Assembly (NCBI RefSeq): GCF_020551945.1
Contig: NZ_JAJBZH010000008.1
Span: 62,001 to 126,000, forward strand
Source: Cellulosimicrobium marinum
Lineage (GTDB): Bacteria > Actinomycetota > Actinomycetes > Actinomycetales > Cellulomonadaceae
Length of the DNA: 64,000 nucleotides
Reading direction: 5' to 3'
Each line of letters starts with the position of its first letter. Positions within the stretch are counted from its first letter, which is position 1. A program made the position numbers and the translations under genes. A model generated the notes under the pieces. That model did no database searches, had not been told where the DNA came from, and was given only the letters and a program-made list of their open reading frames with translations. Shown in pieces: positions 1-64,000 of this stretch.

Positions 1-755
1 AGCTCGTCCCACGTGAACCGCACGACGGTCCAGCCCGCCGCGACGAGCGCGGCCTCGCGCGCCGCCTGCGCGCGCCGGACCGTCGCCGGGTCGCCGAACG
101 ACCCGCCGGAGTACTTCACGGCACCGTCGAACTCGATCGCGACGCGCGCCTCCACCCACGCGAGGTCGACGACGTACCGGCCGCGCGCCGTCGGCACCGG
201 CACCTGCGGTCGTGGGGCAGGCAGCCCGCGGACGACCGCGGCCAGCCGGACCAGGGTCTCCCCCGGCGACTCGGACGCGGGGTCCGCGAGCTCCAGCGCG
301 CGACGCGCGCGGACCACGCCACGCTTGCCGCGCGACTCCTCCAGGATCTGCTCGACGACGCGCCGGTCGGCACCCATCCGCAGCGCCGAGGCCACGACGA
401 CGAGGCTGCGTTCCGGGGGCGAGGAGCGCGCGCAGTCGACGACGGTCCGTTCGAGGCTCGTCACCGGCACCCCGCCGAGGCGCACGCGGTCGCGCGCGGG
501 CAGGTCGGTCCAGTGCCGCCGGACGGCCGGGTCGCGCTCACGCCCGACACGCGGGTGCACGAGCTGGGTGACGTGCACGAACGGGGGCAGGCGCCACGTC
601 CAGCACCCCCAGAGCAGCGCCGCGGTGTCGTGGCTGAACCAGTACGGGGTGGTGAAGCGGTCCACGACGCCGCGCACCTGACCGAGCAGCCAGTCCTCGC
701 GCACCCGCGTGTCGGCGTGCGGCGACGGGAGGTAGACGCCGCGGCGCACGCGCAC
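1..755 (-). CDS. AbiEi-type winged-helix / DUF559 endonuclease-like protein, C-terminus cut by the window
   Basis: The minus strand reads through without a stop from about 830 to position 2 and continues past the left edge, so the C-terminus is missing. The N-terminal part has the GELVRVRRGVYLP motif typical of AbiEi-like antitoxin winged-helix domains; the C-terminal part (VAIEFDGAVKY, then a WTVVRFTWDEL stretch) is like DUF559/Vsr-fold endonuclease domains that are commonly fused to it in actinobacteria. Function is unknown; family members are often annotated as type IV antitoxin-like or very-short-patch-like proteins. The first in-frame start codon, GTG at 755, lies inside the conserved N-terminal motif, while homology-like residues (RARDGEL) extend upstream to about 800 without a start, so the 5' end is doubtful or frameshifted. 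Confidence 0.6.
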   Translation of the reverse strand, partial: MRVRRGVYLPSPHADTRVREDWLLGQVRGVVDRFTTPYWFSHDTAALLWGCWTWRLPPFVHVTQLVHPRVGRERDPAVRRHWTDLPARDRVRLGGVPVTSLERTVVDCARSSPPERSLVVVASALRMGADRRVVEQILEESRGKRGVVRARRALELADPASESPGETLVRLAAVVRGLPAPRPQVPVPTARGRYVVDLAWVEARVAIEFDGAVKYSGGSFGDPATVRRAQAAREAALVAAGWTVVRFTWDE

Positions 756-921
756 GAGCTCGCCGTCGCGCGCCCGGGCCGTCGGCTCGGCACGGCGACG
801 CCGGTCGTACGGGACCGTTGCGGGGCCCGCTCACCGGAACTGTGGACAAACGCGAGGTGAGCGGGCACGCCCGGGCCGGGGCCGACGTCGGGCACCCACG
901 GCTCTCCCCCGCGCGACCCCG

Positions 922-3534
922 TCAGGCGTTGGCGACCAGGCCGAGCTCGGCGACGCTGGGCAGGCCGGCGTGCTTCGGCACGACGCGCACCGTGTAGCCG
1001 AACGGCCCGGACGACTCCAGCACGACCTCCCCCGCGAACGCGTGGCGGCCGGCCTCGTACGACTCGGCGAGCGCGAGGGGCTCGGCGGTGAAGTCGTCGA
1101 TGACGTCCGCCTCGGTGACGCGGCCGTGCACGACCTGCACCTCGACGTCCTCGGGACGCAGGTCGCCGAGCGAGACGTACGCGCGCACGGTGAGCCGGTC
1201 GCCGACCTGCGGCACCTCGCCGATTCCGGAGGAGTCGACGTGGTCGACCCGCACGCGGCTCCAGCCGGTGCGGACGGCCTGCTTCCAGTGCGCGAGGTCG
1301 CGGGCCGGGGCGAGCGCGTCGGCGGCGAGCGCGCGCCCGGCCGTGGCCGCAGGGACGTACAGGCGCGTGACGTACTCGCCGACCATGCGGGTCGCCTGGA
1401 CCTTGGGGCCGAGGGTGGCGAGCGTGTGGCGGACCATCTCCAGCCACCGCGCGGGCACGCCGTCGGCGTTCCGGTCGTAGAACCGGGGGGCGACCTGCTG
1501 CTCGACGAGATCGTAGAGGGCGGCGGCCTCGAGGTCGTCGCGACGGTCGGGGTCGTCGACGCCGTCGGCCGTGGGGATGGCCCAGCCGTTCTCGCCGTCG
1601 AACCACTCGTCCCACCAGCCGTCGAGGATGGACAGGTTGAGGCCGCCGTTGAGCGCGGACTTCATCCCGGACGTGCCCGACGCCTCCAGGGGGCGCAGCG
1701 GGTTGTTGAGCCACACGTCGCAGCCCGGGTAGAGCGACTGCGCCATGGCGATGTCGTAGTTCGGCAGGAAGACGATGCGGTGGCGCACCTCGGGGTCGTC
1801 GGTGAACCGGACGAGCTGCTGGATGAGGCGCTTGCCCTGGTCGTCCGCCGGGTGCGACTTGCCGGCCACGACGAGCTGCACGGGGTGCTCCGGGTGCAGC
1901 AGCAGCGCCTTGAGGCGCTCGGGGTCGCGCAGCATGAGCGTGAGGCGCTTGTACGTGGGGACGCGGCGCGCGAAGCCGATGGTCAGCACGTCGGGCGAGA
2001 GCACGTCGTCGATCCAGCCGACCTCGGCGGGCGTCGCGCCGCGCTCGCGCCACGACCGGCGCACGCGCCGGCGCGCCTCGTCGACCAGCCGGCCGCGCAT
2101 CTCGCGGCGGATCGCCCACAGCTCGCCGTCGCTCACGGCCGGGCCGTCGCCGTCGCGCCCGGACCGCAGCCAGCCCGACGACGCGTGGTCGGCCGTGAGC
2201 TCGTCGAGCCCGAGCCGCTCGGCCTCCAGGCCAGCGAGCGCCGGGTCGACCCACGTGGGCGAGTGGACGCCGTTCGTCACGGACGTGATGGGGACCTCGC
2301 GCGCGTCGAAGCCGGGCCACAGGCCCTCGAACATGCCGCGGGACACCTCGCCGTGCAGGAGGGAGACGCCGTTGGCGCGGCCACCGAGGCGCAGGCCCAT
2401 GACGGCCATGTTGAAGACGGTGGGGTCGCCGCCGTCGTAGTCCTCCGCGCCGAGGGCGAGGACGCGCTCGACGGGCAGCCCGTCGACGGCCATGTCGCCG
2501 CCGAAGTACTGCGTGACGAGGTCGCGGCCGAACCGGTCGATGCCGGCGGGCACGGGGGTGTGCGTCGTGAAGACGGTGGCGGCGCGCACGGCCTCGAGCG
2601 CCTCGTCGAACGTCAGGCCCTGACCGACGAGCTCGCGGATCCGCTCGACGCCGAGGAAGCCCGCGTGGCCCTCGTTGGTGTGGTAGACCTCCGGCTCGGG
2701 CGCGCCGGTGAGGCGCGACCACAGGCGCAGCGCGCGCACGCCCCCGACGCCGAGCAGGAGCTCCTGCTGGAGCCGGTGCTCGCCGCCGCCGCCGTAGAGC
2801 CGGTCGGTGACCTTGCGGGCGGCCTCGTCGTTGCCGGGCACGTTGGAGTCGAGGAGCAGCAGCGGGACGCGGCCGACGGCGGCGACCCACACGTGGGCGT
2901 GCAGCGACCGGCCGCCGGGCAGCGGCAGCGTGACGCGGGCGGGCGTGCCGTCGTCCTCGCGCAGGAGCGTGAGCGGCAGGCCGTCCGGGTCGAGCAGCGG
3001 GTACGTCTCGACCTGCCAGCCGTCGCGCGTGAGGGACTGCTTGAAGTACCCCGCGCCGTACAGGAGCCCGACGCCGACGATCGGCACGCCGAGGTCGCTC
3101 GCGCTCTTGAGGTGGTCGCCCGCGAGGATGCCGAGGCCGCCCGAGTACTGGGGCAGCACGGACGTGATGCCGAACTCGGGCGAGAAGTACGCGATCGCCG
3201 CGGGGAGCGGGCCGTCGCCGGGGCCACCCGACGCGGCCTGCTGCTGATACCACAGGTCGTCCTGCAGGTAATGGCGCAGCCCGTCGGCCGCGGTGCGCAC
3301 GCGCTCCACGAACGCCGTGTCGTCCGCGAGCGCCGCGAGCCGGTCGGGGCCGAGCGCGCCGAGGAGCGCGACCGGGTCGCCGTGCACGTCGGCCCACAGG
3401 TCGGGGTCGATCCCGGCGAAGAGATCGCGCGTCGGGGCGTGCCACGACCAGCGCAGGTTGTGCGCCAGCTCGTCGAGGTCCCGCAGGGGGGCGGGCAGCA
3501 GGGTGCGGACGGTGAACCGTCGGATCGCTCTCAC
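922..3534 (-). CDS. glgP: Alpha-glucan (glycogen/maltodextrin) phosphorylase, GT35
   Basis: Releases glucose-1-phosphate from the non-reducing ends of alpha-1,4-glucans, in the cytoplasm. 870 residues, the usual size of the actinobacterial DUF3417-containing form. The N-terminus carries the DUF3417 signature (HNLRWSWHAPTRDLF, about residues 25-40). Near the C-terminal third EASGTSGMKSALNGG holds the lysine that binds pyridoxal phosphate, preceded by a VVAGKSHP segment and the substrate-site sequence LPNYDIAMAQSLYPG. The GTG at 3534 is chosen because DUF3417 homology starts just after it and a TAGTCT -10 box ends 7 nt upstream, implying a leaderless or near-leaderless transcript. Divergent from glgE, so degradation and synthesis share one control region. 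The reading frame is open far upstream, but that part overlaps glgE and is not coding. Confidence 0.93.
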   Translation of the reverse strand: MRAIRRFTVRTLLPAPLRDLDELAHNLRWSWHAPTRDLFAGIDPDLWADVHGDPVALLGALGPDRLAALADDTAFVERVRTAADGLRHYLQDDLWYQQQAASGGPGDGPLPAAIAYFSPEFGITSVLPQYSGGLGILAGDHLKSASDLGVPIVGVGLLYGAGYFKQSLTRDGWQVETYPLLDPDGLPLTLLREDDGTPARVTLPLPGGRSLHAHVWVAAVGRVPLLLLDSNVPGNDEAARKVTDRLYGGGGEHRLQQELLLGVGGVRALRLWSRLTGAPEPEVYHTNEGHAGFLGVERIRELVGQGLTFDEALEAVRAATVFTTHTPVPAGIDRFGRDLVTQYFGGDMAVDGLPVERVLALGAEDYDGGDPTVFNMAVMGLRLGGRANGVSLLHGEVSRGMFEGLWPGFDAREVPITSVTNGVHSPTWVDPALAGLEAERLGLDELTADHASSGWLRSGRDGDGPAVSDGELWAIRREMRGRLVDEARRRVRRSWRERGATPAEVGWIDDVLSPDVLTIGFARRVPTYKRLTLMLRDPERLKALLLHPEHPVQLVVAGKSHPADDQGKRLIQQLVRFTDDPEVRHRIVFLPNYDIAMAQSLYPGCDVWLNNPLRPLEASGTSGMKSALNGGLNLSILDGWWDEWFDGENGWAIPTADGVDDPDRRDDLEAAALYDLVEQQVAPRFYDRNADGVPARWLEMVRHTLATLGPKVQATRMVGEYVTRLYVPAATAGRALAADALAPARDLAHWKQAVRTGWSRVRVDHVDSSGIGEVPQVGDRLTVRAYVSLGDLRPEDVEVQVVHGRVTEADVIDDFTAEPLALAESYEAGRHAFAGEVVLESSGPFGYTVRVVPKHAGLPSVAELGLVANA

Positions 3535-3541
3535 GGGGACG

Positions 3542-3547
3542 AGACTA
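3542..3547 (-). promoter_or_regulatory. -10 box of glgP (TAGTCT)
   Basis: TAGTCT on the minus strand, 7 nt before the GTG start of glgP; no ribosome binding site fits between, so the transcript is probably leaderless. No clear -35 hexamer is seen. Confidence 0.5.
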
Positions 3548-3667
3548 CGCAGCCGGACGGCGTGGCACACGCTCACCGTGTCTCGTCGGCGTAACGCGCG
3601 CGTGAACTCTCGCGCCGGTGCTCGGCCGAGGACCGGCCACCGCGTGCCTGCCCCCCGCACCCCTCGA

Positions 3668-3673
3668 TACGTT
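3668..3673 (+). promoter_or_regulatory. -10 box of glgE operon (TACGTT)
   Basis: TACGTT ends 6 nt before the GTG start of glgE, the spacing of a leaderless actinobacterial start. A G-run (GGGGG) lies in the gap and could alternatively act as a weak ribosome binding site. Confidence 0.45.
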
Positions 3674-3679
3674 GGGGGC

Positions 3680-5830
3680 GTGACGTCGACACCGCAGGCC
3701 CGCGTGCCCGCCACCCCACCCTCTGCCCCGACGGCCCCCGCTCCTGCCGCGACGGCGACGGAACGCCCTCCCGCCCCCGCACCCGCACCCGCGGCCCCGG
3801 TCGGGCGCATCCCCGTCCTCGCCGTCTCGCCCGTCGTCGAGGGCGGTCGCTGGCCCGCGAAGGCCGTCGTCGGGGAGATGGTGCCGGTGGAGGCGACGGT
3901 CTTCCGCGAGGGGCACGACGCCGTCGCCGCGACCGCCGTGCTCGTCGCGCCCGACGGGACGGAGCGCACCGCGCCGATGGTCGACGTCGCGCCCGGTCTC
4001 GACCGGTTCCGCGCGACCCTGCACCCCGACGCCGAGGGCGACTGGTCGCTGCGGGTCGAGGCGTGGAGCGACCCGTACGGCACGTGGGCGCACGACGCGA
4101 CGATCAAGGTCGAGGCGGGCGTCGACGTCGACCTCATGCTCGCGGAGGGCGTCCGGCTGGTCGAGCGCGTCCTCGCCGACGCCGTGCCGCTCCCGGCGCC
4201 TGACGGCACCGCCGGCGCCCGGACACCCGACGACGAGCGCACGCTCGCCGCCGCGCTCGCCGCCCTGCGCGACGCGTCCCGGCCCGCGCCCGCCCGACTC
4301 GCCGCGGCGACGTCGCCCGAGGTGCGGGACGTCCTGCGGCGCGCCCCCTTGCGCGACCACGTGACGGCGTCGGCCACGTACCCGCTGCGCGTGGAGCGCC
4401 CGCTGGCGCTCGCGGGCGCCTGGTACGAGATGTTCCCGCGCTCGGAGGGGGCGCGGCGGCTCAAGGACGGCCGGTGGCGCTCCGGGACGTTCACCGCGGC
4501 GGCGCGGCGGCTGCCCGCGATCGCGGCGATGGGCTTCGACGTCGTGTACCTCACCCCGGTGCACCCGATCGGCGCCACCCACCGCAAGGGCCGGAACAAC
4601 TCGCTCACCGCGCTGCCGGGCGACCCGGGCAGCCCGTACGCGATCGGGTCGAAGGACGGCGGGCACGACGCGATCCACCCCGAGCTGGGCAGCGAGCGCA
4701 CCTTCCGCGCGTTCGTGAAGGAGGCGCGACGCCACGGGCTGGAGGTGGCGATCGACCTGGCGCTCCAGTGCTCGCCGGACCACCCGTGGGTGGCCGAGCA
4801 CCCGGAGTGGTTCACGACGCGCGTCGACGGGTCGATCGCGTACGCCGAGAACCCGCCGAAGAAGTACCAGGACATCTACCCGCTGAACTTCGACGACGAC
4901 CCCGCGGGGATCTACGCCGAGGTGCTGCGCGTGGTGCGCGTGTGGATCGACCGGGGCGTCACCGCGTTCCGCGTCGACAACCCGCACACGAAGCCGCTCG
5001 ACTTCTGGGAGTGGCTGCTCGCGGAGGTCCGCCGCACGAACCCCGAGGTGATCTTCCTGTCGGAGGCGTTCACCAAGCCCGCGATGATGCACACGCTCGC
5101 GCGCATCGGGTTCCACCAGTCGTACACGTACTTCACGTGGCGCAACACGCGCGACGAGCTCGCCGAGTACCTGGAGGAGGTGTCCGGCGAGGGCGGCGCA
5201 TACATGCGCCCGTCCTTCTGGCCGACGACGCACGACATCCTCCCGCCGTACCTCCAGCACGGCGGGGTGGCCGGGTTCGCGGTCCGCGCGGTGCTCGCCG
5301 CCCTCGGCTCGCCCACGTGGGGGATCTACTCCGGCTACGAGCTCGTGGAGAACGTGCCGCGGCCGGGCGTCGAGGAGCAGATCGACAACGAGAAGTACGA
5401 GTACAAGCCCCGCGACTGGGCCGCGGCGGGGGAGATCGGCATCTCGACGCTCCTCACCCGGCTCAACGAGGTCCGCCGCGACCACCCGGCGCTGCGTCAG
5501 CTCCGCAACCTCACCGTGCACCCGACGACGAACGACCAGGTGCTCGCGTTCTCGCGGCACCTGCCCGCCGAGCACTCGCCGACCGGCGAGGCCGACACGG
5601 TCGTCGTCGTGGTGAACCTCGACCCGCACTCCCCGCAGGAGTCCGACGTGCACCTCGACCTCGCGGCCCTCGGCCTCCCGACGCCGCCCGACGGCCACGA
5701 CCCGTGGACGCCGTCGTTCGTCGCGCACGACGAGCTGTCCGGCGAGAGCTTCCCGTGGGGCGAGAAGGTCTACGTGCGGCTGGAGCCCCAGCGGCAAGTC
5801 GCGCACGTCGTGCACGTGAGGCCCGCGTGA
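3680..5830 (+). CDS. glgE: Alpha-1,4-glucan:maltose-1-phosphate maltosyltransferase GlgE (GH13_3)
   Basis: Transfers maltosyl units from maltose-1-phosphate to the non-reducing end of alpha-1,4-glucans; the polymerising step of the GlgE route. 716 residues, with an Ala/Pro-rich N-terminal tail (about residues 1-45), a beta-sandwich N domain, then the GH13 barrel. The retaining nucleophile is the Asp of FRVDNPHTKP (about residue 433) and the acid/base is the Glu of IFLSEAFTKP; the family-typical EMFPRSEG and KGRNN motifs are present. The GTG at 3680 is chosen because it follows the divergent promoter region with a -10 box 6 nt away. It overlaps treS by GTGA, so translation of the two is coupled. 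First gene of glgE-treS-mak-glgB. Confidence 0.95.
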   Translation: MTSTPQARVPATPPSAPTAPAPAATATERPPAPAPAPAAPVGRIPVLAVSPVVEGGRWPAKAVVGEMVPVEATVFREGHDAVAATAVLVAPDGTERTAPMVDVAPGLDRFRATLHPDAEGDWSLRVEAWSDPYGTWAHDATIKVEAGVDVDLMLAEGVRLVERVLADAVPLPAPDGTAGARTPDDERTLAAALAALRDASRPAPARLAAATSPEVRDVLRRAPLRDHVTASATYPLRVERPLALAGAWYEMFPRSEGARRLKDGRWRSGTFTAAARRLPAIAAMGFDVVYLTPVHPIGATHRKGRNNSLTALPGDPGSPYAIGSKDGGHDAIHPELGSERTFRAFVKEARRHGLEVAIDLALQCSPDHPWVAEHPEWFTTRVDGSIAYAENPPKKYQDIYPLNFDDDPAGIYAEVLRVVRVWIDRGVTAFRVDNPHTKPLDFWEWLLAEVRRTNPEVIFLSEAFTKPAMMHTLARIGFHQSYTYFTWRNTRDELAEYLEEVSGEGGAYMRPSFWPTTHDILPPYLQHGGVAGFAVRAVLAALGSPTWGIYSGYELVENVPRPGVEEQIDNEKYEYKPRDWAAAGEIGISTLLTRLNEVRRDHPALRQLRNLTVHPTTNDQVLAFSRHLPAEHSPTGEADTVVVVVNLDPHSPQESDVHLDLAALGLPTPPDGHDPWTPSFVAHDELSGESFPWGEKVYVRLEPQRQVAHVVHVRPA

Positions 5831-7602
5831 CGGGGCGCGAGGTCGCCGCCGGGCCCGCGCCCGTGCCGCCCCTGACCGCGCCCGTCCCGATCGCCGCCCT
5901 GCCGCCCCGGCGCCAGCCCGTCGCGACGACGGACACGCGGCCCGGCCTGTCCGACGACCCGGACTGGTACCGCACCGCGGTGTTCTACGAGGTCATCGTG
6001 CGCGCGTTCTCCGACTCCGACGGCACGGGCACGGGCGACCTGCGCGGCCTCATCGACCGCCTCGACTACCTGCAGTGGCTCGGCATCGACGCGCTGTGGC
6101 TGCCGCCGTTCTTCCCGTCGCCGCTGCGCGACGGCGGGTACGACGTGTCGGACTACACGGCGATCGCCGCGCAGTACGGCTCGACGTCGGAGTTCGCCGA
6201 GCTCGTCACCGAGGCGCACGCGCGCGGCATCCGCGTCGTCATCGACCTCGTCATGAACCACACGAGCGACCAGCACCCGTGGTTCCAGGCGTCGCGCGCC
6301 GACCCCGAGGGCCCGTACGGCGACTTCTACGTGTGGAGCGACGACGACACGCGGTACCCCGACGCGCGCATCATCTTCGTCGACACGGAGACGTCCAACT
6401 GGACGTTCGACCCCGTGCGGCGGCAGTTCTTCTGGCACCGGTTCTTCTCCCACCAGCCCGACCTCAACTTCGAGAACCCGCGCGTCGCCGACGCGATGCT
6501 CGACGTCGCGCGGTTCTGGCTGCAGATGGGCGTCGACGGCTTCCGTCTCGACGCCGTGCCCTACCTGTTCGAGGAGGAGGGCACGAACTGCGAGAACCTG
6601 CCGCGCACGCACGCGTTCCTGCGCCGCGTGCGGAAGATGGTCGACACCGAGTTCCCCGGCCGCATCCTGCTCGCCGAGGCGAACCAGTGGCCGCGCGAGG
6701 TGGTGGACTACTTCGGCACCGACGAGGAGCCGGAGTGCCACATGTGCTTCCACTTCCCCGTCATGCCGCGCATCTTCTACGCGATCCGCGACCAGCGGGC
6801 GAACCAGCTCGTGGAGATCCTCGCGGACACGCCCGAGATCCCCGCGGGCGGTCAGTGGAGCACGTTCCTGCGCAACCACGACGAGCTCACCCTGGAGATG
6901 GTCTCCACGGAGGAGCGCGCGTCCATGTACGGGTGGTACGCGCAGGACCCGCGCATGCGCGCGAACGTCGGGATCCGGCGTCGGCTCGCGACGCTGCTCG
7001 ACAACTCCCGCAAGGAGGTCGAGCTCGCGCACGCCCTCCTGCTGTCCCTGCCCGGCAGCCCGTGCCTGTACTACGGCGACGAGATCGGGATGGGCGACAA
7101 CATCTGGCTGCCCGACCGCGACGCCGTGCGCACCCCCATGCAGTGGACGCCCGACCGCAACGCCGGCTTCTCCACGGCCGACCCGGGCAAGCTCTACCTG
7201 CCGCTCGTGCAGTCGCTGGTCCACCACTACGGGTACGTCAACGTCGAGGCACAGCTCGAGCAGTCGACGTCGCTGCTGCACTGGGTCCACGGCATGCTCA
7301 AGGTGCGCCGCCGCCACCCCGCGTTCGGCACGGGCGACTTCGTCGCGCTGGAGTGCGACAACGAGTCCGTCCTCGCCTTCCTCCGGCGCACGCCCGACGA
7401 GACGGTCCTGTGCGTCGCGAACCTCGCGGCGACGGCACGGTCCGCGACGGTCCACCTGCCCGACCACGCGGGCGCGAGCCTCACCGACGTGTTCGGCGGC
7501 GCGCGCTTCCCCGGCGTGGACGCCGACGGCCGGGTCGCGATGACCTGGGGGTCGCGCGACTTCTACTGGCTCGCCGTCGGCCCGCCGGACGAGGAGGACT
7601 GA
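5827..7602 (+). CDS. treS: Trehalose synthase / maltose alpha-D-glucosyltransferase (GH13_16)
   Basis: Interconverts trehalose and maltose, feeding maltose to the maltokinase downstream. 591 residues without the C-terminal maltokinase domain found fused in many bacteria; the kinase is a separate gene here. GH13 motifs visible: DLVMNHTSDQHPWF (region I), DGFRLDAVPYLFEEEG with the nucleophile Asp, ILLAEANQWP with the acid/base Glu, and FLRNHDELTLEM. The start GTG overlaps the glgE stop by 4 nt; a second GTG about 100 nt downstream (VATTDTRPG) would trim a Pro-rich N-terminal tail and cannot be excluded. The last 40 nt overlap the convergent small ORF on the other strand. Confidence 0.95.
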   Translation: MTGREVAAGPAPVPPLTAPVPIAALPPRRQPVATTDTRPGLSDDPDWYRTAVFYEVIVRAFSDSDGTGTGDLRGLIDRLDYLQWLGIDALWLPPFFPSPLRDGGYDVSDYTAIAAQYGSTSEFAELVTEAHARGIRVVIDLVMNHTSDQHPWFQASRADPEGPYGDFYVWSDDDTRYPDARIIFVDTETSNWTFDPVRRQFFWHRFFSHQPDLNFENPRVADAMLDVARFWLQMGVDGFRLDAVPYLFEEEGTNCENLPRTHAFLRRVRKMVDTEFPGRILLAEANQWPREVVDYFGTDEEPECHMCFHFPVMPRIFYAIRDQRANQLVEILADTPEIPAGGQWSTFLRNHDELTLEMVSTEERASMYGWYAQDPRMRANVGIRRRLATLLDNSRKEVELAHALLLSLPGSPCLYYGDEIGMGDNIWLPDRDAVRTPMQWTPDRNAGFSTADPGKLYLPLVQSLVHHYGYVNVEAQLEQSTSLLHWVHGMLKVRRRHPAFGTGDFVALECDNESVLAFLRRTPDETVLCVANLAATARSATVHLPDHAGASLTDVFGGARFPGVDADGRVAMTWGSRDFYWLAVGPPDEED

Positions 7603-7781
7603 CCGAGCCTCCGCACGGTCGCCGCGAGCTCCCGGGCGAGGTCCCCGAGGACCTCGCTCTTCTCGACGACCGCGGCCCGCTCGCCGCACGCCTCGCACGT
7701 GAACCAGCTCACGACCGAGACCATGTGCGCCACCGGGACACCCTCCTGCGTCAGCCGCACGTCACGGTGCTCGCACCCCAC
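7563..7781 (-). CDS. Small Cys/His zinc-ribbon-like protein antisense between treS and mak
   Basis: About 72 residues. A CEH motif at the N-terminus and a CEAC pair about 30 residues on (FTCEACGERAAVVEK) look like a treble-clef or zinc-ribbon metal site; the rest is a short hydrophilic helix (VLGDLARELAATVRRL). A strong GGGAGG ribosome binding site lies 4 nt before GTG 7784 and 7 nt before GTG 7781; the latter has the better spacing. The 3' end overlaps the end of treS on the opposite strand. The strong ribosome binding site and the Cys pattern argue that it is a gene, not a shadow, but I know no function for it. Confidence 0.6.
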   Translation of the reverse strand: MGCEHRDVRLTQEGVPVAHMVSVVSWFTCEACGERAAVVEKSEVLGDLARELAATVRRLGQSSSSGGPTASQ

Positions 7782-7963
7782 CACGGTTCCTCCCGTCCTG
7801 CCCCCGCGCCAGGGCGGTCCCGGCGCGCACGATCCTCCCGCGGGCCACCGACACGGACCTCGTCGCCCTGCCGCTCGGCCGCCCATCGGCCGCCCGAGCG
7901 GCATGGCGACGCCACTCGTGGTGGCATGGACCTGCTGCCCGGACCGACAGACGAAGGAGACGC

Positions 7964-9364
7964 GTGGCCGCCCGACGCACGGACCTCCCCTCGCCCGACC
8001 TCCTCGCCCTGCTCGACACCTGGCTCCCGGCCCGCCGCTGGTACCCCGTCAAGGGTGTCGCCGTCCGGCACGTCCCCTGGCTGTCCCTCGCGCTCGACGT
8101 CCCGGACCCGGCGGCCCACGGGGTCGCCCCGGGGGCGTGGGACGACCTGCAGGTCGCGCTGCACCTCGTGCGGCTCGTCGGCGACGGGGTCGACCTCGTC
8201 GTCCAGGTACCCCTCGTGCTCGGCCCCCCGCACGACGGCACCGCACCCCCGACCGCCGTCGGCGAGGTCGTCGTGGACGGCAGGCCCCGCGTCGTGCACG
8301 ACGGCGCGGCGCACCCCGCCGCGTGGGCCGCCGTGCTCGCCGCCGCCACCTGGGAGGACGACGCCGACCGCACCGCCCTCGACCTCACCGGCGGGCGCGC
8401 GCTCGCCGTCGAGCAGTCCAACTCGTCCGTCCTCCTCCCCGGGACGGCGGGCGGCACCATGCTCAAGCTGCTGCGCGCCGTCGCGATCGGGCCCAACCCG
8501 GACGTGACGATCCCCCGCGCCCTCGCCCGCCAGGGCTGGCCCGGCGTGCCGCGCCCCCTCGCGTGGCTGGAGGTCGCGTGGGACGCCGACGACGACCCGC
8601 ACCCCGGCGACGGCCCCCGGACCGCCCACCTCGCGATCCTCGGCGAGTTCGTCGACGGCGCCCGCGACGGCTTCGACCTCGCGTGCGCCTACGCCGGCCA
8701 GGACGAGTCGTTCGCCGACCTCGCGGTCGACCTCGGCCGCCTCCTCGCCGACCTGCACGGCGCGCTCCGCAGCGCGTTCGGCGTGGGGTCGCCCGTCGAC
8801 GTGCGCTGGCTCCTCGCCGACCTGCGCCGCCGGTCCGACGAGGCCGTCGCGTCGTCGGCCGCGCTCGGGCGCCGCGCCGCGCACGTCGCAGCGTTCTGGG
8901 ACCGGACCGCCGCCCGGCTCGGCGACGTCGCCCACGTGCCCGACGCGCTCCCCCGGCTGCAGACCGTCCACGGCGACCTCCACCTCGGGCAGGTGCTCCA
9001 CGCCCGACGGTTCGGCTGGAAGGTCCTCGACTTCGAAGGAGAACCGCTGCGGCCCGTCGCCGAACGCACCCGCCCCGACCTCGCGCTGCGCGACGTCGCC
9101 GGCATCGTCCGGTCGTTCGACTACGCCGCCGCCGTCGGCCGCGCCCCGAACCCCGGCTGGGCCGTCCAGGCGCGCAACGCCTTCCTGGAGGCGTACGACC
9201 ACGCCGACACCGCCGGCGTCGACCGCGCCACCTCCGAGGTGCTCGTCCGCGCGCTCACCCTCGACAAAGCGCTGTACGAGGTCGTCTACGAGTCCCGCAA
9301 CCGCCCCGACTGGGAACCGATCCCCCTCGCCGCCGTCGACCGCCTGCTCGCGTCCGACGGGTGA
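7964..9364 (+). CDS. mak: Maltokinase (Pep2/Mak)
   Basis: Phosphorylates maltose with ATP to maltose-1-phosphate, the donor for GlgE. 466 residues with an aminoglycoside-phosphotransferase-like fold: the catalytic loop [10 protein letters not shown] and the metal-binding LDFEGEP are clear (about residues 338-365). The N-terminal maltokinase cap has [11 protein letters not shown]. The GTG at 7964 follows a GAAGGAGA ribosome binding site by 3-4 nt. It lies 361 nt after treS, a gap mostly filled by an antisense small gene, so it may also have its own promoter. Followed after 76 nt by glgB. Confidence 0.93.
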
Positions 9365-9440
9365 GCCCTGCCCCCGGACCGGCCGCACCGCCCGGCGAGC
9401 CCGTCATGTGAGCGACACACGGACGTGGAAGGGTGGGCGC

Positions 9441-11681
9441 ATGACCGGGTCCGACACCACCGCCACCCCGCCGCCCGTCGTCGTCCCGCCCGAGGCGCTC
9501 GCCGCCGCGGCCAGCGGGCGCACGTTCGACCCGCACGCCGTCCTCGGACCGCACCTCGCGCCCGACCCCGACGACGCCCGCGCCGTCGTCCGCGTGCTGC
9601 GCCCCCTCGCCGACGAGGTCGTCGTCGTGACGCCCGACGGCGAGCACCCGGCCGTGCACGAGCAGGACGGCGTGTGGGCCGCCGTCGTCCCCGTCGCCGC
9701 CGAGCCCGCCGGCGACCCGGGCAGCACCGTGCGCCACGCACCCGACTACCGCGTCCGGGCCCGGTACGGCGACGACGTCACCACCGGCGACGACCCCTAC
9801 CGCTTCCTCCCGACCCTCGGCGAGGTGGACCTGCACCTCGTCCGCGAAGGCCGCCACGAACAGCTCTGGACCGCGCTCGGCGCGAACGTCCGCACCTACC
9901 CCAGCGTGCTCGGCGCGACCACGGGCACCGCGTTCGCCGTCTGGGCACCCAACGCCCGCGCCGTGCGCGTCATCGGCGACTTCAACGGCTGGGGCGGCAC
10001 CCACCCGATGCGCTCGCTCGGGTCGTCCGGCGTGTGGGAGATCTTCGTCCCCGGCGTCCAGGGCGGCGCCCGGTACAAGTACGAGATCCTCGGGCCCGAC
10101 GGGTCCTGGCGGCAGAAGGCCGACCCGCTCGCCAAGGGCGCCGAGGTCCCGCCCGCCACCGCCAGCGTCGTCGTCGAGTCGTCCTACACGTGGTCCGACG
10201 ACGCGTGGCTCGCCGAGCGCGCGACCCGCGACCCCCACGCCGGGCCCGTGAGCGTCTACGAGGTGCACCTCGGGTCCTGGCGGCAGGGCCTGTCCTACCG
10301 CGACCTCGCCGACCAGCTCACCGCGTACGTCGTCGAGCAGGGCTTCACCCACGTCGAGCTCCTGCCCGTCGCCGAGCACCCCTTCGGCGGGTCCTGGGGA
10401 TACCAGGTCACCGGCTACTACGCACCGACCTCGCGGTTCGGCCACCCCGACGACTTCCGCCACCTCGTCGACACGCTGCACGCCGCCGGGATCGGCGTCA
10501 TCGTCGACTGGGTCCCCGCGCACTTCCCCCGCGACGAGTGGGCGCTCGCCCGCTTCGACGGCACACCCCTCTACGAGCACGCCGACCCGCTGCGCGGCGA
10601 GCAGCCCGACTGGGGCACCTACGTCTTCGACTTCGGCCGCAACGAGGTCCGCAACTTCCTCGTCGCCAACGCCACCTACTGGCTCGAGGAGTTCCACGTC
10701 GACGCCCTGCGCGTCGACGCCGTCGCGTCCATGCTCTACCTCGACTACTCCCGCTCACCCGGCCAGTGGCACCCCAACGTGCACGGCGGGCGCGAGAACC
10801 TCGAAGCCATCGCCTTCCTCCAGGAGGCCAACGCCACCGCCTACCGCCGCACCCCCGGCGTCATGATGATCGCCGAGGAGTCCACCGCCTGGCCCGGCGT
10901 CACCCGCCCCACCTCCGCAGGCGGCCTCGGGTTCGGGCTCAAGTGGAACATGGGCTGGATGAACGACTCCCTGCGCTACGTCGCCGAGGAGCCCATCAAC
11001 CGGCGCTACCACCACCACGAGATCACCTTCTCCATGGTGTACGCGTACTCCGAGCAGTTCGTCCTGCCCATCAGCCACGACGAGGTCGTCCACGGCAAGG
11101 GGTCGCTGTACGGCAAGATGCCCGGCGACGACTGGCAGAAGCGCGCCGGCGTCCGCGCCTTCCTCGCCTACCAGTGGTCCCACCCCGGCAAGCAGCTCCT
11201 CTTCATGGGCAGCGAGATCGGCCAGCACACCGAGTGGAACGAAGGCCGCTCGCTCGACTGGGACGGCCTCGCCGCCGACCCCGGCCGCCAGGGTGTCCAA
11301 CGGTGCACGCGCGACCTCAACGCCCTCTACCGCGCCACCCCTGCGCTCTGGGAGCTCGACCACGACCCCGCCGGCTTCGAGTGGCTCGACGCCGACGACG
11401 CCGGCCACAACGTCCTCGCGTTCGTGCGCCGCGGCCGCGACGGCAGCCCGGTCGCCGTCGTCGTGAACTTCGCCGGGACCCCGCACGAGGGCTACCGCCT
11501 CGCCCTGCCGTCCGGCGGCGCGTGGCGCGAGGTCCTCAACACCGACGCCGAGACGTACGGCGGGTCGGGCGTCGGCAACCTCGGCGTCGTCGACGCCGAG
11601 CCCGTTCCCCACCACGGCCGCGCGCACTCCGTCGCCCTGCGCGTCCCGCCCCTCGGCGCGCTCTACCTCGTCCCGGCCTGA
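9441..11681 (+). CDS. glgB: 1,4-alpha-glucan branching enzyme (GH13_9)
   Basis: Introduces alpha-1,6 branches into the glucan made by GlgE. 746 residues: N1 domain, CBM48 ([20 protein letters not shown], about residues 165-185), GH13 catalytic barrel and C-terminal beta domain. Catalytic residues are visible in [15 protein letters not shown] (nucleophile Asp), MMIAEEST (acid/base Glu) and [17 protein letters not shown] 9441 is chosen because GGAAGGG lies about 8-10 nt upstream; an in-frame GTG at 9408 is possible. Last gene of the operon; its stop is followed within 5 nt by a 21-bp tandem repeat array rather than an ordinary terminator. Confidence 0.95.
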
Positions 11682-11685
11682 CGTT

Positions 11686-11811
11686 GGGGAGAACCGAGGT
11701 CACACGGGGTAGAACCGCGGTCACGCGAGGGAGAACCGCGGTCACGCGAGGTAGAACCGTGGTCACGCGAGGTAGAACCGTGGTCACGCGAGGTAGGAGC
11801 GTGGTCACCGC
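11686..11811. repeat. Six tandem 21-bp repeats downstream of glgB
   Basis: Six copies of a 21-bp unit, consensus AGGTAGAACCGTGGTCACGC+G, begin 5 nt after the glgB stop; the first and last copies are the most diverged. The period is a multiple of three, so every frame is open, giving heptapeptide repeats, but no start or ribosome binding site supports coding. The array abuts structured element copy A. Confidence 0.9.
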
Positions 11812-11817
11812 CGGGCA

Positions 11818-11906
11818 GGTGGGGTGAGGGCGCCGGGTCTACCATCCGCCGCTCGTCCCTCGCGGCTCCCGCCAGACCCACCACGACCCGGCGCCCTCAC
11901 CCCACC
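11818..11906 (-). repeat. Structured repeat element, copy A (candidate RNA or DNA hairpin)
   Basis: Arms 11818-11839 and 11885-11906 are a perfect 22-bp inverted repeat. Between them, on the minus strand, come GTGGTGGGTCTGGCGGGA, an inner stem GCCGC/GCGGC closing the loop GAGGGACGA, then GGATGGTA. Copies B and C share these unpaired segments while their stems differ in sequence yet still pair. It sits between the 3' ends of glgB and cnoX. It could be a transcribed structured RNA, a REP-like hairpin or a bidirectional terminator. Confidence 0.75.
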
Positions 11907-11944
11907 CACCCGGTGTCGTCGCCTCGCCGTCGCCTCGCCTCGCC

Positions 11945-12008
11945 CAAGCCTCGCCGTCGCCAAGCCTCGCCGTCGCCAAGCCTCGCCGTTGCCAAGCCTC
12001 GCCGTCGT
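11945..12008. repeat. Four tandem 16-bp repeats beside copy A
   Basis: Four copies of CAAGCCTCGCCGTCGC (the third and fourth with one change each), preceded by degenerate GTCGCCTCGCC runs. On the element strand this array lies 5' of copy A, just as a different 16-bp array lies 5' of copy C. Confidence 0.85.
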
Positions 12009-12182
12009 CCGGCTCGTCAGACGTCGACTCGCGTACGCTCTGCGGCCGCGACGAACCGCTCGGAACGCGTGTCGACGACCGCCTACGGGCGGTGAGTCTC
12101 GGCCGAGCGTGCGGGGTGGCCTCGGGTGCGAAGGGCGTCGAGCCGCGCTCGCGAACCGTCGGCCGGACGACCCGGGCGACGG

Positions 12183-12288
12183 CGCGGCAGCCCGAGCACC
12201 GAGGGCACCCCGCACGCGGACCCGACCCGGCACCGTTGAAAGACGCGGCAGCCCGAGCACCGAGGGCACCCCGCACGCGGACCCGACC
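12183..12288. repeat. Exact 45-bp direct repeat (12183-12227, 12244-12288)
   Basis: Two identical 45-bp copies 61 bp apart; an imperfect inverted match to their middle (CGTGCGGGGTGGCCTCGG) lies at 12108-12129, so either copy could form a hairpin with it. This closes a 634-bp stretch (11682-12315) with no convincing gene, between convergent glgB and cnoX. Confidence 0.85.
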
Positions 12289-12315
12289 TCACCCGATGTC
12301 GAGGCGGGCCGGGTG

Positions 12316-13266
12316 TCAGTACAGGCTGATCGCGAGGCGCTGGCGGGCCTTGCCGACGCGGGGGTCCGTCGGGCCGACGACCTCGAAGTAGTCGAGGAGC
12401 CGGACGCGGACCTTCTCCTTGCCGTCGGCGTCGGCGCTCGGCAGGAGGTCGAGGAGGCGGCCGAGGGCGTCGTCGACGTGACCGCCGAGCAGGTCGAGGT
12501 CGGCGATCGCGAGCTGGGCGTCGACGTCGGACGGTGCGTCGGCGGCGGCGGTGCGGACCGTGGCGAGGTCGGCGCCGCGGGTCCGCTGCAGGAGCCGGAC
12601 CTGGGCGAGCCCCGCGACGGCGAGCGTGTCCTTGGGGTCCTGCTTGATGGCCTTCTCGTACGCGGCGACGGCGGTGTCGAGGTCGTCGCGCTCGATCGCG
12701 TCGTACGCCTCCTGGTGGAGGGGAGGGAGCTCGGGCTCGGGCTCCGGTGTGTCCTCAGCGGTCGTGTCGGGCGCGGGCTGGTCGCCCTGTGCCGGGACCC
12801 GACCCGTCACGCCGTTGGCCTCGGCGGCCTCGAGCACCTGGTCGAGCACCGCCCGGACCTGCTCGGCGGGGGCGGCGCCCTGGAACAGCGGGAGGGGCTG
12901 ACCCTGGAGCACGGCGACGACGGTCGGCACGCCCTGGACCTGGAACGCGGCGGCGACCTGCGGGTACGCCTGCGCGTCGACACGGGCGAGGAGGAAGCGG
13001 CCGGCGTACTCCTCGGCGAGAGCGCCGAGGTCGGTGCCGAGCTGGGCGTTGGCCTGGTCCGTGGGGAGCCACAGCAGCACGACGACGGGGTACTGCGCCG
13101 AGTCCTGCACCAGCTGGCCGAACGTCTCGTCGGTGACGTCCACGACGTACCCGCCGGCCGCGGGCGGGCCGCCCTCCTCACCCGGCGGGGGTGCCTGCGG
13201 CCGGTTCAGCGCGGACAGGTCGACCGCGCCGCGCACGTCGAACGTGGGCTGGGTGGGTTCGCTCAT
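12316..13266 (-). CDS. cnoX: Thioredoxin-fold/TPR co-chaperone (CnoX/YbbN-like)
   Basis: 316 residues. An N-terminal thioredoxin domain (about residues 37-145) is followed by an acidic Pro/Glu linker (TPEPEPELPP) and TPR-like helices (YDAIERDDLDTAVAAYEKAIK and on). The thioredoxin active site is degenerate: VVLLWLPTDQAN stands where WCxxC would be, so it is not a dithiol oxidoreductase; family members act as holdases/co-chaperones that hand clients to chaperonins or DnaK. cis-Pro motif GVPTVVAVLQG is kept. ATG 13266 lies 6 nt after a TAGGAT -10 box, so the mRNA is probably leaderless. Convergent with glgB across the repeat region. Confidence 0.85.
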   Translation of the reverse strand: MSEPTQPTFDVRGAVDLSALNRPQAPPPGEEGGPPAAGGYVVDVTDETFGQLVQDSAQYPVVVLLWLPTDQANAQLGTDLGALAEEYAGRFLLARVDAQAYPQVAAAFQVQGVPTVVAVLQGQPLPLFQGAAPAEQVRAVLDQVLEAAEANGVTGRVPAQGDQPAPDTTAEDTPEPEPELPPLHQEAYDAIERDDLDTAVAAYEKAIKQDPKDTLAVAGLAQVRLLQRTRGADLATVRTAAADAPSDVDAQLAIADLDLLGGHVDDALGRLLDLLPSADADGKEKVRVRLLDYFEVVGPTDPRVGKARQRLAISLY

Positions 13267-13272
13267 GGCTGC

Positions 13273-13278
13273 ATCCTA
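13273..13278 (-). promoter_or_regulatory. -10 box of cnoX (TAGGAT)
   Basis: TAGGAT ends 6 nt before the ATG of cnoX and no ribosome binding site fits between: leaderless start. Confidence 0.55.
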
Positions 13279-13286
13279 CGGACGGA

Positions 13287-14312
13287 TCAGGCAGGGACGA
13301 CGGTGACGGCGACGTGCTCGGTCCCGAGGACCTGCACCTGCTCGTCACCTCCGGCCGGCGGCACGTAGATCGCGACGACGTCGACGTAGCGCACCCGCAG
13401 CACGTTGGTGGCGTCGGCGTCGCCGAACAGCGCCTTCTCGGTGTCCGTCGACGGGGGCACGACAGCACCCTCCTCGGCCGACATGGTCTCCAGCGACGTC
13501 ATCTCCCCCACCACGAGGGCGCCGCCGTCAGCGGTGCGCACGGCCCGGACGGGCTCGTCGGGGTCCGGCTCGAACTCGAGCTTGTACCGCCCTGCGGCGG
13601 GTTCGAGCGCGTCGGTCCAGAGCTTCGACCGCTCCGCGAGGAGCGAGCGGAACGAGTCGTCGGGGAACGCGTCCGCAAAGCTCGACGACGACCCGACGTT
13701 GAGGACGTCGGCGTACTGCGCGATCGCGTCGGTCGGTGACATGAGCAGGGTGTCGTCGTCGGGCGCGACGGCCTCGCTGCCGAGGGTGGGGGCCGCGAAG
13801 CTGGGCAGCGTCGTGCTGGGGAACAGGCGGACCCATCCCCAGAGCTCGTACTGGTCGCGCGCGCTCGCCTGCTCGTGCACGGTCAGGCGCGGCGACTGGA
13901 GCGACTCCGGCTGGACGCTGACGGCGTACGACGTGCGCGGCCAGGTCTGCGTGGTCGGCACGACGACCTGCTGCACGTCGGTGGGGAGCTCGGTGACGAG
14001 CTCGGCGTCGCCGCGGGCCTTCGCGACCTCGAGCTGGCTCGTGCGGATCGCGAGCGCGGGTCCGGTGACCCGCTCCTCGAGCAGGCTGGGGTCGTTGGCC
14101 TCGTCCGCCTCCTGGAGCGCGGCTCCGACAGCGGCGAGCACGTCGGCCTCCTGCGTCTCGTCGAGCACGGGGGGCGGCGTCGACGGGCTGGCTTCGGGCT
14201 GCGGGGTGGGCAGCGGCGCCGCACAGCCCCCGACGAGCAGGAGTCCGGCGGTGGCCGTCGCGACGGCGATCCGCCCGCGACGGCGGATGGTGGTGCGTGC
14301 GGTGGTGGTCAT
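13287..14312 (-). CDS. Secreted lipoprotein of unknown function
   Basis: 341 residues. An Arg-rich n-region, a hydrophobic stretch and the lipobox LLLVGGC place it as a lipoprotein anchored on the outer face of the membrane (Cys at about residue 30), followed by a Pro/Ser-rich spacer. The remaining ~300 residues look like one or two globular domains with repeated alternating patterns; I do not recognise a catalytic motif. Its ATG overlaps the stop of the upstream two-TM gene by ATGA, so the two are translationally coupled and probably act together at the cell surface. It ends 21 nt from the cnoX start. Confidence 0.8.
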   Translation of the reverse strand: MTTTARTTIRRRGRIAVATATAGLLLVGGCAAPLPTPQPEASPSTPPPVLDETQEADVLAAVGAALQEADEANDPSLLEERVTGPALAIRTSQLEVAKARGDAELVTELPTDVQQVVVPTTQTWPRTSYAVSVQPESLQSPRLTVHEQASARDQYELWGWVRLFPSTTLPSFAAPTLGSEAVAPDDDTLLMSPTDAIAQYADVLNVGSSSSFADAFPDDSFRSLLAERSKLWTDALEPAAGRYKLEFEPDPDEPVRAVRTADGGALVVGEMTSLETMSAEEGAVVPPSTDTEKALFGDADATNVLRVRYVDVVAIYVPPAGGDEQVQVLGTEHVAVTVVPA

Positions 14313-15526
14313 CGGGTCGGGTCCTTCGTCTCGTCCGTCTCGTCGCGCACGGGGTCGGTCGTCGACGCGTCGGCGTTGAAGCCCCAGGCGCGTCGCCAGG
14401 CGTCGGCTCGCGTGCTGGCGCTGTCCTGGGCGGTCGGGTGGCCCTGGGCCGGGTCGACGACCGGCTGGGCCGCGGTCTTCGGCCGGCGCCCACCGGGCAC
14501 GACGGGGATCTGGCCCGTGAGCCAGGCGCGCCGCTGCTTGGGCTTCGCCTGCTGCTGGGCGTTGCGCTCCGCCTCCTCCCGCTCACGCAGCTCGCGGCGG
14601 GTGAGCATGCGGACCTGGGCGGTGTGCGTCGTCGGCTCCCCGTTCTCGTCGCTCGGGGTTGCGTCGTCCGGCCGCGTGCCGGTGCCCGACGCCGCGTGCC
14701 CGCCCGCGTCGGTCCCGTCGCCGACGACGGGGGTGGCGGCGGTGGCGGCACGCCGCTCGGACGAGCGGCGGCGCTTGGGCCGCAGGCTCGCGGCGCCGAT
14801 CCCGAGGCCGAGGAGGACGAGCACGACTCCGCCGACGACGCCCGGCCACAGCCACGGCGTCTCGACGTCGCGCGGCCAGGAGAGGGTGAGGGTCGGTGCC
14901 TGCGCGTCCTCGCCGACTCCGGCGGCCAGGACCTGCCAACGGCCGGGCTGGTCGGACCAGCGCAGCGTCGTGGAGCCCTCGCCGCTCGACTCCTGGACCC
15001 ACATGTCCGAGCCCGCGGGGTCGACGCCGACGACCGGCTCGGCCTCCGCAGCCTCGTCGCCGGCAGCCTCGTCCTCGGCCGGGGTCTCCCCGTTGGCGGG
15101 TGTCTCCTCCTCGGCTGGAGTCTCCCCGTCCGCGGGTGCCTCCTCCTCCGCGGGCGCCTCCTCCTCCGCGGGCGCCTCCTCCTCCGCGGGGGCGGGCTCG
15201 GCGGCGCTGACCGCGAGGCGGTCCCAGTCGGCGAGGCCGGTGACCACGCCGTGCGGGTCCTCGCCCACCCAGCCGGTCACGTCGACCTCGCGGCCGATCG
15301 CCAGGGTCACCGGCTGCTCGCCCGGTGCGGTCGCGGTGATCGTCACGTCCTCGGCCACGAGGTCGAGGACCCCGGGCTCGGTGACGAGCATCGTGCCGTC
15401 GCCCGTGTACGACGTCGCCGCCACGACGGTGTCGCTGTCCCTCCACACCGTGGCGGAGGCGACGCCGAGGCCCACGGCGACGAGCCCTGCCACGAGCAGG
15501 ACGACGGCGATGATTCGTTGCAGCAC
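14309..15526 (-). CDS. Two-TM membrane protein with acidic heptapeptide repeats
   Basis: 405 residues, function unknown. TM1 is at the N-terminus (IIAVVLLVAGLVAVGLGVASA), TM2 at about residues 235-255 (WPGVVGGVVLVLLGLGIGA). The extracytoplasmic part holds a run of seven-residue repeats rich in Ala-Glu-Glu-Pro (AEEEAPA type, DNA 15060-15190), and the C-terminal ~150 residues are cytoplasmic, basic and rich in Arg/Gln (RRELREREEAERNAQQQ). GTG 15526 is chosen because GAAGGGA lies about 8 nt upstream and TM1 begins right after it; the frame is open farther up but without signal features. Overlaps the lipoprotein gene by ATGA. Confidence 0.8.
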   Translation of the reverse strand: MLQRIIAVVLLVAGLVAVGLGVASATVWRDSDTVVAATSYTGDGTMLVTEPGVLDLVAEDVTITATAPGEQPVTLAIGREVDVTGWVGEDPHGVVTGLADWDRLAVSAAEPAPAEEEAPAEEEAPAEEEAPADGETPAEEETPANGETPAEDEAAGDEAAEAEPVVGVDPAGSDMWVQESSGEGSTTLRWSDQPGRWQVLAAGVGEDAQAPTLTLSWPRDVETPWLWPGVVGGVVLVLLGLGIGAASLRPKRRRSSERRAATAATPVVGDGTDAGGHAASGTGTRPDDATPSDENGEPTTHTAQVRMLTRRELREREEAERNAQQQAKPKQRRAWLTGQIPVVPGGRRPKTAAQPVVDPAQGHPTAQDSASTRADAWRRAWGFNADASTTDPVRDETDETKDPTR

Positions 15527-15831
15527 CGAGCTTTCCCTTCGTCGATCGACGTTCCAGGATAGGTGCGAACGAGCCGCCGGATCGACCCTGGCAGCCGTGG
15601 CACGGATCCTCACGAACCGTTCACGACCTGCGCGCGAACCGGCCCCACCCCTCGACCCGAGGATGGGGGCGGGCGTGCCGCCGCGGACCCATTCCGGGTA
15701 TTCAGGACAGCGGGCGGACCGTATCCTGGACCGAGCACGTGGGGCCGCGGACCGCGCCCTTCGGGCTGCGCCGGAGGGGACGAGTCGCCCGGCGCGGCCG
15801 CCCACGACGAACCACACCGGAGGTCATCGAC
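15527..15831. other. Divergent intergenic region, 305 bp
   Basis: Lies between the two-TM gene and the DivIVA-like gene, so it must hold promoters for both. A TATCCT at 15722-15727 is the best -10 candidate for the rightward gene; the GGAGG at 15819-15823 is its ribosome binding site. No gene seen. Confidence 0.5.
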
Positions 15832-17316
15832 GTGTCCGACGAGCGCACGCTCTTCCCCATCACCATGCGCGGCTACGACCGCGTCCAGGTCGAGGCCCAG
15901 CTCGCGAAGCTGGAGAGGGCGCTCGAGGAGGCCCGCGGGCGGCTCGAGGCCGCCGACGGTCGCGTCATGCAGCTGACGACGGACCTCTCGGACGCGCAGC
16001 GCCAGCTCCGCGAGTCGGACAAGCCGTCGTACGCGGGCCTGGGCTCGCGCATCGAGCAGCTGCTGCGCTCGGCGGAGGAGCAGTCGGCCGACATCCTCTC
16101 GCAGGCGAACTCCCAGGCTGCGGACGTCATGGCGCGCGCGAAGCTCTCTGCCGGCCAGGTGCGGTCGCGAGCGGAGAACGAGGTCGGCGAGCTGCTCAAC
16201 AGCGCGCGGCTCGAGGCGGAGGAGGTCCGGGCGACCAGCCGTTCCGAGGCGGAGAGCACGCTCGTGGGTGCGCAGCGACGTGCGGAGGAGCTGGTCGGGT
16301 CGGCGGAGCGCGAGGCGGCCCGCATCCAGAGCGCCATCGCGACGGAGGAGAGCGAGCGCCGTGCGTCGCTGGAGCGCGAGCTCGGCACGCTGCGCGCGTC
16401 GGTGGAGCGTGAGACGACGGAGCTGCGCGTCACCACCGAGCGCGAGGCCGCGGAGCTGCGCGCCCGGGTCGCGGCGGAGACGGCGGCCCAGCGCGAGTCG
16501 GCGGATCGGGAGACGGCGGAGCTGCTGGAGAACGCGCGGCGCGAGGCGCAGCGCACGGTGGACGAGGCGCAGCGTCAGGCGTCGGAGGCCGCGAACGCGG
16601 TGACGGCCGAGATGGAGGAGCTGCGCGAGAGGGCGCGCACGGCGCTGGCCGAGGCGGAGCTCGACGTGGTGCGCCGCCGCGAGGACGCCGAGCGGGAGAA
16701 CGCGGAGCGTCACGCGACGGCGAAGGCGGAGACGGAGAAGCTGGTCGCCACGGCGGAGGAGCACGCGGCCGAGGCGGAGAAGCGCGTCGCGCTGGCGCTC
16801 GAGCAGGCGGAGAAGGTGCGCGCCGAGTCCGACGCGTACGTCAAGGACCTCATGGCCACGGCCCGGCGCAACGCGGACCGGATCGTCGCGGAGGCGCGCG
16901 AGTTCGCCGACCAGACCGTCGGCGACGCCCGGGTCGAGGCGGAGCAGCAGCGCACGGCCGCGCAGCGCCAGCTCGAGGACCTCACGCGGCAGCACGACTC
17001 GATCAACACCTACCTCGACGAGCTGCGCGGACTGCTGGGCGACCCGAACGAGGGGACGAAGCAGTCGGCCCGCTCGTCGGCGGTCCCGGCGGGCACCCCG
17101 GCGCAGCAGGCGCGGGCCGCACAGCTCCTCACGGCCGAGTTCCCGGTCGTGCAGGACGAGGCCACCCCGGTCGGCACCGTGACGGCACCCGAGGGCGCCA
17201 CGACGAGCGGTCCCCCTGCGAGCGGCGCGGCACGCCCCGCGCAGGGCGGGGCCCCGAAGGACACCGCGAGGAAGCCCCCGGCCGACGACGAGGCCGAGAC
17301 CCCGGCTTCCGCCTGA
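15832..17316 (+). CDS. DivIVA-domain coiled-coil protein (Scy/Wag31-like)
   Basis: 494 residues. The N-terminus FPITMRGYDRVQVEAQLAKLE matches the lipid-binding DivIVA N-domain; residues ~20-420 are nearly continuous heptad coiled coil rich in Glu, Ala, Arg, with a short break near SYAGLGSRI. The tail (about 440-494) is Ala/Pro/Thr-rich and disordered. Proteins of this kind scaffold polar growth or cytoskeletal assemblies in actinobacteria (Wag31, Scy, FilP). GTG 15832 follows GGAGG by 8 nt. Which paralogue it represents is uncertain; Wag31 itself usually sits by the dcw cluster, so this is more likely a second, Scy-like protein. Confidence 0.8.
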   Translation: MSDERTLFPITMRGYDRVQVEAQLAKLERALEEARGRLEAADGRVMQLTTDLSDAQRQLRESDKPSYAGLGSRIEQLLRSAEEQSADILSQANSQAADVMARAKLSAGQVRSRAENEVGELLNSARLEAEEVRATSRSEAESTLVGAQRRAEELVGSAEREAARIQSAIATEESERRASLERELGTLRASVERETTELRVTTEREAAELRARVAAETAAQRESADRETAELLENARREAQRTVDEAQRQASEAANAVTAEMEELRERARTALAEAELDVVRRREDAERENAERHATAKAETEKLVATAEEHAAEAEKRVALALEQAEKVRAESDAYVKDLMATARRNADRIVAEAREFADQTVGDARVEAEQQRTAAQRQLEDLTRQHDSINTYLDELRGLLGDPNEGTKQSARSSAVPAGTPAQQARAAQLLTAEFPVVQDEATPVGTVTAPEGATTSGPPASGAARPAQGGAPKDTARKPPADDEAETPASA

Positions 17317-17317
17317 C

Positions 17318-17755
17318 ATGCCCGACGAGTCGCGGGCCGCTGCCGACGCCGCGCGCTGGCGTCGGCAGCGGACGGAGGCCGCGGAGCAGCAGCAGCGTGC
17401 GCTGGACCGGCGACGTGCCCAGGAGACCACGGCCGCGCGCGAGCTGATCTCGACGTTCGTCGCGCAGGCCCGCGAGCGTGGACTCGCGCCGGAGCCGTTG
17501 CGCGCGCGGGCGTTCGACGGCTCGGCGACGTACCGCACGCCCGTCAGCGGGTGGTACCTACGCCGTAACCGCTCGGTCGCGGTGGGCACGGACGAAGAGT
17601 TCTACGTGCTGAGCGTGCCCGGCGGCCTCGCGGCACGTCTGCGGGGTGCCGCGCTCACGCCGTCGGACCCGCCCCTGGTGCTGGGCAAGGGCGGGCGCGA
17701 CGGCGAGTCGATCGACCTCGCCGACGCGCTCGCCCTCGTGCTCGACGGCGCGTAG
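17318..17755 (+). CDS. Conserved actinobacterial protein, function unknown
   Basis: 145 residues, beginning 1 nt after the DivIVA-like gene's stop, so cotranscribed. The first ~55 residues form a charged helix (RWRRQRTEAAEQQQRALDRR), the rest a small alpha/beta domain with WYLRRNRSVAVGTDEEFYVL. No Cys, no TM segment, no catalytic motif seen. Its tight linkage suggests a partner role with the coiled-coil protein; this is inference. Confidence 0.75.
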   Translation: MPDESRAAADAARWRRQRTEAAEQQQRALDRRRAQETTAARELISTFVAQARERGLAPEPLRARAFDGSATYRTPVSGWYLRRNRSVAVGTDEEFYVLSVPGGLAARLRGAALTPSDPPLVLGKGGRDGESIDLADALALVLDGA

Positions 17756-17798
17756 CCGCTCCGCGGGGGCCGGCCACGCGGCGTCGGGCCCGGCGGTC

Positions 17799-18587
17799 TC
17801 AGGCCGTGGCGCGGGCGAGGAGGTCGGCGAGAGAGTCCGCGACGGCGGCCGGCTCCTCCACGGCGCTCATGTGCCCGACCTTCGGCACCTGCACGAGCTG
17901 TGCGTCCCGCGCTGCGGACGCCATGTGCTCCGCCTCGGCGACGGGGGTCACCTGGTCCTCCTCGCCGACGACCACGGCGACGGGGCCGCCGAAGGTGTCC
18001 AGCACGCCGGTGCGGTCCGGCCGTGCCGCCATGGCCCGCTGGGACCAGGCGACGCCCGCGGGACGCTGCACGCGGATCCACTCCTCCAGGCGCGCGGTGA
18101 GGTGCGGGCGCAGGGTCGCGCTCGTCTCGCCGAGCAGCACGCCGGGCATGCCGAGGACGGCGTCGACGGACTGCTCGGACGTCACGCGGTCCGCGACGCG
18201 CAGCCGGTTGTCCCGTGCCTCGTCCGTGTCGGCGGTCGACTTCGTGTCCACGAGGCCGAGCCCGGCCACGAGGTCGCGGTGGCGTTCCGCGAGGGCCAGG
18301 GCGACGTACCCGCCCATCGAGAGCCCGGCGACGACGGCGCGGCGCACCCCCGCGGTGTGCAGGGCCTGCGCGACGGCGTCCGCGGCGGTGTCGAGGGACG
18401 GCGGCTCGGCTCCGAGCGGGCTCTGGCCGAGGCCCGGCAGGTCGAGGGCGAGCACCGTCGGCTCCCCCGGCAGCGCGGCGGCGACGTCCTCCCACATGCG
18501 GTGGTCCAGCGGGAACCCGTGCAGCAGCACCAGAGGCGTGCCGTGCCCGTCGCGCAGCGTGTAGGTCTCGAGCCGTGGCGTGGTCAC
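17799..18587 (-). CDS. Alpha/beta-hydrolase fold protein
   Basis: 262 residues of the common alpha/beta-hydrolase type. The oxyanion motif HGFPLDHRMW (about residues 21-30), nucleophile elbow GLSMGG (Ser ~95), acid VVVGEEDQVTP and the catalytic His of KVGHMSAVEEP are all intact. Substrate unknown; close in pattern to 3-oxoadipate enol-lactonase-like and general esterases. GTG 18587 follows AGGAGAG by 6-7 nt. Convergent with the 145-residue gene; followed on the same strand by a second, unrelated hydrolase upstream. Confidence 0.85.
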   Translation of the reverse strand: MTTPRLETYTLRDGHGTPLVLLHGFPLDHRMWEDVAAALPGEPTVLALDLPGLGQSPLGAEPPSLDTAADAVAQALHTAGVRRAVVAGLSMGGYVALALAERHRDLVAGLGLVDTKSTADTDEARDNRLRVADRVTSEQSVDAVLGMPGVLLGETSATLRPHLTARLEEWIRVQRPAGVAWSQRAMAARPDRTGVLDTFGGPVAVVVGEEDQVTPVAEAEHMASAARDAQLVQVPKVGHMSAVEEPAAVADSLADLLARATA

Positions 18588-18664
18588 GTCGTTCTCTCCT
18601 CGGGTCGGGTCGTGCCCCGGGTACGGGTCACGACCCCCACGCTGCCACGTCCGGCCCGACGCCG

Positions 18665-19522
18665 TCAGTCGGGGACGCCGTCCGTGCGGCTCGCGTCGTA
18701 GCTCGCCTGGTCGCTCGCCTCGGTGTCCTCGTCCGCGTCGGCGGGCGCGCCGTCGTCCCCGGACCACGTCGTGGGCAGCGGCAGGGGGTGGCCGGGGAGC
18801 ACGTGCCCGACGATCTCGTCGAGGACGCGCCGCACGGACGGCTCCCCCACCCACAGGTGCTTGGCGCCGTCGACGCCGATGACCTCCGCCTGGCGCACGC
18901 GCGCGAACCGGCGGCGCGCCTCGTCCGGGCGCAGGTAGTCGTCGAGCTCCGGCACCAGGACGACGAGCGGCTTGCCGAACGCGTCCCACCGGTCGAGGTC
19001 CTCGTCGGTCGCGCGGTGCAGCGGGGGCGAGAGCAGGATCGCGCCCTCGACCGCGGGGTCGGCGCCGTGCTTGAGCGCGAGCTCCGTGCCGAACGACCAG
19101 CCGACGAGCCACGGGTGCGGCAGGTCGTGGAACTCGGCGTACTCGATCGCCGCGGCGACGTCGAAGCGTTCGGCCTCGCCGCCGTCGAACGTCCCCTCGC
19201 TGGTGCCGCGCGGCGACGACGTGCCGCGCGTGTTGAACCGCAGCACCGCGAGGTCCGCGAGCGCCGGGAGCCGCCACGCCGCCTTGCGGTACACGTGGGA
19301 GTCCATGTACCCGCCGTGCGTGGGCAGGGGGTGCAGCGTGACGAGGGTGGCCGACGGCGGACGGTCGGCCGGGAGCGCGAGCTCGCCCACGAGGGTGAGA
19401 CCGTCCGCGGTGTGCAGCTCGACGTCCTCGCGCCGCGCCGGCAGGACGGTGAGGGACCGGATCGGGGTGGCCGTCCCGTCGTCGGGCACGGGCTGGGGCG
19501 CGGTCTCGGGTGCGGTGCTCAT
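18665..19522 (-). CDS. Alpha/beta-hydrolase, dienelactone-hydrolase-like
   Basis: 285 residues. Motifs: VTLHPLPTHGGYMDSHVY after strand 3, nucleophile elbow GWSFGTELAL (Ser), acidic VLVPELDDYL and catalytic His in GAKHLWVGEP. The HPHP/HPLP type beginning and NTRGTSSP loop are like the CocE/Dlh-like serine hydrolases that act on small esters or peptides. The C-terminal ~30 residues are Asp/Ala-rich and low-complexity. Substrate not predictable. ATG 19522 starts just inside an Ala/Pro-rich tail. Confidence 0.82.
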   Translation of the reverse strand: MSTAPETAPQPVPDDGTATPIRSLTVLPARREDVELHTADGLTLVGELALPADRPPSATLVTLHPLPTHGGYMDSHVYRKAAWRLPALADLAVLRFNTRGTSSPRGTSEGTFDGGEAERFDVAAAIEYAEFHDLPHPWLVGWSFGTELALKHGADPAVEGAILLSPPLHRATDEDLDRWDAFGKPLVVLVPELDDYLRPDEARRRFARVRQAEVIGVDGAKHLWVGEPSVRRVLDEIVGHVLPGHPLPLPTTWSGDDGAPADADEDTEASDQASYDASRTDGVPD

Positions 19523-19559
19523 CGCCGTCGAGCCTAGTTGCTCGGGGGCGCCTGCGTGC

Positions 19560-19865
19560 TCAGCCGGGCCGACGGCGCCCGCGCGCCGTCCAGCAGGCCG
19601 AGTGCCAGTGCCGGCGGTGCTCGAGCGCGGTCTGCGCGCCGAAGAACGAGTCCTCCTGCCACGCGACGACGTGGCCGGTGCCCGGCGGGATCGTCTGGTT
19701 GCAGCCCGGGCAGAGGTAGGACTTGTCCCCTCCGCGGACCGTGCGGACGGTCCACTCGCCGTCCGCACCGGACTCGCGGCGCGCCCCGCCGAGGGCGCGG
19801 TCGAGGTCGAGCGGCGGGGGTTCCGCGCCCCAGGGGCGCTTGCGGGAGGGGCGACGCGACGGCAT
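19560..19865 (-). CDS. Small zinc-binding protein (CPGC...HWHSACW)
   Basis: 101 residues. After a basic N-terminal tail (MPSRRPSRKRPWG), a single CPGCNQTI pair and a downstream HWHSACW form a likely zinc site (C-x2-C...H...C). The pattern is that of a conserved small actinobacterial protein often misnamed ATP/GTP-binding protein; no nucleotide-binding motif is visible here. ATG 19865 chosen; it lies upstream of the alpha/beta hydrolase on the same strand with a 37-nt gap, so they may be one transcript. Confidence 0.75.
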   Translation of the reverse strand: MPSRRPSRKRPWGAEPPPLDLDRALGGARRESGADGEWTVRTVRGGDKSYLCPGCNQTIPPGTGHVVAWQEDSFFGAQTALEHRRHWHSACWTARGRRRPG

Positions 19866-20059
19866 CCGTCCATGATGACCCGGCGAGGGCCCCGGGATCG
19901 ACCCCGGCCCGCTCCCAGCCGCCGTCCAGACGAGAGGGCTAGAGTGTCCGGGCCGGTGCTGCACCCGGCGTCCGACCGTCCTGCCGGGACGAACGGCCGG
20001 CCTGCGGCACAGACCCCGACGGCGTGCGCGTCGTCCCCTCGACCGAAGGACTCCTTCAC

Positions 20060-21022
20060 GTGAAGCACCGCACCCTGCGCGGCGTCGCCGCGCTCACCCT
20101 CGGGGCCTCCCTCCTGCTCGCCGGCTGCGCGTCCGGCGACGGCGGGTCGGACGCCGAGACGTCGTCGACGCCCTCGGAGACCACGACCGACGCCGCCACC
20201 ACCTCGCCGGAGGACCTCGCCGCGCTCGAGGGCGTGACCGTCTCGGGCGACGAGGGAGACGTGACCCTGGAGTTCGAGACGCCGTTCGAGGTGTCCACCA
20301 TGGCGTCCCTGTCCCTGGAGGACGGCGACGGCGAGCCGCTCGAGGACGGCCAGCAGCTCACGATGCACTCCGTCGTGTACTCGGGCGCGGACGGCACCGT
20401 GCTCGGGTCGACGTGGGAGAACGAGATGCCCGACTCGATCGGCATGGGCGACGAGACCCTCATCCCGCAGCTCACCGAGGTCCTCGAGGGCAAGAACGTC
20501 GGCACGCGCTTCCTCTTCGCGAACCCGACGACGGACCCGCAGACCCAGGAGCCGATCACGTACCTCACGGTCGCGGAGATCACCGCCGCGCGCGAGATCC
20601 CGTCGCGCGCCGAGGGTGAGGCCGTGACGCCGGAGGACGGCCTGCCCGTGGTCACGCTCGACGACGACGGCAAGCCCAGCGTCGAGATCCCCGAGGGCTA
20701 CGAGGCGCCGGACGACCTCGTCGTGCAGACCCTCATCAAGGGCGACGGCCCCGAGGTCACCGAGGACCAGACCGTCACCGCGCACTACACGGGCTGGAAG
20801 CTCGACGGCGAGCAGTTCGACTCGTCCTGGGACCGCGGGTCGCCGTCCAGCTTCTCGCTCCAGCAGGTCGTCGCGGGCTGGACGCAGGGCCTCGCCGGCC
20901 AGACCGTCGGCAGCCAGGTGCTGCTCGTCATCCCCCCGTCGCTCGGCTACGGCGCGAGCGAGGGCCACGAGCTGCAGAACGAGACGCTCGTGTTCGTCGT
21001 CGACATCCTCGACGCGCAGTGA
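20060..21022 (+). CDS. Lipoprotein FKBP-type peptidyl-prolyl cis-trans isomerase
   Basis: 320 residues. Signal peptide with lipobox LLLAGC (Cys ~21), then an acidic Ser/Thr spacer. Two FKBP-like domains: a degenerate one (about residues 75-180) and a C-terminal catalytic one with VTAHYTGWKLDGEQFDSSWDRG, VVAGWTQGLAGQ, VLLVIPPSLGYG and LVFVVDILD, keeping most FKBP pocket residues. Acts on secreted proteins at the outer face of the membrane. GTG 20060 follows GAAGGA by 9 nt; a TAGAGT at 19940-19945 could be its -10. The stop codon sits inside a 14-bp tandem repeat and a strong terminator follows. Confidence 0.88.
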   Translation: MKHRTLRGVAALTLGASLLLAGCASGDGGSDAETSSTPSETTTDAATTSPEDLAALEGVTVSGDEGDVTLEFETPFEVSTMASLSLEDGDGEPLEDGQQLTMHSVVYSGADGTVLGSTWENEMPDSIGMGDETLIPQLTEVLEGKNVGTRFLFANPTTDPQTQEPITYLTVAEITAAREIPSRAEGEAVTPEDGLPVVTLDDDGKPSVEIPEGYEAPDDLVVQTLIKGDGPEVTEDQTVTAHYTGWKLDGEQFDSSWDRGSPSSFSLQQVVAGWTQGLAGQTVGSQVLLVIPPSLGYGASEGHELQNETLVFVVDILDAQ

Positions 21023-21055
21023 CGTCTGCACAGTGACGTCTGCACAGTGACGTCT
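21017..21055. repeat. 14-bp tandem repeat across the FKBP stop codon
   Basis: CAGTGACGTCTGCA twice and a partial third copy. The stop TGA of the FKBP gene is in the first copy; each unit centres on the palindrome GACGTC. It ends 18 nt before the terminator stem. Confidence 0.85.
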
Positions 21056-21072
21056 CGCCGGTGATCGCCGGC

Positions 21073-21113
21073 CGACGACGGGCCGTCCCCTCCCGGGGGG
21101 CGGCCCGTCGTCG
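21073..21113 (+). terminator. Intrinsic terminator after the FKBP gene
   Basis: Perfect 13-bp stem CGACGACGGGCCG/CGGCCCGTCGTCG with a 15-nt loop, followed by a short T-containing tail (TTCC). Strong hairpin, weak T-tract. Confidence 0.8.
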
Positions 21114-21193
21114 TTCCGGCACAGGGCGCCGTCGCCACTCTCCCGGCGGTGCCGCGGGTGGCTGCCTGGCGCGAGAAGTCGAGGCGCGGCGCC

Positions 21194-21199
21194 TAGGCT
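21194..21199 (+). promoter_or_regulatory. -10 box of the phosphoribosyltransferase gene (TAGGCT)
   Basis: TAGGCT ends 6 nt before ATG 21206; the gap CGTCGG-like sequence is near identical to the one before argS. Leaderless start. Confidence 0.55.
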
Positions 21200-21205
21200 C
21201 GTCGG

Positions 21206-21787
21206 ATGACGGAGAACCGGACCACCGAGACGACTCCTGCCGCGGCGGCGTCTCCCGTGGCTGTGCCTACCGAGGCCGTGCCCACCGACGCCGTGGCGCC
21301 CGAGCGCGAGGTGCTGTCGTGGGACCAGTTCGGCGTGGCCGCGCGCGAGCTCGCGGAGCAGGTCGTCGCGAGCGGGTTCCGGCCGGACGTCGTCGTCGCC
21401 ATCGCGCGCGGCGGGCTCCTCCCGGGCGGCGCGGTCGCGTACGCGCTGGGGACGAAGGGCGTCGGGACGCTCAACGTCGAGTTCTACACGGACATCGGTC
21501 AGACCCTCGCCGACCCCAAGGTGCTGCCGCCGCTCATGGACACGTCCGACCTACCCGGCGCGCACGTCCTCGTGGTGGACGACGTCGCCGACTCCGGCCG
21601 CACCCTGGCCCTGGTCATGGAGATGCTGAGCGAGCACGGGGCCGAGGCCCGGTCGGCCGTGCTGTACACGAAGCCGCGCACGATCATCCACCCGGACTAC
21701 TCGTGGAAGGACACGGACCTGTGGATCACGTTCCCCTGGTCCGCCGACCCTCCCGTCGAGGGCGCGCAGGCCCGCCCGTCGGACTGA
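21206..21787 (+). CDS. Phosphoribosyltransferase (purine PRT-like)
   Basis: 193 residues. A Thr/Ala/Pro-rich N-terminal tail (~30 residues) precedes a type I PRT fold: VVVAIARGGLLPGGAVAY (pyrophosphate-binding P1 loop), then VLVVDDVADSGRTL, the PRPP-binding signature with two acidic residues (about residues 113-126). The hood region resembles xanthine/guanine or hypoxanthine PRTs from this phylum (WKDTDLWITFPW). Salvages a purine base with PRPP; exact base cannot be told. ATG 21206 is leaderless. Single-gene transcript; the next gene on the right is convergent. Confidence 0.82.
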   Translation: MTENRTTETTPAAAASPVAVPTEAVPTDAVAPEREVLSWDQFGVAARELAEQVVASGFRPDVVVAIARGGLLPGGAVAYALGTKGVGTLNVEFYTDIGQTLADPKVLPPLMDTSDLPGAHVLVVDDVADSGRTLALVMEMLSEHGAEARSAVLYTKPRTIIHPDYSWKDTDLWITFPWSADPPVEGAQARPSD

Positions 21788-21803
21788 ACCTCTCGTCCCG
21801 ACG

Positions 21804-22007
21804 TCAGACGTGCCGTCGGTCGTCGACGCCGTCACGACGCACGCCCGCCGAGCTCCGACGCCGCGCGGTCCACGCCGCGACCGCCGCCAGGACGGCCGTC
21901 GCCACCTGGGCGAGGGCGAGGACCGGGGCGTGCCACGCCCACGACAGCAGCGCGTTCGCCGCGAAGATGGCGCAGACAGTCAGCCAGAAGGCCGGCGACG
22001 TGGTCAC
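21804..22007 (-). CDS. Small two-TM membrane protein
   Basis: 67 residues, with two hydrophobic helices (FWLTVCAIFAANALLSW; VLALAQVATAVLAAVAAW) and a basic tail (RRRSSAGVRRDGVDDRR). Too short for the larger frame it lies in to matter: GTG 22007 overlaps the stop of the upstream gene by GTGA, which is the reason for choosing it. Function unknown; probably a partner of the Cys-rich protein encoded upstream. Confidence 0.6.
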   Translation of the reverse strand: MTTSPAFWLTVCAIFAANALLSWAWHAPVLALAQVATAVLAAVAAWTARRRSSAGVRRDGVDDRRHV

Positions 22008-22573
22008 GACGTGCACCGGCCCGCGAGGGACCAGTCCCCGAAGAGATAGCCGCACGTCGCGTCGAGGTTCTCGAGCTCCGACCCCACCGGCTCGACGTAG
22101 TAGAGGATGTCGCACGCCGCGTCGAACGTCTCCGTGCAGTCCTGCACGAGCACCTGCTCCAGCACCGCGCACGACGTCGGGTCGCCCGCACCGCACGCGT
22201 CGGCCACCACCTGCCGGTCGACGTCGGCGGACAGGTACCACGCGGCGAACGGTTCTTCGACGGGGCTCGTGTCGGCGTCCTCCTCCCCGTGCAGGTCGCC
22301 GAGCGCGATGATGATGGGGACCTCCGTCGTCCCGGCCGGCGTGGTCGGTTGCGGCGTCGGCGTGGTCGGTTCCGGCGTCGGCGTGGTTGGTTCCGGGGTC
22401 GGGGTTCCCGTCGCGACCGTCGGGGGCGACACCGGTTGCTCGGCAGACCTCTGGCTGACGTAGATGCCGTAGACCCCGCCCACGGCCGTGACGATCGCGG
22501 CGACGGCCGTGAGCACGCCCGGCATCGTCGTGAAGAACCCGCTTCGTGCGGTTCGCTGCTCGTCCATGGTCAT
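22004..22573 (-). CDS. Single-TM protein with Thr/Pro repeats and a Cys-rich outer domain
   Basis: 189 residues, unknown function. A TM helix (GVLTAVAAIVTAVGGVYGIYV, residues ~17-37 split by Gly) is followed by a Thr/Pro spacer made of PTPEPTT repeats (21-bp DNA repeats at about 22330-22405) and an outer domain of ~100 residues with six Cys (ACGAGDPTSCAVLE, DCTETFDAACDIL, CGYLFGDW...RC), probably disulfide-bonded. ATG 22573 is used; a second ATG two codons on is equally good. Its stop overlaps the GTG of the small membrane gene. Confidence 0.65.
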   Translation of the reverse strand: MTMDEQRTARSGFFTTMPGVLTAVAAIVTAVGGVYGIYVSQRSAEQPVSPPTVATGTPTPEPTTPTPEPTTPTPQPTTPAGTTEVPIIIALGDLHGEEDADTSPVEEPFAAWYLSADVDRQVVADACGAGDPTSCAVLEQVLVQDCTETFDAACDILYYVEPVGSELENLDATCGYLFGDWSLAGRCTS

Positions 22574-22700
22574 CGTCGACCACCGCCTCGCCTGTGATCC
22601 CTCGAGCCGCGGGACTGCGCCGCTCGAAGAGAAGGAGCGGCCGGCGGTACCCGGTGATACGGCGGCGGGCCTCGTGCGTCTCCACGCCACGGGCTCGCAC

Positions 22701-22740
22701 ACAGGCCCGGGACCGCGTCCTCCTGCGGTCCCGGGCCTGT
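22701..22740 (-). terminator. Terminator of nrdF
   Basis: Perfect 16-bp stem ACAGGCCCGGGACCGC/GCGGTCCCGGGCCTGT with an 8-nt loop, 56 nt past the nrdF stop. It is palindromic, so may also stop leftward or rightward read-through from either side. Confidence 0.85.
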
Positions 22741-22795
22741 GATCAGCCGGTTCGGGCGAGCACCCGGTGTCGAGCCACCGGGCTCCCCGGGGACG

Positions 22796-24010
<1,215 letters not shown>

Positions 24011-24018
24011 TCAGGCGA

Positions 24019-26193
24019 CTACAGCATGCAGCTGACGCAACCCTCCACCTCGGTCCCCTCCAGCGCCATCTGGCGGAGACGGATGTAGTAGAGCGTCTTG
24101 ATGCCCTTGCGCCACGCGTAGATCTGCGCGCGGTTGACGTCGCGCGTGGTGACCGTGTCCTTGAAGAACAGCGTGAGGCTCAGGCCCTGGTCGACGTGCT
24201 GCGTCGCGGCGGCGTAGGTGTCGATGATCTTCTCGTACCCGATCTCGTACGCGTCCTCGTAGTACTCGAGGTTGTCGTTCGTCAGGTACGGCGCCGGGTA
24301 GTAGACGCGACCGATCTTGCCTTCCTTGCGGATCTCGATCTTCGACGGCACCGGGTGGATCGAGGACGTCGAGTTGTTGATGTAGGAGATCGAGCCGGTC
24401 GGCGGGACGGCCTGGAGGTTCTGGTTGTAGATCCCGTGCTCCATGACGGAGGCCTTGAGGGACTTCCAGTCGTCCTGCGTGGGGATGTGCACGCCGGCGT
24501 CGGCGAAGAGCTGGCGCACGCGCTCGGTCTCGGGCTGCCACACCTGGTCCGTGTACTTGTCGAAGTACTCGCCGCTCGCGTACTTCGAGTCCTCGAACCC
24601 GCCGAACGCGCGCCCGCGCTCGATCGCGAGCCGGTTGGAGGCCGCGATCGCGTGGTAGGCGACGGTGTAGAAGTAGATGTTCGTGAAGTCGACGCCCTCG
24701 GTGGAGCCGTAGTGGATGCGCTCGCGGGCGAGGTAGCCGTGCAGGTTCATCTGGCCGAGACCGATCGCGTGCCCGGACTCGTTGGCCCGCTTGACCGACG
24801 GGACGGACTCGATGCTCGTCTGGTCCGAGACGGCGGTGAGCGCACGGATCGCGGTGTCGATGGTCTTCGCGAAGTCGGGCGAGTCCATCGTCTTCGCGAT
24901 GTTCAGCGAGCCGAGGTTGCAGGAGATGTCGCGGCCGACGTGGTCGTACGAGAGGTCCTCGTTGAACGTCGACGGCGTGGAGACCTGGAGGATCTCGGAG
25001 CACAGGTTCGAGTGGGTGATGCGACCCTTGACCGGGTTGGCCCGGTTCACGGTGTCCTCGAACATGATGTACGGGTAGCCGGACTCGAACTGCAGCTCGG
25101 CGATGGTCTGGAAGAACTCGCGCGCCTTGATCTTCGTCTTGCGGATGCGGGAGTCGTCGACCATCTCGTCGTACTTCTCGCTGATGGAGACGTCGGCGAA
25201 CGGCTTGCCGTAGACGCGCTCGACGTCGTACGGCGAGAAGAGGTACATGTCCTCGTTCTTCTTGGCGAGCTCGAACGTGATGTCCGGGATGACGACGCCG
25301 AGGGACAGCGTCTTGATGCGGATCTTCTCGTCGGCGTTCTCGCGCTTGGTGTCGAGGAAGCGCAGGATATCCGGGTGGTGCGCGTGCAGGTACACCGCAC
25401 CGGCGCCCTGGCGCGCACCGAGCTGGTTGGCGTAGGAGAAGGAGTCCTCGAGGAGCTTCATCACGGGGATGACGCCCGACGACTGGTTCTCGATGTGCTT
25501 GATGGGCGCGCCGTGCTCGCGGATGTTGCTCAGCAGCAGGGCGACGCCGCCGCCGCGCTTGGAGAGCTGCAGCGCGGAGTTGATGCCGCGCGCGATGGAC
25601 TCCATGTTGTCCTCGATGCGCAGCAGGAAGCAGGAGACGGGCTCGCCGCGCTGCGCCTTGCCGACGTTGAGGAACGTGGGCGTCGCCGGCTGGAAGCGGC
25701 CGGAGATGACCTCCTCGACGATGTCGAGCGCCTGCTGCTCGTCGCCGTCGGCGAGGCCGAGCGCGACCATACACACACGGTCCTCGAAGCGCTCCAGGTA
25801 GCGCTTGCCGTCGAACGTCTTCAGCGTGTACGACGTGTAGTACTTGAACGCGCCGAGGAACGTCTCGAACCGGAACTTCTTCGAGTACGCGAACTCGAAG
25901 AGCGACGTCACGAACGCGCGGTCGTACTTCGCGAGGACGGCCGGGTCGTAGTACTTGTGCTCGACGAGGTAGTCGAGCTTCTCCTGCAGGTCGTGGAAGA
26001 ACACGGTGTTCTGGTTGACGTGCTGCAGGAAGTAGGCGCGCGCGGCCTCGCGGTCCTTGTCGAACTGGATCTCGCCGTTCGGACCGTAGAGGTTCAGCAT
26101 CGCGTTGAGCGCGTGGTAGTCGAGCTGCGTGCCGCTCAGCGCGACCTGCTGGACCGCGGGCGCGCCGCCGTCCGCGACGGGGCCCGCGATCAC
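24019..26193 (-). CDS. nrdE: Class Ib ribonucleotide reductase, alpha subunit
   Basis: Reduces ribonucleoside diphosphates. About 724 residues, normal for NrdE. Seen: the active-site Cys in [28 protein letters not shown], the NLCSEI segment with catalytic Asn-Cys-Glu, the loop-2 region [25 protein letters not shown], and the C-terminal CVSCML redox pair that is re-reduced by NrdH. No N-terminal ATP cone, as expected for class Ib. GTG 26193 gives a GTGA overlap with nrdI; a TTG at 26220 would add 9 residues with a slightly better upstream GGGAC. Third gene of nrdH-nrdI-nrdE. Confidence 0.95.
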
Positions 26194-26621
26194 GCCGGAA
26201 TCTGTGACTGTCGTTGCCAAAATCGTCCCAATCCGTCGCGGACGCGCGCGGCGTCCTCGGCTGTTCCCAGGAGTTCGAAGGCGTACAGGTAGGGCACCTG
26301 GCACTTCGCGGAGATGATGTCGCCGGCGATGCAGTACGCCTCGCCGAAGTTGGTGTTGCCCGCCGCGATGACGCCGCGGATCAACGACCTGTTGTGCACG
26401 TCGTTGAGGAACTTCACGACCTGACGCGGGACGGCGCCGCCCTCGTTGCCGCCCCCGTAGGTGGGGACCATGAGCACGTACGGCTCGTCGACCCGCAGGA
26501 ACCCGTCGGTGGGCCGCAGCGGGATGCGTCGTACGTCGATGCCCGACGCGGGGAGGTCGAGCCGCTGGACGAAGCGGTGCGTGTTCTCGCTGACGCTGGA
26601 GAAGTACACGAGCGACCCCAC
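26190..26621 (-). CDS. nrdI: Flavodoxin-like NrdI
   Basis: Supplies the oxidant that assembles the Mn-tyrosyl radical of NrdF. 143 residues; FMN-binding features [13 protein letters not shown] (phosphate loop), [11 protein letters not shown] and [13 protein letters not shown] are intact. GTG 26621 lies 8 nt from GGAGG. Ends in a GTGA overlap with nrdE. Confidence 0.94.
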
Positions 26622-26697
26622 GGGGACGCACCTCCGTCCTGCTGAACCTGCGGTGCTGCCGACCGCCGCGGTCTGCTGACCGCCGCGTGCCCTGCCG

Positions 26698-26943
26698 TCA
26701 GGCGACGACCGGGGCGACCTTCTGCGCGAGCGCGTTGATCTGGTCGGGGCGGAAGCCCGACCAGTGCTCGTCGCCGGCCACGACGACCGGGGCCTGCAGG
26801 TAACCGAGCCCGCGCACCAGCTCGAGCGCCTCCGCGTCCTGGCTGATGTCCACCACCGTGTACTCGACGCCCTTCTTGTCGAGAGCGCGGTACGTCGCGT
26901 CGCACTGAACGCAAGCCGGCTTGCTGTAGACCGTGACGCTCAT
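26698..26943 (-). CDS. nrdH: Glutaredoxin-like NrdH redoxin
   Basis: Electron donor for NrdE. 81 residues with the redox pair CVQC (residues 11-14), YTVVDI, the cis-Pro motif APVVV and the C-terminal WSGFRPDQI typical of NrdH. ATG 26943 has GGAG 6-7 nt upstream. First gene of the operon; the NrdR boxes lie 130-180 nt upstream. Confidence 0.95.
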
Positions 26944-27072
26944 GGGGTGACTCCTCGTCTCTCGTCCGGAGGGTGGTCCTCGGGGAGGGAGAAGAGTCTC
27001 TGACCTCGAAGGACACCGGTGGAACTACGTCTGTGTGATTCCCGGGAAGGCCTTCGCCCCCTGGGTGTGCAA

Positions 27073-27120
27073 CCACTATACCTAGGGGTTCGGACACCGC
27101 CACCCCACTAGATGTCGTGG
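27073..27120 (-). promoter_or_regulatory. Two putative NrdR boxes upstream of nrdHIE
   Basis: CCACTATACCTAGGGG (27073-27088) and CCACTAGATGTCGTGG (27105-27120) resemble the 16-bp NrdR box and start 32 bp apart, three helical turns, which is the spacing expected for paired boxes. On the minus strand box 1 contains TATAGT, a likely -10, so bound NrdR would block the promoter. nrdR itself is not in this window. Confidence 0.55.
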
Positions 27121-27585
27121 TCCGAGTTCACCCGCTCGCGTGTGCTAGGAGGCACGGGACCATGTTCCCAGGGCCCTCTGACACCCCCGCCGGGCACCCT
27201 CCGTCCACCGTCCGTCCACCGCCGCGACACCGCCGGATCGGCACGGTGGCGCGGCCCACGCGCCGTCGTCCACAGGGTGGGGACGACGGCGCTCCACACC
27301 CTGTGCGCGCCCGTCCCGCACTCCCCCGGCACGTCCGCGGCCCCCGTGACCCCGCTCCGCGAACGGCACCAACCGGACACACCGCCGCGCCCCGCGCCCG
27401 CACACGTCCGGATCCTTCGGCGTGTCGCCCCGCGGCACCCGTCCGGGTCGACGGTGCGACGAACGTCACCAGGCCCCTCCTCGGCACTCCACGCGGGGTG
27501 TCGGGACACACGCGGGGCGCCGGCGGTCCGCGCATGGTTCACGCGTAGGCGCGACTCCCCCGGCGCGCCGGTGGAGGGTGCCGCG
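27121..27585. other. Intergenic region without a recognisable gene
   Basis: About 465 bp between the nrd control region and the 3' end of the beta-glucosidase gene. Open frames here lack ribosome binding sites and any family pattern. Contains CGTCCACCGTCCGTCCACC-like short repeats only. Confidence 0.6.
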
Positions 27586-29073
27586 TCAGACGGTCTCGTC
27601 CACCCCGGGGAGGACGTTCGACGTCGCGAGCCGGCGGTACCAGTGCGCGGAGTCCTTCCAGGTGCGCTCGAGCGTGTCGTAGTCGACGCGGATGATGCCG
27701 AACCGGCGGTCGTACCCGTACCCCCACTCGAAGTTGTCGAGCAGCGACCAGGCGAAGTAGCCGCGCACGTCGGCGCCGGCGTCGATCGCGGCGCCGACGG
27801 CGTCGACGTGGTCGTGCAGGTAGGCGACGCGGCGGTCGTCGTGCACACGGGGCGTGCCGTCGTCGTCGTGCGTGACCTCGTCGGCGAACGCGGCGCCGTT
27901 CTCGGTGACCATCATCGGCTGGTCCGGGTAGGTCGCGGCGACTGACGTCAGGAGCTCGGTCATGCCGGCGGGCTCGATGTTCCAGCCCATCGCGGTGTAC
28001 GGGCCGGGCTGCTGGACGAACTCGACGTCGGTGACGCCGATCCACGGGCTGTGGCTCGAGGCGCCGTGGCCGTCGTTCTCGGACCGTTCGCCCGTGCCGT
28101 CGTGGTGGCGCACACGGACGGTCGAGTAGTAGTTCACGCCGAGGATCGACAGCGGCTGACGGACGAGGTCGAGGTCGCCGTCGTGCACGAACGACCAGTC
28201 GCTCACGTGCGCGGTGTCCGCGAGGAGGTCGGCGGGGTACTCGCCGTCGAGGATCGGGCCGAGGAACGCGCGGTTGGCGAGCGCGTCGATCGTGCGGACG
28301 GCGTCGAGGTCGGCGTCGGACGCGGGGTCGTCGGGGCGGATGACGTGGAGGTTGAGCGTGACCGAGGTCGTCACGTCGTCGCCGAGCTCGTCGCGGATCG
28401 CCGCGACGGCGAGCCCGTGGGCGAGGTTGAGGTGGTGCACGGCCGCGAGCGCGGCGGCGGGCTCGGTGCGACCGGGGGCGTGCACGCCGGAGCCGTAGCC
28501 GAGGTAGGCGGAGCACCAGGGTTCGTTGAGCGTGGTCCAGGTGTCGACGCGGTCGCCGAGCTCGCGGGCCATGTGGCGGGCGTACTCGGCGAACGCGAGG
28601 GCGGTGTCGCGGTGGGCCCACCCGCCGGCGTCCTCGAGCTCCTGGGGGAGGTCCCAGTGGTAGAGCGTGACGACGGGCCGGACGCCCTTCTCGATCAGGG
28701 CGTCGACGAGCCGTGAGTAGAAGGCGACGCCCTCGGGGTTGAGGGGGCCGGTGCCGCCGGGCTGGACGCGCGACCAGGAGATGGAGAAGCGGTAGGCGCC
28801 GAGGCCGAGGTCGGCGATGTGCTGCACGTCCTCGGCCCACCGGTGGTAGTGGTCGTCGGCGACGTCGCCGGTGTCGCCGCCGAGGGTCTTGCCGGGGGTG
28901 TGGGAGAAGGTGTCCCAGATGGAGGGGGTGCGGCCGCCCTCGGCGGCGGCGCCCTCGATCTGGTAGGACGCGGTGGCGGAGCCCCACAGGAAGCCGGCGG
29001 GGAACGTCCGCCTGCCCGACGTCGCGGGGCCGGGTGCGGGCTCGGGTGCTCGGGGGGTGGTCTCGGTGGTCAC
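27586..29073 (-). CDS. GH1 beta-glucosidase
   Basis: Hydrolyses cellobiose and other beta-glucosides, probably in the cytoplasm as there is no signal peptide. 495 residues. The GH1 N-terminal signature [15 protein letters not shown], acid/base Glu in [13 protein letters not shown] and nucleophile Glu in [10 protein letters not shown] are present; the aglycone-site [13 protein letters not shown] also. GTG 29073 follows GAGGA by 6 nt. A LacI/CebR-like operator lies 48-61 nt upstream, and nagA ends 113 nt upstream on the same strand. Uptake genes are not in the window. Confidence 0.93.
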
Positions 29074-29120
29074 GGGATCCTCGCTGATCGGTGTCGGCCT
29101 GCGGTCGGGCGAGCGCGGCG

Positions 29121-29134
29121 TGGTAGCGCTTCCA
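29121..29134. promoter_or_regulatory. LacI/CebR-like operator upstream of the GH1 gene
   Basis: TGGTAGCGCTTCCA matches its own reverse complement at 12 of 14 positions and the cellobiose-repressor box TGGGAGCGCTCCCA at 12 of 14. Its place between nagA and the GH1 gene suggests derepression of the glucosidase by cello-oligosaccharides. Confidence 0.65.
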
Positions 29135-29185
29135 CGCCGGGCGGTGCCAGGGTACCCCGGCACCGGACCGCCCGGCACCGGGAGG

Positions 29186-30487
29186 TCAGCCGCCCGAGAC
29201 GAGCGTCCCCCCGCGCAGCACCCGGCGCACCCGGAGATCCGCGTCCGTGACCACGACGTCGGCACGACGGCCCGGCACGAGCCCGCCCACGTCGTCACGC
29301 CCCAGCACCCCCGCCGGGGTCCACGACGCAGCCCGGACCGCGTTGACGAGCGCGACGCCGGCTGCCACTGTCTCGCGCACCACGTCGAGCAGGTGGTACG
29401 TCCCGCCCGCGATGGACCCGCCCTCGGCGAGCCGCGCGACGCCGTCCGCGACGGTCACGCTCATCGGCCCGAGGTCGTAGCGGCCGTCCGGCATCCCCGC
29501 GGCAGCCATCGCGTCGGTGACCAGGGCGACGGCGTCCGGCCCGGCGACCGCGCCGTCGGTGACGTGCGCCCCGACGAGCTCCACGACGCTGCGGGTCGTC
29601 CCGTGGGCGAGGTGCGTCCCGTCCGCGACGAGCTCGACCACCATCTCGCCGCGCGCGGCCGCCGCGAGGCACGCGGCGATCGGGCCGGGCTCACGGTGGT
29701 GCAGCGGGCGCATCCCGTTGAACAGGTGCGTCGCGGTCAGGCGCACGCTGTCGCGCCCGGCGGCCGCGAGCGCGGCGACGCCGGCGGCGATCGCCTCCTC
29801 GGTCTGTTCGGTGCTCGCGTCCGTGTGCCCGATGGACGGCAGCGCGCCGACCTCGACGAGCGTCTCGATCACGCCGCCCGGCCCGACGACGCCCGGCACC
29901 TCCGGCGCGACCGTCATCGTCCGCAGGTGCCCCCGGGCGGCGGCCGCGATCTCCCGCACGAGCGCGGGGTCGCCGTCGAGCATGTCGTGCGGGTTCTGCG
30001 CACCGCACCGCACCTCGGACAGGAACGGGCCCTCGAGGTGGATCCCGGCGAGCTCTCCGGCGTCCGCGAGGTCGGCGAGCGTCGCGACCCGTGCGAGGAG
30101 GACGTCGCGCGGTGCCGTCACGAGGGACGCGACGAGGCTCGTCGTGCCGTGCCGCAGGTGCTCGCGTGCCGCGACCCGCGCGTCGTCGGCGCTCGTCGCG
30201 TCGGGGAAGCTCGCGCCGCCGCCGCCGTGGTCGTGCACGTCGACGAGGCCGGGCAGGATCGTGGAGCCGTCGGTGGTGCCGGGGTCGTCGAACCCGGCGG
30301 CTGCGAGCTCCGCCCGCGGCCCGACCCAGGCGATCCGCTCCCCCGCGACGACCACGGCCCCGTCCTCGACGACGCCCGTGGGGGTCACCACCCGGCCCGT
30401 GAGGACGGTCGCCGACGGTGCAGCGCCTCCCCCGGCCCGCTCCGCGGTCTGCTCGTCGGGACGGTGCGCTCGCTGCTCGTCGGCCAT
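29186..30487 (-). CDS. nagA: N-acetylglucosamine-6-phosphate deacetylase
   Basis: Removes acetate from GlcNAc-6-P in amino-sugar catabolism. 433 residues, amidohydrolase superfamily: the strand-1 metal motif appears as [11 protein letters not shown], the metal-binding Glu in IHLEGPFLS, then [24 protein letters not shown] and the catalytic Asp in [11 protein letters not shown] ~25-residue hydrophilic N-terminal extension precedes the core. ATG 30487 chosen. nagB is not adjacent. Upstream of the GH1 gene on the same strand. Confidence 0.92.
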
Positions 30488-30530
30488 GCCCTCATTGTGG
30501 CGCACTTCGTACGCCCGGCGCACAAATCCG

Positions 30531-31055
30531 TCAGGGTCCGGTCGTCGCGCGCAGGACGCGTGCGGCGCCCCGCGCGAGGTGCCGGGCGAACGCCCGCTGG
30601 ACCAGGGGCAGCACCGGCGCGACCGGCCGCAACCACCACAGCGCCGGACGGCTGAAGAGCTCGACGCGCCACCACAGGTCGCCCGCCGCGTCGCGCTCGA
30701 CGGCGAACATCTCCTCTCCGACGAACGCGTGGCCGGGCAGCGTGCCGTACCCGAACGCGACGCGCTCCTCGCTCCGCTCGACCCACACGACCTCGCAGCA
30801 CTCGCGCAGGTGGAGCGGGCCGACGCCGAGCAGCGTCGTGACCCGCACGCCGGGCGCCGCCTCCGGCGCGTCGGTCTCGACCCGCAGCCGGGCCGCCGCG
30901 TGGACCTGCCACCGCAGGAGCGCGTCGCCGAGGCGGTCGAGGTCTTGGGGCGGGTGCGCGTGCCGCGACAGCCGGACCTGCACGCGCACGTGCCGGTAGC
31001 CGTCCGGGCGCGCACCCGTGCGGGTCGCCCCCACCTCGGGGTAGGTGAACGTCAT
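30531..31055 (-). CDS. DUF1990 family protein
   Basis: 174 residues. FTYPEVGATR at the N-terminus and the FGYGTLPGHAFVGEEMFAVERD block are typical of DUF1990. Family function is not established; members often lie beside YndJ-like membrane proteins, as here. Starts within 4 nt of the end of the frameshifted YndJ-like gene (ATGA overlap). Confidence 0.85.
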   Translation of the reverse strand: MTFTYPEVGATRTGARPDGYRHVRVQVRLSRHAHPPQDLDRLGDALLRWQVHAAARLRVETDAPEAAPGVRVTTLLGVGPLHLRECCEVVWVERSEERVAFGYGTLPGHAFVGEEMFAVERDAAGDLWWRVELFSRPALWWLRPVAPVLPLVQRAFARHLARGAARVLRATTGP

Positions 31056-31946
31056 GCGGCGCTCCTCGTGCGCTCGGGCCGGCGTCCGCCGGCGGTCGTG
31101 GCCCGGAGCAGGCGGAGCCCCAGGACGGTGCAGAGCACGAACCCGACGGCGTTCGCCAGCCCGTGCGTGGCGGCCATGACACCGAGTCCCGGGTGCGGCA
31201 CCGCGAAGGCCTCGCCCACCGCCCACCACACGGCGAGCAGCATCGAGACGGCGACCGTGGCGCCCCCCGTCCCGAGCAGGACCCGCGCGACCGCCCCCCC
31301 GCCCGGGAGGCGCGACGAGGGCGCGCGTCGTCGCGGCCGCCGTCGACCACAGCGCCGTGGTGAGCACCAGGGCGCCGACGAGCTCGGCGACGTCGCCCAG
31401 GAAGTACCCGACGAGCACGAGGAGGGTGCCCACCGGGACTCCCCACGCTCCCGCGCGCGCGAGCTGGTCGTCGGGCGCGAGGCGCGCCACGGTCCCCGCG
31501 ACCAGCGCGGCACCGAAGCCCGCGTAGAGCATGTGCGGCACGGTGAGGGCGAGATACGTGCCGGAGAACCCGAGGAGCCCCCACCCCGCGCGCTCGGCGA
31601 CGAGGGCGCACGCCCCCACCGCGGGCGTCCCGAGGGCGACGACCGTCGCGAGCACCTGAGCGGCCTCCGCATCCCGGCGCCCGCCGTGCAGCGCGGCCCA
31701 GCCCGTGCGGACGGCGGCGCCGAGCAGCACGAGCGTCGCCGCGGCGAAGACGGTCGCGCACGCGGTGGCGGGAGCACCGCGCGGCAGCATGAGGCTCGTC
31801 GCGCCCACAAGCCCCGCGAGCGGCCACAGCGGGTTCAACGGCGCGGGCACGGTCGGGCTGCCCAGGAGCCGCAGACCGAGCGGGAGCACCACGACCATCC
31901 CGAGCGCCACGAGGGCCGTGACGAGCGCGGCCGCCCCCGGGCTCAC
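31052..31946 (-). pseudogene. YndJ-like membrane protein, interrupted by a frameshift at a G7 tract
   Basis: The N-terminal two thirds (from GTG 31946; several TM helices such as LVTALVALGMVVVLPLGL and ALTVPHMLYAGFGAALVAG) and the C-terminal third (VLLGTGGATVAVSMLLAVWW, then THGLANAVGFVLCTVLG) lie in different frames. They join at a run of seven C (plus strand, 31294-31300): with six, the protein reads PPGRGAVARVLLGTGG without a break. Length from start to stop is 895 nt, one more than a multiple of three. The HGLANAVGF motif near the end is typical of the YndJ family. Either a sequencing error, a true disruption, or a phase-variable tract. GTGA overlap with tetR upstream and ATGA with DUF1990 downstream argue for a once-intact operon. 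Confidence 0.8.
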
Positions 31947-32644
31947 CGCTCCCCCTCGCCGTCGGGCGCCGCGTCGGGCCCCGGGCGGACGGCCCGCAGG
32001 AGCCGCAGCGCGTCGTCGACCACCCCGCGAGCCACCGGGAGGCGGGACAGCCGGACCACGCTCCCGACGAGCGCCGCGCCGCCCGAGACCAGCCGCCGCG
32101 TCCGCGCGAACCCCGCGGACGTGTCGTGCACCCAGAACAGCGTCACGCCGAGCTGCCCCAGCCACAGCAGCTCCGGCAGCTCGGCGCGCAGCCGCGCCGG
32201 CACCGCGGGCTCCGCCCCGGCGACGACCTCCTCGAAGAGCGCGCGCGACCGGTGCCGCGCGGGCGCCGACACCGCCGAGAACGGGCTGGCGTCCGACCCC
32301 GGCCGGATCGCGACGGACACGAACTCCGCCCCGAACGCGTGGAACGGGGCGAACGCGTCCACCGACGCACCCCAGACGCCGCGCACCCGCTCCGCGAGCG
32401 TCCCGCCCGCCGACAGCAGCGGCTCGGCGAGCGCCGCGTGCTCGTCCTGGACCTCGAGGTAGAGCTCCTGCACGAGCGCGTCCTTCGACGGGAAGTGGTA
32501 GTACGCGTTGCCCGTGCTCACCCCCGCCTCCGCCGCGATCGCCCGCATCGTCGTCCGCTCGTAGCCGACGTCGCGCAGCATCCGGATCGCGACGTCCCGC
32601 ACCAGCGCCCGCGTCCGCTCGGACTTCGGCGTCGCCCCGCTCAT
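31943..32644 (-). CDS. TetR-family transcriptional regulator
   Basis: 233 residues. The N-terminal helix-turn-helix (TRALVRDVAIRMLRD, then TTMRAIAAEAGVSTGNAYYHFPSKDALV, residues ~10-55) is a clear TetR_N domain; the rest is a helical ligand/dimer domain with no known ligand. ATG 32644 chosen at the domain start. Followed by the YndJ-like and DUF1990 genes with 4-nt overlaps, which it probably controls along with itself through the palindrome 26 nt upstream. Confidence 0.9.
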   Translation of the reverse strand: MSGATPKSERTRALVRDVAIRMLRDVGYERTTMRAIAAEAGVSTGNAYYHFPSKDALVQELYLEVQDEHAALAEPLLSAGGTLAERVRGVWGASVDAFAPFHAFGAEFVSVAIRPGSDASPFSAVSAPARHRSRALFEEVVAGAEPAVPARLRAELPELLWLGQLGVTLFWVHDTSAGFARTRRLVSGGAALVGSVVRLSRLPVARGVVDDALRLLRAVRPGPDAAPDGEGER

Positions 32645-32669
32645 CGCGCGCACGCCCCGACGGCATATC

Positions 32670-32681
32670 TGAACATGTTCA
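32670..32681. promoter_or_regulatory. TetR operator palindrome
   Basis: TGAACATGTTCA, a perfect 12-bp palindrome flanked by A/T-rich sequence (unusual in this genome), just upstream of the TetR gene. Likely autoregulatory site. Confidence 0.7.
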
Positions 32682-32767
32682 AAAACTACCACGGCCGTTC
32701 TGCTCCCGATCCGATCGACCCGTGCGGGCAGACGTGGGAGACCCGTGGGGCCGGCGCCGGACGGGCG

Positions 32768-32879
32768 AACCGCAAGGCTGGAGGACCGCAAGGCTGGACG
32801 ACCGCAAGACTGAACGACCGCAAGACTGAACGACCGAGTGGGTGGACGACCGAGTGGGTGGACGACCGAGTGGGTGGAC
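32768..32879. repeat. Seven tandem 16-bp units 5' of copy C
   Basis: Units start every 16 bp from 32768. All keep ACCG near the start, but the inside changes in blocks: two or three units with AAGGCTGG, two with AAGACTGA, three with GTGGGTGG. The last GTGGGTGGAC is the outer part of the left arm of copy C, so upstream units could pair with the right arm too. Confidence 0.88.
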
Positions 32880-32976
32880 GGGACGGGTTCTGGCGGGTCG
32901 TGGCGGGTCTGGCGGGAGGACCCGAGGAACGAGGGTCCGGATGGTAGACCCGCCAGGACCCGTCCCGTCCACCCAC
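32870..32976 (+). repeat. Structured repeat element, copy C (candidate RNA or DNA hairpin)
   Basis: Arms 32870-32899 and 32947-32976 pair over 30 bp with one U-G wobble (32889 with 32957). The core reads GTGGCGGGTCTGGCGGGA, inner stem GGACCC/GGGTCC around the loop GAGGAACGA, then GGATGGTA. It lies antisense between nucS and tetR. Confidence 0.78.
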
Positions 32977-33038
32977 GCACCCGAAGCCCACGCACCCGAA
33001 GCCCACGCGCCCCCGGCCCAGGCTCAGGCTCAGGCTCA
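32976..33038. repeat. 15-bp and 6-bp tandem repeats 3' of copy C
   Basis: CGCACCCGAAGCCCA twice and a degenerate third copy (to 33020), then GGCTCA three times, the last supplying the stop codon of nucS on the minus strand. Confidence 0.85.
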
Positions 33039-33731
33039 GAAGAGCCGCGACTCCACGTCGTCGACGCCCCGCATCGCGTCGTAGTCGAGGACGAGGCAGC
33101 CGATCCCCCGGTCGGTCGCGAGCACGCGCGCCTGGGGCTTGATCTCCTGCGCGGCGAAGACGCCCCGCACGGGCGCGAGGAGCGGGTCGCGGTTGAGCAG
33201 GTCGAGGTACCGGGTGAGCTGCTCCACGCCGTCGATGTCCCCGCGGCGCTTGATCTCGACGGCGACGGTGGCGCCGGTCGGGTCCTTCGCGAGGATGTCG
33301 ACGGGGCCGATCGCGGTGGGGTACTCGCGGCGGACGAGGGTGTGACCCGTGCCGAGGAGGTCGATCTGCGCGGCGAGCATCTCCTGCAGGTGCGCCTCGA
33401 CGCCGTCCTTGACGAGGCCGGGGTCGACGCCGAGGTCGTGGGAGCTGTCGTGCAGCACCTCGTGCAGCTCGATCTCGAGGCGGTCGTCGCTCTTGGCGTG
33501 CTGGACCGCCCACACCTCGGTCACGCCGCGTGTCACCGCGTCGTCCGACGGCGCGCGCACCGCGAGCGTGCACGGCGGGCTCATCCAGTTGAGCGGCTTG
33601 TAGGAGCCGCCGTCGGAGTGCAGGAGCACGCTGCCGTCGGCCTTGACGAGCAGCACGCGGGTCGCGAGCGGCAGGTGTGCGGAGAGCCTGCCCGTGTAGC
33701 GGGCGGAGCAGCGGGCGACGACGAGGCGCAT
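33036..33731 (-). CDS. nucS: Mismatch-specific endonuclease NucS/EndoMS
   Basis: Cleaves both strands at mismatches; the MutSL-independent mismatch repair enzyme of actinobacteria. 231 residues: an N-terminal DNA-binding/dimerisation domain ([22 protein letters not shown]) and a C-terminal RecB-like nuclease domain with [29 protein letters not shown] (catalytic Asp, Glu, Lys) . ATG 33731 chosen. Usual neighbour of the atp operon in actinobacteria. Its stop codon is inside a GGCTCA tandem repeat. Confidence 0.94.
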
Positions 33732-33817
33732 GGAGCGGCGTGTCCTCCTGGTCGAGGTGACCGCCGAGGGCGGTCGGGCGAGAGGGTGACGGGACGGGCG
33801 TGCCGCGACCGTTCCGC

Positions 33818-34240
33818 TCAGACGACGACGTCGCGCCGGCCGGGCGGCGCGGCCTCCAGCCAAGAGGCGAGGCCTTCGTACGCGGGCCGCGTCATGGTGA
33901 GCTCGAAGTCCTGGCCGTCGTAGCGACAGCGGACGAGGTAGGAGTCCGGGCGGGCGTCCGGGCCGGTGAACGGCTCCCGGCCGAGAAGCTGCAGGTCGTA
34001 CCGGGACCAGATGCGCGCGGGGCGCCACGCGAGCGACCACGACCGCCACCAGTCGATCCGCCCCACGCCGTAGTGGGCGATCCCGGACGTCCAGGCAGCA
34101 CCCTCGACGCCCGCGGGACGTACGCCGCACTCGAACGACCCGACGCGGTGGGCCAGCGCACGCAGGCGGAACGCCCCCAGCCCGACCACGACGACCGCTG
34201 CGAGCAGCAGGCCGATCGCGATCCAGACGGGGGGCGTCAT
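33818..34240 (-). CDS. DUF2550 membrane-anchored protein
   Basis: 140 residues: one N-terminal TM helix ([19 protein letters not shown]) and a small outer or cytoplasmic domain ([26 protein letters not shown]). Matches the conserved gene after atpC in mycobacteria and relatives. Function not known. ATG 34240 lies 19 nt after atpC, so it is the last gene of the atp transcript or close to it. Confidence 0.88.
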
Positions 34241-34259
34241 CGGTGGCCGGTCCCGGTGC

Positions 34260-34529
34260 TCAGCGAGCGGACTCGGACTCGACCGAGTCCGCGACGATCG
34301 TGACCTGGTTGGCGTCCACCGAGAGGAACCCGCCGGAGATCCGCACCTCCAGCGGCGTGCCCTGGGTGGCCTTGATCCGGACCGACCCCTCGCGCAGCAC
34401 CGACAGCAGGGGCGAGTGGTCCGCGAGGATGCCGATCTCGCCGTCGGCGGCCGGGGCGCTCACCATCTGCGCCTCGCCCGACCAGATCTTGCGGTCCGCC
34501 GAGACGAGGTCGACGTTCAGCTGTGCCAC
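34260..34529 (-). CDS. atpC: ATP synthase epsilon subunit
   Basis: 89 residues, only the N-terminal beta-sandwich domain (DGEIGILADHSPLLSVL, ISGGFLSVDANQVTIVAD); the C-terminal inhibitory helices of longer epsilon subunits are absent or very short. GTG 34529 with AAGGAG 6 nt upstream. Separated from atpD by 155 bp containing a strong hairpin, an unusually wide gap within this operon. Confidence 0.94.
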   Translation of the reverse strand: MAQLNVDLVSADRKIWSGEAQMVSAPAADGEIGILADHSPLLSVLREGSVRIKATQGTPLEVRISGGFLSVDANQVTIVADSVESESAR

Positions 34530-34643
34530 TGCAACTCCTTCATCCCCGGCACGGTGTCCGGATCAGGTCCGACCCGCCGCACGGGACGGACCCGTACGAC
34601 GGTGCTCCGCGGCCGAAGGGACGGACCGCGGGCGATGACGGTC

Positions 34644-34675
34644 GCGGGGGCGGGCGGTCGCCCGCCCACCCCCGC
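34644..34675 (-). terminator. Hairpin between atpD and atpC
   Basis: GCGGGGG/CCCCCGC plus inner GGGCGG/CCGCCC with one internal mismatch; no T-run after it. Probably an attenuating or stabilising hairpin that lowers atpC expression rather than a full stop. Confidence 0.5.
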
Positions 34676-34684
34676 GGCGTCGGA

Positions 34685-37160
<2,476 letters not shown>

Positions 37161-37162
37161 GC

Positions 37163-38794
<1,632 letters not shown>

Positions 38795-38908
38795 TGCTCT
38801 TCTCCTGTCGTGGCCGCACCTCGTGGTTCGGGTGCGGTCGAACGTTTGTCGTTGTGCGGCCGGTGGCCGGCAGGCGGTCGTCGGTCGGGAGGATGTCGGC
38901 CCGGGGAG

Positions 38909-39723
38909 TCAGCTCACGAGACGCCGACGGGCGTCGGCGAGACGCGACAGCACGGTCGAGTCGACGACGTCCGCGCCGACCTGGACCCGCAGCCCGCCGA
39001 GCACGGCCGGGTCGACCGTGACGTTGAGCTGCACGGCCCGCCCGTAGGCACGCTCGAGGAGCGCGCCGAGCCGGTCGAGCTGAGCGGCGTCGAGCACGAC
39101 CGCCGAGGTGACGGAGGCGACCAGGCGCTGGCGCCGCTCCGCGGCGACCTCGCCGATCCACCCCAGCGTCGGCACGAACCGGCGGCCGCGCAGCGCGCGC
39201 GTCGCGTGCTGGGCGAGGACCGAGGTGACCCGGTCCACCTTGCCGTCGAGGAGCGAGGCGACGAAGGTCGCGCGCCGCTCCGGGGCGGTCGTGTCGTCGG
39301 ACAGGATCTGCCGTGCCTCGCGCTGGCCGACGAGCGACCGCGAGACGCGGAACAGCTCGTCCTCGACCTTCTCGAGGGCACCGCGGTGCTCGGCCGACGC
39401 GAGGACCGCGTCGAGACCGAGGTGCTCGACCGCGTCCGCGAGGTCGCGCTCGTGCGACCAGCGCGAGCGCACCAGACCCGAGACGAGGTCGACCACGCGA
39501 CCGTCGAAGCCGGTCCGCAGGACCGCCGTCACGAGCGCCGCCTTGTCGTCGCCGGAGCGCGACGGGTCGGCGAGCGACCGCCGCAGCGGTGCCGACTCGT
39601 CGAGCGCGGCCGTGACCGCGAACAGCTGCTCGCCCAGGGCGAGGGCGTCGTCCCCGGCAGAGCGCAGGACCGGCTCGAACCGCTCGCGCGCCTGGGACAG
39701 GGACTCTCCGCTCGTACCGCGCA

Positions 39724-39724
<1 letters not shown>
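38909..39724 (-). CDS. atpH: ATP synthase delta subunit
   Basis: Peripheral stalk subunit. 271 residues, the long form found in actinobacteria. The C-terminal part has VTSAVVLDAAQLDRLGALLERAYGR and the VDPAVLGGLRVQVG motif of OSCP/delta. ATG overlaps the atpF stop (TGATG). Confidence 0.94.
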
Positions 39725-40679
<955 letters not shown>

Positions 40680-41528
40680 TCAGTGCTCCTCCTCCAGCGA
40701 CATGTTGATGTAGACGGCCGCGAGGAGCGCGAAGATGTACGCCTGCAGGAAGGCCACGAGGACCTCGAACAGGGTGATCGCGAAGCCGCCGGCGAGGGTC
40801 AGCGCGCCGAACGCCTTCATGGCGGGGGCCGCTTCGAAGATGAAGTACTGCGTCGCCGCGAAGCAGAGCACGAGCATGATGTGCCCGGCGATCATGTTGG
40901 CCGCGAGTCGGATCGCCAGCGAGGCGGGCCGGATGACGAGGATCTGCAGGAGCTCGATCGGCGTGACGATGATGTAGATCGGCCACGGGATCCCCGGGGG
41001 GAACAGGTTGTTCTTCAGGTAGCCGCCCAGCCCGTGCTTCTTGATGCCCACCGCCCAGTAGGTGACGAACACCCAGAGCGCGAGCACGAGGGGAAGACCG
41101 ATGCGCGACGTCCCGGCGAGGTTCAGCCCGGGGATGACCGCGGTGATGTTGAACGCGAGCACGGCGAAGAAGATCGTCGCGATCATGGGGACGAACCGGC
41201 GGGCGGTCTCCTTCCCCATGATCTCCTCGACGATCTGGACGCGCACGAAGTCGATGCCCATCTCGAGGACGTTCTGGAGACGCCCGGGGACGAGCTTCGC
41301 GCGGCGTGCGCCGATGAGGAACACGGTCAGGAGGACGACCGTCGCGATGATCCGCAGGATCCAGATGCGGTCGATCTGGAAGATCGTGTCCTCGAAGAGG
41401 ATGGCCGGCGGGAAGAAGTCGGCGATGGACGGCGCGTGAAAGCCACCTTCGCTCTCGGAGGCAGCGAGGATCACGGGGGTCGCAAGCGTGGACAGGGTGG
41501 ACTCCCAATGGTCGTGTGGTCCGGGCAC
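40680..41528 (-). CDS. atpB: ATP synthase a subunit
   Basis: Proton half-channels. About 282 residues, 5-6 TM helices; the essential Arg is in RPASLAIRLAANMIAGH. Also NITAVIPGL and FEVLVAFLQAYIFALLAAVYI. GTG 41528 is used but its ribosome binding site is weak and the first ~15 residues (PGPHDHWES) may not be translated. First gene of atpBEFHAGDC. Confidence 0.94.
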   Translation of the reverse strand: MPGPHDHWESTLSTLATPVILAASESEGGFHAPSIADFFPPAILFEDTIFQIDRIWILRIIATVVLLTVFLIGARRAKLVPGRLQNVLEMGIDFVRVQIVEEIMGKETARRFVPMIATIFFAVLAFNITAVIPGLNLAGTSRIGLPLVLALWVFVTYWAVGIKKHGLGGYLKNNLFPPGIPWPIYIIVTPIELLQILVIRPASLAIRLAANMIAGHIMLVLCFAATQYFIFEAAPAMKAFGALTLAGGFAITLFEVLVAFLQAYIFALLAAVYINMSLEEEH

Positions 41529-41582
41529 TCACCACTCGATCGTGGGCACGCCGTCGGACCTGGCCGTCATGGATTCGCCGCT

Positions 41583-41588
41583 AGCCTA
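41583..41588 (-). promoter_or_regulatory. -10 box of the atp operon (TAGGCT)
   Basis: TAGGCT on the minus strand between the atpI terminator hairpin and atpB; predicted start about 47 nt before the atpB GTG. Confidence 0.5.
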
Positions 41589-41594
41589 ACGTAT

Positions 41595-41618
41595 GGATCG
41601 GCGTGCTCACGCCGATCC
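41595..41618 (-). terminator. Terminator after the atpI-like gene
   Basis: Perfect 10-bp stem GGATCGGCGT/ACGCCGATCC with a 4-nt loop, 54 nt past the stop and directly before the atp promoter. Confidence 0.7.
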
Positions 41619-41671
41619 GGCGGCGCTTGTGACATTCTGCTCATGCGCCCGGGGCAACCGTTCCGGACGGT

Positions 41672-42220
41672 TCAGGAGGCCGTCGGGCCGCCCGTGCGCG
41701 GGGCGGGCTCGACGTAGGGGATCCGTCCCCTGTTCACGGCCCTGTAGTCGAGGACGGCCGAGCCGATCACGCCGACGAGGAGCACCCCCGCGAACACCCA
41801 GCGGTCGTAGAAGTCCATGCCGCGCAGCACCACGAGGACCGCCACGAGGACGACCATCTTCGCGAGCCAGCTGCCCATGACCACCGCCGCCGTCGTCGTC
41901 GGCGTCGAGTCGACCGTGCGGAGCATGGTCCACACCGTCGTCGCGGAGAAGACCAGCGCCACCCCGACGCCCAGCAGGGCACCCCAGACCCCCGCGACGC
42001 CGGAGACCAGCGCGCCGACGGCCACACCGAGCACGGTGAGCCCGCCGAGCAGGACGAGGACGTCCCGCAGGGCGGTGCGGAAGACGGCCCGGACGGCCTG
42101 GCCGTGCGGGCCCAGCGTCTGCTCGGCCTGCGGCGCGGCCGTGTCCGGGGAGCCGGTCGTGCCGGGGTCGGCGCCCGCCCCCTGCTCGGGGTGCGCGGGC
42201 TCGGGCTGGTGGGTGTCCAT
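41672..42220 (-). CDS. AtpI-like membrane protein
   Basis: 182 residues: a hydrophilic Pro/Gly-rich N-terminal ~45 residues, then four TM helices (VLVLLGGLTVLGVAVGALVSG; WGALLGVGVALVFSATTVW; LAKMVVLVAVLVVL; WVFAGVLLVGVIGSAVLDY). In position it equals the small membrane gene between rfe/wecA and atpB in mycobacteria. AtpI-type proteins help assemble the c-ring; here that is by position only. ATG 42220, 1 nt after wecA stop. Confidence 0.8.
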   Translation of the reverse strand: MDTHQPEPAHPEQGAGADPGTTGSPDTAAPQAEQTLGPHGQAVRAVFRTALRDVLVLLGGLTVLGVAVGALVSGVAGVWGALLGVGVALVFSATTVWTMLRTVDSTPTTTAAVVMGSWLAKMVVLVAVLVVLRGMDFYDRWVFAGVLLVGVIGSAVLDYRAVNRGRIPYVEPAPRTGGPTAS

Positions 42221-42221
42221 C

Positions 42222-43475
42222 TCAGGCTTCCTTCGGCGGGGTCGAGGTGGTCGCGCCCGACGGCGCGGAGGCGGGTCGAGGAGGGGGGGTCCGGTCGGCG
42301 TCGGGCGGGAGACCGCCGGTCTCGTGCGCGTCCTGCGGGGGCTCCTGGTCGTCGAGGAACCGTCCACGCGTACGCAGCGGGCCGAGCGTGAGCAGGAGCG
42401 CCACGACGCACGCGACGCCCAGCCCGACCGCGACCGTGCGGGCGTCCCACGCGACGAGCGCGACCGCGCCGAACGCGAAGACCGCCGTCCACACGTAGAG
42501 GATGAGGACGGCACGACGGTGGGAGTGGCCGAGCGCGAGCATCCGGTGGTGCAGGTGCATCCGGTCGGGGTGGAACGGGGACTTGCCCGCGAGCACGCGC
42601 CGCACCACGGCCATCCCCATGTCCAGGAGCGGCAGGAGGATGACCGCGAGCGGCAGCAGCAGCGGGATGAACGCGGGCAGCTGCTCGCGGCCCGAGGTCG
42701 CCCCCGGGTCGATGTTGCCGGTGACGACGATCGCCGCCCCGGAGAAGACGAGCCCGAGCACCATCGACCCGGAGTCGCCCATGAAGATCCGGGCCGGGTT
42801 GAAGTTGTGCGGGAGGAAGCCCGCGCACACCCCGACGAGAGCGGCGATGACGAGCGTCGCGAGGCTCGAGAAGTCGTCGGGGTCCGTGCGCTGGGTGAGC
42901 GCGTAGGAGTAGACGAAGAACGCCGTCCCGCCGATCGCGACGAGGCCCGCCGCGAGGCCGTCGAGCCCGTCGACGAAGTTCACCGCGTTCATGGCGACGA
43001 CGACGACGAGGATCGTCGCGACGAGCTGCAGGCGCGAGGACGGCAGCGCCTGGAACCCGCCGACGGGGACGGTGTAGAGGACCACGCCCTGGGCCGCCAT
43101 GAGACCGGCGGCGAGCACCTGCCCGGCGAGCTTGGTCATCCAGTCGAGGTCCCAGATGTCGTCGGCCACGCCCAGGAGGCAGACGATCGCCGCCGCCCCG
43201 ACGATCCCCCACACCCGTGGGTCGACGACGGCGACCCCCGCGACGTCGCGCACGAAGACGCCCTCGAGGAACGGCATCTGCGACGCGAGCACCACGGCGA
43301 CGACCAGCCCGAGCAGCATCGCGACGCCGCCGAGCCTCGGGGTCGGGACGGTGTGCACGTCGCGCGCCCGGACCGCCGTGATCGCCCCGGACCTCATCGC
43401 GACCCACCGGGCGAAAGGCGTCGTCAGGAACGTCACCGCGGCGGCGACGAGCATGACGAGCAGGTAGACCCTCAC
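42222..43475 (-). CDS. wecA: UDP-GlcNAc:undecaprenyl-phosphate GlcNAc-1-phosphate transferase (WecA-like)
   Basis: Starts lipid-linked glycan synthesis (arabinogalactan-linker or wall polymer type) at the cytoplasmic face. 417 residues, about 11 TM helices. MraY/WecA signatures: DVHTVPTPRLGGVAM, the catalytic DDIWDLDWMTKLAGQ, NAVNFVDGLDGLAAG, FNPARIFMGDSGSM and the HxH loop HPDRMHLHHRMLALG. C-terminal ~50 residues are Pro-rich and hydrophilic. GTG 43475 overlaps the stop of the sua5 gene by GTGA. Confidence 0.93.
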   Translation of the reverse strand: MRVYLLVMLVAAAVTFLTTPFARWVAMRSGAITAVRARDVHTVPTPRLGGVAMLLGLVVAVVLASQMPFLEGVFVRDVAGVAVVDPRVWGIVGAAAIVCLLGVADDIWDLDWMTKLAGQVLAAGLMAAQGVVLYTVPVGGFQALPSSRLQLVATILVVVVAMNAVNFVDGLDGLAAGLVAIGGTAFFVYSYALTQRTDPDDFSSLATLVIAALVGVCAGFLPHNFNPARIFMGDSGSMVLGLVFSGAAIVVTGNIDPGATSGREQLPAFIPLLLPLAVILLPLLDMGMAVVRRVLAGKSPFHPDRMHLHHRMLALGHSHRRAVLILYVWTAVFAFGAVALVAWDARTVAVGLGVACVVALLLTLGPLRTRGRFLDDQEPPQDAHETGGLPPDADRTPPPRPASAPSGATTSTPPKEA

Positions 43476-44218
43476 CCGCCGTTCGCCTCCGGCTGGTCCC
43501 CCTCGTGCAAGGTGGCGCCCGCGGGCTCCTCGTCGGCCGCCGTGCCGGAGGCTGCGTCGTCCCCGGGAACGGCGTCCTGGGGCCCGTCGACGGCCGCGAC
43601 CTCGCGCAGCCGGTCGAGCGGCACGGCGCCCGCGCGCACGACGCGCAGCGCGCCCGACGTGGCGTCGACGATGGTGGACGCCACCCCGCCGGGCGCCGTG
43701 CCGCCGTCGAGGTAGACCGCGACGGCGTCGCCGAGCTGCGTGCGCGCGTCGTCCACGTCGAGCGCAGCAGGGCTGCCGGTCGTGTTCGCGGACGAGACCG
43801 CGAGCGGGCCCGTACGACGCAGCAGCGCGAGCGCGGCCTCGTGGTCGGGCATGCGCAGCGCCACGGTCCCGTGCGTCTCACCGAGGTCCCAGGCGAGGGA
43901 CGGCTGGGCGCGCAGGATGATGGTGAGCCCGCCGGGCCACAGCTCCTCGACGAGGCGACGGACGTCGTCGGGCACGTCGGTGGCGAGCCCGTCGAGGGTC
44001 CGCGCGTCGGGCACGAGCACCGGCGGGGGCATGTGCCTGCCCCGGCCCTTCGCGGCCAGCAGCGCGGACACGGCGTCCGCGTCGAACGCGTCGGCGCCGA
44101 TGCCGTAGACGGTGTCGGTGGGAAGGACCACGAGGCCGCCGCGGGACACGGCGTTGACCGCCTCGTCGATCCCAGGGCCCCAGGTGTTCGGGTCGGTCAC
44201 GGGGTGGACGGTGCTCAC
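43472..44218 (-). CDS. tsaC: Threonylcarbamoyl-AMP synthase (Sua5/YwlC/TsaC)
   Basis: Makes threonylcarbamoyl-adenylate for t6A in ANN-decoding tRNAs. 248 residues. YrdC fold motifs: GGLVVLPTDTVYGIGADA, KGRGRHMPPPVLV, WPGGLTIILRA, LRMPDHEAAL, PLAVSSANTTGSPA. An extra acidic C-terminal ~40 residues (GPQDAVPGDDAASG) lies beyond the core and is not the full Sua5 domain. GTG 44218 overlaps prmC stop by GTGA. Confidence 0.93.
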   Translation of the reverse strand: MSTVHPVTDPNTWGPGIDEAVNAVSRGGLVVLPTDTVYGIGADAFDADAVSALLAAKGRGRHMPPPVLVPDARTLDGLATDVPDDVRRLVEELWPGGLTIILRAQPSLAWDLGETHGTVALRMPDHEAALALLRRTGPLAVSSANTTGSPAALDVDDARTQLGDAVAVYLDGGTAPGGVASTIVDATSGALRVVRAGAVPLDRLREVAAVDGPQDAVPGDDAASGTAADEEPAGATLHEGDQPEANGG

Positions 44219-45192
44219 GGGACCAGTGTTCCACGCTCGCCGGAGCGTCCGTCGCCGCCGGCGCGGCGCGCGACGACCATCCGGTCGCGGCCCGTGAGGT
44301 CCTGACCGGTCCGCACGTCGGTGAACTCCCCCGCCGCCGCGACCATCGCGCGGGCCGCCGCGGCCTGGACCTCGGCGTGCTCCATGACGTACAGCCCGCC
44401 GGGACGCAGGAGGCGCGCGGCCGCCGCGGTCACCCCGCGGGGCACCTCGAGCCCGTCCGCACCCAGCCCGTACAGGGCGACCGCCGGGTCGTGGTCCGCC
44501 ACCTCGGGGTCCCGCGGGACGGCTCCGGGCGGCACGTAGGGCGGGTTGGACACGACGACGTCGCACGCGCCGTCGAGCCCCCCGCTCCCCGGCGGCCCGG
44601 CGAGGGCCCGCCGCGCGTCCCCGCGGACCAGGTGCACGACGGCGCCCGTCGCCTCGCGCACGGACGCGACGTTGCGCTCGGCCCAGCCGTGGGCCGCCGC
44701 GTCGAGCTCCACGGCGTGCACCTCGGCGCCGGGCACCTCGCTCGCCACGGCGAGCGCGATCGCGCCCGACCCCGTGCACAGGTCGACGACGACCGCGCGC
44801 CCCGTGCGCCGGACGGCCTCCCGGGCGGCGTCGACCGCGACCTGCGCGACCTGCTCCGTCTCGGGACGCGGCACGAAGACGCCGGCACCGACCGCGAGGT
44901 CGAGGTGCCGGAACGGCGCCGTGCCCGTGAGGTGCTGCAGCGGCACGCGAGCCGCGCGCCGGGCCACGAGGTCCTCGAAGGCCCGCACCGCGTCGTCGGG
45001 CAGCGGCCGGTCCAGGACGGCCAGCCGCCGCACCTCACCGCGCGGCACGCCCAGCACATGGGCGAGCAGGATCTCGGCGTCGGCACGCGGGGTCGCGACC
45101 CCGCTCTCGTCGAGCACACCGGTGGCCCAGCGCACCCCCACGGAAGGACGGGGGTCCGCCACCGGACCGCCCGCGACCGTACCGTCGCCCAC
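44215..45192 (-). CDS. prmC: Peptide chain release factor N5-glutamine methyltransferase
   Basis: Methylates the Gln of the GGQ motif in RF1/RF2. 325 residues. SAM-binding VVDLCTGSGAIALAVA and catalytic VVSNPPYVPPG; N-terminal RF-binding helices with VPLQHLTGTAPFRHLDL and VPRPETEQ. GTG 45192 begins 4 nt after prfA, its substrate's gene. Confidence 0.95.
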   Translation of the reverse strand: MGDGTVAGGPVADPRPSVGVRWATGVLDESGVATPRADAEILLAHVLGVPRGEVRRLAVLDRPLPDDAVRAFEDLVARRAARVPLQHLTGTAPFRHLDLAVGAGVFVPRPETEQVAQVAVDAAREAVRRTGRAVVVDLCTGSGAIALAVASEVPGAEVHAVELDAAAHGWAERNVASVREATGAVVHLVRGDARRALAGPPGSGGLDGACDVVVSNPPYVPPGAVPRDPEVADHDPAVALYGLGADGLEVPRGVTAAAARLLRPGGLYVMEHAEVQAAAARAMVAAAGEFTDVRTGQDLTGRDRMVVARRAGGDGRSGERGTLVP

Positions 45193-45196
45193 GGGG

Positions 45197-46288
<1,092 letters not shown>

Positions 46289-46364
46289 TCGGGCTCCTCG
46301 GGGTCAACGGGTCCGGCAGGGCCGGCGGCGGGGAGGCGTCGACGCACCGACCCCGGCAACGCGA

Positions 46365-46431
46365 CAGCGCCGGTGGTCCGCGCCGCTCGACTGCCCCTGG
46401 AGAGGTTGTCGGGCGCGGACCACCGGCGCTG
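46365..46431 (-). terminator. Long hairpin between rpmE and prfA
   Basis: Perfect 20-bp arms 46365-46384 and 46412-46431 around a 27-nt loop, beginning 9 nt past the rpmE stop; the loop ends (GCTCGAC, GTCGGGC) can extend the stem. No T-run. Likely rpmE terminator; long and perfect enough to be bidirectional or a repeat. Confidence 0.65.
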
Positions 46432-46439
46432 CGGGGATG

Positions 46440-46658
46440 CTACTTGTCGGCGTCCTTCTTGCCGTAGCGCGCCTGGAAGCGGGCCACGCGGCCACCGGTG
46501 TCGAGGATCTTCTGCTTGCCCGTGTAGAACGGGTGGCAGGCGCTGCACACGTCCGAGCTGATCTTGCCGGACGTCTCGGTGCTGCGCGTCACGAAGGTGT
46601 TGCCGCAGGTGCACGTCACCTCGGTGAGGACGTACTCGGGGTGGATACCAGACTTCAC
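46440..46658 (-). CDS. rpmE: Ribosomal protein L31
   Basis: 72 residues, zinc-binding (C+) form: CTCGN and [10 protein letters not shown] supply four Cys. KSGIHPEY at the N-terminus. GTG 46658 follows an AAGGAGACACT-type ribosome binding site by 5-6 nt. Confidence 0.96.
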
Positions 46659-46764
46659 AGTGTCTCCTTGGGTGCGAGGTCTCCGGGTCAGCCCCGGGAG
46701 ACCCCGGGCCTGTGAACCGCAGACGCGGTCTGCGTGACGCAGACCGACGAACCATTGTGCCAGA

Positions 46765-46799
46765 CCGCGGGGCCGCCCCGGGCACGGGACGGCCCGCGG
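46765..46799 (-). terminator. Terminator-like hairpin after rho
   Basis: CCGCGGGGCCG/CGGCCCGCGG, 10-bp stem with one bulged G and a 14-nt loop, 11 nt past the rho stop. Confidence 0.6.
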
Positions 46800-46809
46800 C
46801 CGGCGGGCG

Positions 46810-48906
46810 TCAGATCGTGCGACCGACGTTGTCGTCGTCGGCGAAGCCCTGCGGCGTGGTCTTCTGGACCTGCAGGAGGAACTCGACGTTCGACTTCGTG
46901 TCCTTGAGCTTGCCGAGCAGCAGCTCGATCGCCTGCTGCTGGTCGAGCGCGCCCATGACGCGTCGCAGCTTGTAGACGATCTTGAGCTCGTCCTGCGAGA
47001 GCAGGATCTCCTCGCGGCGCGTGCCGGAGGCGTTGACGTCCACGGCCGGGAAGATGCGCTTGTCCGCGAGGTTGCGGGACAGGCGGAGCTCCATGTTGCC
47101 GGTGCCCTTGAACTCCTCGAAGATCACCTCGTCCATCTTCGAGCCGGTCTCGACGAGCGCCGACGCGAGGATGGTCAGCGAGCCGCCGTTCTCGATGTTC
47201 CGGGCCGCGCCGAAGAAGCGCTTCGGCGGGTAGAGCGCCGAGGCGTCGACACCACCGGACAGGATGCGGCCCGACGCGGGCGCCGCGAGGTTGTACGCGC
47301 GCGACAGGCGGGTCAGCGAGTCGAGCAGCACGACGACGTCCTGGCCGAGCTCCACGAGCCGCTTCGCGCGCTCGATGGCGAGCTCGGCGACGATCGTGTG
47401 GTCGGACGCGGGGCGGTCGAACGTCGAGGCGATGACCTCGCCCTTGACCGTCCGCTCCATGTCGGTGACCTCTTCGGGCCGCTCGTCCACGAGGACCACC
47501 ATGAGGTGGACCTCGGGGTTGTTCGCGGTGATCGCGTTCGCGATCTGCTGCATGATGATCGTCTTGCCCGCCTTGGGCGGCGCGACGATGAGGCCGCGCT
47601 GGCCCTTGCCGACGGGCGCGACGATGTCGATGACGCGCGGCGTGAGGCGCGTCGCCTCGGCGTTCTCCAGGCGCAGCCGCTCCTGCGGGTACAGGGGCGT
47701 GAGCTTGGTGAAGTCGGGGCGCTGGCGCGCCTCCTCCGGCGACATGCCGTTGACCGAGTCGAGGCGCACGAGCGCGTTGAACTTCTGGCGCGCGCTGCTG
47801 CCCTGGTTCTCGCCCTCGCGGGGCTGGCGCACCGCGCCCGTGACCGCGTCGCCGCGGCGCAGGCCGGCCTTCTTCACCTGGCCGAGCGAGACGTACACGT
47901 CGTTCGAGCCGGGCAGGTAGCCGCTGGTGCGCACGAACGCGTAGTTGTCGAGGATGTCGAGGATGCCGGCGACGGGCAGCAGGACGTCGTCCTCGCTCAC
48001 CTCGATGTCGTCGAGACCGGCGACGTCGGGGTTCTGGCGGTTGCGCCCGCGCTTGCGGTCCCGGCCGCGGTCGCGGCCGCGACGGCGGCGGCCGCCGCGC
48101 TCGTCGTCCTGCCCGCCGCGGTCGTTGCGCTCGCTCTGGCGGTCGCCCTGGCGGTCGCCGCGCGACCCCTGCTCGCCGGAGCGCTGCTGGCCCTGCTGGC
48201 GGTCGCCGGAGCGCTCACCGGACCGGTCGCCGGAGCGCTGGCGCTCGCCGTCCGTGTCCGTCGACGGCGCACCCGCGCCACGGCCCGACCGGCGCGAACC
48301 GCGCTCTCCGGTGACGAGGCCGACGGCGGCCGCGGCACGCGCCGCGCGGTCGTCGGTCGACTCGGAGTCACGGGCCCGCACGCCCTGCTCGCCGAGCGCC
48401 TCGGCGACGGCGGCAGCAGCCTCGGAGCGCGAGTCGCGCTCGTCGCGCGAGCGCTCGGCGCGGCGGCTGCCGTTCTCGCCCTGCTCGCCCGAGCGGACCG
48501 GCAGGTCGAGCACGGGGGCGGCCCCGCGTGCCGCACGGCTCGCGGCGGCGGGCGCGTCCGAGCGCGCCTCGGTGGTCTCGCCGGAGCCCGCCGGGCGGTC
48601 GGCGCGACGGCTGCGGCCACGGGCGGCACGCGGCTCGGCGCCGTCCGGCGACGCCCCGGTGCGGGGCGTGTCGTTCTGGGGCGCCGCACCCGCGGTCCGC
48701 GCGGGGGCGCTCTGCTCGCCGGTGCGAGCGCGGATGACGTCCACGAGATCGCTCTTGCGCATCTTGGACGTGCCCTTCACCCCGAGCTGCGACGCGAGCG
48801 CCTGCAGCTCCGGGAGGCGCAGCGTGCCGAGCGCGGCGCCCCGGGCGTTCCCGCCGGCAGCGGAACCGTTCGCGCTGCTCGTGGCGGTGTCGATGGTGTC
48901 TGTCAC
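46810..48906 (-). CDS. rho: Transcription termination factor Rho
   Basis: RNA-dependent ATPase helicase. 698 residues, longer than E. coli Rho (419) because of an N-terminal insertion. Residues ~10-55 form the Rho_N SAP-like domain ([27 protein letters not shown]); ~65-290 is Arg/Asp/Gly/Gln-rich low complexity, common in actinobacterial Rho, probably RNA-binding. Then the cold-shock-like primary RNA site ([16 protein letters not shown]), Walker [14 protein letters not shown], Walker [17 protein letters not shown], and the Q/R loops. GTG 48906 has GAAGGG 7-8 nt upstream; GTG 48936 is an alternative. Long leader upstream. Confidence 0.96.
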
Positions 48907-49247
48907 GAAGGACCCTTCCCCCTCGTCTGCGCCCACCTCTCAGAGGGTGGGCCGCGGGTGGTCGACGCCCGACCGTGACGGCCGGAGCGCAGCTACAACC
49001 ACGCGTCAGTGGTACGACGACGTCAGCTGACGTGGGCTGGATGGCCTTCTCTCGGATGGCTCCCGGTCCGACCGGACCTGGTGGTGGTCGAACGGATCCC
49101 CCGACGCGACGCCGGACCGACGTCGGACGGGACGGGAGGGTATGACCGAAGGCTGCCCCCATCCTAGCACCCGAGCGTTCCTGCCCGGACCCCTGCGCGG
49201 CACGCCACGGCGGGCGTCCCGCCGAGCCCCGCCCGACGGGACGCGCG
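48907..49247. other. Leader and promoter region of rho
   Basis: 341 bp with no gene. A TAGGAT (minus strand, about 49170-49176) is a good -10, giving a leader of about 260 nt. The leader holds GCCCACC/GGTGGGC (48931-48952) just before the start and the palindrome CGTCAGCTGACG (about 49021). A long structured leader fits Rho autoregulation, known in other bacteria; here it is inference. Confidence 0.5.
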
Positions 49248-50177
49248 TCAGGCGGGGGCCACCCGGCGCGCGACGACACCGTCCGGGTCGACGTCGAGAC
49301 GACGCACGGCCCAGTCGGGGGTCCCGTCCAGCAGCTCGCCGGCGACCTGGCCCACCCGCTCGGCACCGGCCCGGTCGCTGAGCACCAGGACGGTCGGTCC
49401 GGCACCGGAGACGGTCGCGGCGAGCCCCGCGCGGCGCAGCGCGCGCACGAGCTCGTACGACGTCGGCATCACGTCGGCGCGGTAGCCCTGGTGCAGCCGG
49501 TCGTCCGTCGCGTCGAGCAGCAGGTCGGGGCGGCGCGTGAGCGCCTCGACGAGCAGCGCGGAGCGACCCGCGTTGAACGCGGCGTCGCCGTGGGGGACGG
49601 TCGGCGGCAGCACGCCGCGGGCGCGGCTCGTCGCGAGGCGCGCGGACGGGACGAGCACGGTCGCCCGGACGTCGGGGTGGATGTCCAGGCGGGCGGCCCG
49701 CGCGCCGTCGTGCCCCGTCCAGGCGACCGTCGCCCCGCCGAGCAGGGCGGGTGCCGCGTTGTCCGGGTGTCCCTCGAGCTCGGTCGCGATCCGCAGGGCC
49801 ACGTCGTCGTCGAGCACCGACGGGTCGGCGACGAGCGCGCGCGCCGCCACGACGCCCGCGACGACGGCGGCCGCCGACGACCCGAGGCCGCGCCCGTGCG
49901 GGACCTGGTTGACGCAGGTCAGGTGCAGGCCGGTCTGCGGCGCGCCGGCGACGTCGAGCGCGGTGCGCAGCGCGCGCACCACGAGGTGGGTCTCGTCGCC
50001 CGGCACCTCGCCGGCGCCCTCGCCCTCGACGTCGACCACGACCTCATCACTGCCGAGCGCCCGCACGTCGAGGACGTCGTGGAGCGCCAGGGCGAGACCG
50101 AGCGCGTCGAAGCCGGGCCCGAGGTTCGCGCTCGTCGCGGGCACGCGGACCCGGACGTGGTCGGCGCCGAGCTGCAT
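49248..50177 (-). CDS. thrB: Homoserine kinase
   Basis: Phosphorylates homoserine. 309 residues, GHMP kinase: RVPATSANLGPGFDALGLAL, ATP-binding VPHGRGLGSSAAAVVAG (residues ~93-109), and VSGAGPTVLVL. ATG 50177 overlaps the thrC stop by one base (TGATG). Last gene of hom-thrC-thrB. Confidence 0.96.
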   Translation of the reverse strand: MQLGADHVRVRVPATSANLGPGFDALGLALALHDVLDVRALGSDEVVVDVEGEGAGEVPGDETHLVVRALRTALDVAGAPQTGLHLTCVNQVPHGRGLGSSAAAVVAGVVAARALVADPSVLDDDVALRIATELEGHPDNAAPALLGGATVAWTGHDGARAARLDIHPDVRATVLVPSARLATSRARGVLPPTVPHGDAAFNAGRSALLVEALTRRPDLLLDATDDRLHQGYRADVMPTSYELVRALRRAGLAATVSGAGPTVLVLSDRAGAERVGQVAGELLDGTPDWAVRRLDVDPDGVVARRVAPA

Positions 50178-51292
50178 CAGCCGAGACCGAGCGCGTCGGC
50201 GATCGACACGACGTCGGCGCCCACGCGCGTCGGCACGACGTCGCCGCCGTCCGCGGTCCGCAGCGCCCACTGCGGGTCCTTGAGCCCGTGCCCGGTGACG
50301 GTGACGACGATCCGCGCACCCGCCGGGACGAGACCGCGCTCGGCGCGCGCGAGGATGCCCGCGACGCCCGCCGCGGACGCGGGCTCGACGAAGACGCCGA
50401 CCTCGCTGGACAGCACGCGGTGCGCCGCGAGGATCTGCTCGTCGGTGACGGACTCGATGACGCCGCCCGAGTCGTCGCGCGCCGCCTCGGCGAGCTCCCA
50501 CGAGGCGGGGTTGCCGATGCGGATCGCGGTCGCGATCGTCTCGGGCTCGGTGATCGGGTGCCCGGCGACGATCGGCGCGGCGCCCGCGGCCTGGAAGCCC
50601 CACATCTGCGGCACGCGGGTCGCGACGGCGGGCAGGCCCTCGCCCGGGTGACCGGGGGCGCCCTGGCCCGCGTACTCGCGGAACCCGCGCCAGTAGGCCG
50701 TGATGTTGCCGGCGTTGCCCACCGGCAGCGCGTGGATGTCCGGGGCGTCGCCCAGGGCGTCGACGATCTCGAACGCGCCCGTCTTCTGCCCCTCGATGCG
50801 GTCGGGGTTGACCGAGTTCACGAGCTCGATGGGGTGCGTCTCGGCGAGCTTGCGGGCCGCGACGAGGCAGTCGTCGAAGTTGCCGTCGACCTGCAGCAGG
50901 CGCGCGCCGTGCGCGATGGCCTGGCTGAGCTTGCCCATCGCGATCTTGCCGTCCGGGACGAGCACGGCGCAGAGCATGCCGGCGCGCGTCGCGTACGCCG
51001 CGGCGGACGCGGACGTGTTGCCCGTCGACGCGCACACGACCGCCTTCGCGCCGCGCGCGGCGGCGGCGGAGATCGCCGTGGTCATCCCACGGTCCTTGAA
51101 CGACCCCGTCGGGTTCATGCCCTCGACCTTGACGAACACCTGCGCACCGGTGCGGTCGGACAGCGCGGGCGCCTCGACGAGCGGCGTGCCGCCCTCCCCC
51201 AGCGTGACGACGCGCTCCGAGACGTGCGCGGGGAGGCGATCCGCGTACTCCGCGATGATCCCCCTCCACTGGTGTGCCATCTGCTGGGCCAT
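50177..51292 (-). CDS. thrC: Threonine synthase
   Basis: PLP enzyme making threonine from O-phosphohomoserine. 371 residues, class-II (short) type: PLP lysine in [11 protein letters not shown] (about residue 65), [30 protein letters not shown] for phosphate binding, and [12 protein letters not shown] 51292 overlaps hom stop by one base. Confidence 0.96.
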
Positions 51293-52644
51293 CAGGCTCC
51301 CTCGACTCTCAGGACGGACGTGACGGTACGGACCGGGTCGAGCCCGGCGACGGCCTCGACGGTCGCCGCGAGCGCCGACTCGGGCGCGGTGTGGGTGGTG
51401 ATGACGAGCTGCGCGACGCCGCTCGGCGGGGTCTGCGTGCCCTCCGCGGCCTCGGCCTCGGGTGCGCTGGGCTGCCGGACGGCCTCGATGGAGACGCCGT
51501 GCTCGGCGAGGGCCTGCGCGACCTGTGCGAGGACGCCGGGGCGGTCCTCGACGTCGAGCCGCATCTGGTACCGGGTGAGGGCGGCGCTCGGCGGGAGGAT
51601 CGGCAGCTCGGCGTAGGTGGACTCCTGCGGGCCCTTGCCCCCGAGGACGCGGTGCCGTGCGGCGGAGACGACGTCGCCCAGGACGGCCGAGGCGGTCGGG
51701 GCACCGCCGGCGCCGCGGCCGTAGAACATGAGCTCGCCCGCCGACCGGGCCTCGACGAACACGGCGTTGAACGACCCGCGGACGGTGGCGAGGGGGTGGG
51801 TGCTCGGCAGGAGCGCGGGGTGGACCCGCACGGACACGCCGGGTGCGCCGCCCTCCCCGTCGCGGAGCTCGGCGATGGCGAGCAGCTTGATGACGTGGCC
51901 GGTCTGGGCGGCCCACGCGACGTCGTCGGCGGTGACGGACATGATGCCCTCGCGGGCGACGTCGTCGAGGCGGACGCGCGTGTGGAACGCGAGGCTCGCG
52001 AGGATCGCGGCCTTGGCGGCGGCGTCGAAGCCCTCGACGTCGGCGGTCGGGTCGGCCTCGGCGAACCCGAGGGCCTGCGCCTCGGCGACGGCCTCCGCGA
52101 GGTCGGCGCCCGTGCTGGTCATCTGGTCGAGCACGTAGTTCGTGGTGCCGTTGACGATCCCGAGGACGCGCTGCACGTGGTCGCCGGCGAGCGACTCCCG
52201 CACGGGGCGCACGATGGGGATGGCGCCGGCGACGGCGGCCTCGAAGTAGATGTCGACGCCCGCGTCGTCGGCCGCCCGGTAGAGCGTCGGGCCGTCCTCG
52301 GCGAGCAGCGCCTTGTTGGCGGTGACGACGGCGGCCCCGGCACCGATCGCGCGGAGCAGGAGCTCGCGGGCCGGCTCGGTGCCGCCCATGACCTCGACGA
52401 CGATGTCCGCCCGCTCGACGAGCCCTCCTGCGTCCTCGGTGAGCAGGGACCGGTCGACCACCGGGTCGCGGGGCGCGGACGCGTCCCGGACGGCGATGCC
52501 GACGAGCTCGAGCCGCGCGCCGACCCGCGAGGCGAGGTCGTCCGCCTCCTGCGTCAGCAGCCGCGCGACCTGCGTGCCGACGACGCCGCAGCCCAGCAGG
52601 GCGACGCGCAGGGGCGGGTGGGACTCGACGGGGACAGCGGGCAC
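51292..52644 (-). CDS. hom: Homoserine dehydrogenase
   Basis: Reduces aspartate semialdehyde to homoserine. 450 residues: Rossmann motif [14 protein letters not shown] at the N-terminus, catalytic region [12 protein letters not shown] and [18 protein letters not shown], and a C-terminal ACT domain (~350-440; [21 protein letters not shown]) for threonine feedback. A Pro/Ala-rich insert ([16 protein letters not shown]) splits the ACT domain. GTG 52644 with AAAGAAG upstream. Possible -10 TATCCT at 52718-52723. Confidence 0.96.
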
Positions 52645-52717
52645 GGCTCTTCTTTCGGTCGGCCGGCGACGGGGCCGGTCAGGCTCCAGGGAGGGGCGGC
52701 GAGGCGCCGCAGGGCAC

Positions 52718-52723
52718 AGGATA
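52718..52723 (-). promoter_or_regulatory. Possible -10 box of hom-thrC-thrB (TATCCT)
   Basis: TATCCT on the minus strand about 74 nt before the hom GTG, in the 149-bp gap after lysA. Transcript would have a ~65-nt leader; I see no attenuator-type leader peptide. Confidence 0.35.
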
Positions 52724-52793
52724 CGTGCGCGGCGGCGCACCCCGTCGTCCCTCCCGAGGAGTGGTCACGACCGGGTCGCCGCCGCGAGGGCGC

Positions 52794-54209
52794 TCAGCCG
52801 AGGTCGAGCGCGAGGAGGTCGTCGACCGTCTCGCGGCGCACGAGCACGCGGGAGGCGCCGTCGGCCACGGCGACCACCGGCGGGCGGGTGAGGAGGTTGT
52901 AGTTCGACGCCATGGACCGCCCGTACGCCCCGGTGGCAGGGACGGCGAGCAGGTCGCCCGCCCGCACGTCGCCGGGGAGCTGCACCTCGTGGACGACGAT
53001 GTCGCCGCTCTCGCAGTGCTTGCCGACGACGCGCGCGAGGACGGGCTCGGCGTCGGACGCCCGGCCCACGACCTCCGCGTGGTACTGCGCGCCGTAGAGC
53101 GCGGGGCGGACGTTGTCGCTCATGCCGCCGTCGACGGACACGTAGGTGCGCACGCGCCCGTCGTCGAGCGTCACGGGCTTGACGGTCCCCACCGTGTAGA
53201 GGGTGAGCCCCGCGGGCCCGACGACGGCCCGGCCCGGCTCGATCGAGAACCGCGGCAGCGGCGTGCCGAGGCGCGCCGCGACGGTCTCCACGGCGCCGGC
53301 GACGTCCGTCGCGACCCGCTCCGGGTCGAGGGCGGACTCTCCAGGGAGGTACGCGATGCCGTAGCCGCCGCCGACGTCCACCTCGTCGACGAGGACGCCG
53401 GTCCGGGCGGCGAGGTCGGCGCGCAGCTCGAGGACGGAGCGGGCGGCGACCTCGAACCCGGTCGCGTCGAGGATCTGCGACCCGATGTGGGAGTGGATGC
53501 CGAGCAGGTGCAGCGCCGGGTCCGCCGCGACGGCCAGCAGCGCGGTCAGCGCGGGCGAGTCCCCGCCGTCCGCGGGCGTCGCGACCGAGAGCCCGAACTT
53601 CTGATCCTCGTGCGCGGTCGAGATGTACTCGTGCCCGCCCGCGTGCACGCCGGTCGTCACGCGCACCATGACGGGCGCGACCGTCCCGCGGGCCGCGGCG
53701 GCCGCGGCGACGCGCTCCACCTCGACGAGCGAGTCGACGATGATGCGACCCACGCCCGTCTCGAGCGCGAGGTCGATCTCGGCGTCCGACTTGTTGTTGC
53801 CGTGCAGGCCGATCTCCGGGCCCGGCACGCCCGCGCGCAGCGCGACGGCGAGCTCTCCCCCGCTCGCCGTGTCGACCCGCAGGCCCTCCTCGCGCGCCCA
53901 GCGCGCGACCGCGACCGTGAGCAGCGCCTTGCCCGCGTAGTACACGTCCACGTCGGTCCCGACGGCGCGGAACGCACGCTCGAACGCGGTGCGGTAGGCC
54001 CGCGCACGGGCCCGGAAGTCGGCCTCGTCCACCACGTAGGCCGGCGTGCCGTGCTCGGCCGCGAGGGCGTGCACGTCCACGCCCGCGACCTCGACCACGC
54101 CGTCGGCGCGCCGCGCCACGCCCCGCGACCACGGCTCGCCCGGGTGCCCCGCGACCGGGGTGCCCGACGCCGCGGTGCCGGCCCGCGCCGTCGGACCGCC
54201 CGCGCTCAC
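52794..54209 (-). CDS. lysA: Diaminopimelate decarboxylase
   Basis: Last step of lysine synthesis from meso-DAP, PLP-dependent. 471 residues. PLP lysine in [14 protein letters not shown] (about residue 85), [31 protein letters not shown], and [10 protein letters not shown] with the catalytic Cys. ~45 extra N-terminal residues are Ala/Gly-rich. GTG 54209 overlaps argS stop by GTGA. Confidence 0.96.
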
Positions 54210-55891
54210 ATGCGCTCCGGCGCGGTCACGCCGAGCAGGCCGAGACCGTTGGCGAGGACCTGGCGCACGGCGTCGTTGAGCCACAGTCGGGTGCGGTGGA
54301 GGTCGGTGACCTCCTCGTCCGGGTACGGCAGGACGCGCTGCGTCTTCTGCTGGTACCACGTGTGGTAGTCGCCGGCGAGCGCCTCGAGGTAGCGCGCGAC
54401 GCGGTGCGGCTCGCGCAGCTCGGCGGCCTGGCCGACGATGCGCGGGAACTCGGTCAGCCTGCCGATGAGCGCCGCCTCGCTCGGGTGGTCGAGCAGCGAC
54501 GGGTCGAACCCGTCGGCGCGCGCGACACCGCGGTCGGCGGCGTTGCGGTCGACCGCGGCGGTGCGCGAGTGCGCGTACTGGACGTAGTAGACGGGGTTCT
54601 CGTTCGTCGCTCGCGTGAGCAGGTCGAGGTCGAGGTCGATGCTCGAGTCCACGGACGAGCGCGCGAGCGAGTAGCGCGCGGCGTCGACCCCGACGGCCTC
54701 GACGAGGTCCTCCAGGGTGACGACCGTGCCGGCGCGCTTGGACATCCGCACGGGCTGGCCGTCCTTGACGAGGTTGACCATCTGGCCGATGAGGAGCTGC
54801 AGGTTGCGCCCCGGCTCGTCGCCGAACGCCGCGCACACCGCCATCATGCGGCCGACGTAGCCGTGGTGGTCGGCGCCGAGCATGATGATGACCTCGTCGA
54901 AGCCGCGCTCGCGCTTGTCGAGGTAGTAGGCGATGTCGCCCGCGATGTAGGCCGCGTCACCGTCGGACTTGATGACCACACGGTCCTTGTCGTCGCCGAA
55001 GTCCGTCGTGCGCAGCCACGTCGCACCGTCCTGCTCGAACAGGTGCCCGCCCTCGCGCAGGCGTGCGACCGCGCGCTCGACCGCGCCCGACTCGTGGAGC
55101 GAGTCCTCGTGGAAGTACACGTCGAAGTCGACCCCGAAGTCGTGCAGGGCCGCCTTGATCTCGCCGAACATCCGCTCGACGCCGCGCGCGCGGAAGACCT
55201 CCTGCGCCTCGGCGTCCGGCAGGTCGCGCGGGTCAGGCTCGCCCGCCGCGACCGCGTCGGCGATGACCGCGTCGGCGATCTCGGTGACGTACTCGCCGCC
55301 GTACCCGTCCTCGGGCGCCTCCAGGCCGCGGGCCCGGGCGAGGAGCGAGCGCGCGAAGCGGTCGATCTGCGCGCCGTGGTCGTTGAAGTAGTACTCGCGC
55401 GTCACCTCGGCGCCGCTGGCCTCCAGCACGCGCGCGAGCGAGTCGCCCACGGCGGCCCAGCGCACGCCGCCGATGTGGATCGGACCCGTCGGGTTCGCCG
55501 AGACGAACTCGAGGTTGACCCGCGTGCCCGCCTCCGAGGTCCCCCGCCCGTACGCCGCGCCCGCCTCGACGACCGTGCGCGCGAGCTCGCCCGCCGCGGC
55601 GGCGTCGAGCGTGATGTTGAGGAAGCCGGGGCCCGCGACGTCCACGGCCTTGACACCCGGGGTCGCGGCGAGCCGCGTCGCGAGGTCCTCGGCAAGGGCG
55701 CGCGGCGTCGTGCCGGCCTTCTTCGCCAGCTGGAGGGCGACGTTCGTGGCCCAGTCGCCGTGCTCGCGCTGGCGCGGTCGCTCGACGTGGACGCGCTCCG
55801 GCACGGCGGCGGGGTCGAGGGCGAGGGTGCCGTCGGCGACGGCGGCGGCCAGGGCAGCGCTCAGCGCTTCGGAGAGCTCGTCGGGGGTCAC
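54206..55891 (-). CDS. argS: Arginyl-tRNA synthetase
   Basis: 561 residues. Class I signatures: [18 protein letters not shown] (HIGH-like, about residue 130) and VRMSKRAGT (KMSKS-like). N-terminal Arg-S additional domain and C-terminal DALR anticodon domain ending [20 protein letters not shown] 55891 sits 6 nt after a TAGGAT box, so leaderless. Divergent from a tRNA-Arg gene 105 nt away. Confidence 0.97.
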
Positions 55892-55897
55892 CCGACG

Positions 55898-55903
55898 ATC
55901 CTA
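55898..55903 (-). promoter_or_regulatory. -10 box of argS (TAGGAT)
   Basis: TAGGAT followed by CGTCGG and the GTG start; leaderless. The same TAGGnTCGTCGG pattern precedes the phosphoribosyltransferase gene. Confidence 0.55.
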
Positions 55904-55957
55904 CCGAGGGGCGGACGGCACCCCGCGCGCCCGGCACGAGCAGGCCCTCGGGGCTGG

Positions 55958-55963
55958 TAGTCT
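55958..55963 (+). promoter_or_regulatory. Possible -10 box of tRNA-Arg (TAGTCT)
   Basis: TAGTCT about 34 nt before the mature tRNA 5' end, allowing a short 5' leader for RNase P. Confidence 0.4.
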
Positions 55964-55996
55964 CGTGCATCGCGTCGGCGGTCACGCCTGGCGCAC

Positions 55997-56069
55997 GCCC
56001 TCGTAGCTCAGTGGATAGAGCGTCTGCCTCCGGAGCAGAAGGTCGTAGGTTCGAATCCTATCGAGGGCA
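55997..56069 (+). tRNA. tRNA-Arg, anticodon CCG
   Basis: Full cloverleaf of 73 nt. Acceptor GCCCTCG/CGAGGGC with discriminator A; D arm GCTC/GAGC; anticodon stem TCTGC/GCAGA with loop CTCCGGA (anticodon CCG, reads CGG); T arm with TTCGAAT. CCA is not encoded. Next to argS. Confidence 0.96.
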
Positions 56070-56115
56070 CCTTCCGCGACATCACGCCCGTTCCGGGCAC
56101 ACTCCCCGTCTTCGC

Positions 56116-56121
56116 TACCGT
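56116..56121 (+). promoter_or_regulatory. -10 box of the CYTH gene (TACCGT)
   Basis: TACCGT ends 6 nt before ATG 56128: leaderless start. Confidence 0.5.
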
Positions 56122-56127
56122 GGCCCC

Positions 56128-56760
56128 ATGACGGACGGCGGCTACGGCGACTTCGAGTTCGAACGACGCTTCCTCGTGCGCGACATGCCCGCGGAGCTGC
56201 AGGACGCCCCCGCGCTCGTCGTGCAGAGCTACTACCTCGCCGACGAGGGGTACGCCCTGCGGGTCCGGGCGACCGCCCCCGGCGTCGACGCCCCCATGAC
56301 GGCCACGACCGACCCGGTGACGGTCCTCGACCGGCACGCGTCCGACGTCGAGCTGTGCACCCTCACCGTCAAGGGCCCGTCCGCCGGGGGGACCCGGTAC
56401 GAGGCCGAGCGCGAGCTCGACGTCGCCGTGGGGCTCCAGCTCGTCCGGCGGGGCGGGGCGCGCGTCGTCAAGACCCGGTGGTCCGTGTGGCTCGGGGACG
56501 ACGGCTGGGTCGTCGACGTGTTCGGAGGTGCCGACCACCCGCTCGTCGTCGCCGAGTGCGAACGCTCCGGCCCGGTCACCGACCTGAAGATCCCGGACTT
56601 CTGCGTCACCGAGCTGACCGACGACCCGCGGTTCTCCAACGACGCCCTCGCGCGTCGCCCCTACGCGGGCTGGCGCACGGCCTACGAGGCCGAGCTCGCC
56701 GCGACGGGTCCGCGGTTCCTCCAGGACTTCGGGCGCAACGAGACGCTGCACGAACCCTGA
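56128..56760 (+). CDS. CYTH-domain protein (triphosphate-tunnel metalloenzyme-like)
   Basis: 210 residues. FEFERRFLVRD at the N-terminus is the ExExK-like start of CYTH proteins, here E-x-E-R with R in place of K; further tunnel residues in QSYYLADEGYALRVRA, CTLTVKGPSAGGTRYEAERELD, KTRWSVW and VAECERSG. Family members hydrolyse inorganic triphosphate or make thiamine triphosphate; substrate here is unknown. ATG 56128; leaderless. Convergent with the M15 peptidase. Confidence 0.82.
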   Translation: MTDGGYGDFEFERRFLVRDMPAELQDAPALVVQSYYLADEGYALRVRATAPGVDAPMTATTDPVTVLDRHASDVELCTLTVKGPSAGGTRYEAERELDVAVGLQLVRRGGARVVKTRWSVWLGDDGWVVDVFGGADHPLVVAECERSGPVTDLKIPDFCVTELTDDPRFSNDALARRPYAGWRTAYEAELAATGPRFLQDFGRNETLHEP

Positions 56761-56775
56761 CGGACGGGACGGGCG

Positions 56776-57585
56776 TCAGGAGCCGCCCATCTCCTCGACG
56801 CCCTGCGTGAACTCGAAGTGCCACGGCTCGTAGGCGCCGCCACCGCCGCGCTTGGCCCACGGCGGGTTCGCCCACCCGTAGGTCGTGCCGTTCTCGTTGA
56901 GCCAGGCGTACACCTCGCGCGACCCCGTCTCGATCGAGCACAGGTCGATCGCGAGACCCCAGCCGTGCATCGACGTGCCGGGGCGGGCAGCGAAGGCGCC
57001 GCGCGTGCCCTTGAGCGACACCTGGGTCGACAGGGTGCGGTACGACGACACCAGGCACAGATCGCGCCCGAAGTTCGCGCGGAACGCCTCGTTGAGCGCC
57101 GACAGCGCGACCGCGGCGTCGGGACGAAGGAAGTCGCCCGGCTGCCACAGCTCGCACAGCTCGTGCTGGTCGAGGGTGCCGTTCGAGCCGCTGGGCCGGA
57201 CCGACGGGTCGCAGCCGGGGAGCGGCTCGCGCTCGAACGACCGCGACGCCGCGGCGCTGCGGGAGGTGACGCGCGGCGCGGCGGCGACGGACTCGGACAC
57301 CGCGGGGACCGTCGACGCGGCCGTCGCGAGGTCGAGCGCGCTCGGCCCGACCGGCCCGCCGTCCGGCGCGAACGGCGACCGGTCCCCGCCGTCGTCGGCG
57401 CCCGCCGACAGCGGCATGGCGATCGTCGCGACCGCGAGCGTGCCGAGCACGGCCATGCGGGGCGCCCAGCGGTGCTGGCCCGGGACGTTCACGGGGGTGC
57501 GTCGTGAGCGCCGGGGGCCCTGCTCGGCCTCACGACGGGCCCGACGGGACGGGAGGGCGGTGGTGTCGTCGCCGTGCGGCTCCAC
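56776..57585 (-). CDS. D-alanyl-D-alanine carboxypeptidase, M15B (VanY-like)
   Basis: 269 residues. A long basic cytoplasmic tail, a TM/signal segment (MAVLGTLAVATIAMPLSAGA, about residues 45-65), an Ala/Ser-rich spacer and the peptidase domain. Zn site: SMHGWGLAIDL (His and Asp) and EPWHFEF (second His). SSYRTLSTQV is also typical. It trims peptidoglycan stem peptides outside the membrane. GTG 57585 follows GGAGGAGAGGCAG by about 8 nt. Cys residues in PGCDPS, HELCELW, LCLVS and LCSIE may form disulfides. Confidence 0.86.
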   Translation of the reverse strand: MEPHGDDTTALPSRRARREAEQGPRRSRRTPVNVPGQHRWAPRMAVLGTLAVATIAMPLSAGADDGGDRSPFAPDGGPVGPSALDLATAASTVPAVSESVAAAPRVTSRSAAASRSFEREPLPGCDPSVRPSGSNGTLDQHELCELWQPGDFLRPDAAVALSALNEAFRANFGRDLCLVSSYRTLSTQVSLKGTRGAFAARPGTSMHGWGLAIDLCSIETGSREVYAWLNENGTTYGWANPPWAKRGGGGAYEPWHFEFTQGVEEMGGS

Positions 57586-57850
57586 CCGCCACCTGCCTCT
57601 CCTCCGGGCCGACCCGCAGGGGGTCGGCGACGACCTTCTCGCGCCACCGGGCACCGGCCTCTCGGCCCAGGTGAACCCGGGGTGGACGGCCGGTGGACGA
57701 GACCGGCGATCCGTGACAATCACGGAACAGTAACGAAGCACCGGTACCTTGCCAAGTCACCTGGTCAGGGGCCCGTGGCGGCTCGTGACGGGCCCGTGAG
57801 GGACCCCGACGAGCTCGGAGCGGGTCCGGCCTCTCCTCCGCGAGACGGCG

Positions 57851-58897
57851 TCAGCGCGGTCGGCGCTGCATCCCGTCCCGGACCTCGCCGACGAGCTCCT
57901 CGAGGATGTCCTCGAGGAACACCACGCCGAGGGTGCCGTCGCGGTCCGGCGCCCCGACGCGCGCGAGGTGGGAGCCCGACCGCTGCATCGCGCGCAGGAC
58001 GTCCTCGACCTCGTCCGCCGGGCGGGCGGCCGCGAGCGCCCGCACGCGCCATGCGGGCACCGGCTCGTCCCGCGTGACGTCGTCCGCGTAGAGCACGTCC
58101 TTGACGTGCAGGTAGCCCGTCGGCGCACCGGCGGCGTCCACGACCGGGAAGCGCGAGTACCCGGTCCGGGCCACGAGCTGCTCGACGTCGGCGGGCGTGC
58201 ACCCGTCGGTGACGGTGACGAGGTCGTCGACCGGCACCATGACGTCGTGCGCCGTGCGCTCGGAGAACTCGATCGCGCCGGCGAGCAGGCCCTGCTCGTC
58301 GTCCAGCACGCCCTCCGCCTGGGAGTGCTCCACGATGGACTGGACCTCCTCGGCGGTGAACGCCGAGGCGACCTCGTCCCGCGGCTCCACGCCGGTCCAC
58401 CGCACGACATGGTTCGCGACCCAGTTGAGCGCCACGATCACGGGGCGCAGCACCCGGCCCGCCCACACGAGCGGCGGGCCGAACCACAGGACCGCGCGGT
58501 CGGGCCCCGAGACGGCGAGGTTCTTCGGCACCATCTCGCCCAGCACGACGTGCAGGTAGACCACGACGGCGAGCGCGACGACGAAGGCGATCGGGTGCGC
58601 CAGGGCCGTGCTCACCCCGAGGGCGTGCAAAGGCTCCTCGACGAGGTGGGCGAGCGCGGGCTCGGCGACGATCCCCAGACCGGTCGAGCAGACCGTGACG
58701 CCGAGCTGGGCGCAGGCGAGCATGAGGGAGACGTTCTCCATCGCCCACAGGACGGTCTGCGCGCGCCGGTTCCCCTGCGCCGCGAGCGGCTCGATCGCCG
58801 ACCGGCGGGCCGAGATGACCGCGAACTCCGCGCCGACGAAGAACGCGTTGCCGGCGAGGAGGACGAGGCCGATCAGCAGGGCCGTGGTGGAGCTCAC
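57851..58897 (-). CDS. CNNM/HlyC-type membrane protein with CBS pair
   Basis: 348 residues. DUF21 (CNNM) membrane domain with three to four helices (LLIGLVLLAGNAFFVGAEFAVIS, MLACAQLGVTVCSTGLGIVAEP, VVYLHVVLGEMVPKNLAV), then a CBS pair (VMVPVDDLVTV; GTLGVVFLEDILEELVGEV). The C-terminal CorC_HlyC domain is missing, unlike its upstream neighbour. Members of the family move Mg2+ or Co2+; the substrate is unproven. GTG 58897 overlaps its neighbour's stop (GTGA). Confidence 0.88.
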   Translation of the reverse strand: MSSTTALLIGLVLLAGNAFFVGAEFAVISARRSAIEPLAAQGNRRAQTVLWAMENVSLMLACAQLGVTVCSTGLGIVAEPALAHLVEEPLHALGVSTALAHPIAFVVALAVVVYLHVVLGEMVPKNLAVSGPDRAVLWFGPPLVWAGRVLRPVIVALNWVANHVVRWTGVEPRDEVASAFTAEEVQSIVEHSQAEGVLDDEQGLLAGAIEFSERTAHDVMVPVDDLVTVTDGCTPADVEQLVARTGYSRFPVVDAAGAPTGYLHVKDVLYADDVTRDEPVPAWRVRALAAARPADEVEDVLRAMQRSGSHLARVGAPDRDGTLGVVFLEDILEELVGEVRDGMQRRPR

Positions 58898-60246
58898 GGC
58901 GCGACCTCCGCGCCGGGCGCCGGCCGCACGACGAGCCGTTCGACCCGGCGGCCCTCCATCGCCTCGACCCGGATCGCGACACGGTCGGCCCCCGTTCCGA
59001 CGGCGACCTCGTCGCCCTCGACGGGCACGCGCCCCAGGCGCGCCATGACCAGGCCGCCGAGCGTCTCGTACGCCGCGTCCTGCGGCACCCGCAGGCCGGT
59101 CACCTCGGTGAGCTCGTCGGGCCGCAGCACGCCCGGGACGGACCACGCGCCGTCGGCCCGCCTCGCGGCCCCGGCCCGACGGCGGTCGTGCTCGTCCGCG
59201 ACGTCGCCGACCAGCTCCTCGACGACGTCCTCCAGGGTGACCACGCCCGACGTCCCGCCGTACTCGTCGACGACCACCGCCATCTGCAGCCCGTACCCGC
59301 GCAGCTCCACGAGGAGCGGGCCGAGCCGCACGGTCTCCGGCACGCGCGGGGCGTCCGTCATGAGCGCGGCAGCGGGCACCTCGCCCCGCCTGTCGTACGG
59401 CACGGCCACCGCCCGGCGCAGGTGGACGAGCCCGAGGACGTCGTCGCGGTCCGCGCCGACGAGGGGGAACCGGGAGTGCCCGGTGCGGCGCGCGGCGTCG
59501 ACCACGTCCGCCGCGGTCGCCTCGCGCGGGAGCACAACCATGCGCATGCGGTCCGTCATGACGTCGACGGCGGACAGCTCGTCGAGCTCGATCGAGTTGG
59601 TGAGCAGGGTCGCGACGGAGAGGTCGAGCGTGCCCTCCTCGGCGGAGCGCCGGACGAGCGCGGCGAGCTCCGACGCCGAGCGCGCCCCCGACAGCTCCTC
59701 GCGCGGCTCCACGCCGAGGCGGCGCAGGATCGCGTTCGCGGAGCCGTTGAGGACCGTGATCACGGGCCGGAACAGGCGCGTGAACTGGCGCTGCAGCGGC
59801 ACCACCTGCCGCGCCGTCGCGTACGGGGTGCTCAGGGCGAAGTTCTTGGGGACGAGCTCGCCGAACAGCATCGAGAAGACGTTGACGAGCACGAGCGCGA
59901 CCGTGGCAGCCAGCACCCCGACGACCGTCTGCGACAGGGCGGTCGAGCCGAGCGCGCCCGAGAGGAGCGACGACAGCGCGGGCTGCGCCGTGTACCCGAG
60001 CAGGATCGTCGTGAGGGTGATGCCGACCTGGGCCGAGCTGAGCTCGGTGGACAGGTGACGCAGCGCGGCCCGGACGCTGCGGTCCCGCCGGTCCCCGGCC
60101 GCGGAGGGCGCGTCCCCGCGGGCCCCCACGACCGCCGGGTCGAGCGTGACGAGCGAGAACTCCCCGGCGACGAAGACCGCCGTGCCTGCGGTGAGGAGCA
60201 CCCCGACCGCGACCATCACCCAGTCGCCCGTCACGAGGTGCTCCAC
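58894..60246 (-). CDS. CNNM/HlyC-type membrane protein with CBS pair and CorC domain
   Basis: 450 residues, full architecture: DUF21 domain (VMVAVGVLLTAGTAVFVAGEFSLV, then VNVFSMLFGELVPKNFAL), CBS pair (VMTDRMRMVVLP; VTLEDVVEELVGDVADEH) and C-terminal CorC_HlyC domain (SVPGVLRPDELTEVTGL). Paired with the shorter paralogue by a GTGA overlap, an arrangement common in actinobacteria, suggesting a heteromeric transporter. GTG 60246. Confidence 0.9.
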   Translation of the reverse strand: MEHLVTGDWVMVAVGVLLTAGTAVFVAGEFSLVTLDPAVVGARGDAPSAAGDRRDRSVRAALRHLSTELSSAQVGITLTTILLGYTAQPALSSLLSGALGSTALSQTVVGVLAATVALVLVNVFSMLFGELVPKNFALSTPYATARQVVPLQRQFTRLFRPVITVLNGSANAILRRLGVEPREELSGARSASELAALVRRSAEEGTLDLSVATLLTNSIELDELSAVDVMTDRMRMVVLPREATAADVVDAARRTGHSRFPLVGADRDDVLGLVHLRRAVAVPYDRRGEVPAAALMTDAPRVPETVRLGPLLVELRGYGLQMAVVVDEYGGTSGVVTLEDVVEELVGDVADEHDRRRAGAARRADGAWSVPGVLRPDELTEVTGLRVPQDAAYETLGGLVMARLGRVPVEGDEVAVGTGADRVAIRVEAMEGRRVERLVVRPAPGAEVAP

Positions 60247-60416
60247 CGTTCTCGAGGCCTGCTGCTCATGGTGCGCACGATGCTAGCGCCCGGTCCCCGG
60301 CCCGCACGGTGCGGCACGTCGTGGGCACGGCGACGGCACGGCGACGGGACGGCGTCGGTGCCGGCGGTCTCCCCAAATCCGCCCGACCAGGGCCGACGTG
60401 TGCCACGCTGTGTCTC

Positions 60417-61205
60417 ATGGCAGACAGGTCATCGAGCGCATTCCCGCCGGGCACGGGCGCAGGCCCCGGGGCGAACCGCACGCCGGCACCGCCGACCGGG
60501 CCGGCGGGCCAGCAGGGCGCCACCGTCCTCGTCGTCGAGGACGAGCCGGCGATCGCCACAGCGATCGCGCAGCGCCTCACCGCCGAGGGCTGGCGCGTCG
60601 AGGTCGCGCGCGACGGCCTCTCCGGCGTCGACGCCGCCGAGCGGCTGCGCCCGGACGTCGTGGTGCTCGACGTGATGCTGCCCGGCATCGACGGGCTGGA
60701 GGTGACCCGGCGGATCCAGGCGGAGCAGCCCGTCCCCATCCTCATGCTCACCGCGCGCGACGACGAGACCGACATGCTCATCGGGCTCGGCGTCGGCGCG
60801 GACGACTACATGACGAAGCCGTTCTCGATGCGCGAGCTCGTCGCGCGGCTCAAGGCGCTCCTGCGGCGTGTCGACCGCGCGGCCCAGGCCGCGACGTCGG
60901 CCCCCACCGAGCCCCCGCTGTCCGTCGGCGACGTGACGATCGACAAGGCGCAGCGGCGCGTCCACCGCGCGGGCGAGGAGGTGCACCTCACCCCGACCGA
61001 GTTCGAGCTGCTCGTCATGCTCGCGAGCTCGCCGAAGACCGTGCTCACCCGCGAGCGGCTCCTCGCCGAGGTGTGGGACTGGGCGGACGCGAGCGGGACA
61101 CGGACCGTCGACTCCCACATCAAGGCGCTGCGCCGCAAGCTCGGGGCGGACCTCATCCGCACGGTGCACGGCGTCGGCTACGCGTTCGAGCCGCCCGCCG
61201 GATGA
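60417..61205 (+). CDS. OmpR/PhoB-family response regulator
   Basis: 262 residues. After a ~35-residue Pro/Gly/Ala tail, receiver domain (VLVVEDEPAIATAIAQRL; phospho-Asp in VVVLDVMLPGIDG; Lys in YMTKPFSMREL) and a winged-helix DNA-binding domain (LTPTEFELLVMLASSP, DSHIKALRRKLG, VHGVGYAFE). ATG 60417 used. Overlaps the kinase gene by ATGA. Target genes unknown. Confidence 0.93.
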   Translation: MADRSSSAFPPGTGAGPGANRTPAPPTGPAGQQGATVLVVEDEPAIATAIAQRLTAEGWRVEVARDGLSGVDAAERLRPDVVVLDVMLPGIDGLEVTRRIQAEQPVPILMLTARDDETDMLIGLGVGADDYMTKPFSMRELVARLKALLRRVDRAAQAATSAPTEPPLSVGDVTIDKAQRRVHRAGEEVHLTPTEFELLVMLASSPKTVLTRERLLAEVWDWADASGTRTVDSHIKALRRKLGADLIRTVHGVGYAFEPPAG

Positions 61206-62353
61206 CGACACCGTCCGGCGACCCGGCCGGGGCGCGCCCGGCCCCCGGCCAGCCCCACCGGGCCCACACGATCCGGCCGCACCTGCCGGACGTCCGCCCG
61301 CTCGACTCGTTCCGCTCGCTGAAGATCAAGCTGGGCGTGCTCGTCGCGGCGACCGTGACGCTCGCCGTCCTCATCACCTGGATCGGCCTGCAGAACCAGC
61401 TCGGCCCGTCCCGGACCTTCCCGCTCGCGATCGTCCTGTCGCTGCTGCTCACCCAGGTCCTCGCCCGCGGGATGACGTCGCCGCTGCGCGAGATGACCGC
61501 CGCGGCGCGCGCGATGGCCGACGGCGACTACACGCGGCGCGTCCGGGCGACCAGCCGCGACGAGGTGGGCCAGCTCGCCGTCGCGTTCAACGTCATGGCG
61601 GAGGATCTCGCGACGAGCGACCAGGTGCGTCGCGAGCTCGTCGCGAACGTGTCGCACGAGCTCCGCACCCCCGTCGCGGCCCTCCAGGCCCAGCTCGAGA
61701 ACGTCGTCGACGGCGTCACCGACCCGACGCCCGCGACGATGGAGATGGCGCTCGCCCAGACGGAACGCCTCACCCGCCTCGTCGCCTACCTGCTCGACCT
61801 GTCGCGCATCGAGGCCGGGGCGGCCGCGCTCAACATCACCGAGATCGACGTCGGCGACTTCCTCGAGGAGAACGCCGAGGCCGTCTCCATGGTGGAGGCC
61901 GCCAAGGGCCTGCGCTACGTCGTGGACGTCACCCCGCCCGACCTCGTGCTCGAGGCCGACCGCGAGCGTCTGCACCAGGTCGTCGTCAACCTGCTCCAGA
62001 ACGCGATCCGCCACTCCCCGCCCGGCGGGGAGATCCGGCTGGAGGCGTACCCGGTGGACGACGACGTCGTGCTGGAGGTCGTGGACGAGGGCCCGGGGAT
62101 CGCGCGCGAGGACCGGGAGCGGATCTTCGAACGGTTCGCCCGGGCGAGCGCGACGGGCGCGCCGACCGTCTCCGGCGGCTCGACGGGCGGCACGGGGATC
62201 GGTCTGGCGATCGTGCGCTGGGCGGTCGACCTGCACGGGGGGCGCATCGAGGTCGCGGACTCCCGGAGCGGGGCCACGATGCGGGTGACGCTCCCCGCGC
62301 GCCGGACCGCGCCGACCCCGGACGACGACGTGGAGCCCGACGACCTCGCATGA
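61202..62353 (+). CDS. Sensor histidine kinase
   Basis: 383 residues. Two TM helices (KLGVLVAATVTLAVLITWIGL and TFPLAIVLSLLLTQVLARGM) separated by only about ten residues, so little is exposed outside: an intramembrane-sensing type. HAMP (PLREMTAAARAMADGDYTRR), HisKA with the phospho-His in NVSHELRTPVAALQ, HATPase with NLLQNAIRHS, DEGPGIAR and GGTGIGLAIV. ATG overlaps the regulator stop. Ligand unknown. Confidence 0.93.
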   Translation: MTTPSGDPAGARPAPGQPHRAHTIRPHLPDVRPLDSFRSLKIKLGVLVAATVTLAVLITWIGLQNQLGPSRTFPLAIVLSLLLTQVLARGMTSPLREMTAAARAMADGDYTRRVRATSRDEVGQLAVAFNVMAEDLATSDQVRRELVANVSHELRTPVAALQAQLENVVDGVTDPTPATMEMALAQTERLTRLVAYLLDLSRIEAGAAALNITEIDVGDFLEENAEAVSMVEAAKGLRYVVDVTPPDLVLEADRERLHQVVVNLLQNAIRHSPPGGEIRLEAYPVDDDVVLEVVDEGPGIAREDRERIFERFARASATGAPTVSGGSTGGTGIGLAIVRWAVDLHGGRIEVADSRSGATMRVTLPARRTAPTPDDDVEPDDLA

Positions 62354-62436
62354 GGCCCGCACGGCACTGAGAGATGCGTCACACCGGCGGTCCCGCATAC
62401 CTCGCGATGGCCTGGAATTCCGCGGGCTTGCCCGCA

Positions 62437-62470
62437 GGCGAGGCACGCGTTGCACCGCGTTTGCCTCGCC
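62437..62470 (+). terminator. Hairpin after the two-component operon
   Basis: GGCGAGGCA/TGCCTCGCC, 9 bp, with an inner CGCG/CGCG able to pair; 84 nt past the kinase stop. The rest of the 314-bp gap to kgd holds no gene. Confidence 0.55.
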
Positions 62471-62547
62471 CAGACGCGACGTGAAGAACCCGCGGACGGC
62501 TCGCACGTGAACGCCCGGACCGGCCGCCCGGGGCGTGCCCGAGGGCC

Positions 62548-62553
62548 TAGGCT
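62548..62553 (+). promoter_or_regulatory. Possible -10 box of kgd (TAGGCT)
   Basis: TAGGCT about 115 nt before the chosen GTG. The leader contains TCCGGAATCCGGA, a small palindrome. Confidence 0.45.
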
Positions 62554-62667
62554 TGAGGAGTCCGGAATCCGGACGAGTCCGTGCCGGGGCGCGTCGTCGT
62601 CTCGTCGCCACGCGCCGACACGACTGAGACCGACAGCGACCTGTGTGTGAAAGTGGGCGATCCTCGC

Positions 62668-64000
62668 GTGTCCCCGAAGGCTGAGTCAGAGGCGATCAGC
62701 GACGCAAGCTCCGTGTTCGGAGCGAACGAGTGGCTGGTCGACGAGCTCTACGAGCAGTACCTCAAGGACAAGAACGCGGTCGACCCCGCGTGGTGGGACT
62801 TCTTCGAGGACTACCGACCGACCGAGCGTGACGAGGCCGCAGGCGACGCCGCGCCCCCGGCGGCCACCAACGGCTCCTCGGCGCAGGCGGCCGCTGGCAG
62901 CTCGGAGCCCGCGCCGCGCGCCGAGCCACCGCGCTCCGAGGCCGCCCGCCCCGCGGCGGTGACCGACGGCTCCGCAGCCGCCGAGGCGGCGCAGCGCGTC
63001 AAGCCGGCCCGCCTGCCCGCCGACCCGAGCGTCAACGCCGCCGCCGAGGCCGTCCGAGCGACCGACCCGGTGGCCGAGCCCGTCGCCACCGCGCAGCCCG
63101 CGACCGCGCTCTACGCGCAGGTCCCGGCGCGCAAGGTCGCAGCCGCCGAGACCCCCGCCGACGAGCCGGTCGACGACGTCCAGAAGCTCCGCGGCCCCGC
63201 CGCGCGCGTCGTCACGAACATGGAGTCGAGCCTGCAGGTGCCCACGGCGACGTCCGTGCGCGCCGTGCCGGCCAAGCTCATGGTCGACAACCGCATCGTC
63301 ATCAACAACCACCTCGCCCGCGGCCGCGGCGGCAAGATCTCCTTCACGCACCTCATCGGGTTCGCGCTCGTCGAGGCGCTCGCCGACATGCCGGTGATGA
63401 ACGCCAGCTACACCGAGCTCGACGGCAAGCCCGCCGTGAACCAGCCCGCGCACGTCAACTTCGGCCTCGCGATCGACCTCGCGAAGCCCGACGGCTCGCG
63501 CCAGCTCCTCGTGCCGAGCGTCAAGAAGGCCGAGACGATGGACTTCGCCCAGTTCTGGGCGGCCTACGAGGACCTCGTGCGCCGTGCGCGCGGCGGCAAG
63601 CTCGGCGTCGACGACTTCGCCGGGACCACCATCTCGCTGACCAACCCCGGCGGGATCGGCACCGTCCACTCCGTGCCGCGCCTCATGCAGGGGCAGGGCA
63701 CCATCATCGGCGTCGGCGCGATGGACTACCCCGCCGAGTTCGCGGGCGCCTCCACCGAACGCCTCGCCCGCCTCGGCATCTCGAAGGTCCTGACGATCAC
63801 CTCGACCTACGACCACCGCATCATCCAGGGCGCCCAGTCCGGCGACTTCCTGCGCATCCTGTCGAACAAGCTCATCGGCGAGGACGGCTTCTACGACCGC
63901 GTCTTCGCTGCGCTGCGCATCCCCTACGAGCCGGTGCGCTGGGTCCGCGACAACACCACGGACGCCGAGATCGAGGCGGCGAAGCCCGCCAAGATCGCCG
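62668..64000 (+). CDS. kgd: Multifunctional 2-oxoglutarate decarboxylase / dehydrogenase E1-E2 (Kgd), 3' end outside the window
   Basis: TCA-cycle enzyme converting 2-oxoglutarate onward; in actinobacteria an E2-like domain is fused to the E1. The ~444 residues seen: N-terminal E1 helix ([28 protein letters not shown]), an Ala/Pro/Glu linker (~55-165) and the E2-type acyltransferase domain ([46 protein letters not shown] with the catalytic His). No lipoyl domain, as usual for Kgd. The thiamine-dependent E1 part lies beyond the edge. GTG 62668 chosen; GTG 62653 is possible. Confidence 0.95.

Follow-up and report, generated by a model that had tools for sequence, protein, structure and literature searches.

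Three hairpins with a shared apex

The window, a stretch of 64,000 nucleotides from Cellulosimicrobium marinum contig NZ_JAJBZH010000008.1, contains three copies (A, B and C) of an intergenic hairpin, in which a long outer stem carries an apex made of conserved unpaired segments and a short inner hairpin. All three were found where an initial annotation had placed them, with outer stems of 22, 19 and 30 bp, among the following genes and features.

9441..11681, plus strand: gene with its 3′ end towards copy A (our gene caller)
11818..11906, minus strand: copy A, whole hairpin; 22 bp outer stem, model score 84.0 bits
11885..11906, minus strand: copy A, 5′ arm of the outer stem
11867..11884, minus strand: copy A, conserved unpaired segment GTGGTGGGTCTGGCGGGA
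11848..11866, minus strand: copy A, inner hairpin, GCCGC / loop GAGGGACGA / GCGGC
11840..11847, minus strand: copy A, conserved unpaired segment GGATGGTA
11818..11839, minus strand: copy A, 3′ arm of the outer stem
12316..13266, minus strand: convergent gene on the other flank of copy A (our gene caller)
23893..23979, plus strand: copy B, whole hairpin; 19 bp outer stem, model score 86.7 bits
23893-23911 / 23961-23979, plus strand: copy B, outer arms, with the inner hairpin at 23930-23952
24019..26193, minus strand: gene with its stop codon ~40 nt from copy B, matched in 17/17 genus genomes
32870..32976, plus strand: copy C, whole hairpin; 30 bp outer stem, model score 90.9 bits
32870-32899 / 32947-32976, plus strand: copy C, outer arms, with the inner hairpin at 32918-32938
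33036..33731, minus strand: gene with its stop codon ~60 nt from copy C (our gene caller)

Folding of the core strand gave z-scores of -7.4, -5.4 and -8.2 for copies A, B and C, respectively, with none of 200 shuffles equally good, and folding energies indicated very stable stems on both strands. The two outer wobbles named by the initial annotation, at 23899/23973 and 32889/32957, are indeed G-T and T-G on the core strand. Minimum-energy folds often rearranged the apex, and for this reason the inner hairpin rests on covariation. A G-quadruplex in the apex was rejected, as the corresponding ViennaRNA option altered none of nine folds.

Across the family the median stem length is 27 bp, and stems of at least 18 bp were present in 36 of 37 core-bearing hairpins compared with 8 of 25 other intergenic hairpins, at loci chosen as holders of the element. 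The outer stems, previously described as unrelated, are mostly so in sequence, with a mean identity of 0.49 at arm positions 6-20 over 465 pairs of 31 copies from this genome (12 pairs reach 0.8), but they share a composition, with 57% G in the 5′ arm and 54-55% C in the 3′ arm. Likewise, the near-constancy of the unpaired letters stands with some variation among copies found by the covariance model, but is partly by construction in those found by pattern. On the core strand, A is frequent and T scarce in the flanks (up to 25 nt) in every context, and the stem base prefers GA before and (N)GA after. A K-turn at the stem base was rejected, as the 3′ GA is usually 0 or 1 nt away from the stem and seldom 3 nt away (with related copies uncollapsed). 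Tandem partial copies were observed at one locus, L025.

Family size and relation to known elements

The element had been described as present in three copies, which proved far too few: the genome holds at least 42, comprising 37 found by pattern and 5 further places from the covariance search, while the core pattern read backwards gave no matches in this genome. The element was present in all 17 genus genomes searched, with 1-49 copies per genome by the strict pattern. The covariance-model search of relatives that had been proposed found a patchy distribution, with the element in at least 21 of 297 sampled genomes of the order, and outside the order it found none among the best 11-15 candidates per genome in a phylum sample of 396 genomes. 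As 11-15 candidates were scored per genome, copy counts and absences from this search are lower bounds. The model search covered 87 chosen sources with an alignment fitted to the model, and the reference alignment (A1) was built from 48 of the 71 reference stretches. No element was found in viral contigs by exact pattern or, using a single 77-nt query, in plasmid and phage records.

The initial annotation recognised no known RNA, and this agrees with our Rfam comparison, where the window yielded only a tRNA at gathering score and permissive scans of element loci returned only matches below it. Actinomyces-1 RNA (RF02928) is likewise a structured RNA candidate from the same Actinomyces genomes, but it differs in both sequence and location: its model matched 4/4 Actinomyces genomes but 0/6 element loci, and eight Actinomyces-1 loci fetched from these genomes lacked the element core, so it was rejected. 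The second exclusion, of REP sequences, also held, with no REP-type transposase in 17/17 genus genomes. REP of the GTAG and CGTC types are described in PMC3733652 as many-copy palindromes; many of them follow genes, and their stems show alternative complementary residues as well as G-T pairs. According to the same paper, the CGTC families likewise have no dedicated transposase. Our element shares the palindromic form, the high copy number, the position downstream of genes, the compensating stem residues and the G-T pairs. It differs, however, in combining a constant apex with variable stems, in a median stem far longer than the 6-9 bp of most GTAG stems, and in arms that are not shared between copies; GTAG and CGTC tags were absent from the most enriched flank words and none was noticed at the stem base.

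Intrinsic terminators without a U-tract offer another likeness, being GC-rich hairpins after stop codons and often between convergent genes, and hairpin 3′ ends without U-rich tracts are described in Streptomyces clavuligerus (PMC8269248). The element is indeed a stable hairpin shortly past a stop codon, but no U-run follows its 3′ arm (the longest T-run within 15 nt is at most 2 on either strand at 114 loci), and it differs from such terminators in its conserved asymmetric apex and strand-specific wobble bias. Terminal inverted repeats common to all copies, as in MITEs, were not found, the arms being mostly unshared beyond ~5 bp. A riboswitch or leader RNA was rejected given the rarity of divergent settings (4/103), an orientation that is not fixed, and varied neighbours.

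Integron attC sites are hairpins defined by structure at gene 3′ ends, with one strand as the active form. The element is likewise structure-defined and at gene 3′ ends, but differs in its constant apex and in that its scanned neighbours, although varied, match ordinary families. A literature search, including intergenic repeats of Cellulosimicrobium, found no published description of the element.

Pairing and strand preference

Covariation of both stems, claimed from three copies, was borne out on 98 distinct sequences, in which 94.4% of cells were paired compared with 58.5% when shuffled and 32-43% when slid. Doubly changed cells numbered 613 against 178.5 in shuffles, while the number of pairs changing on both sides (22 versus 19.8, with 6 of 500 shuffles reaching 22) is not distinctive alone. 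Close orthologs showed 16 double Watson-Crick differences over 19 loci, which represent compensation, and one further double difference that was non-Watson-Crick; several genomes at one pair may yield more than one counted difference in this comparison. Single mismatches (28) nevertheless outnumbered compensated pairs, a point against the reading that we place first below. At one locus T-A, T-G and C-G states of a single pair were seen across genomes. Among bacterial repeats, few show so clearly that a folded strand, rather than a DNA sequence, is kept by evolution.

The argument for the core strand, which had rested on two wobbles, now extends to 69 G-U against 10 A-C on that strand, counted over 119 distinct regular stems with both given an equal penalty in stem extension; an earlier count of 64:13 was discarded because stem extension there favoured G-U. 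The count drew on the 201 copies that remained once identical duplicates and those lying within 60 nt of the end of a locus had been removed, and excluded 48 of these with an early unpaired position. Inner stems showed the same preference (14 versus 3 in 56 distinct stems), as did single changes between close orthologs (20 versus 4). At loci with both neighbours antisense to the core the ratio was 20 to 6, and the bias is independent of neighbour direction. When all copies were pooled and only the innermost pairs counted there was no excess, with G-U to A-C ratios of 28:46 (10 pairs), 48:52 (14 pairs) and 60:54 (18 pairs), and this was attributed to the 48/201 copies with early unpaired positions. 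By eye, one single-contig genome, its origin not located, showed no pattern of replication-strand bias.

Genomic setting and proposed role

The copies had been thought to bear no fixed relation to neighbouring genes, but this did not hold, as they are found at the 3′ ends of genes and mostly stay out of promoter regions. Among 103 placed loci (25 of 128 were left out), 45 were convergent compared with 26 of 245 background gene pairs, and four were divergent compared with 90 of 245, the background containing uncollapsed orthologs. Of the 201 copies, 51 had no clear gene context and were left out of the background comparison, 38 being inside an ORF call and 13 at edges. The stop of the facing gene lay within 60 nt in 53 of 80 loci and that of the same-strand gene in 19 of 64, and the core was antisense to both genes in 35 of the placed loci and sense in 19 (p 0.04). 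Some Actinomyces copies take up almost the whole gap between two convergent stops. No promoter signal was detected at element loci in what was a weak test.

Orientation also varied. Among 33 groups of orthologous loci in which both flanks matched, seven show the element facing either way; pairs from loci with two elements were set aside as trivial. In one reversed case the neighbours are the same, murE and a galactokinase-like gene, with 92% identity over 297 residues for the second. These reversed copies could be inversions rather than new insertions. Furthermore, presence varied between close relatives, with filled and empty sites in flanks about 93-96% alike, and near-identical hairpins were shared by many loci. 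At the empty sites found in relatives the boundaries were not sharp, and no target duplication was seen there. Native hairpins are still present next to the element at locus A, and insertion into the loop of existing terminators was thus rejected as the general case, although one genome (L204) carries a bare G-rich hairpin at this locus. The search for a helper gene, which the initial annotation had proposed, found Y1 transposase (PF01797) in none of the 17 genus genomes, with matches in 5 of 14 known genomes as a control. A RAYT helper is therefore unsupported, given the lack of REP-type transposases in the genus, and so is a reverse-transcriptase helper, with its domain in 3 of 17 genus genomes.

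We tentatively favour reading the hairpin as a dispersing structured element that occupies the gaps after genes and behaves much like a REP without being one, with a presumably recognised apex and a presumed boundary role. It is placed first because reversed orthologous copies were found, and these also demoted a barrier guarding a particular facing gene. The core strand would fold as single-stranded DNA (or as RNA) and a putative factor would recognise the constant apex, with the long stem only propping it up and so free in sequence. Apex recognition would serve the spread of the element, and resident copies would stay folded because the hairpin, either way round, may end or block transcription between genes. 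The covariation, the G-U preference, the compensation between close orthologs, the patchy spread with empty and reversed sites and the 3′ placement speak for this reading. Against it, an element that is selfish and nothing more would have no need to keep its copies paired, no Y1 transposase was found in the genus and the reverse-transcriptase domain occurs in 3 of 17 genomes, sharp insertion ends and target duplication were not seen, the viral, plasmid and phage searches described above found no copy, and the pooled innermost pairs show no G-U excess.

It is somewhat less likely that the hairpin is a structured RNA module, in which a core-strand transcript would fold in the gap, have its apex bound and be halted before running antisense into the facing gene. 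This would fit the G-U bias, both overall and between close orthologs, the closer stops of facing genes and the more frequent antisense cores, but reversal in 7/33 locus groups argues against a set direction, the promoter test was negative, if weak, and 35 of 103 loci have no neighbour that would transcribe the core strand. A plain bidirectional terminator without a U-tract, its apex a decoration or minor protein site, appears unlikely: neither a conserved apex nor a strand preference would be needed, native hairpins persist at locus A, and long stems are concentrated in core-bearing hairpins at the element-holding loci, even though convergent enrichment, 3′ placement, stability on both strands, tolerance of either orientation, the nearly filled Actinomyces gaps and the hairpin 3′ ends without U-rich tracts described for S. 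clavuligerus all suit it. We regard as very improbable that the stems are kept perfect by mutation, through template switching inside the palindrome, rather than by selection; unusually long, near-perfect stems of arbitrary sequence and the tandem partial copies at L025 point that way, but template switching would neither produce a 69 to 10 excess of G-U over A-C nor preserve a short inner stem and loops.

Returning to a dispersing element, we suggest with still more reserve that it may represent a new class of strand-specific structured nucleic acid, with a free stem and a factor-bound apex, spread and flipped by a putative enzyme system and acting as an orientation-tolerant transcription boundary. 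As a single genome holds at least 42 copies, close relatives offer naturally empty and reversed sites, and the apex is defined, the element provides a testable case, possibly of a mobile system without a known enzyme, or of 3′-boundary marking in high-GC bacteria.

Anatomy, neighbours and distribution of the hairpin

The element is a dispersed hairpin with a constant unpaired apex (the core, whose consensus defines the core strand) on a variable outer stem. Its 5′ half consists, in order, of a G-rich 5′ arm, GTGG-N-GGGYC-TGGCGGGA and an inner stem of 4–7 bp, and is followed by the loop GAGGNACGA, the inner-stem partner, GGATGGTR and a C-rich 3′ arm. Across 201 distinct copies the outer stem had a median length of 27 bp, and 48 of them had at least one non-Watson-Crick position among the eight innermost pairs, frequently seen as a small internal loop a few pairs away from the core. 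GA directly 5′ of the stem co-occurs with GA or N-GA directly 3′ (58/76 versus 9/104). The left half was seen in tandem partial copies at L025, and two copies in tandem were seen at L150.

Copies and tandem arrays in the window
11818–11906, minus strand: copy A
11690–11808 and 11932–12007: tandem arrays by copy A
23893–23979, plus strand: copy B
32870–32976, plus strand: copy C
32769–32880 and 32972–33012: tandem arrays by copy C

The arrays that flank copies A and C on either side are short, with units of 15–21 nt whose sequence is specific to the place, and none was listed adjoining copy B. A unit of ~21 nt, GAGGTAGAACC-N-N-GGTC, recurs 3′ of stop codons in gene orientation (window 11690–11808; L010, L012, L255 and other loci of the genus), and forms inverted arrays between convergent genes, with hairpins of its own possible. 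The dispersed sequence GGGTCCGCGTGCGGGGTGCCCTCGGTGCTCGG often lies some 350–500 nt 5′ of the element (window 12180–12290; other genomes) and may be a separate repeat.

The three copies reported in the initial annotation were all present at their places and folded far better than shuffled sequence, but the family is larger. The core pattern found 29 copies in the genome of origin, GCF_020551945.1 (reversed pattern, 0), and a looser pattern found 37, to which a covariance model added five further places, giving a total of at least 42. All 17 genus genomes searched contained the element (1–49 copies each, strict pattern), and named contigs of Cellulosimicrobium, Luteimicrobium, Isoptericola, Actinomyces and others were among the matches listed. 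With the covariance model, whose counts and absences are lower bounds, matches in an order-level sample came from 21 of 297 genomes, representing 12 of 95 genera; among 396 genomes sampled across the phylum, only the genome of origin and one of the same order matched. An exact-pattern search of viral contigs found no element. Contigs labelled Sphaerisporangium cinnabarinum ATCC 31213 (L038, L050, L078, L084) carried Cellulosimicrobium-like copies, and this label may be wrong.

Selection on structure, and strand bias

The structure of the element is under selection. Over 98 distinct sequences 94.4% of cells were paired, a value flattered by the fitting of the alignment to the model, compared with 58.5% in shuffles and, nonetheless far lower, 32–43% with slid partners. 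Close orthologous copies at 19 loci, restricted to those differing at four pairs or fewer, showed 16 compensated double differences and one other double, with single differences comprising 20 G-U, 4 A-C and 28 mismatches. At the copy A locus one pair is T-A, T-G or C-G depending on the genome, and at the copy B locus the stems of relatives are strongly divergent with pairing kept; some of these latter differences may reflect replacement of one copy by another.

Regular stems, counted from pair 9 outward with G-U and A-C given equal penalty, contained 69 G-U versus 10 A-C on the core strand. By gene context the ratio was 21:3 between convergent genes, 20:6 where both neighbours were antisense and 6:0 where both were sense, the remainder coming from copies without clear context. 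No G-U excess was found in the innermost pairs of all copies pooled, which we attribute to copies with early unpaired positions. Core-strand flanks within 25 nt were A-rich and T-poor in all three contexts, while background intergenic DNA was balanced. Since wobble bias and flank composition hold regardless of context, one strand of the element matters, whatever the direction of its neighbours.

Position, gain, loss and reversal

Copies were collapsed to 128 loci, 103 of which had a clear gene context by our own codon-usage caller: 45 convergent, 35 with the core antisense to both genes, 19 sense to both (35 versus 19, p 0.04) and 4 divergent. Background intergenic regions of at least 150 nt comprised 26 convergent, 129 co-directional and 90 divergent. 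In 53 of 80 loci the gene facing the core strand had its stop no more than 60 nt away, as did the same-strand gene in 19 of 64. Ten neighbour genes from 8 loci matched varied families, several under curated cut-offs: MurE-like twice (a single locus in two Actinomyces genomes), and galactokinase-like, FasR-like, ABC-F-like, pyrophosphatase-like, NrdD, TruA, acyl-CoA dehydrogenase-like and citrate synthase once each.

At the copy B locus the element was present in six genomes (that of origin, L172, L173, L175, L181, L184) and absent, with the neighbour arrangement kept, in eight (L174, L176–L180, L183, L186); L182 and L185 had a different sequence and L187 was unreadable. The copy A locus held the element in 11 of 17 genomes, with L200, L202 and L204 lacking it, a 3′-arm remnant in L192, a different sequence in L201 and L203 unreadable. 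Two sites chosen from a recently expanded group were filled in 3/14 and 6/12 genomes. In this group the hairpin belongs to a longer repeat that spans about −560 to +250 and parts of which recur in at most about 11 of 93 locus groups. Orthologous copies in the group can have a common outer stem and different inner stems, which suggests conversion between copies.

The element was found in both orientations in 7 of the 33 locus groups where both flanks matched and each locus had a single element. Loci L039 and L081 have the same two convergent genes with the element reversed, at least some 20–30 nt of flank having turned along. At L142 an oppositely oriented copy has beside it, as judged by eye, a remnant arm of the type at locus L088, suggesting turnover. 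Reversal may reflect inversion or new insertion. Seven loci (L018, L029, L033, L107, L134, L233, L236) hold pairs of elements, mostly opposed and a few hundred bases apart.

Known families and possible roles

In keeping with the initial annotation, which recognised no known RNA family, the element had no Rfam match at gathering score, and permissive scans of its loci gave weak below-threshold matches only. A truncated ZMP/ZTP riboswitch match was seen at L141 3009–3081 (35.5 bits; gathering, 39). The named candidate nearest in host, Actinomyces-1 (RF02928), matched 4/4 Actinomyces genomes and was rejected, as eight of its loci had no element core and none of six scanned element loci matched it. 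GTAG REP families have a tag and a tie to RAYT genes (PMC3733652); neither REP tag nor RAYT gene was found here; the element is REP-like in habit and is not classed as REP. No Y1 transposase was found in the 17 genus genomes searched, and reverse transcriptase domains occurred in 3 of the 17. Contig C10 of the genome of origin had three such domain matches (L208, L211, L212), two about 1.5 kb apart.

Each step from structure to function is one that we infer, and the odds of the readings were revised because reversed orthologous copies were found. Neither a promoter signal nor a U-tract was found at element loci. A plain terminator working without a U-tract is improbable. A module acting as RNA to block antisense transcription is somewhat less doubtful, though still unlikely. 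We favour over both, tentatively and at rather less than even chances, a dispersing structured element, whose folded apex would be recognised and which would locally have an orientation-tolerant boundary role.
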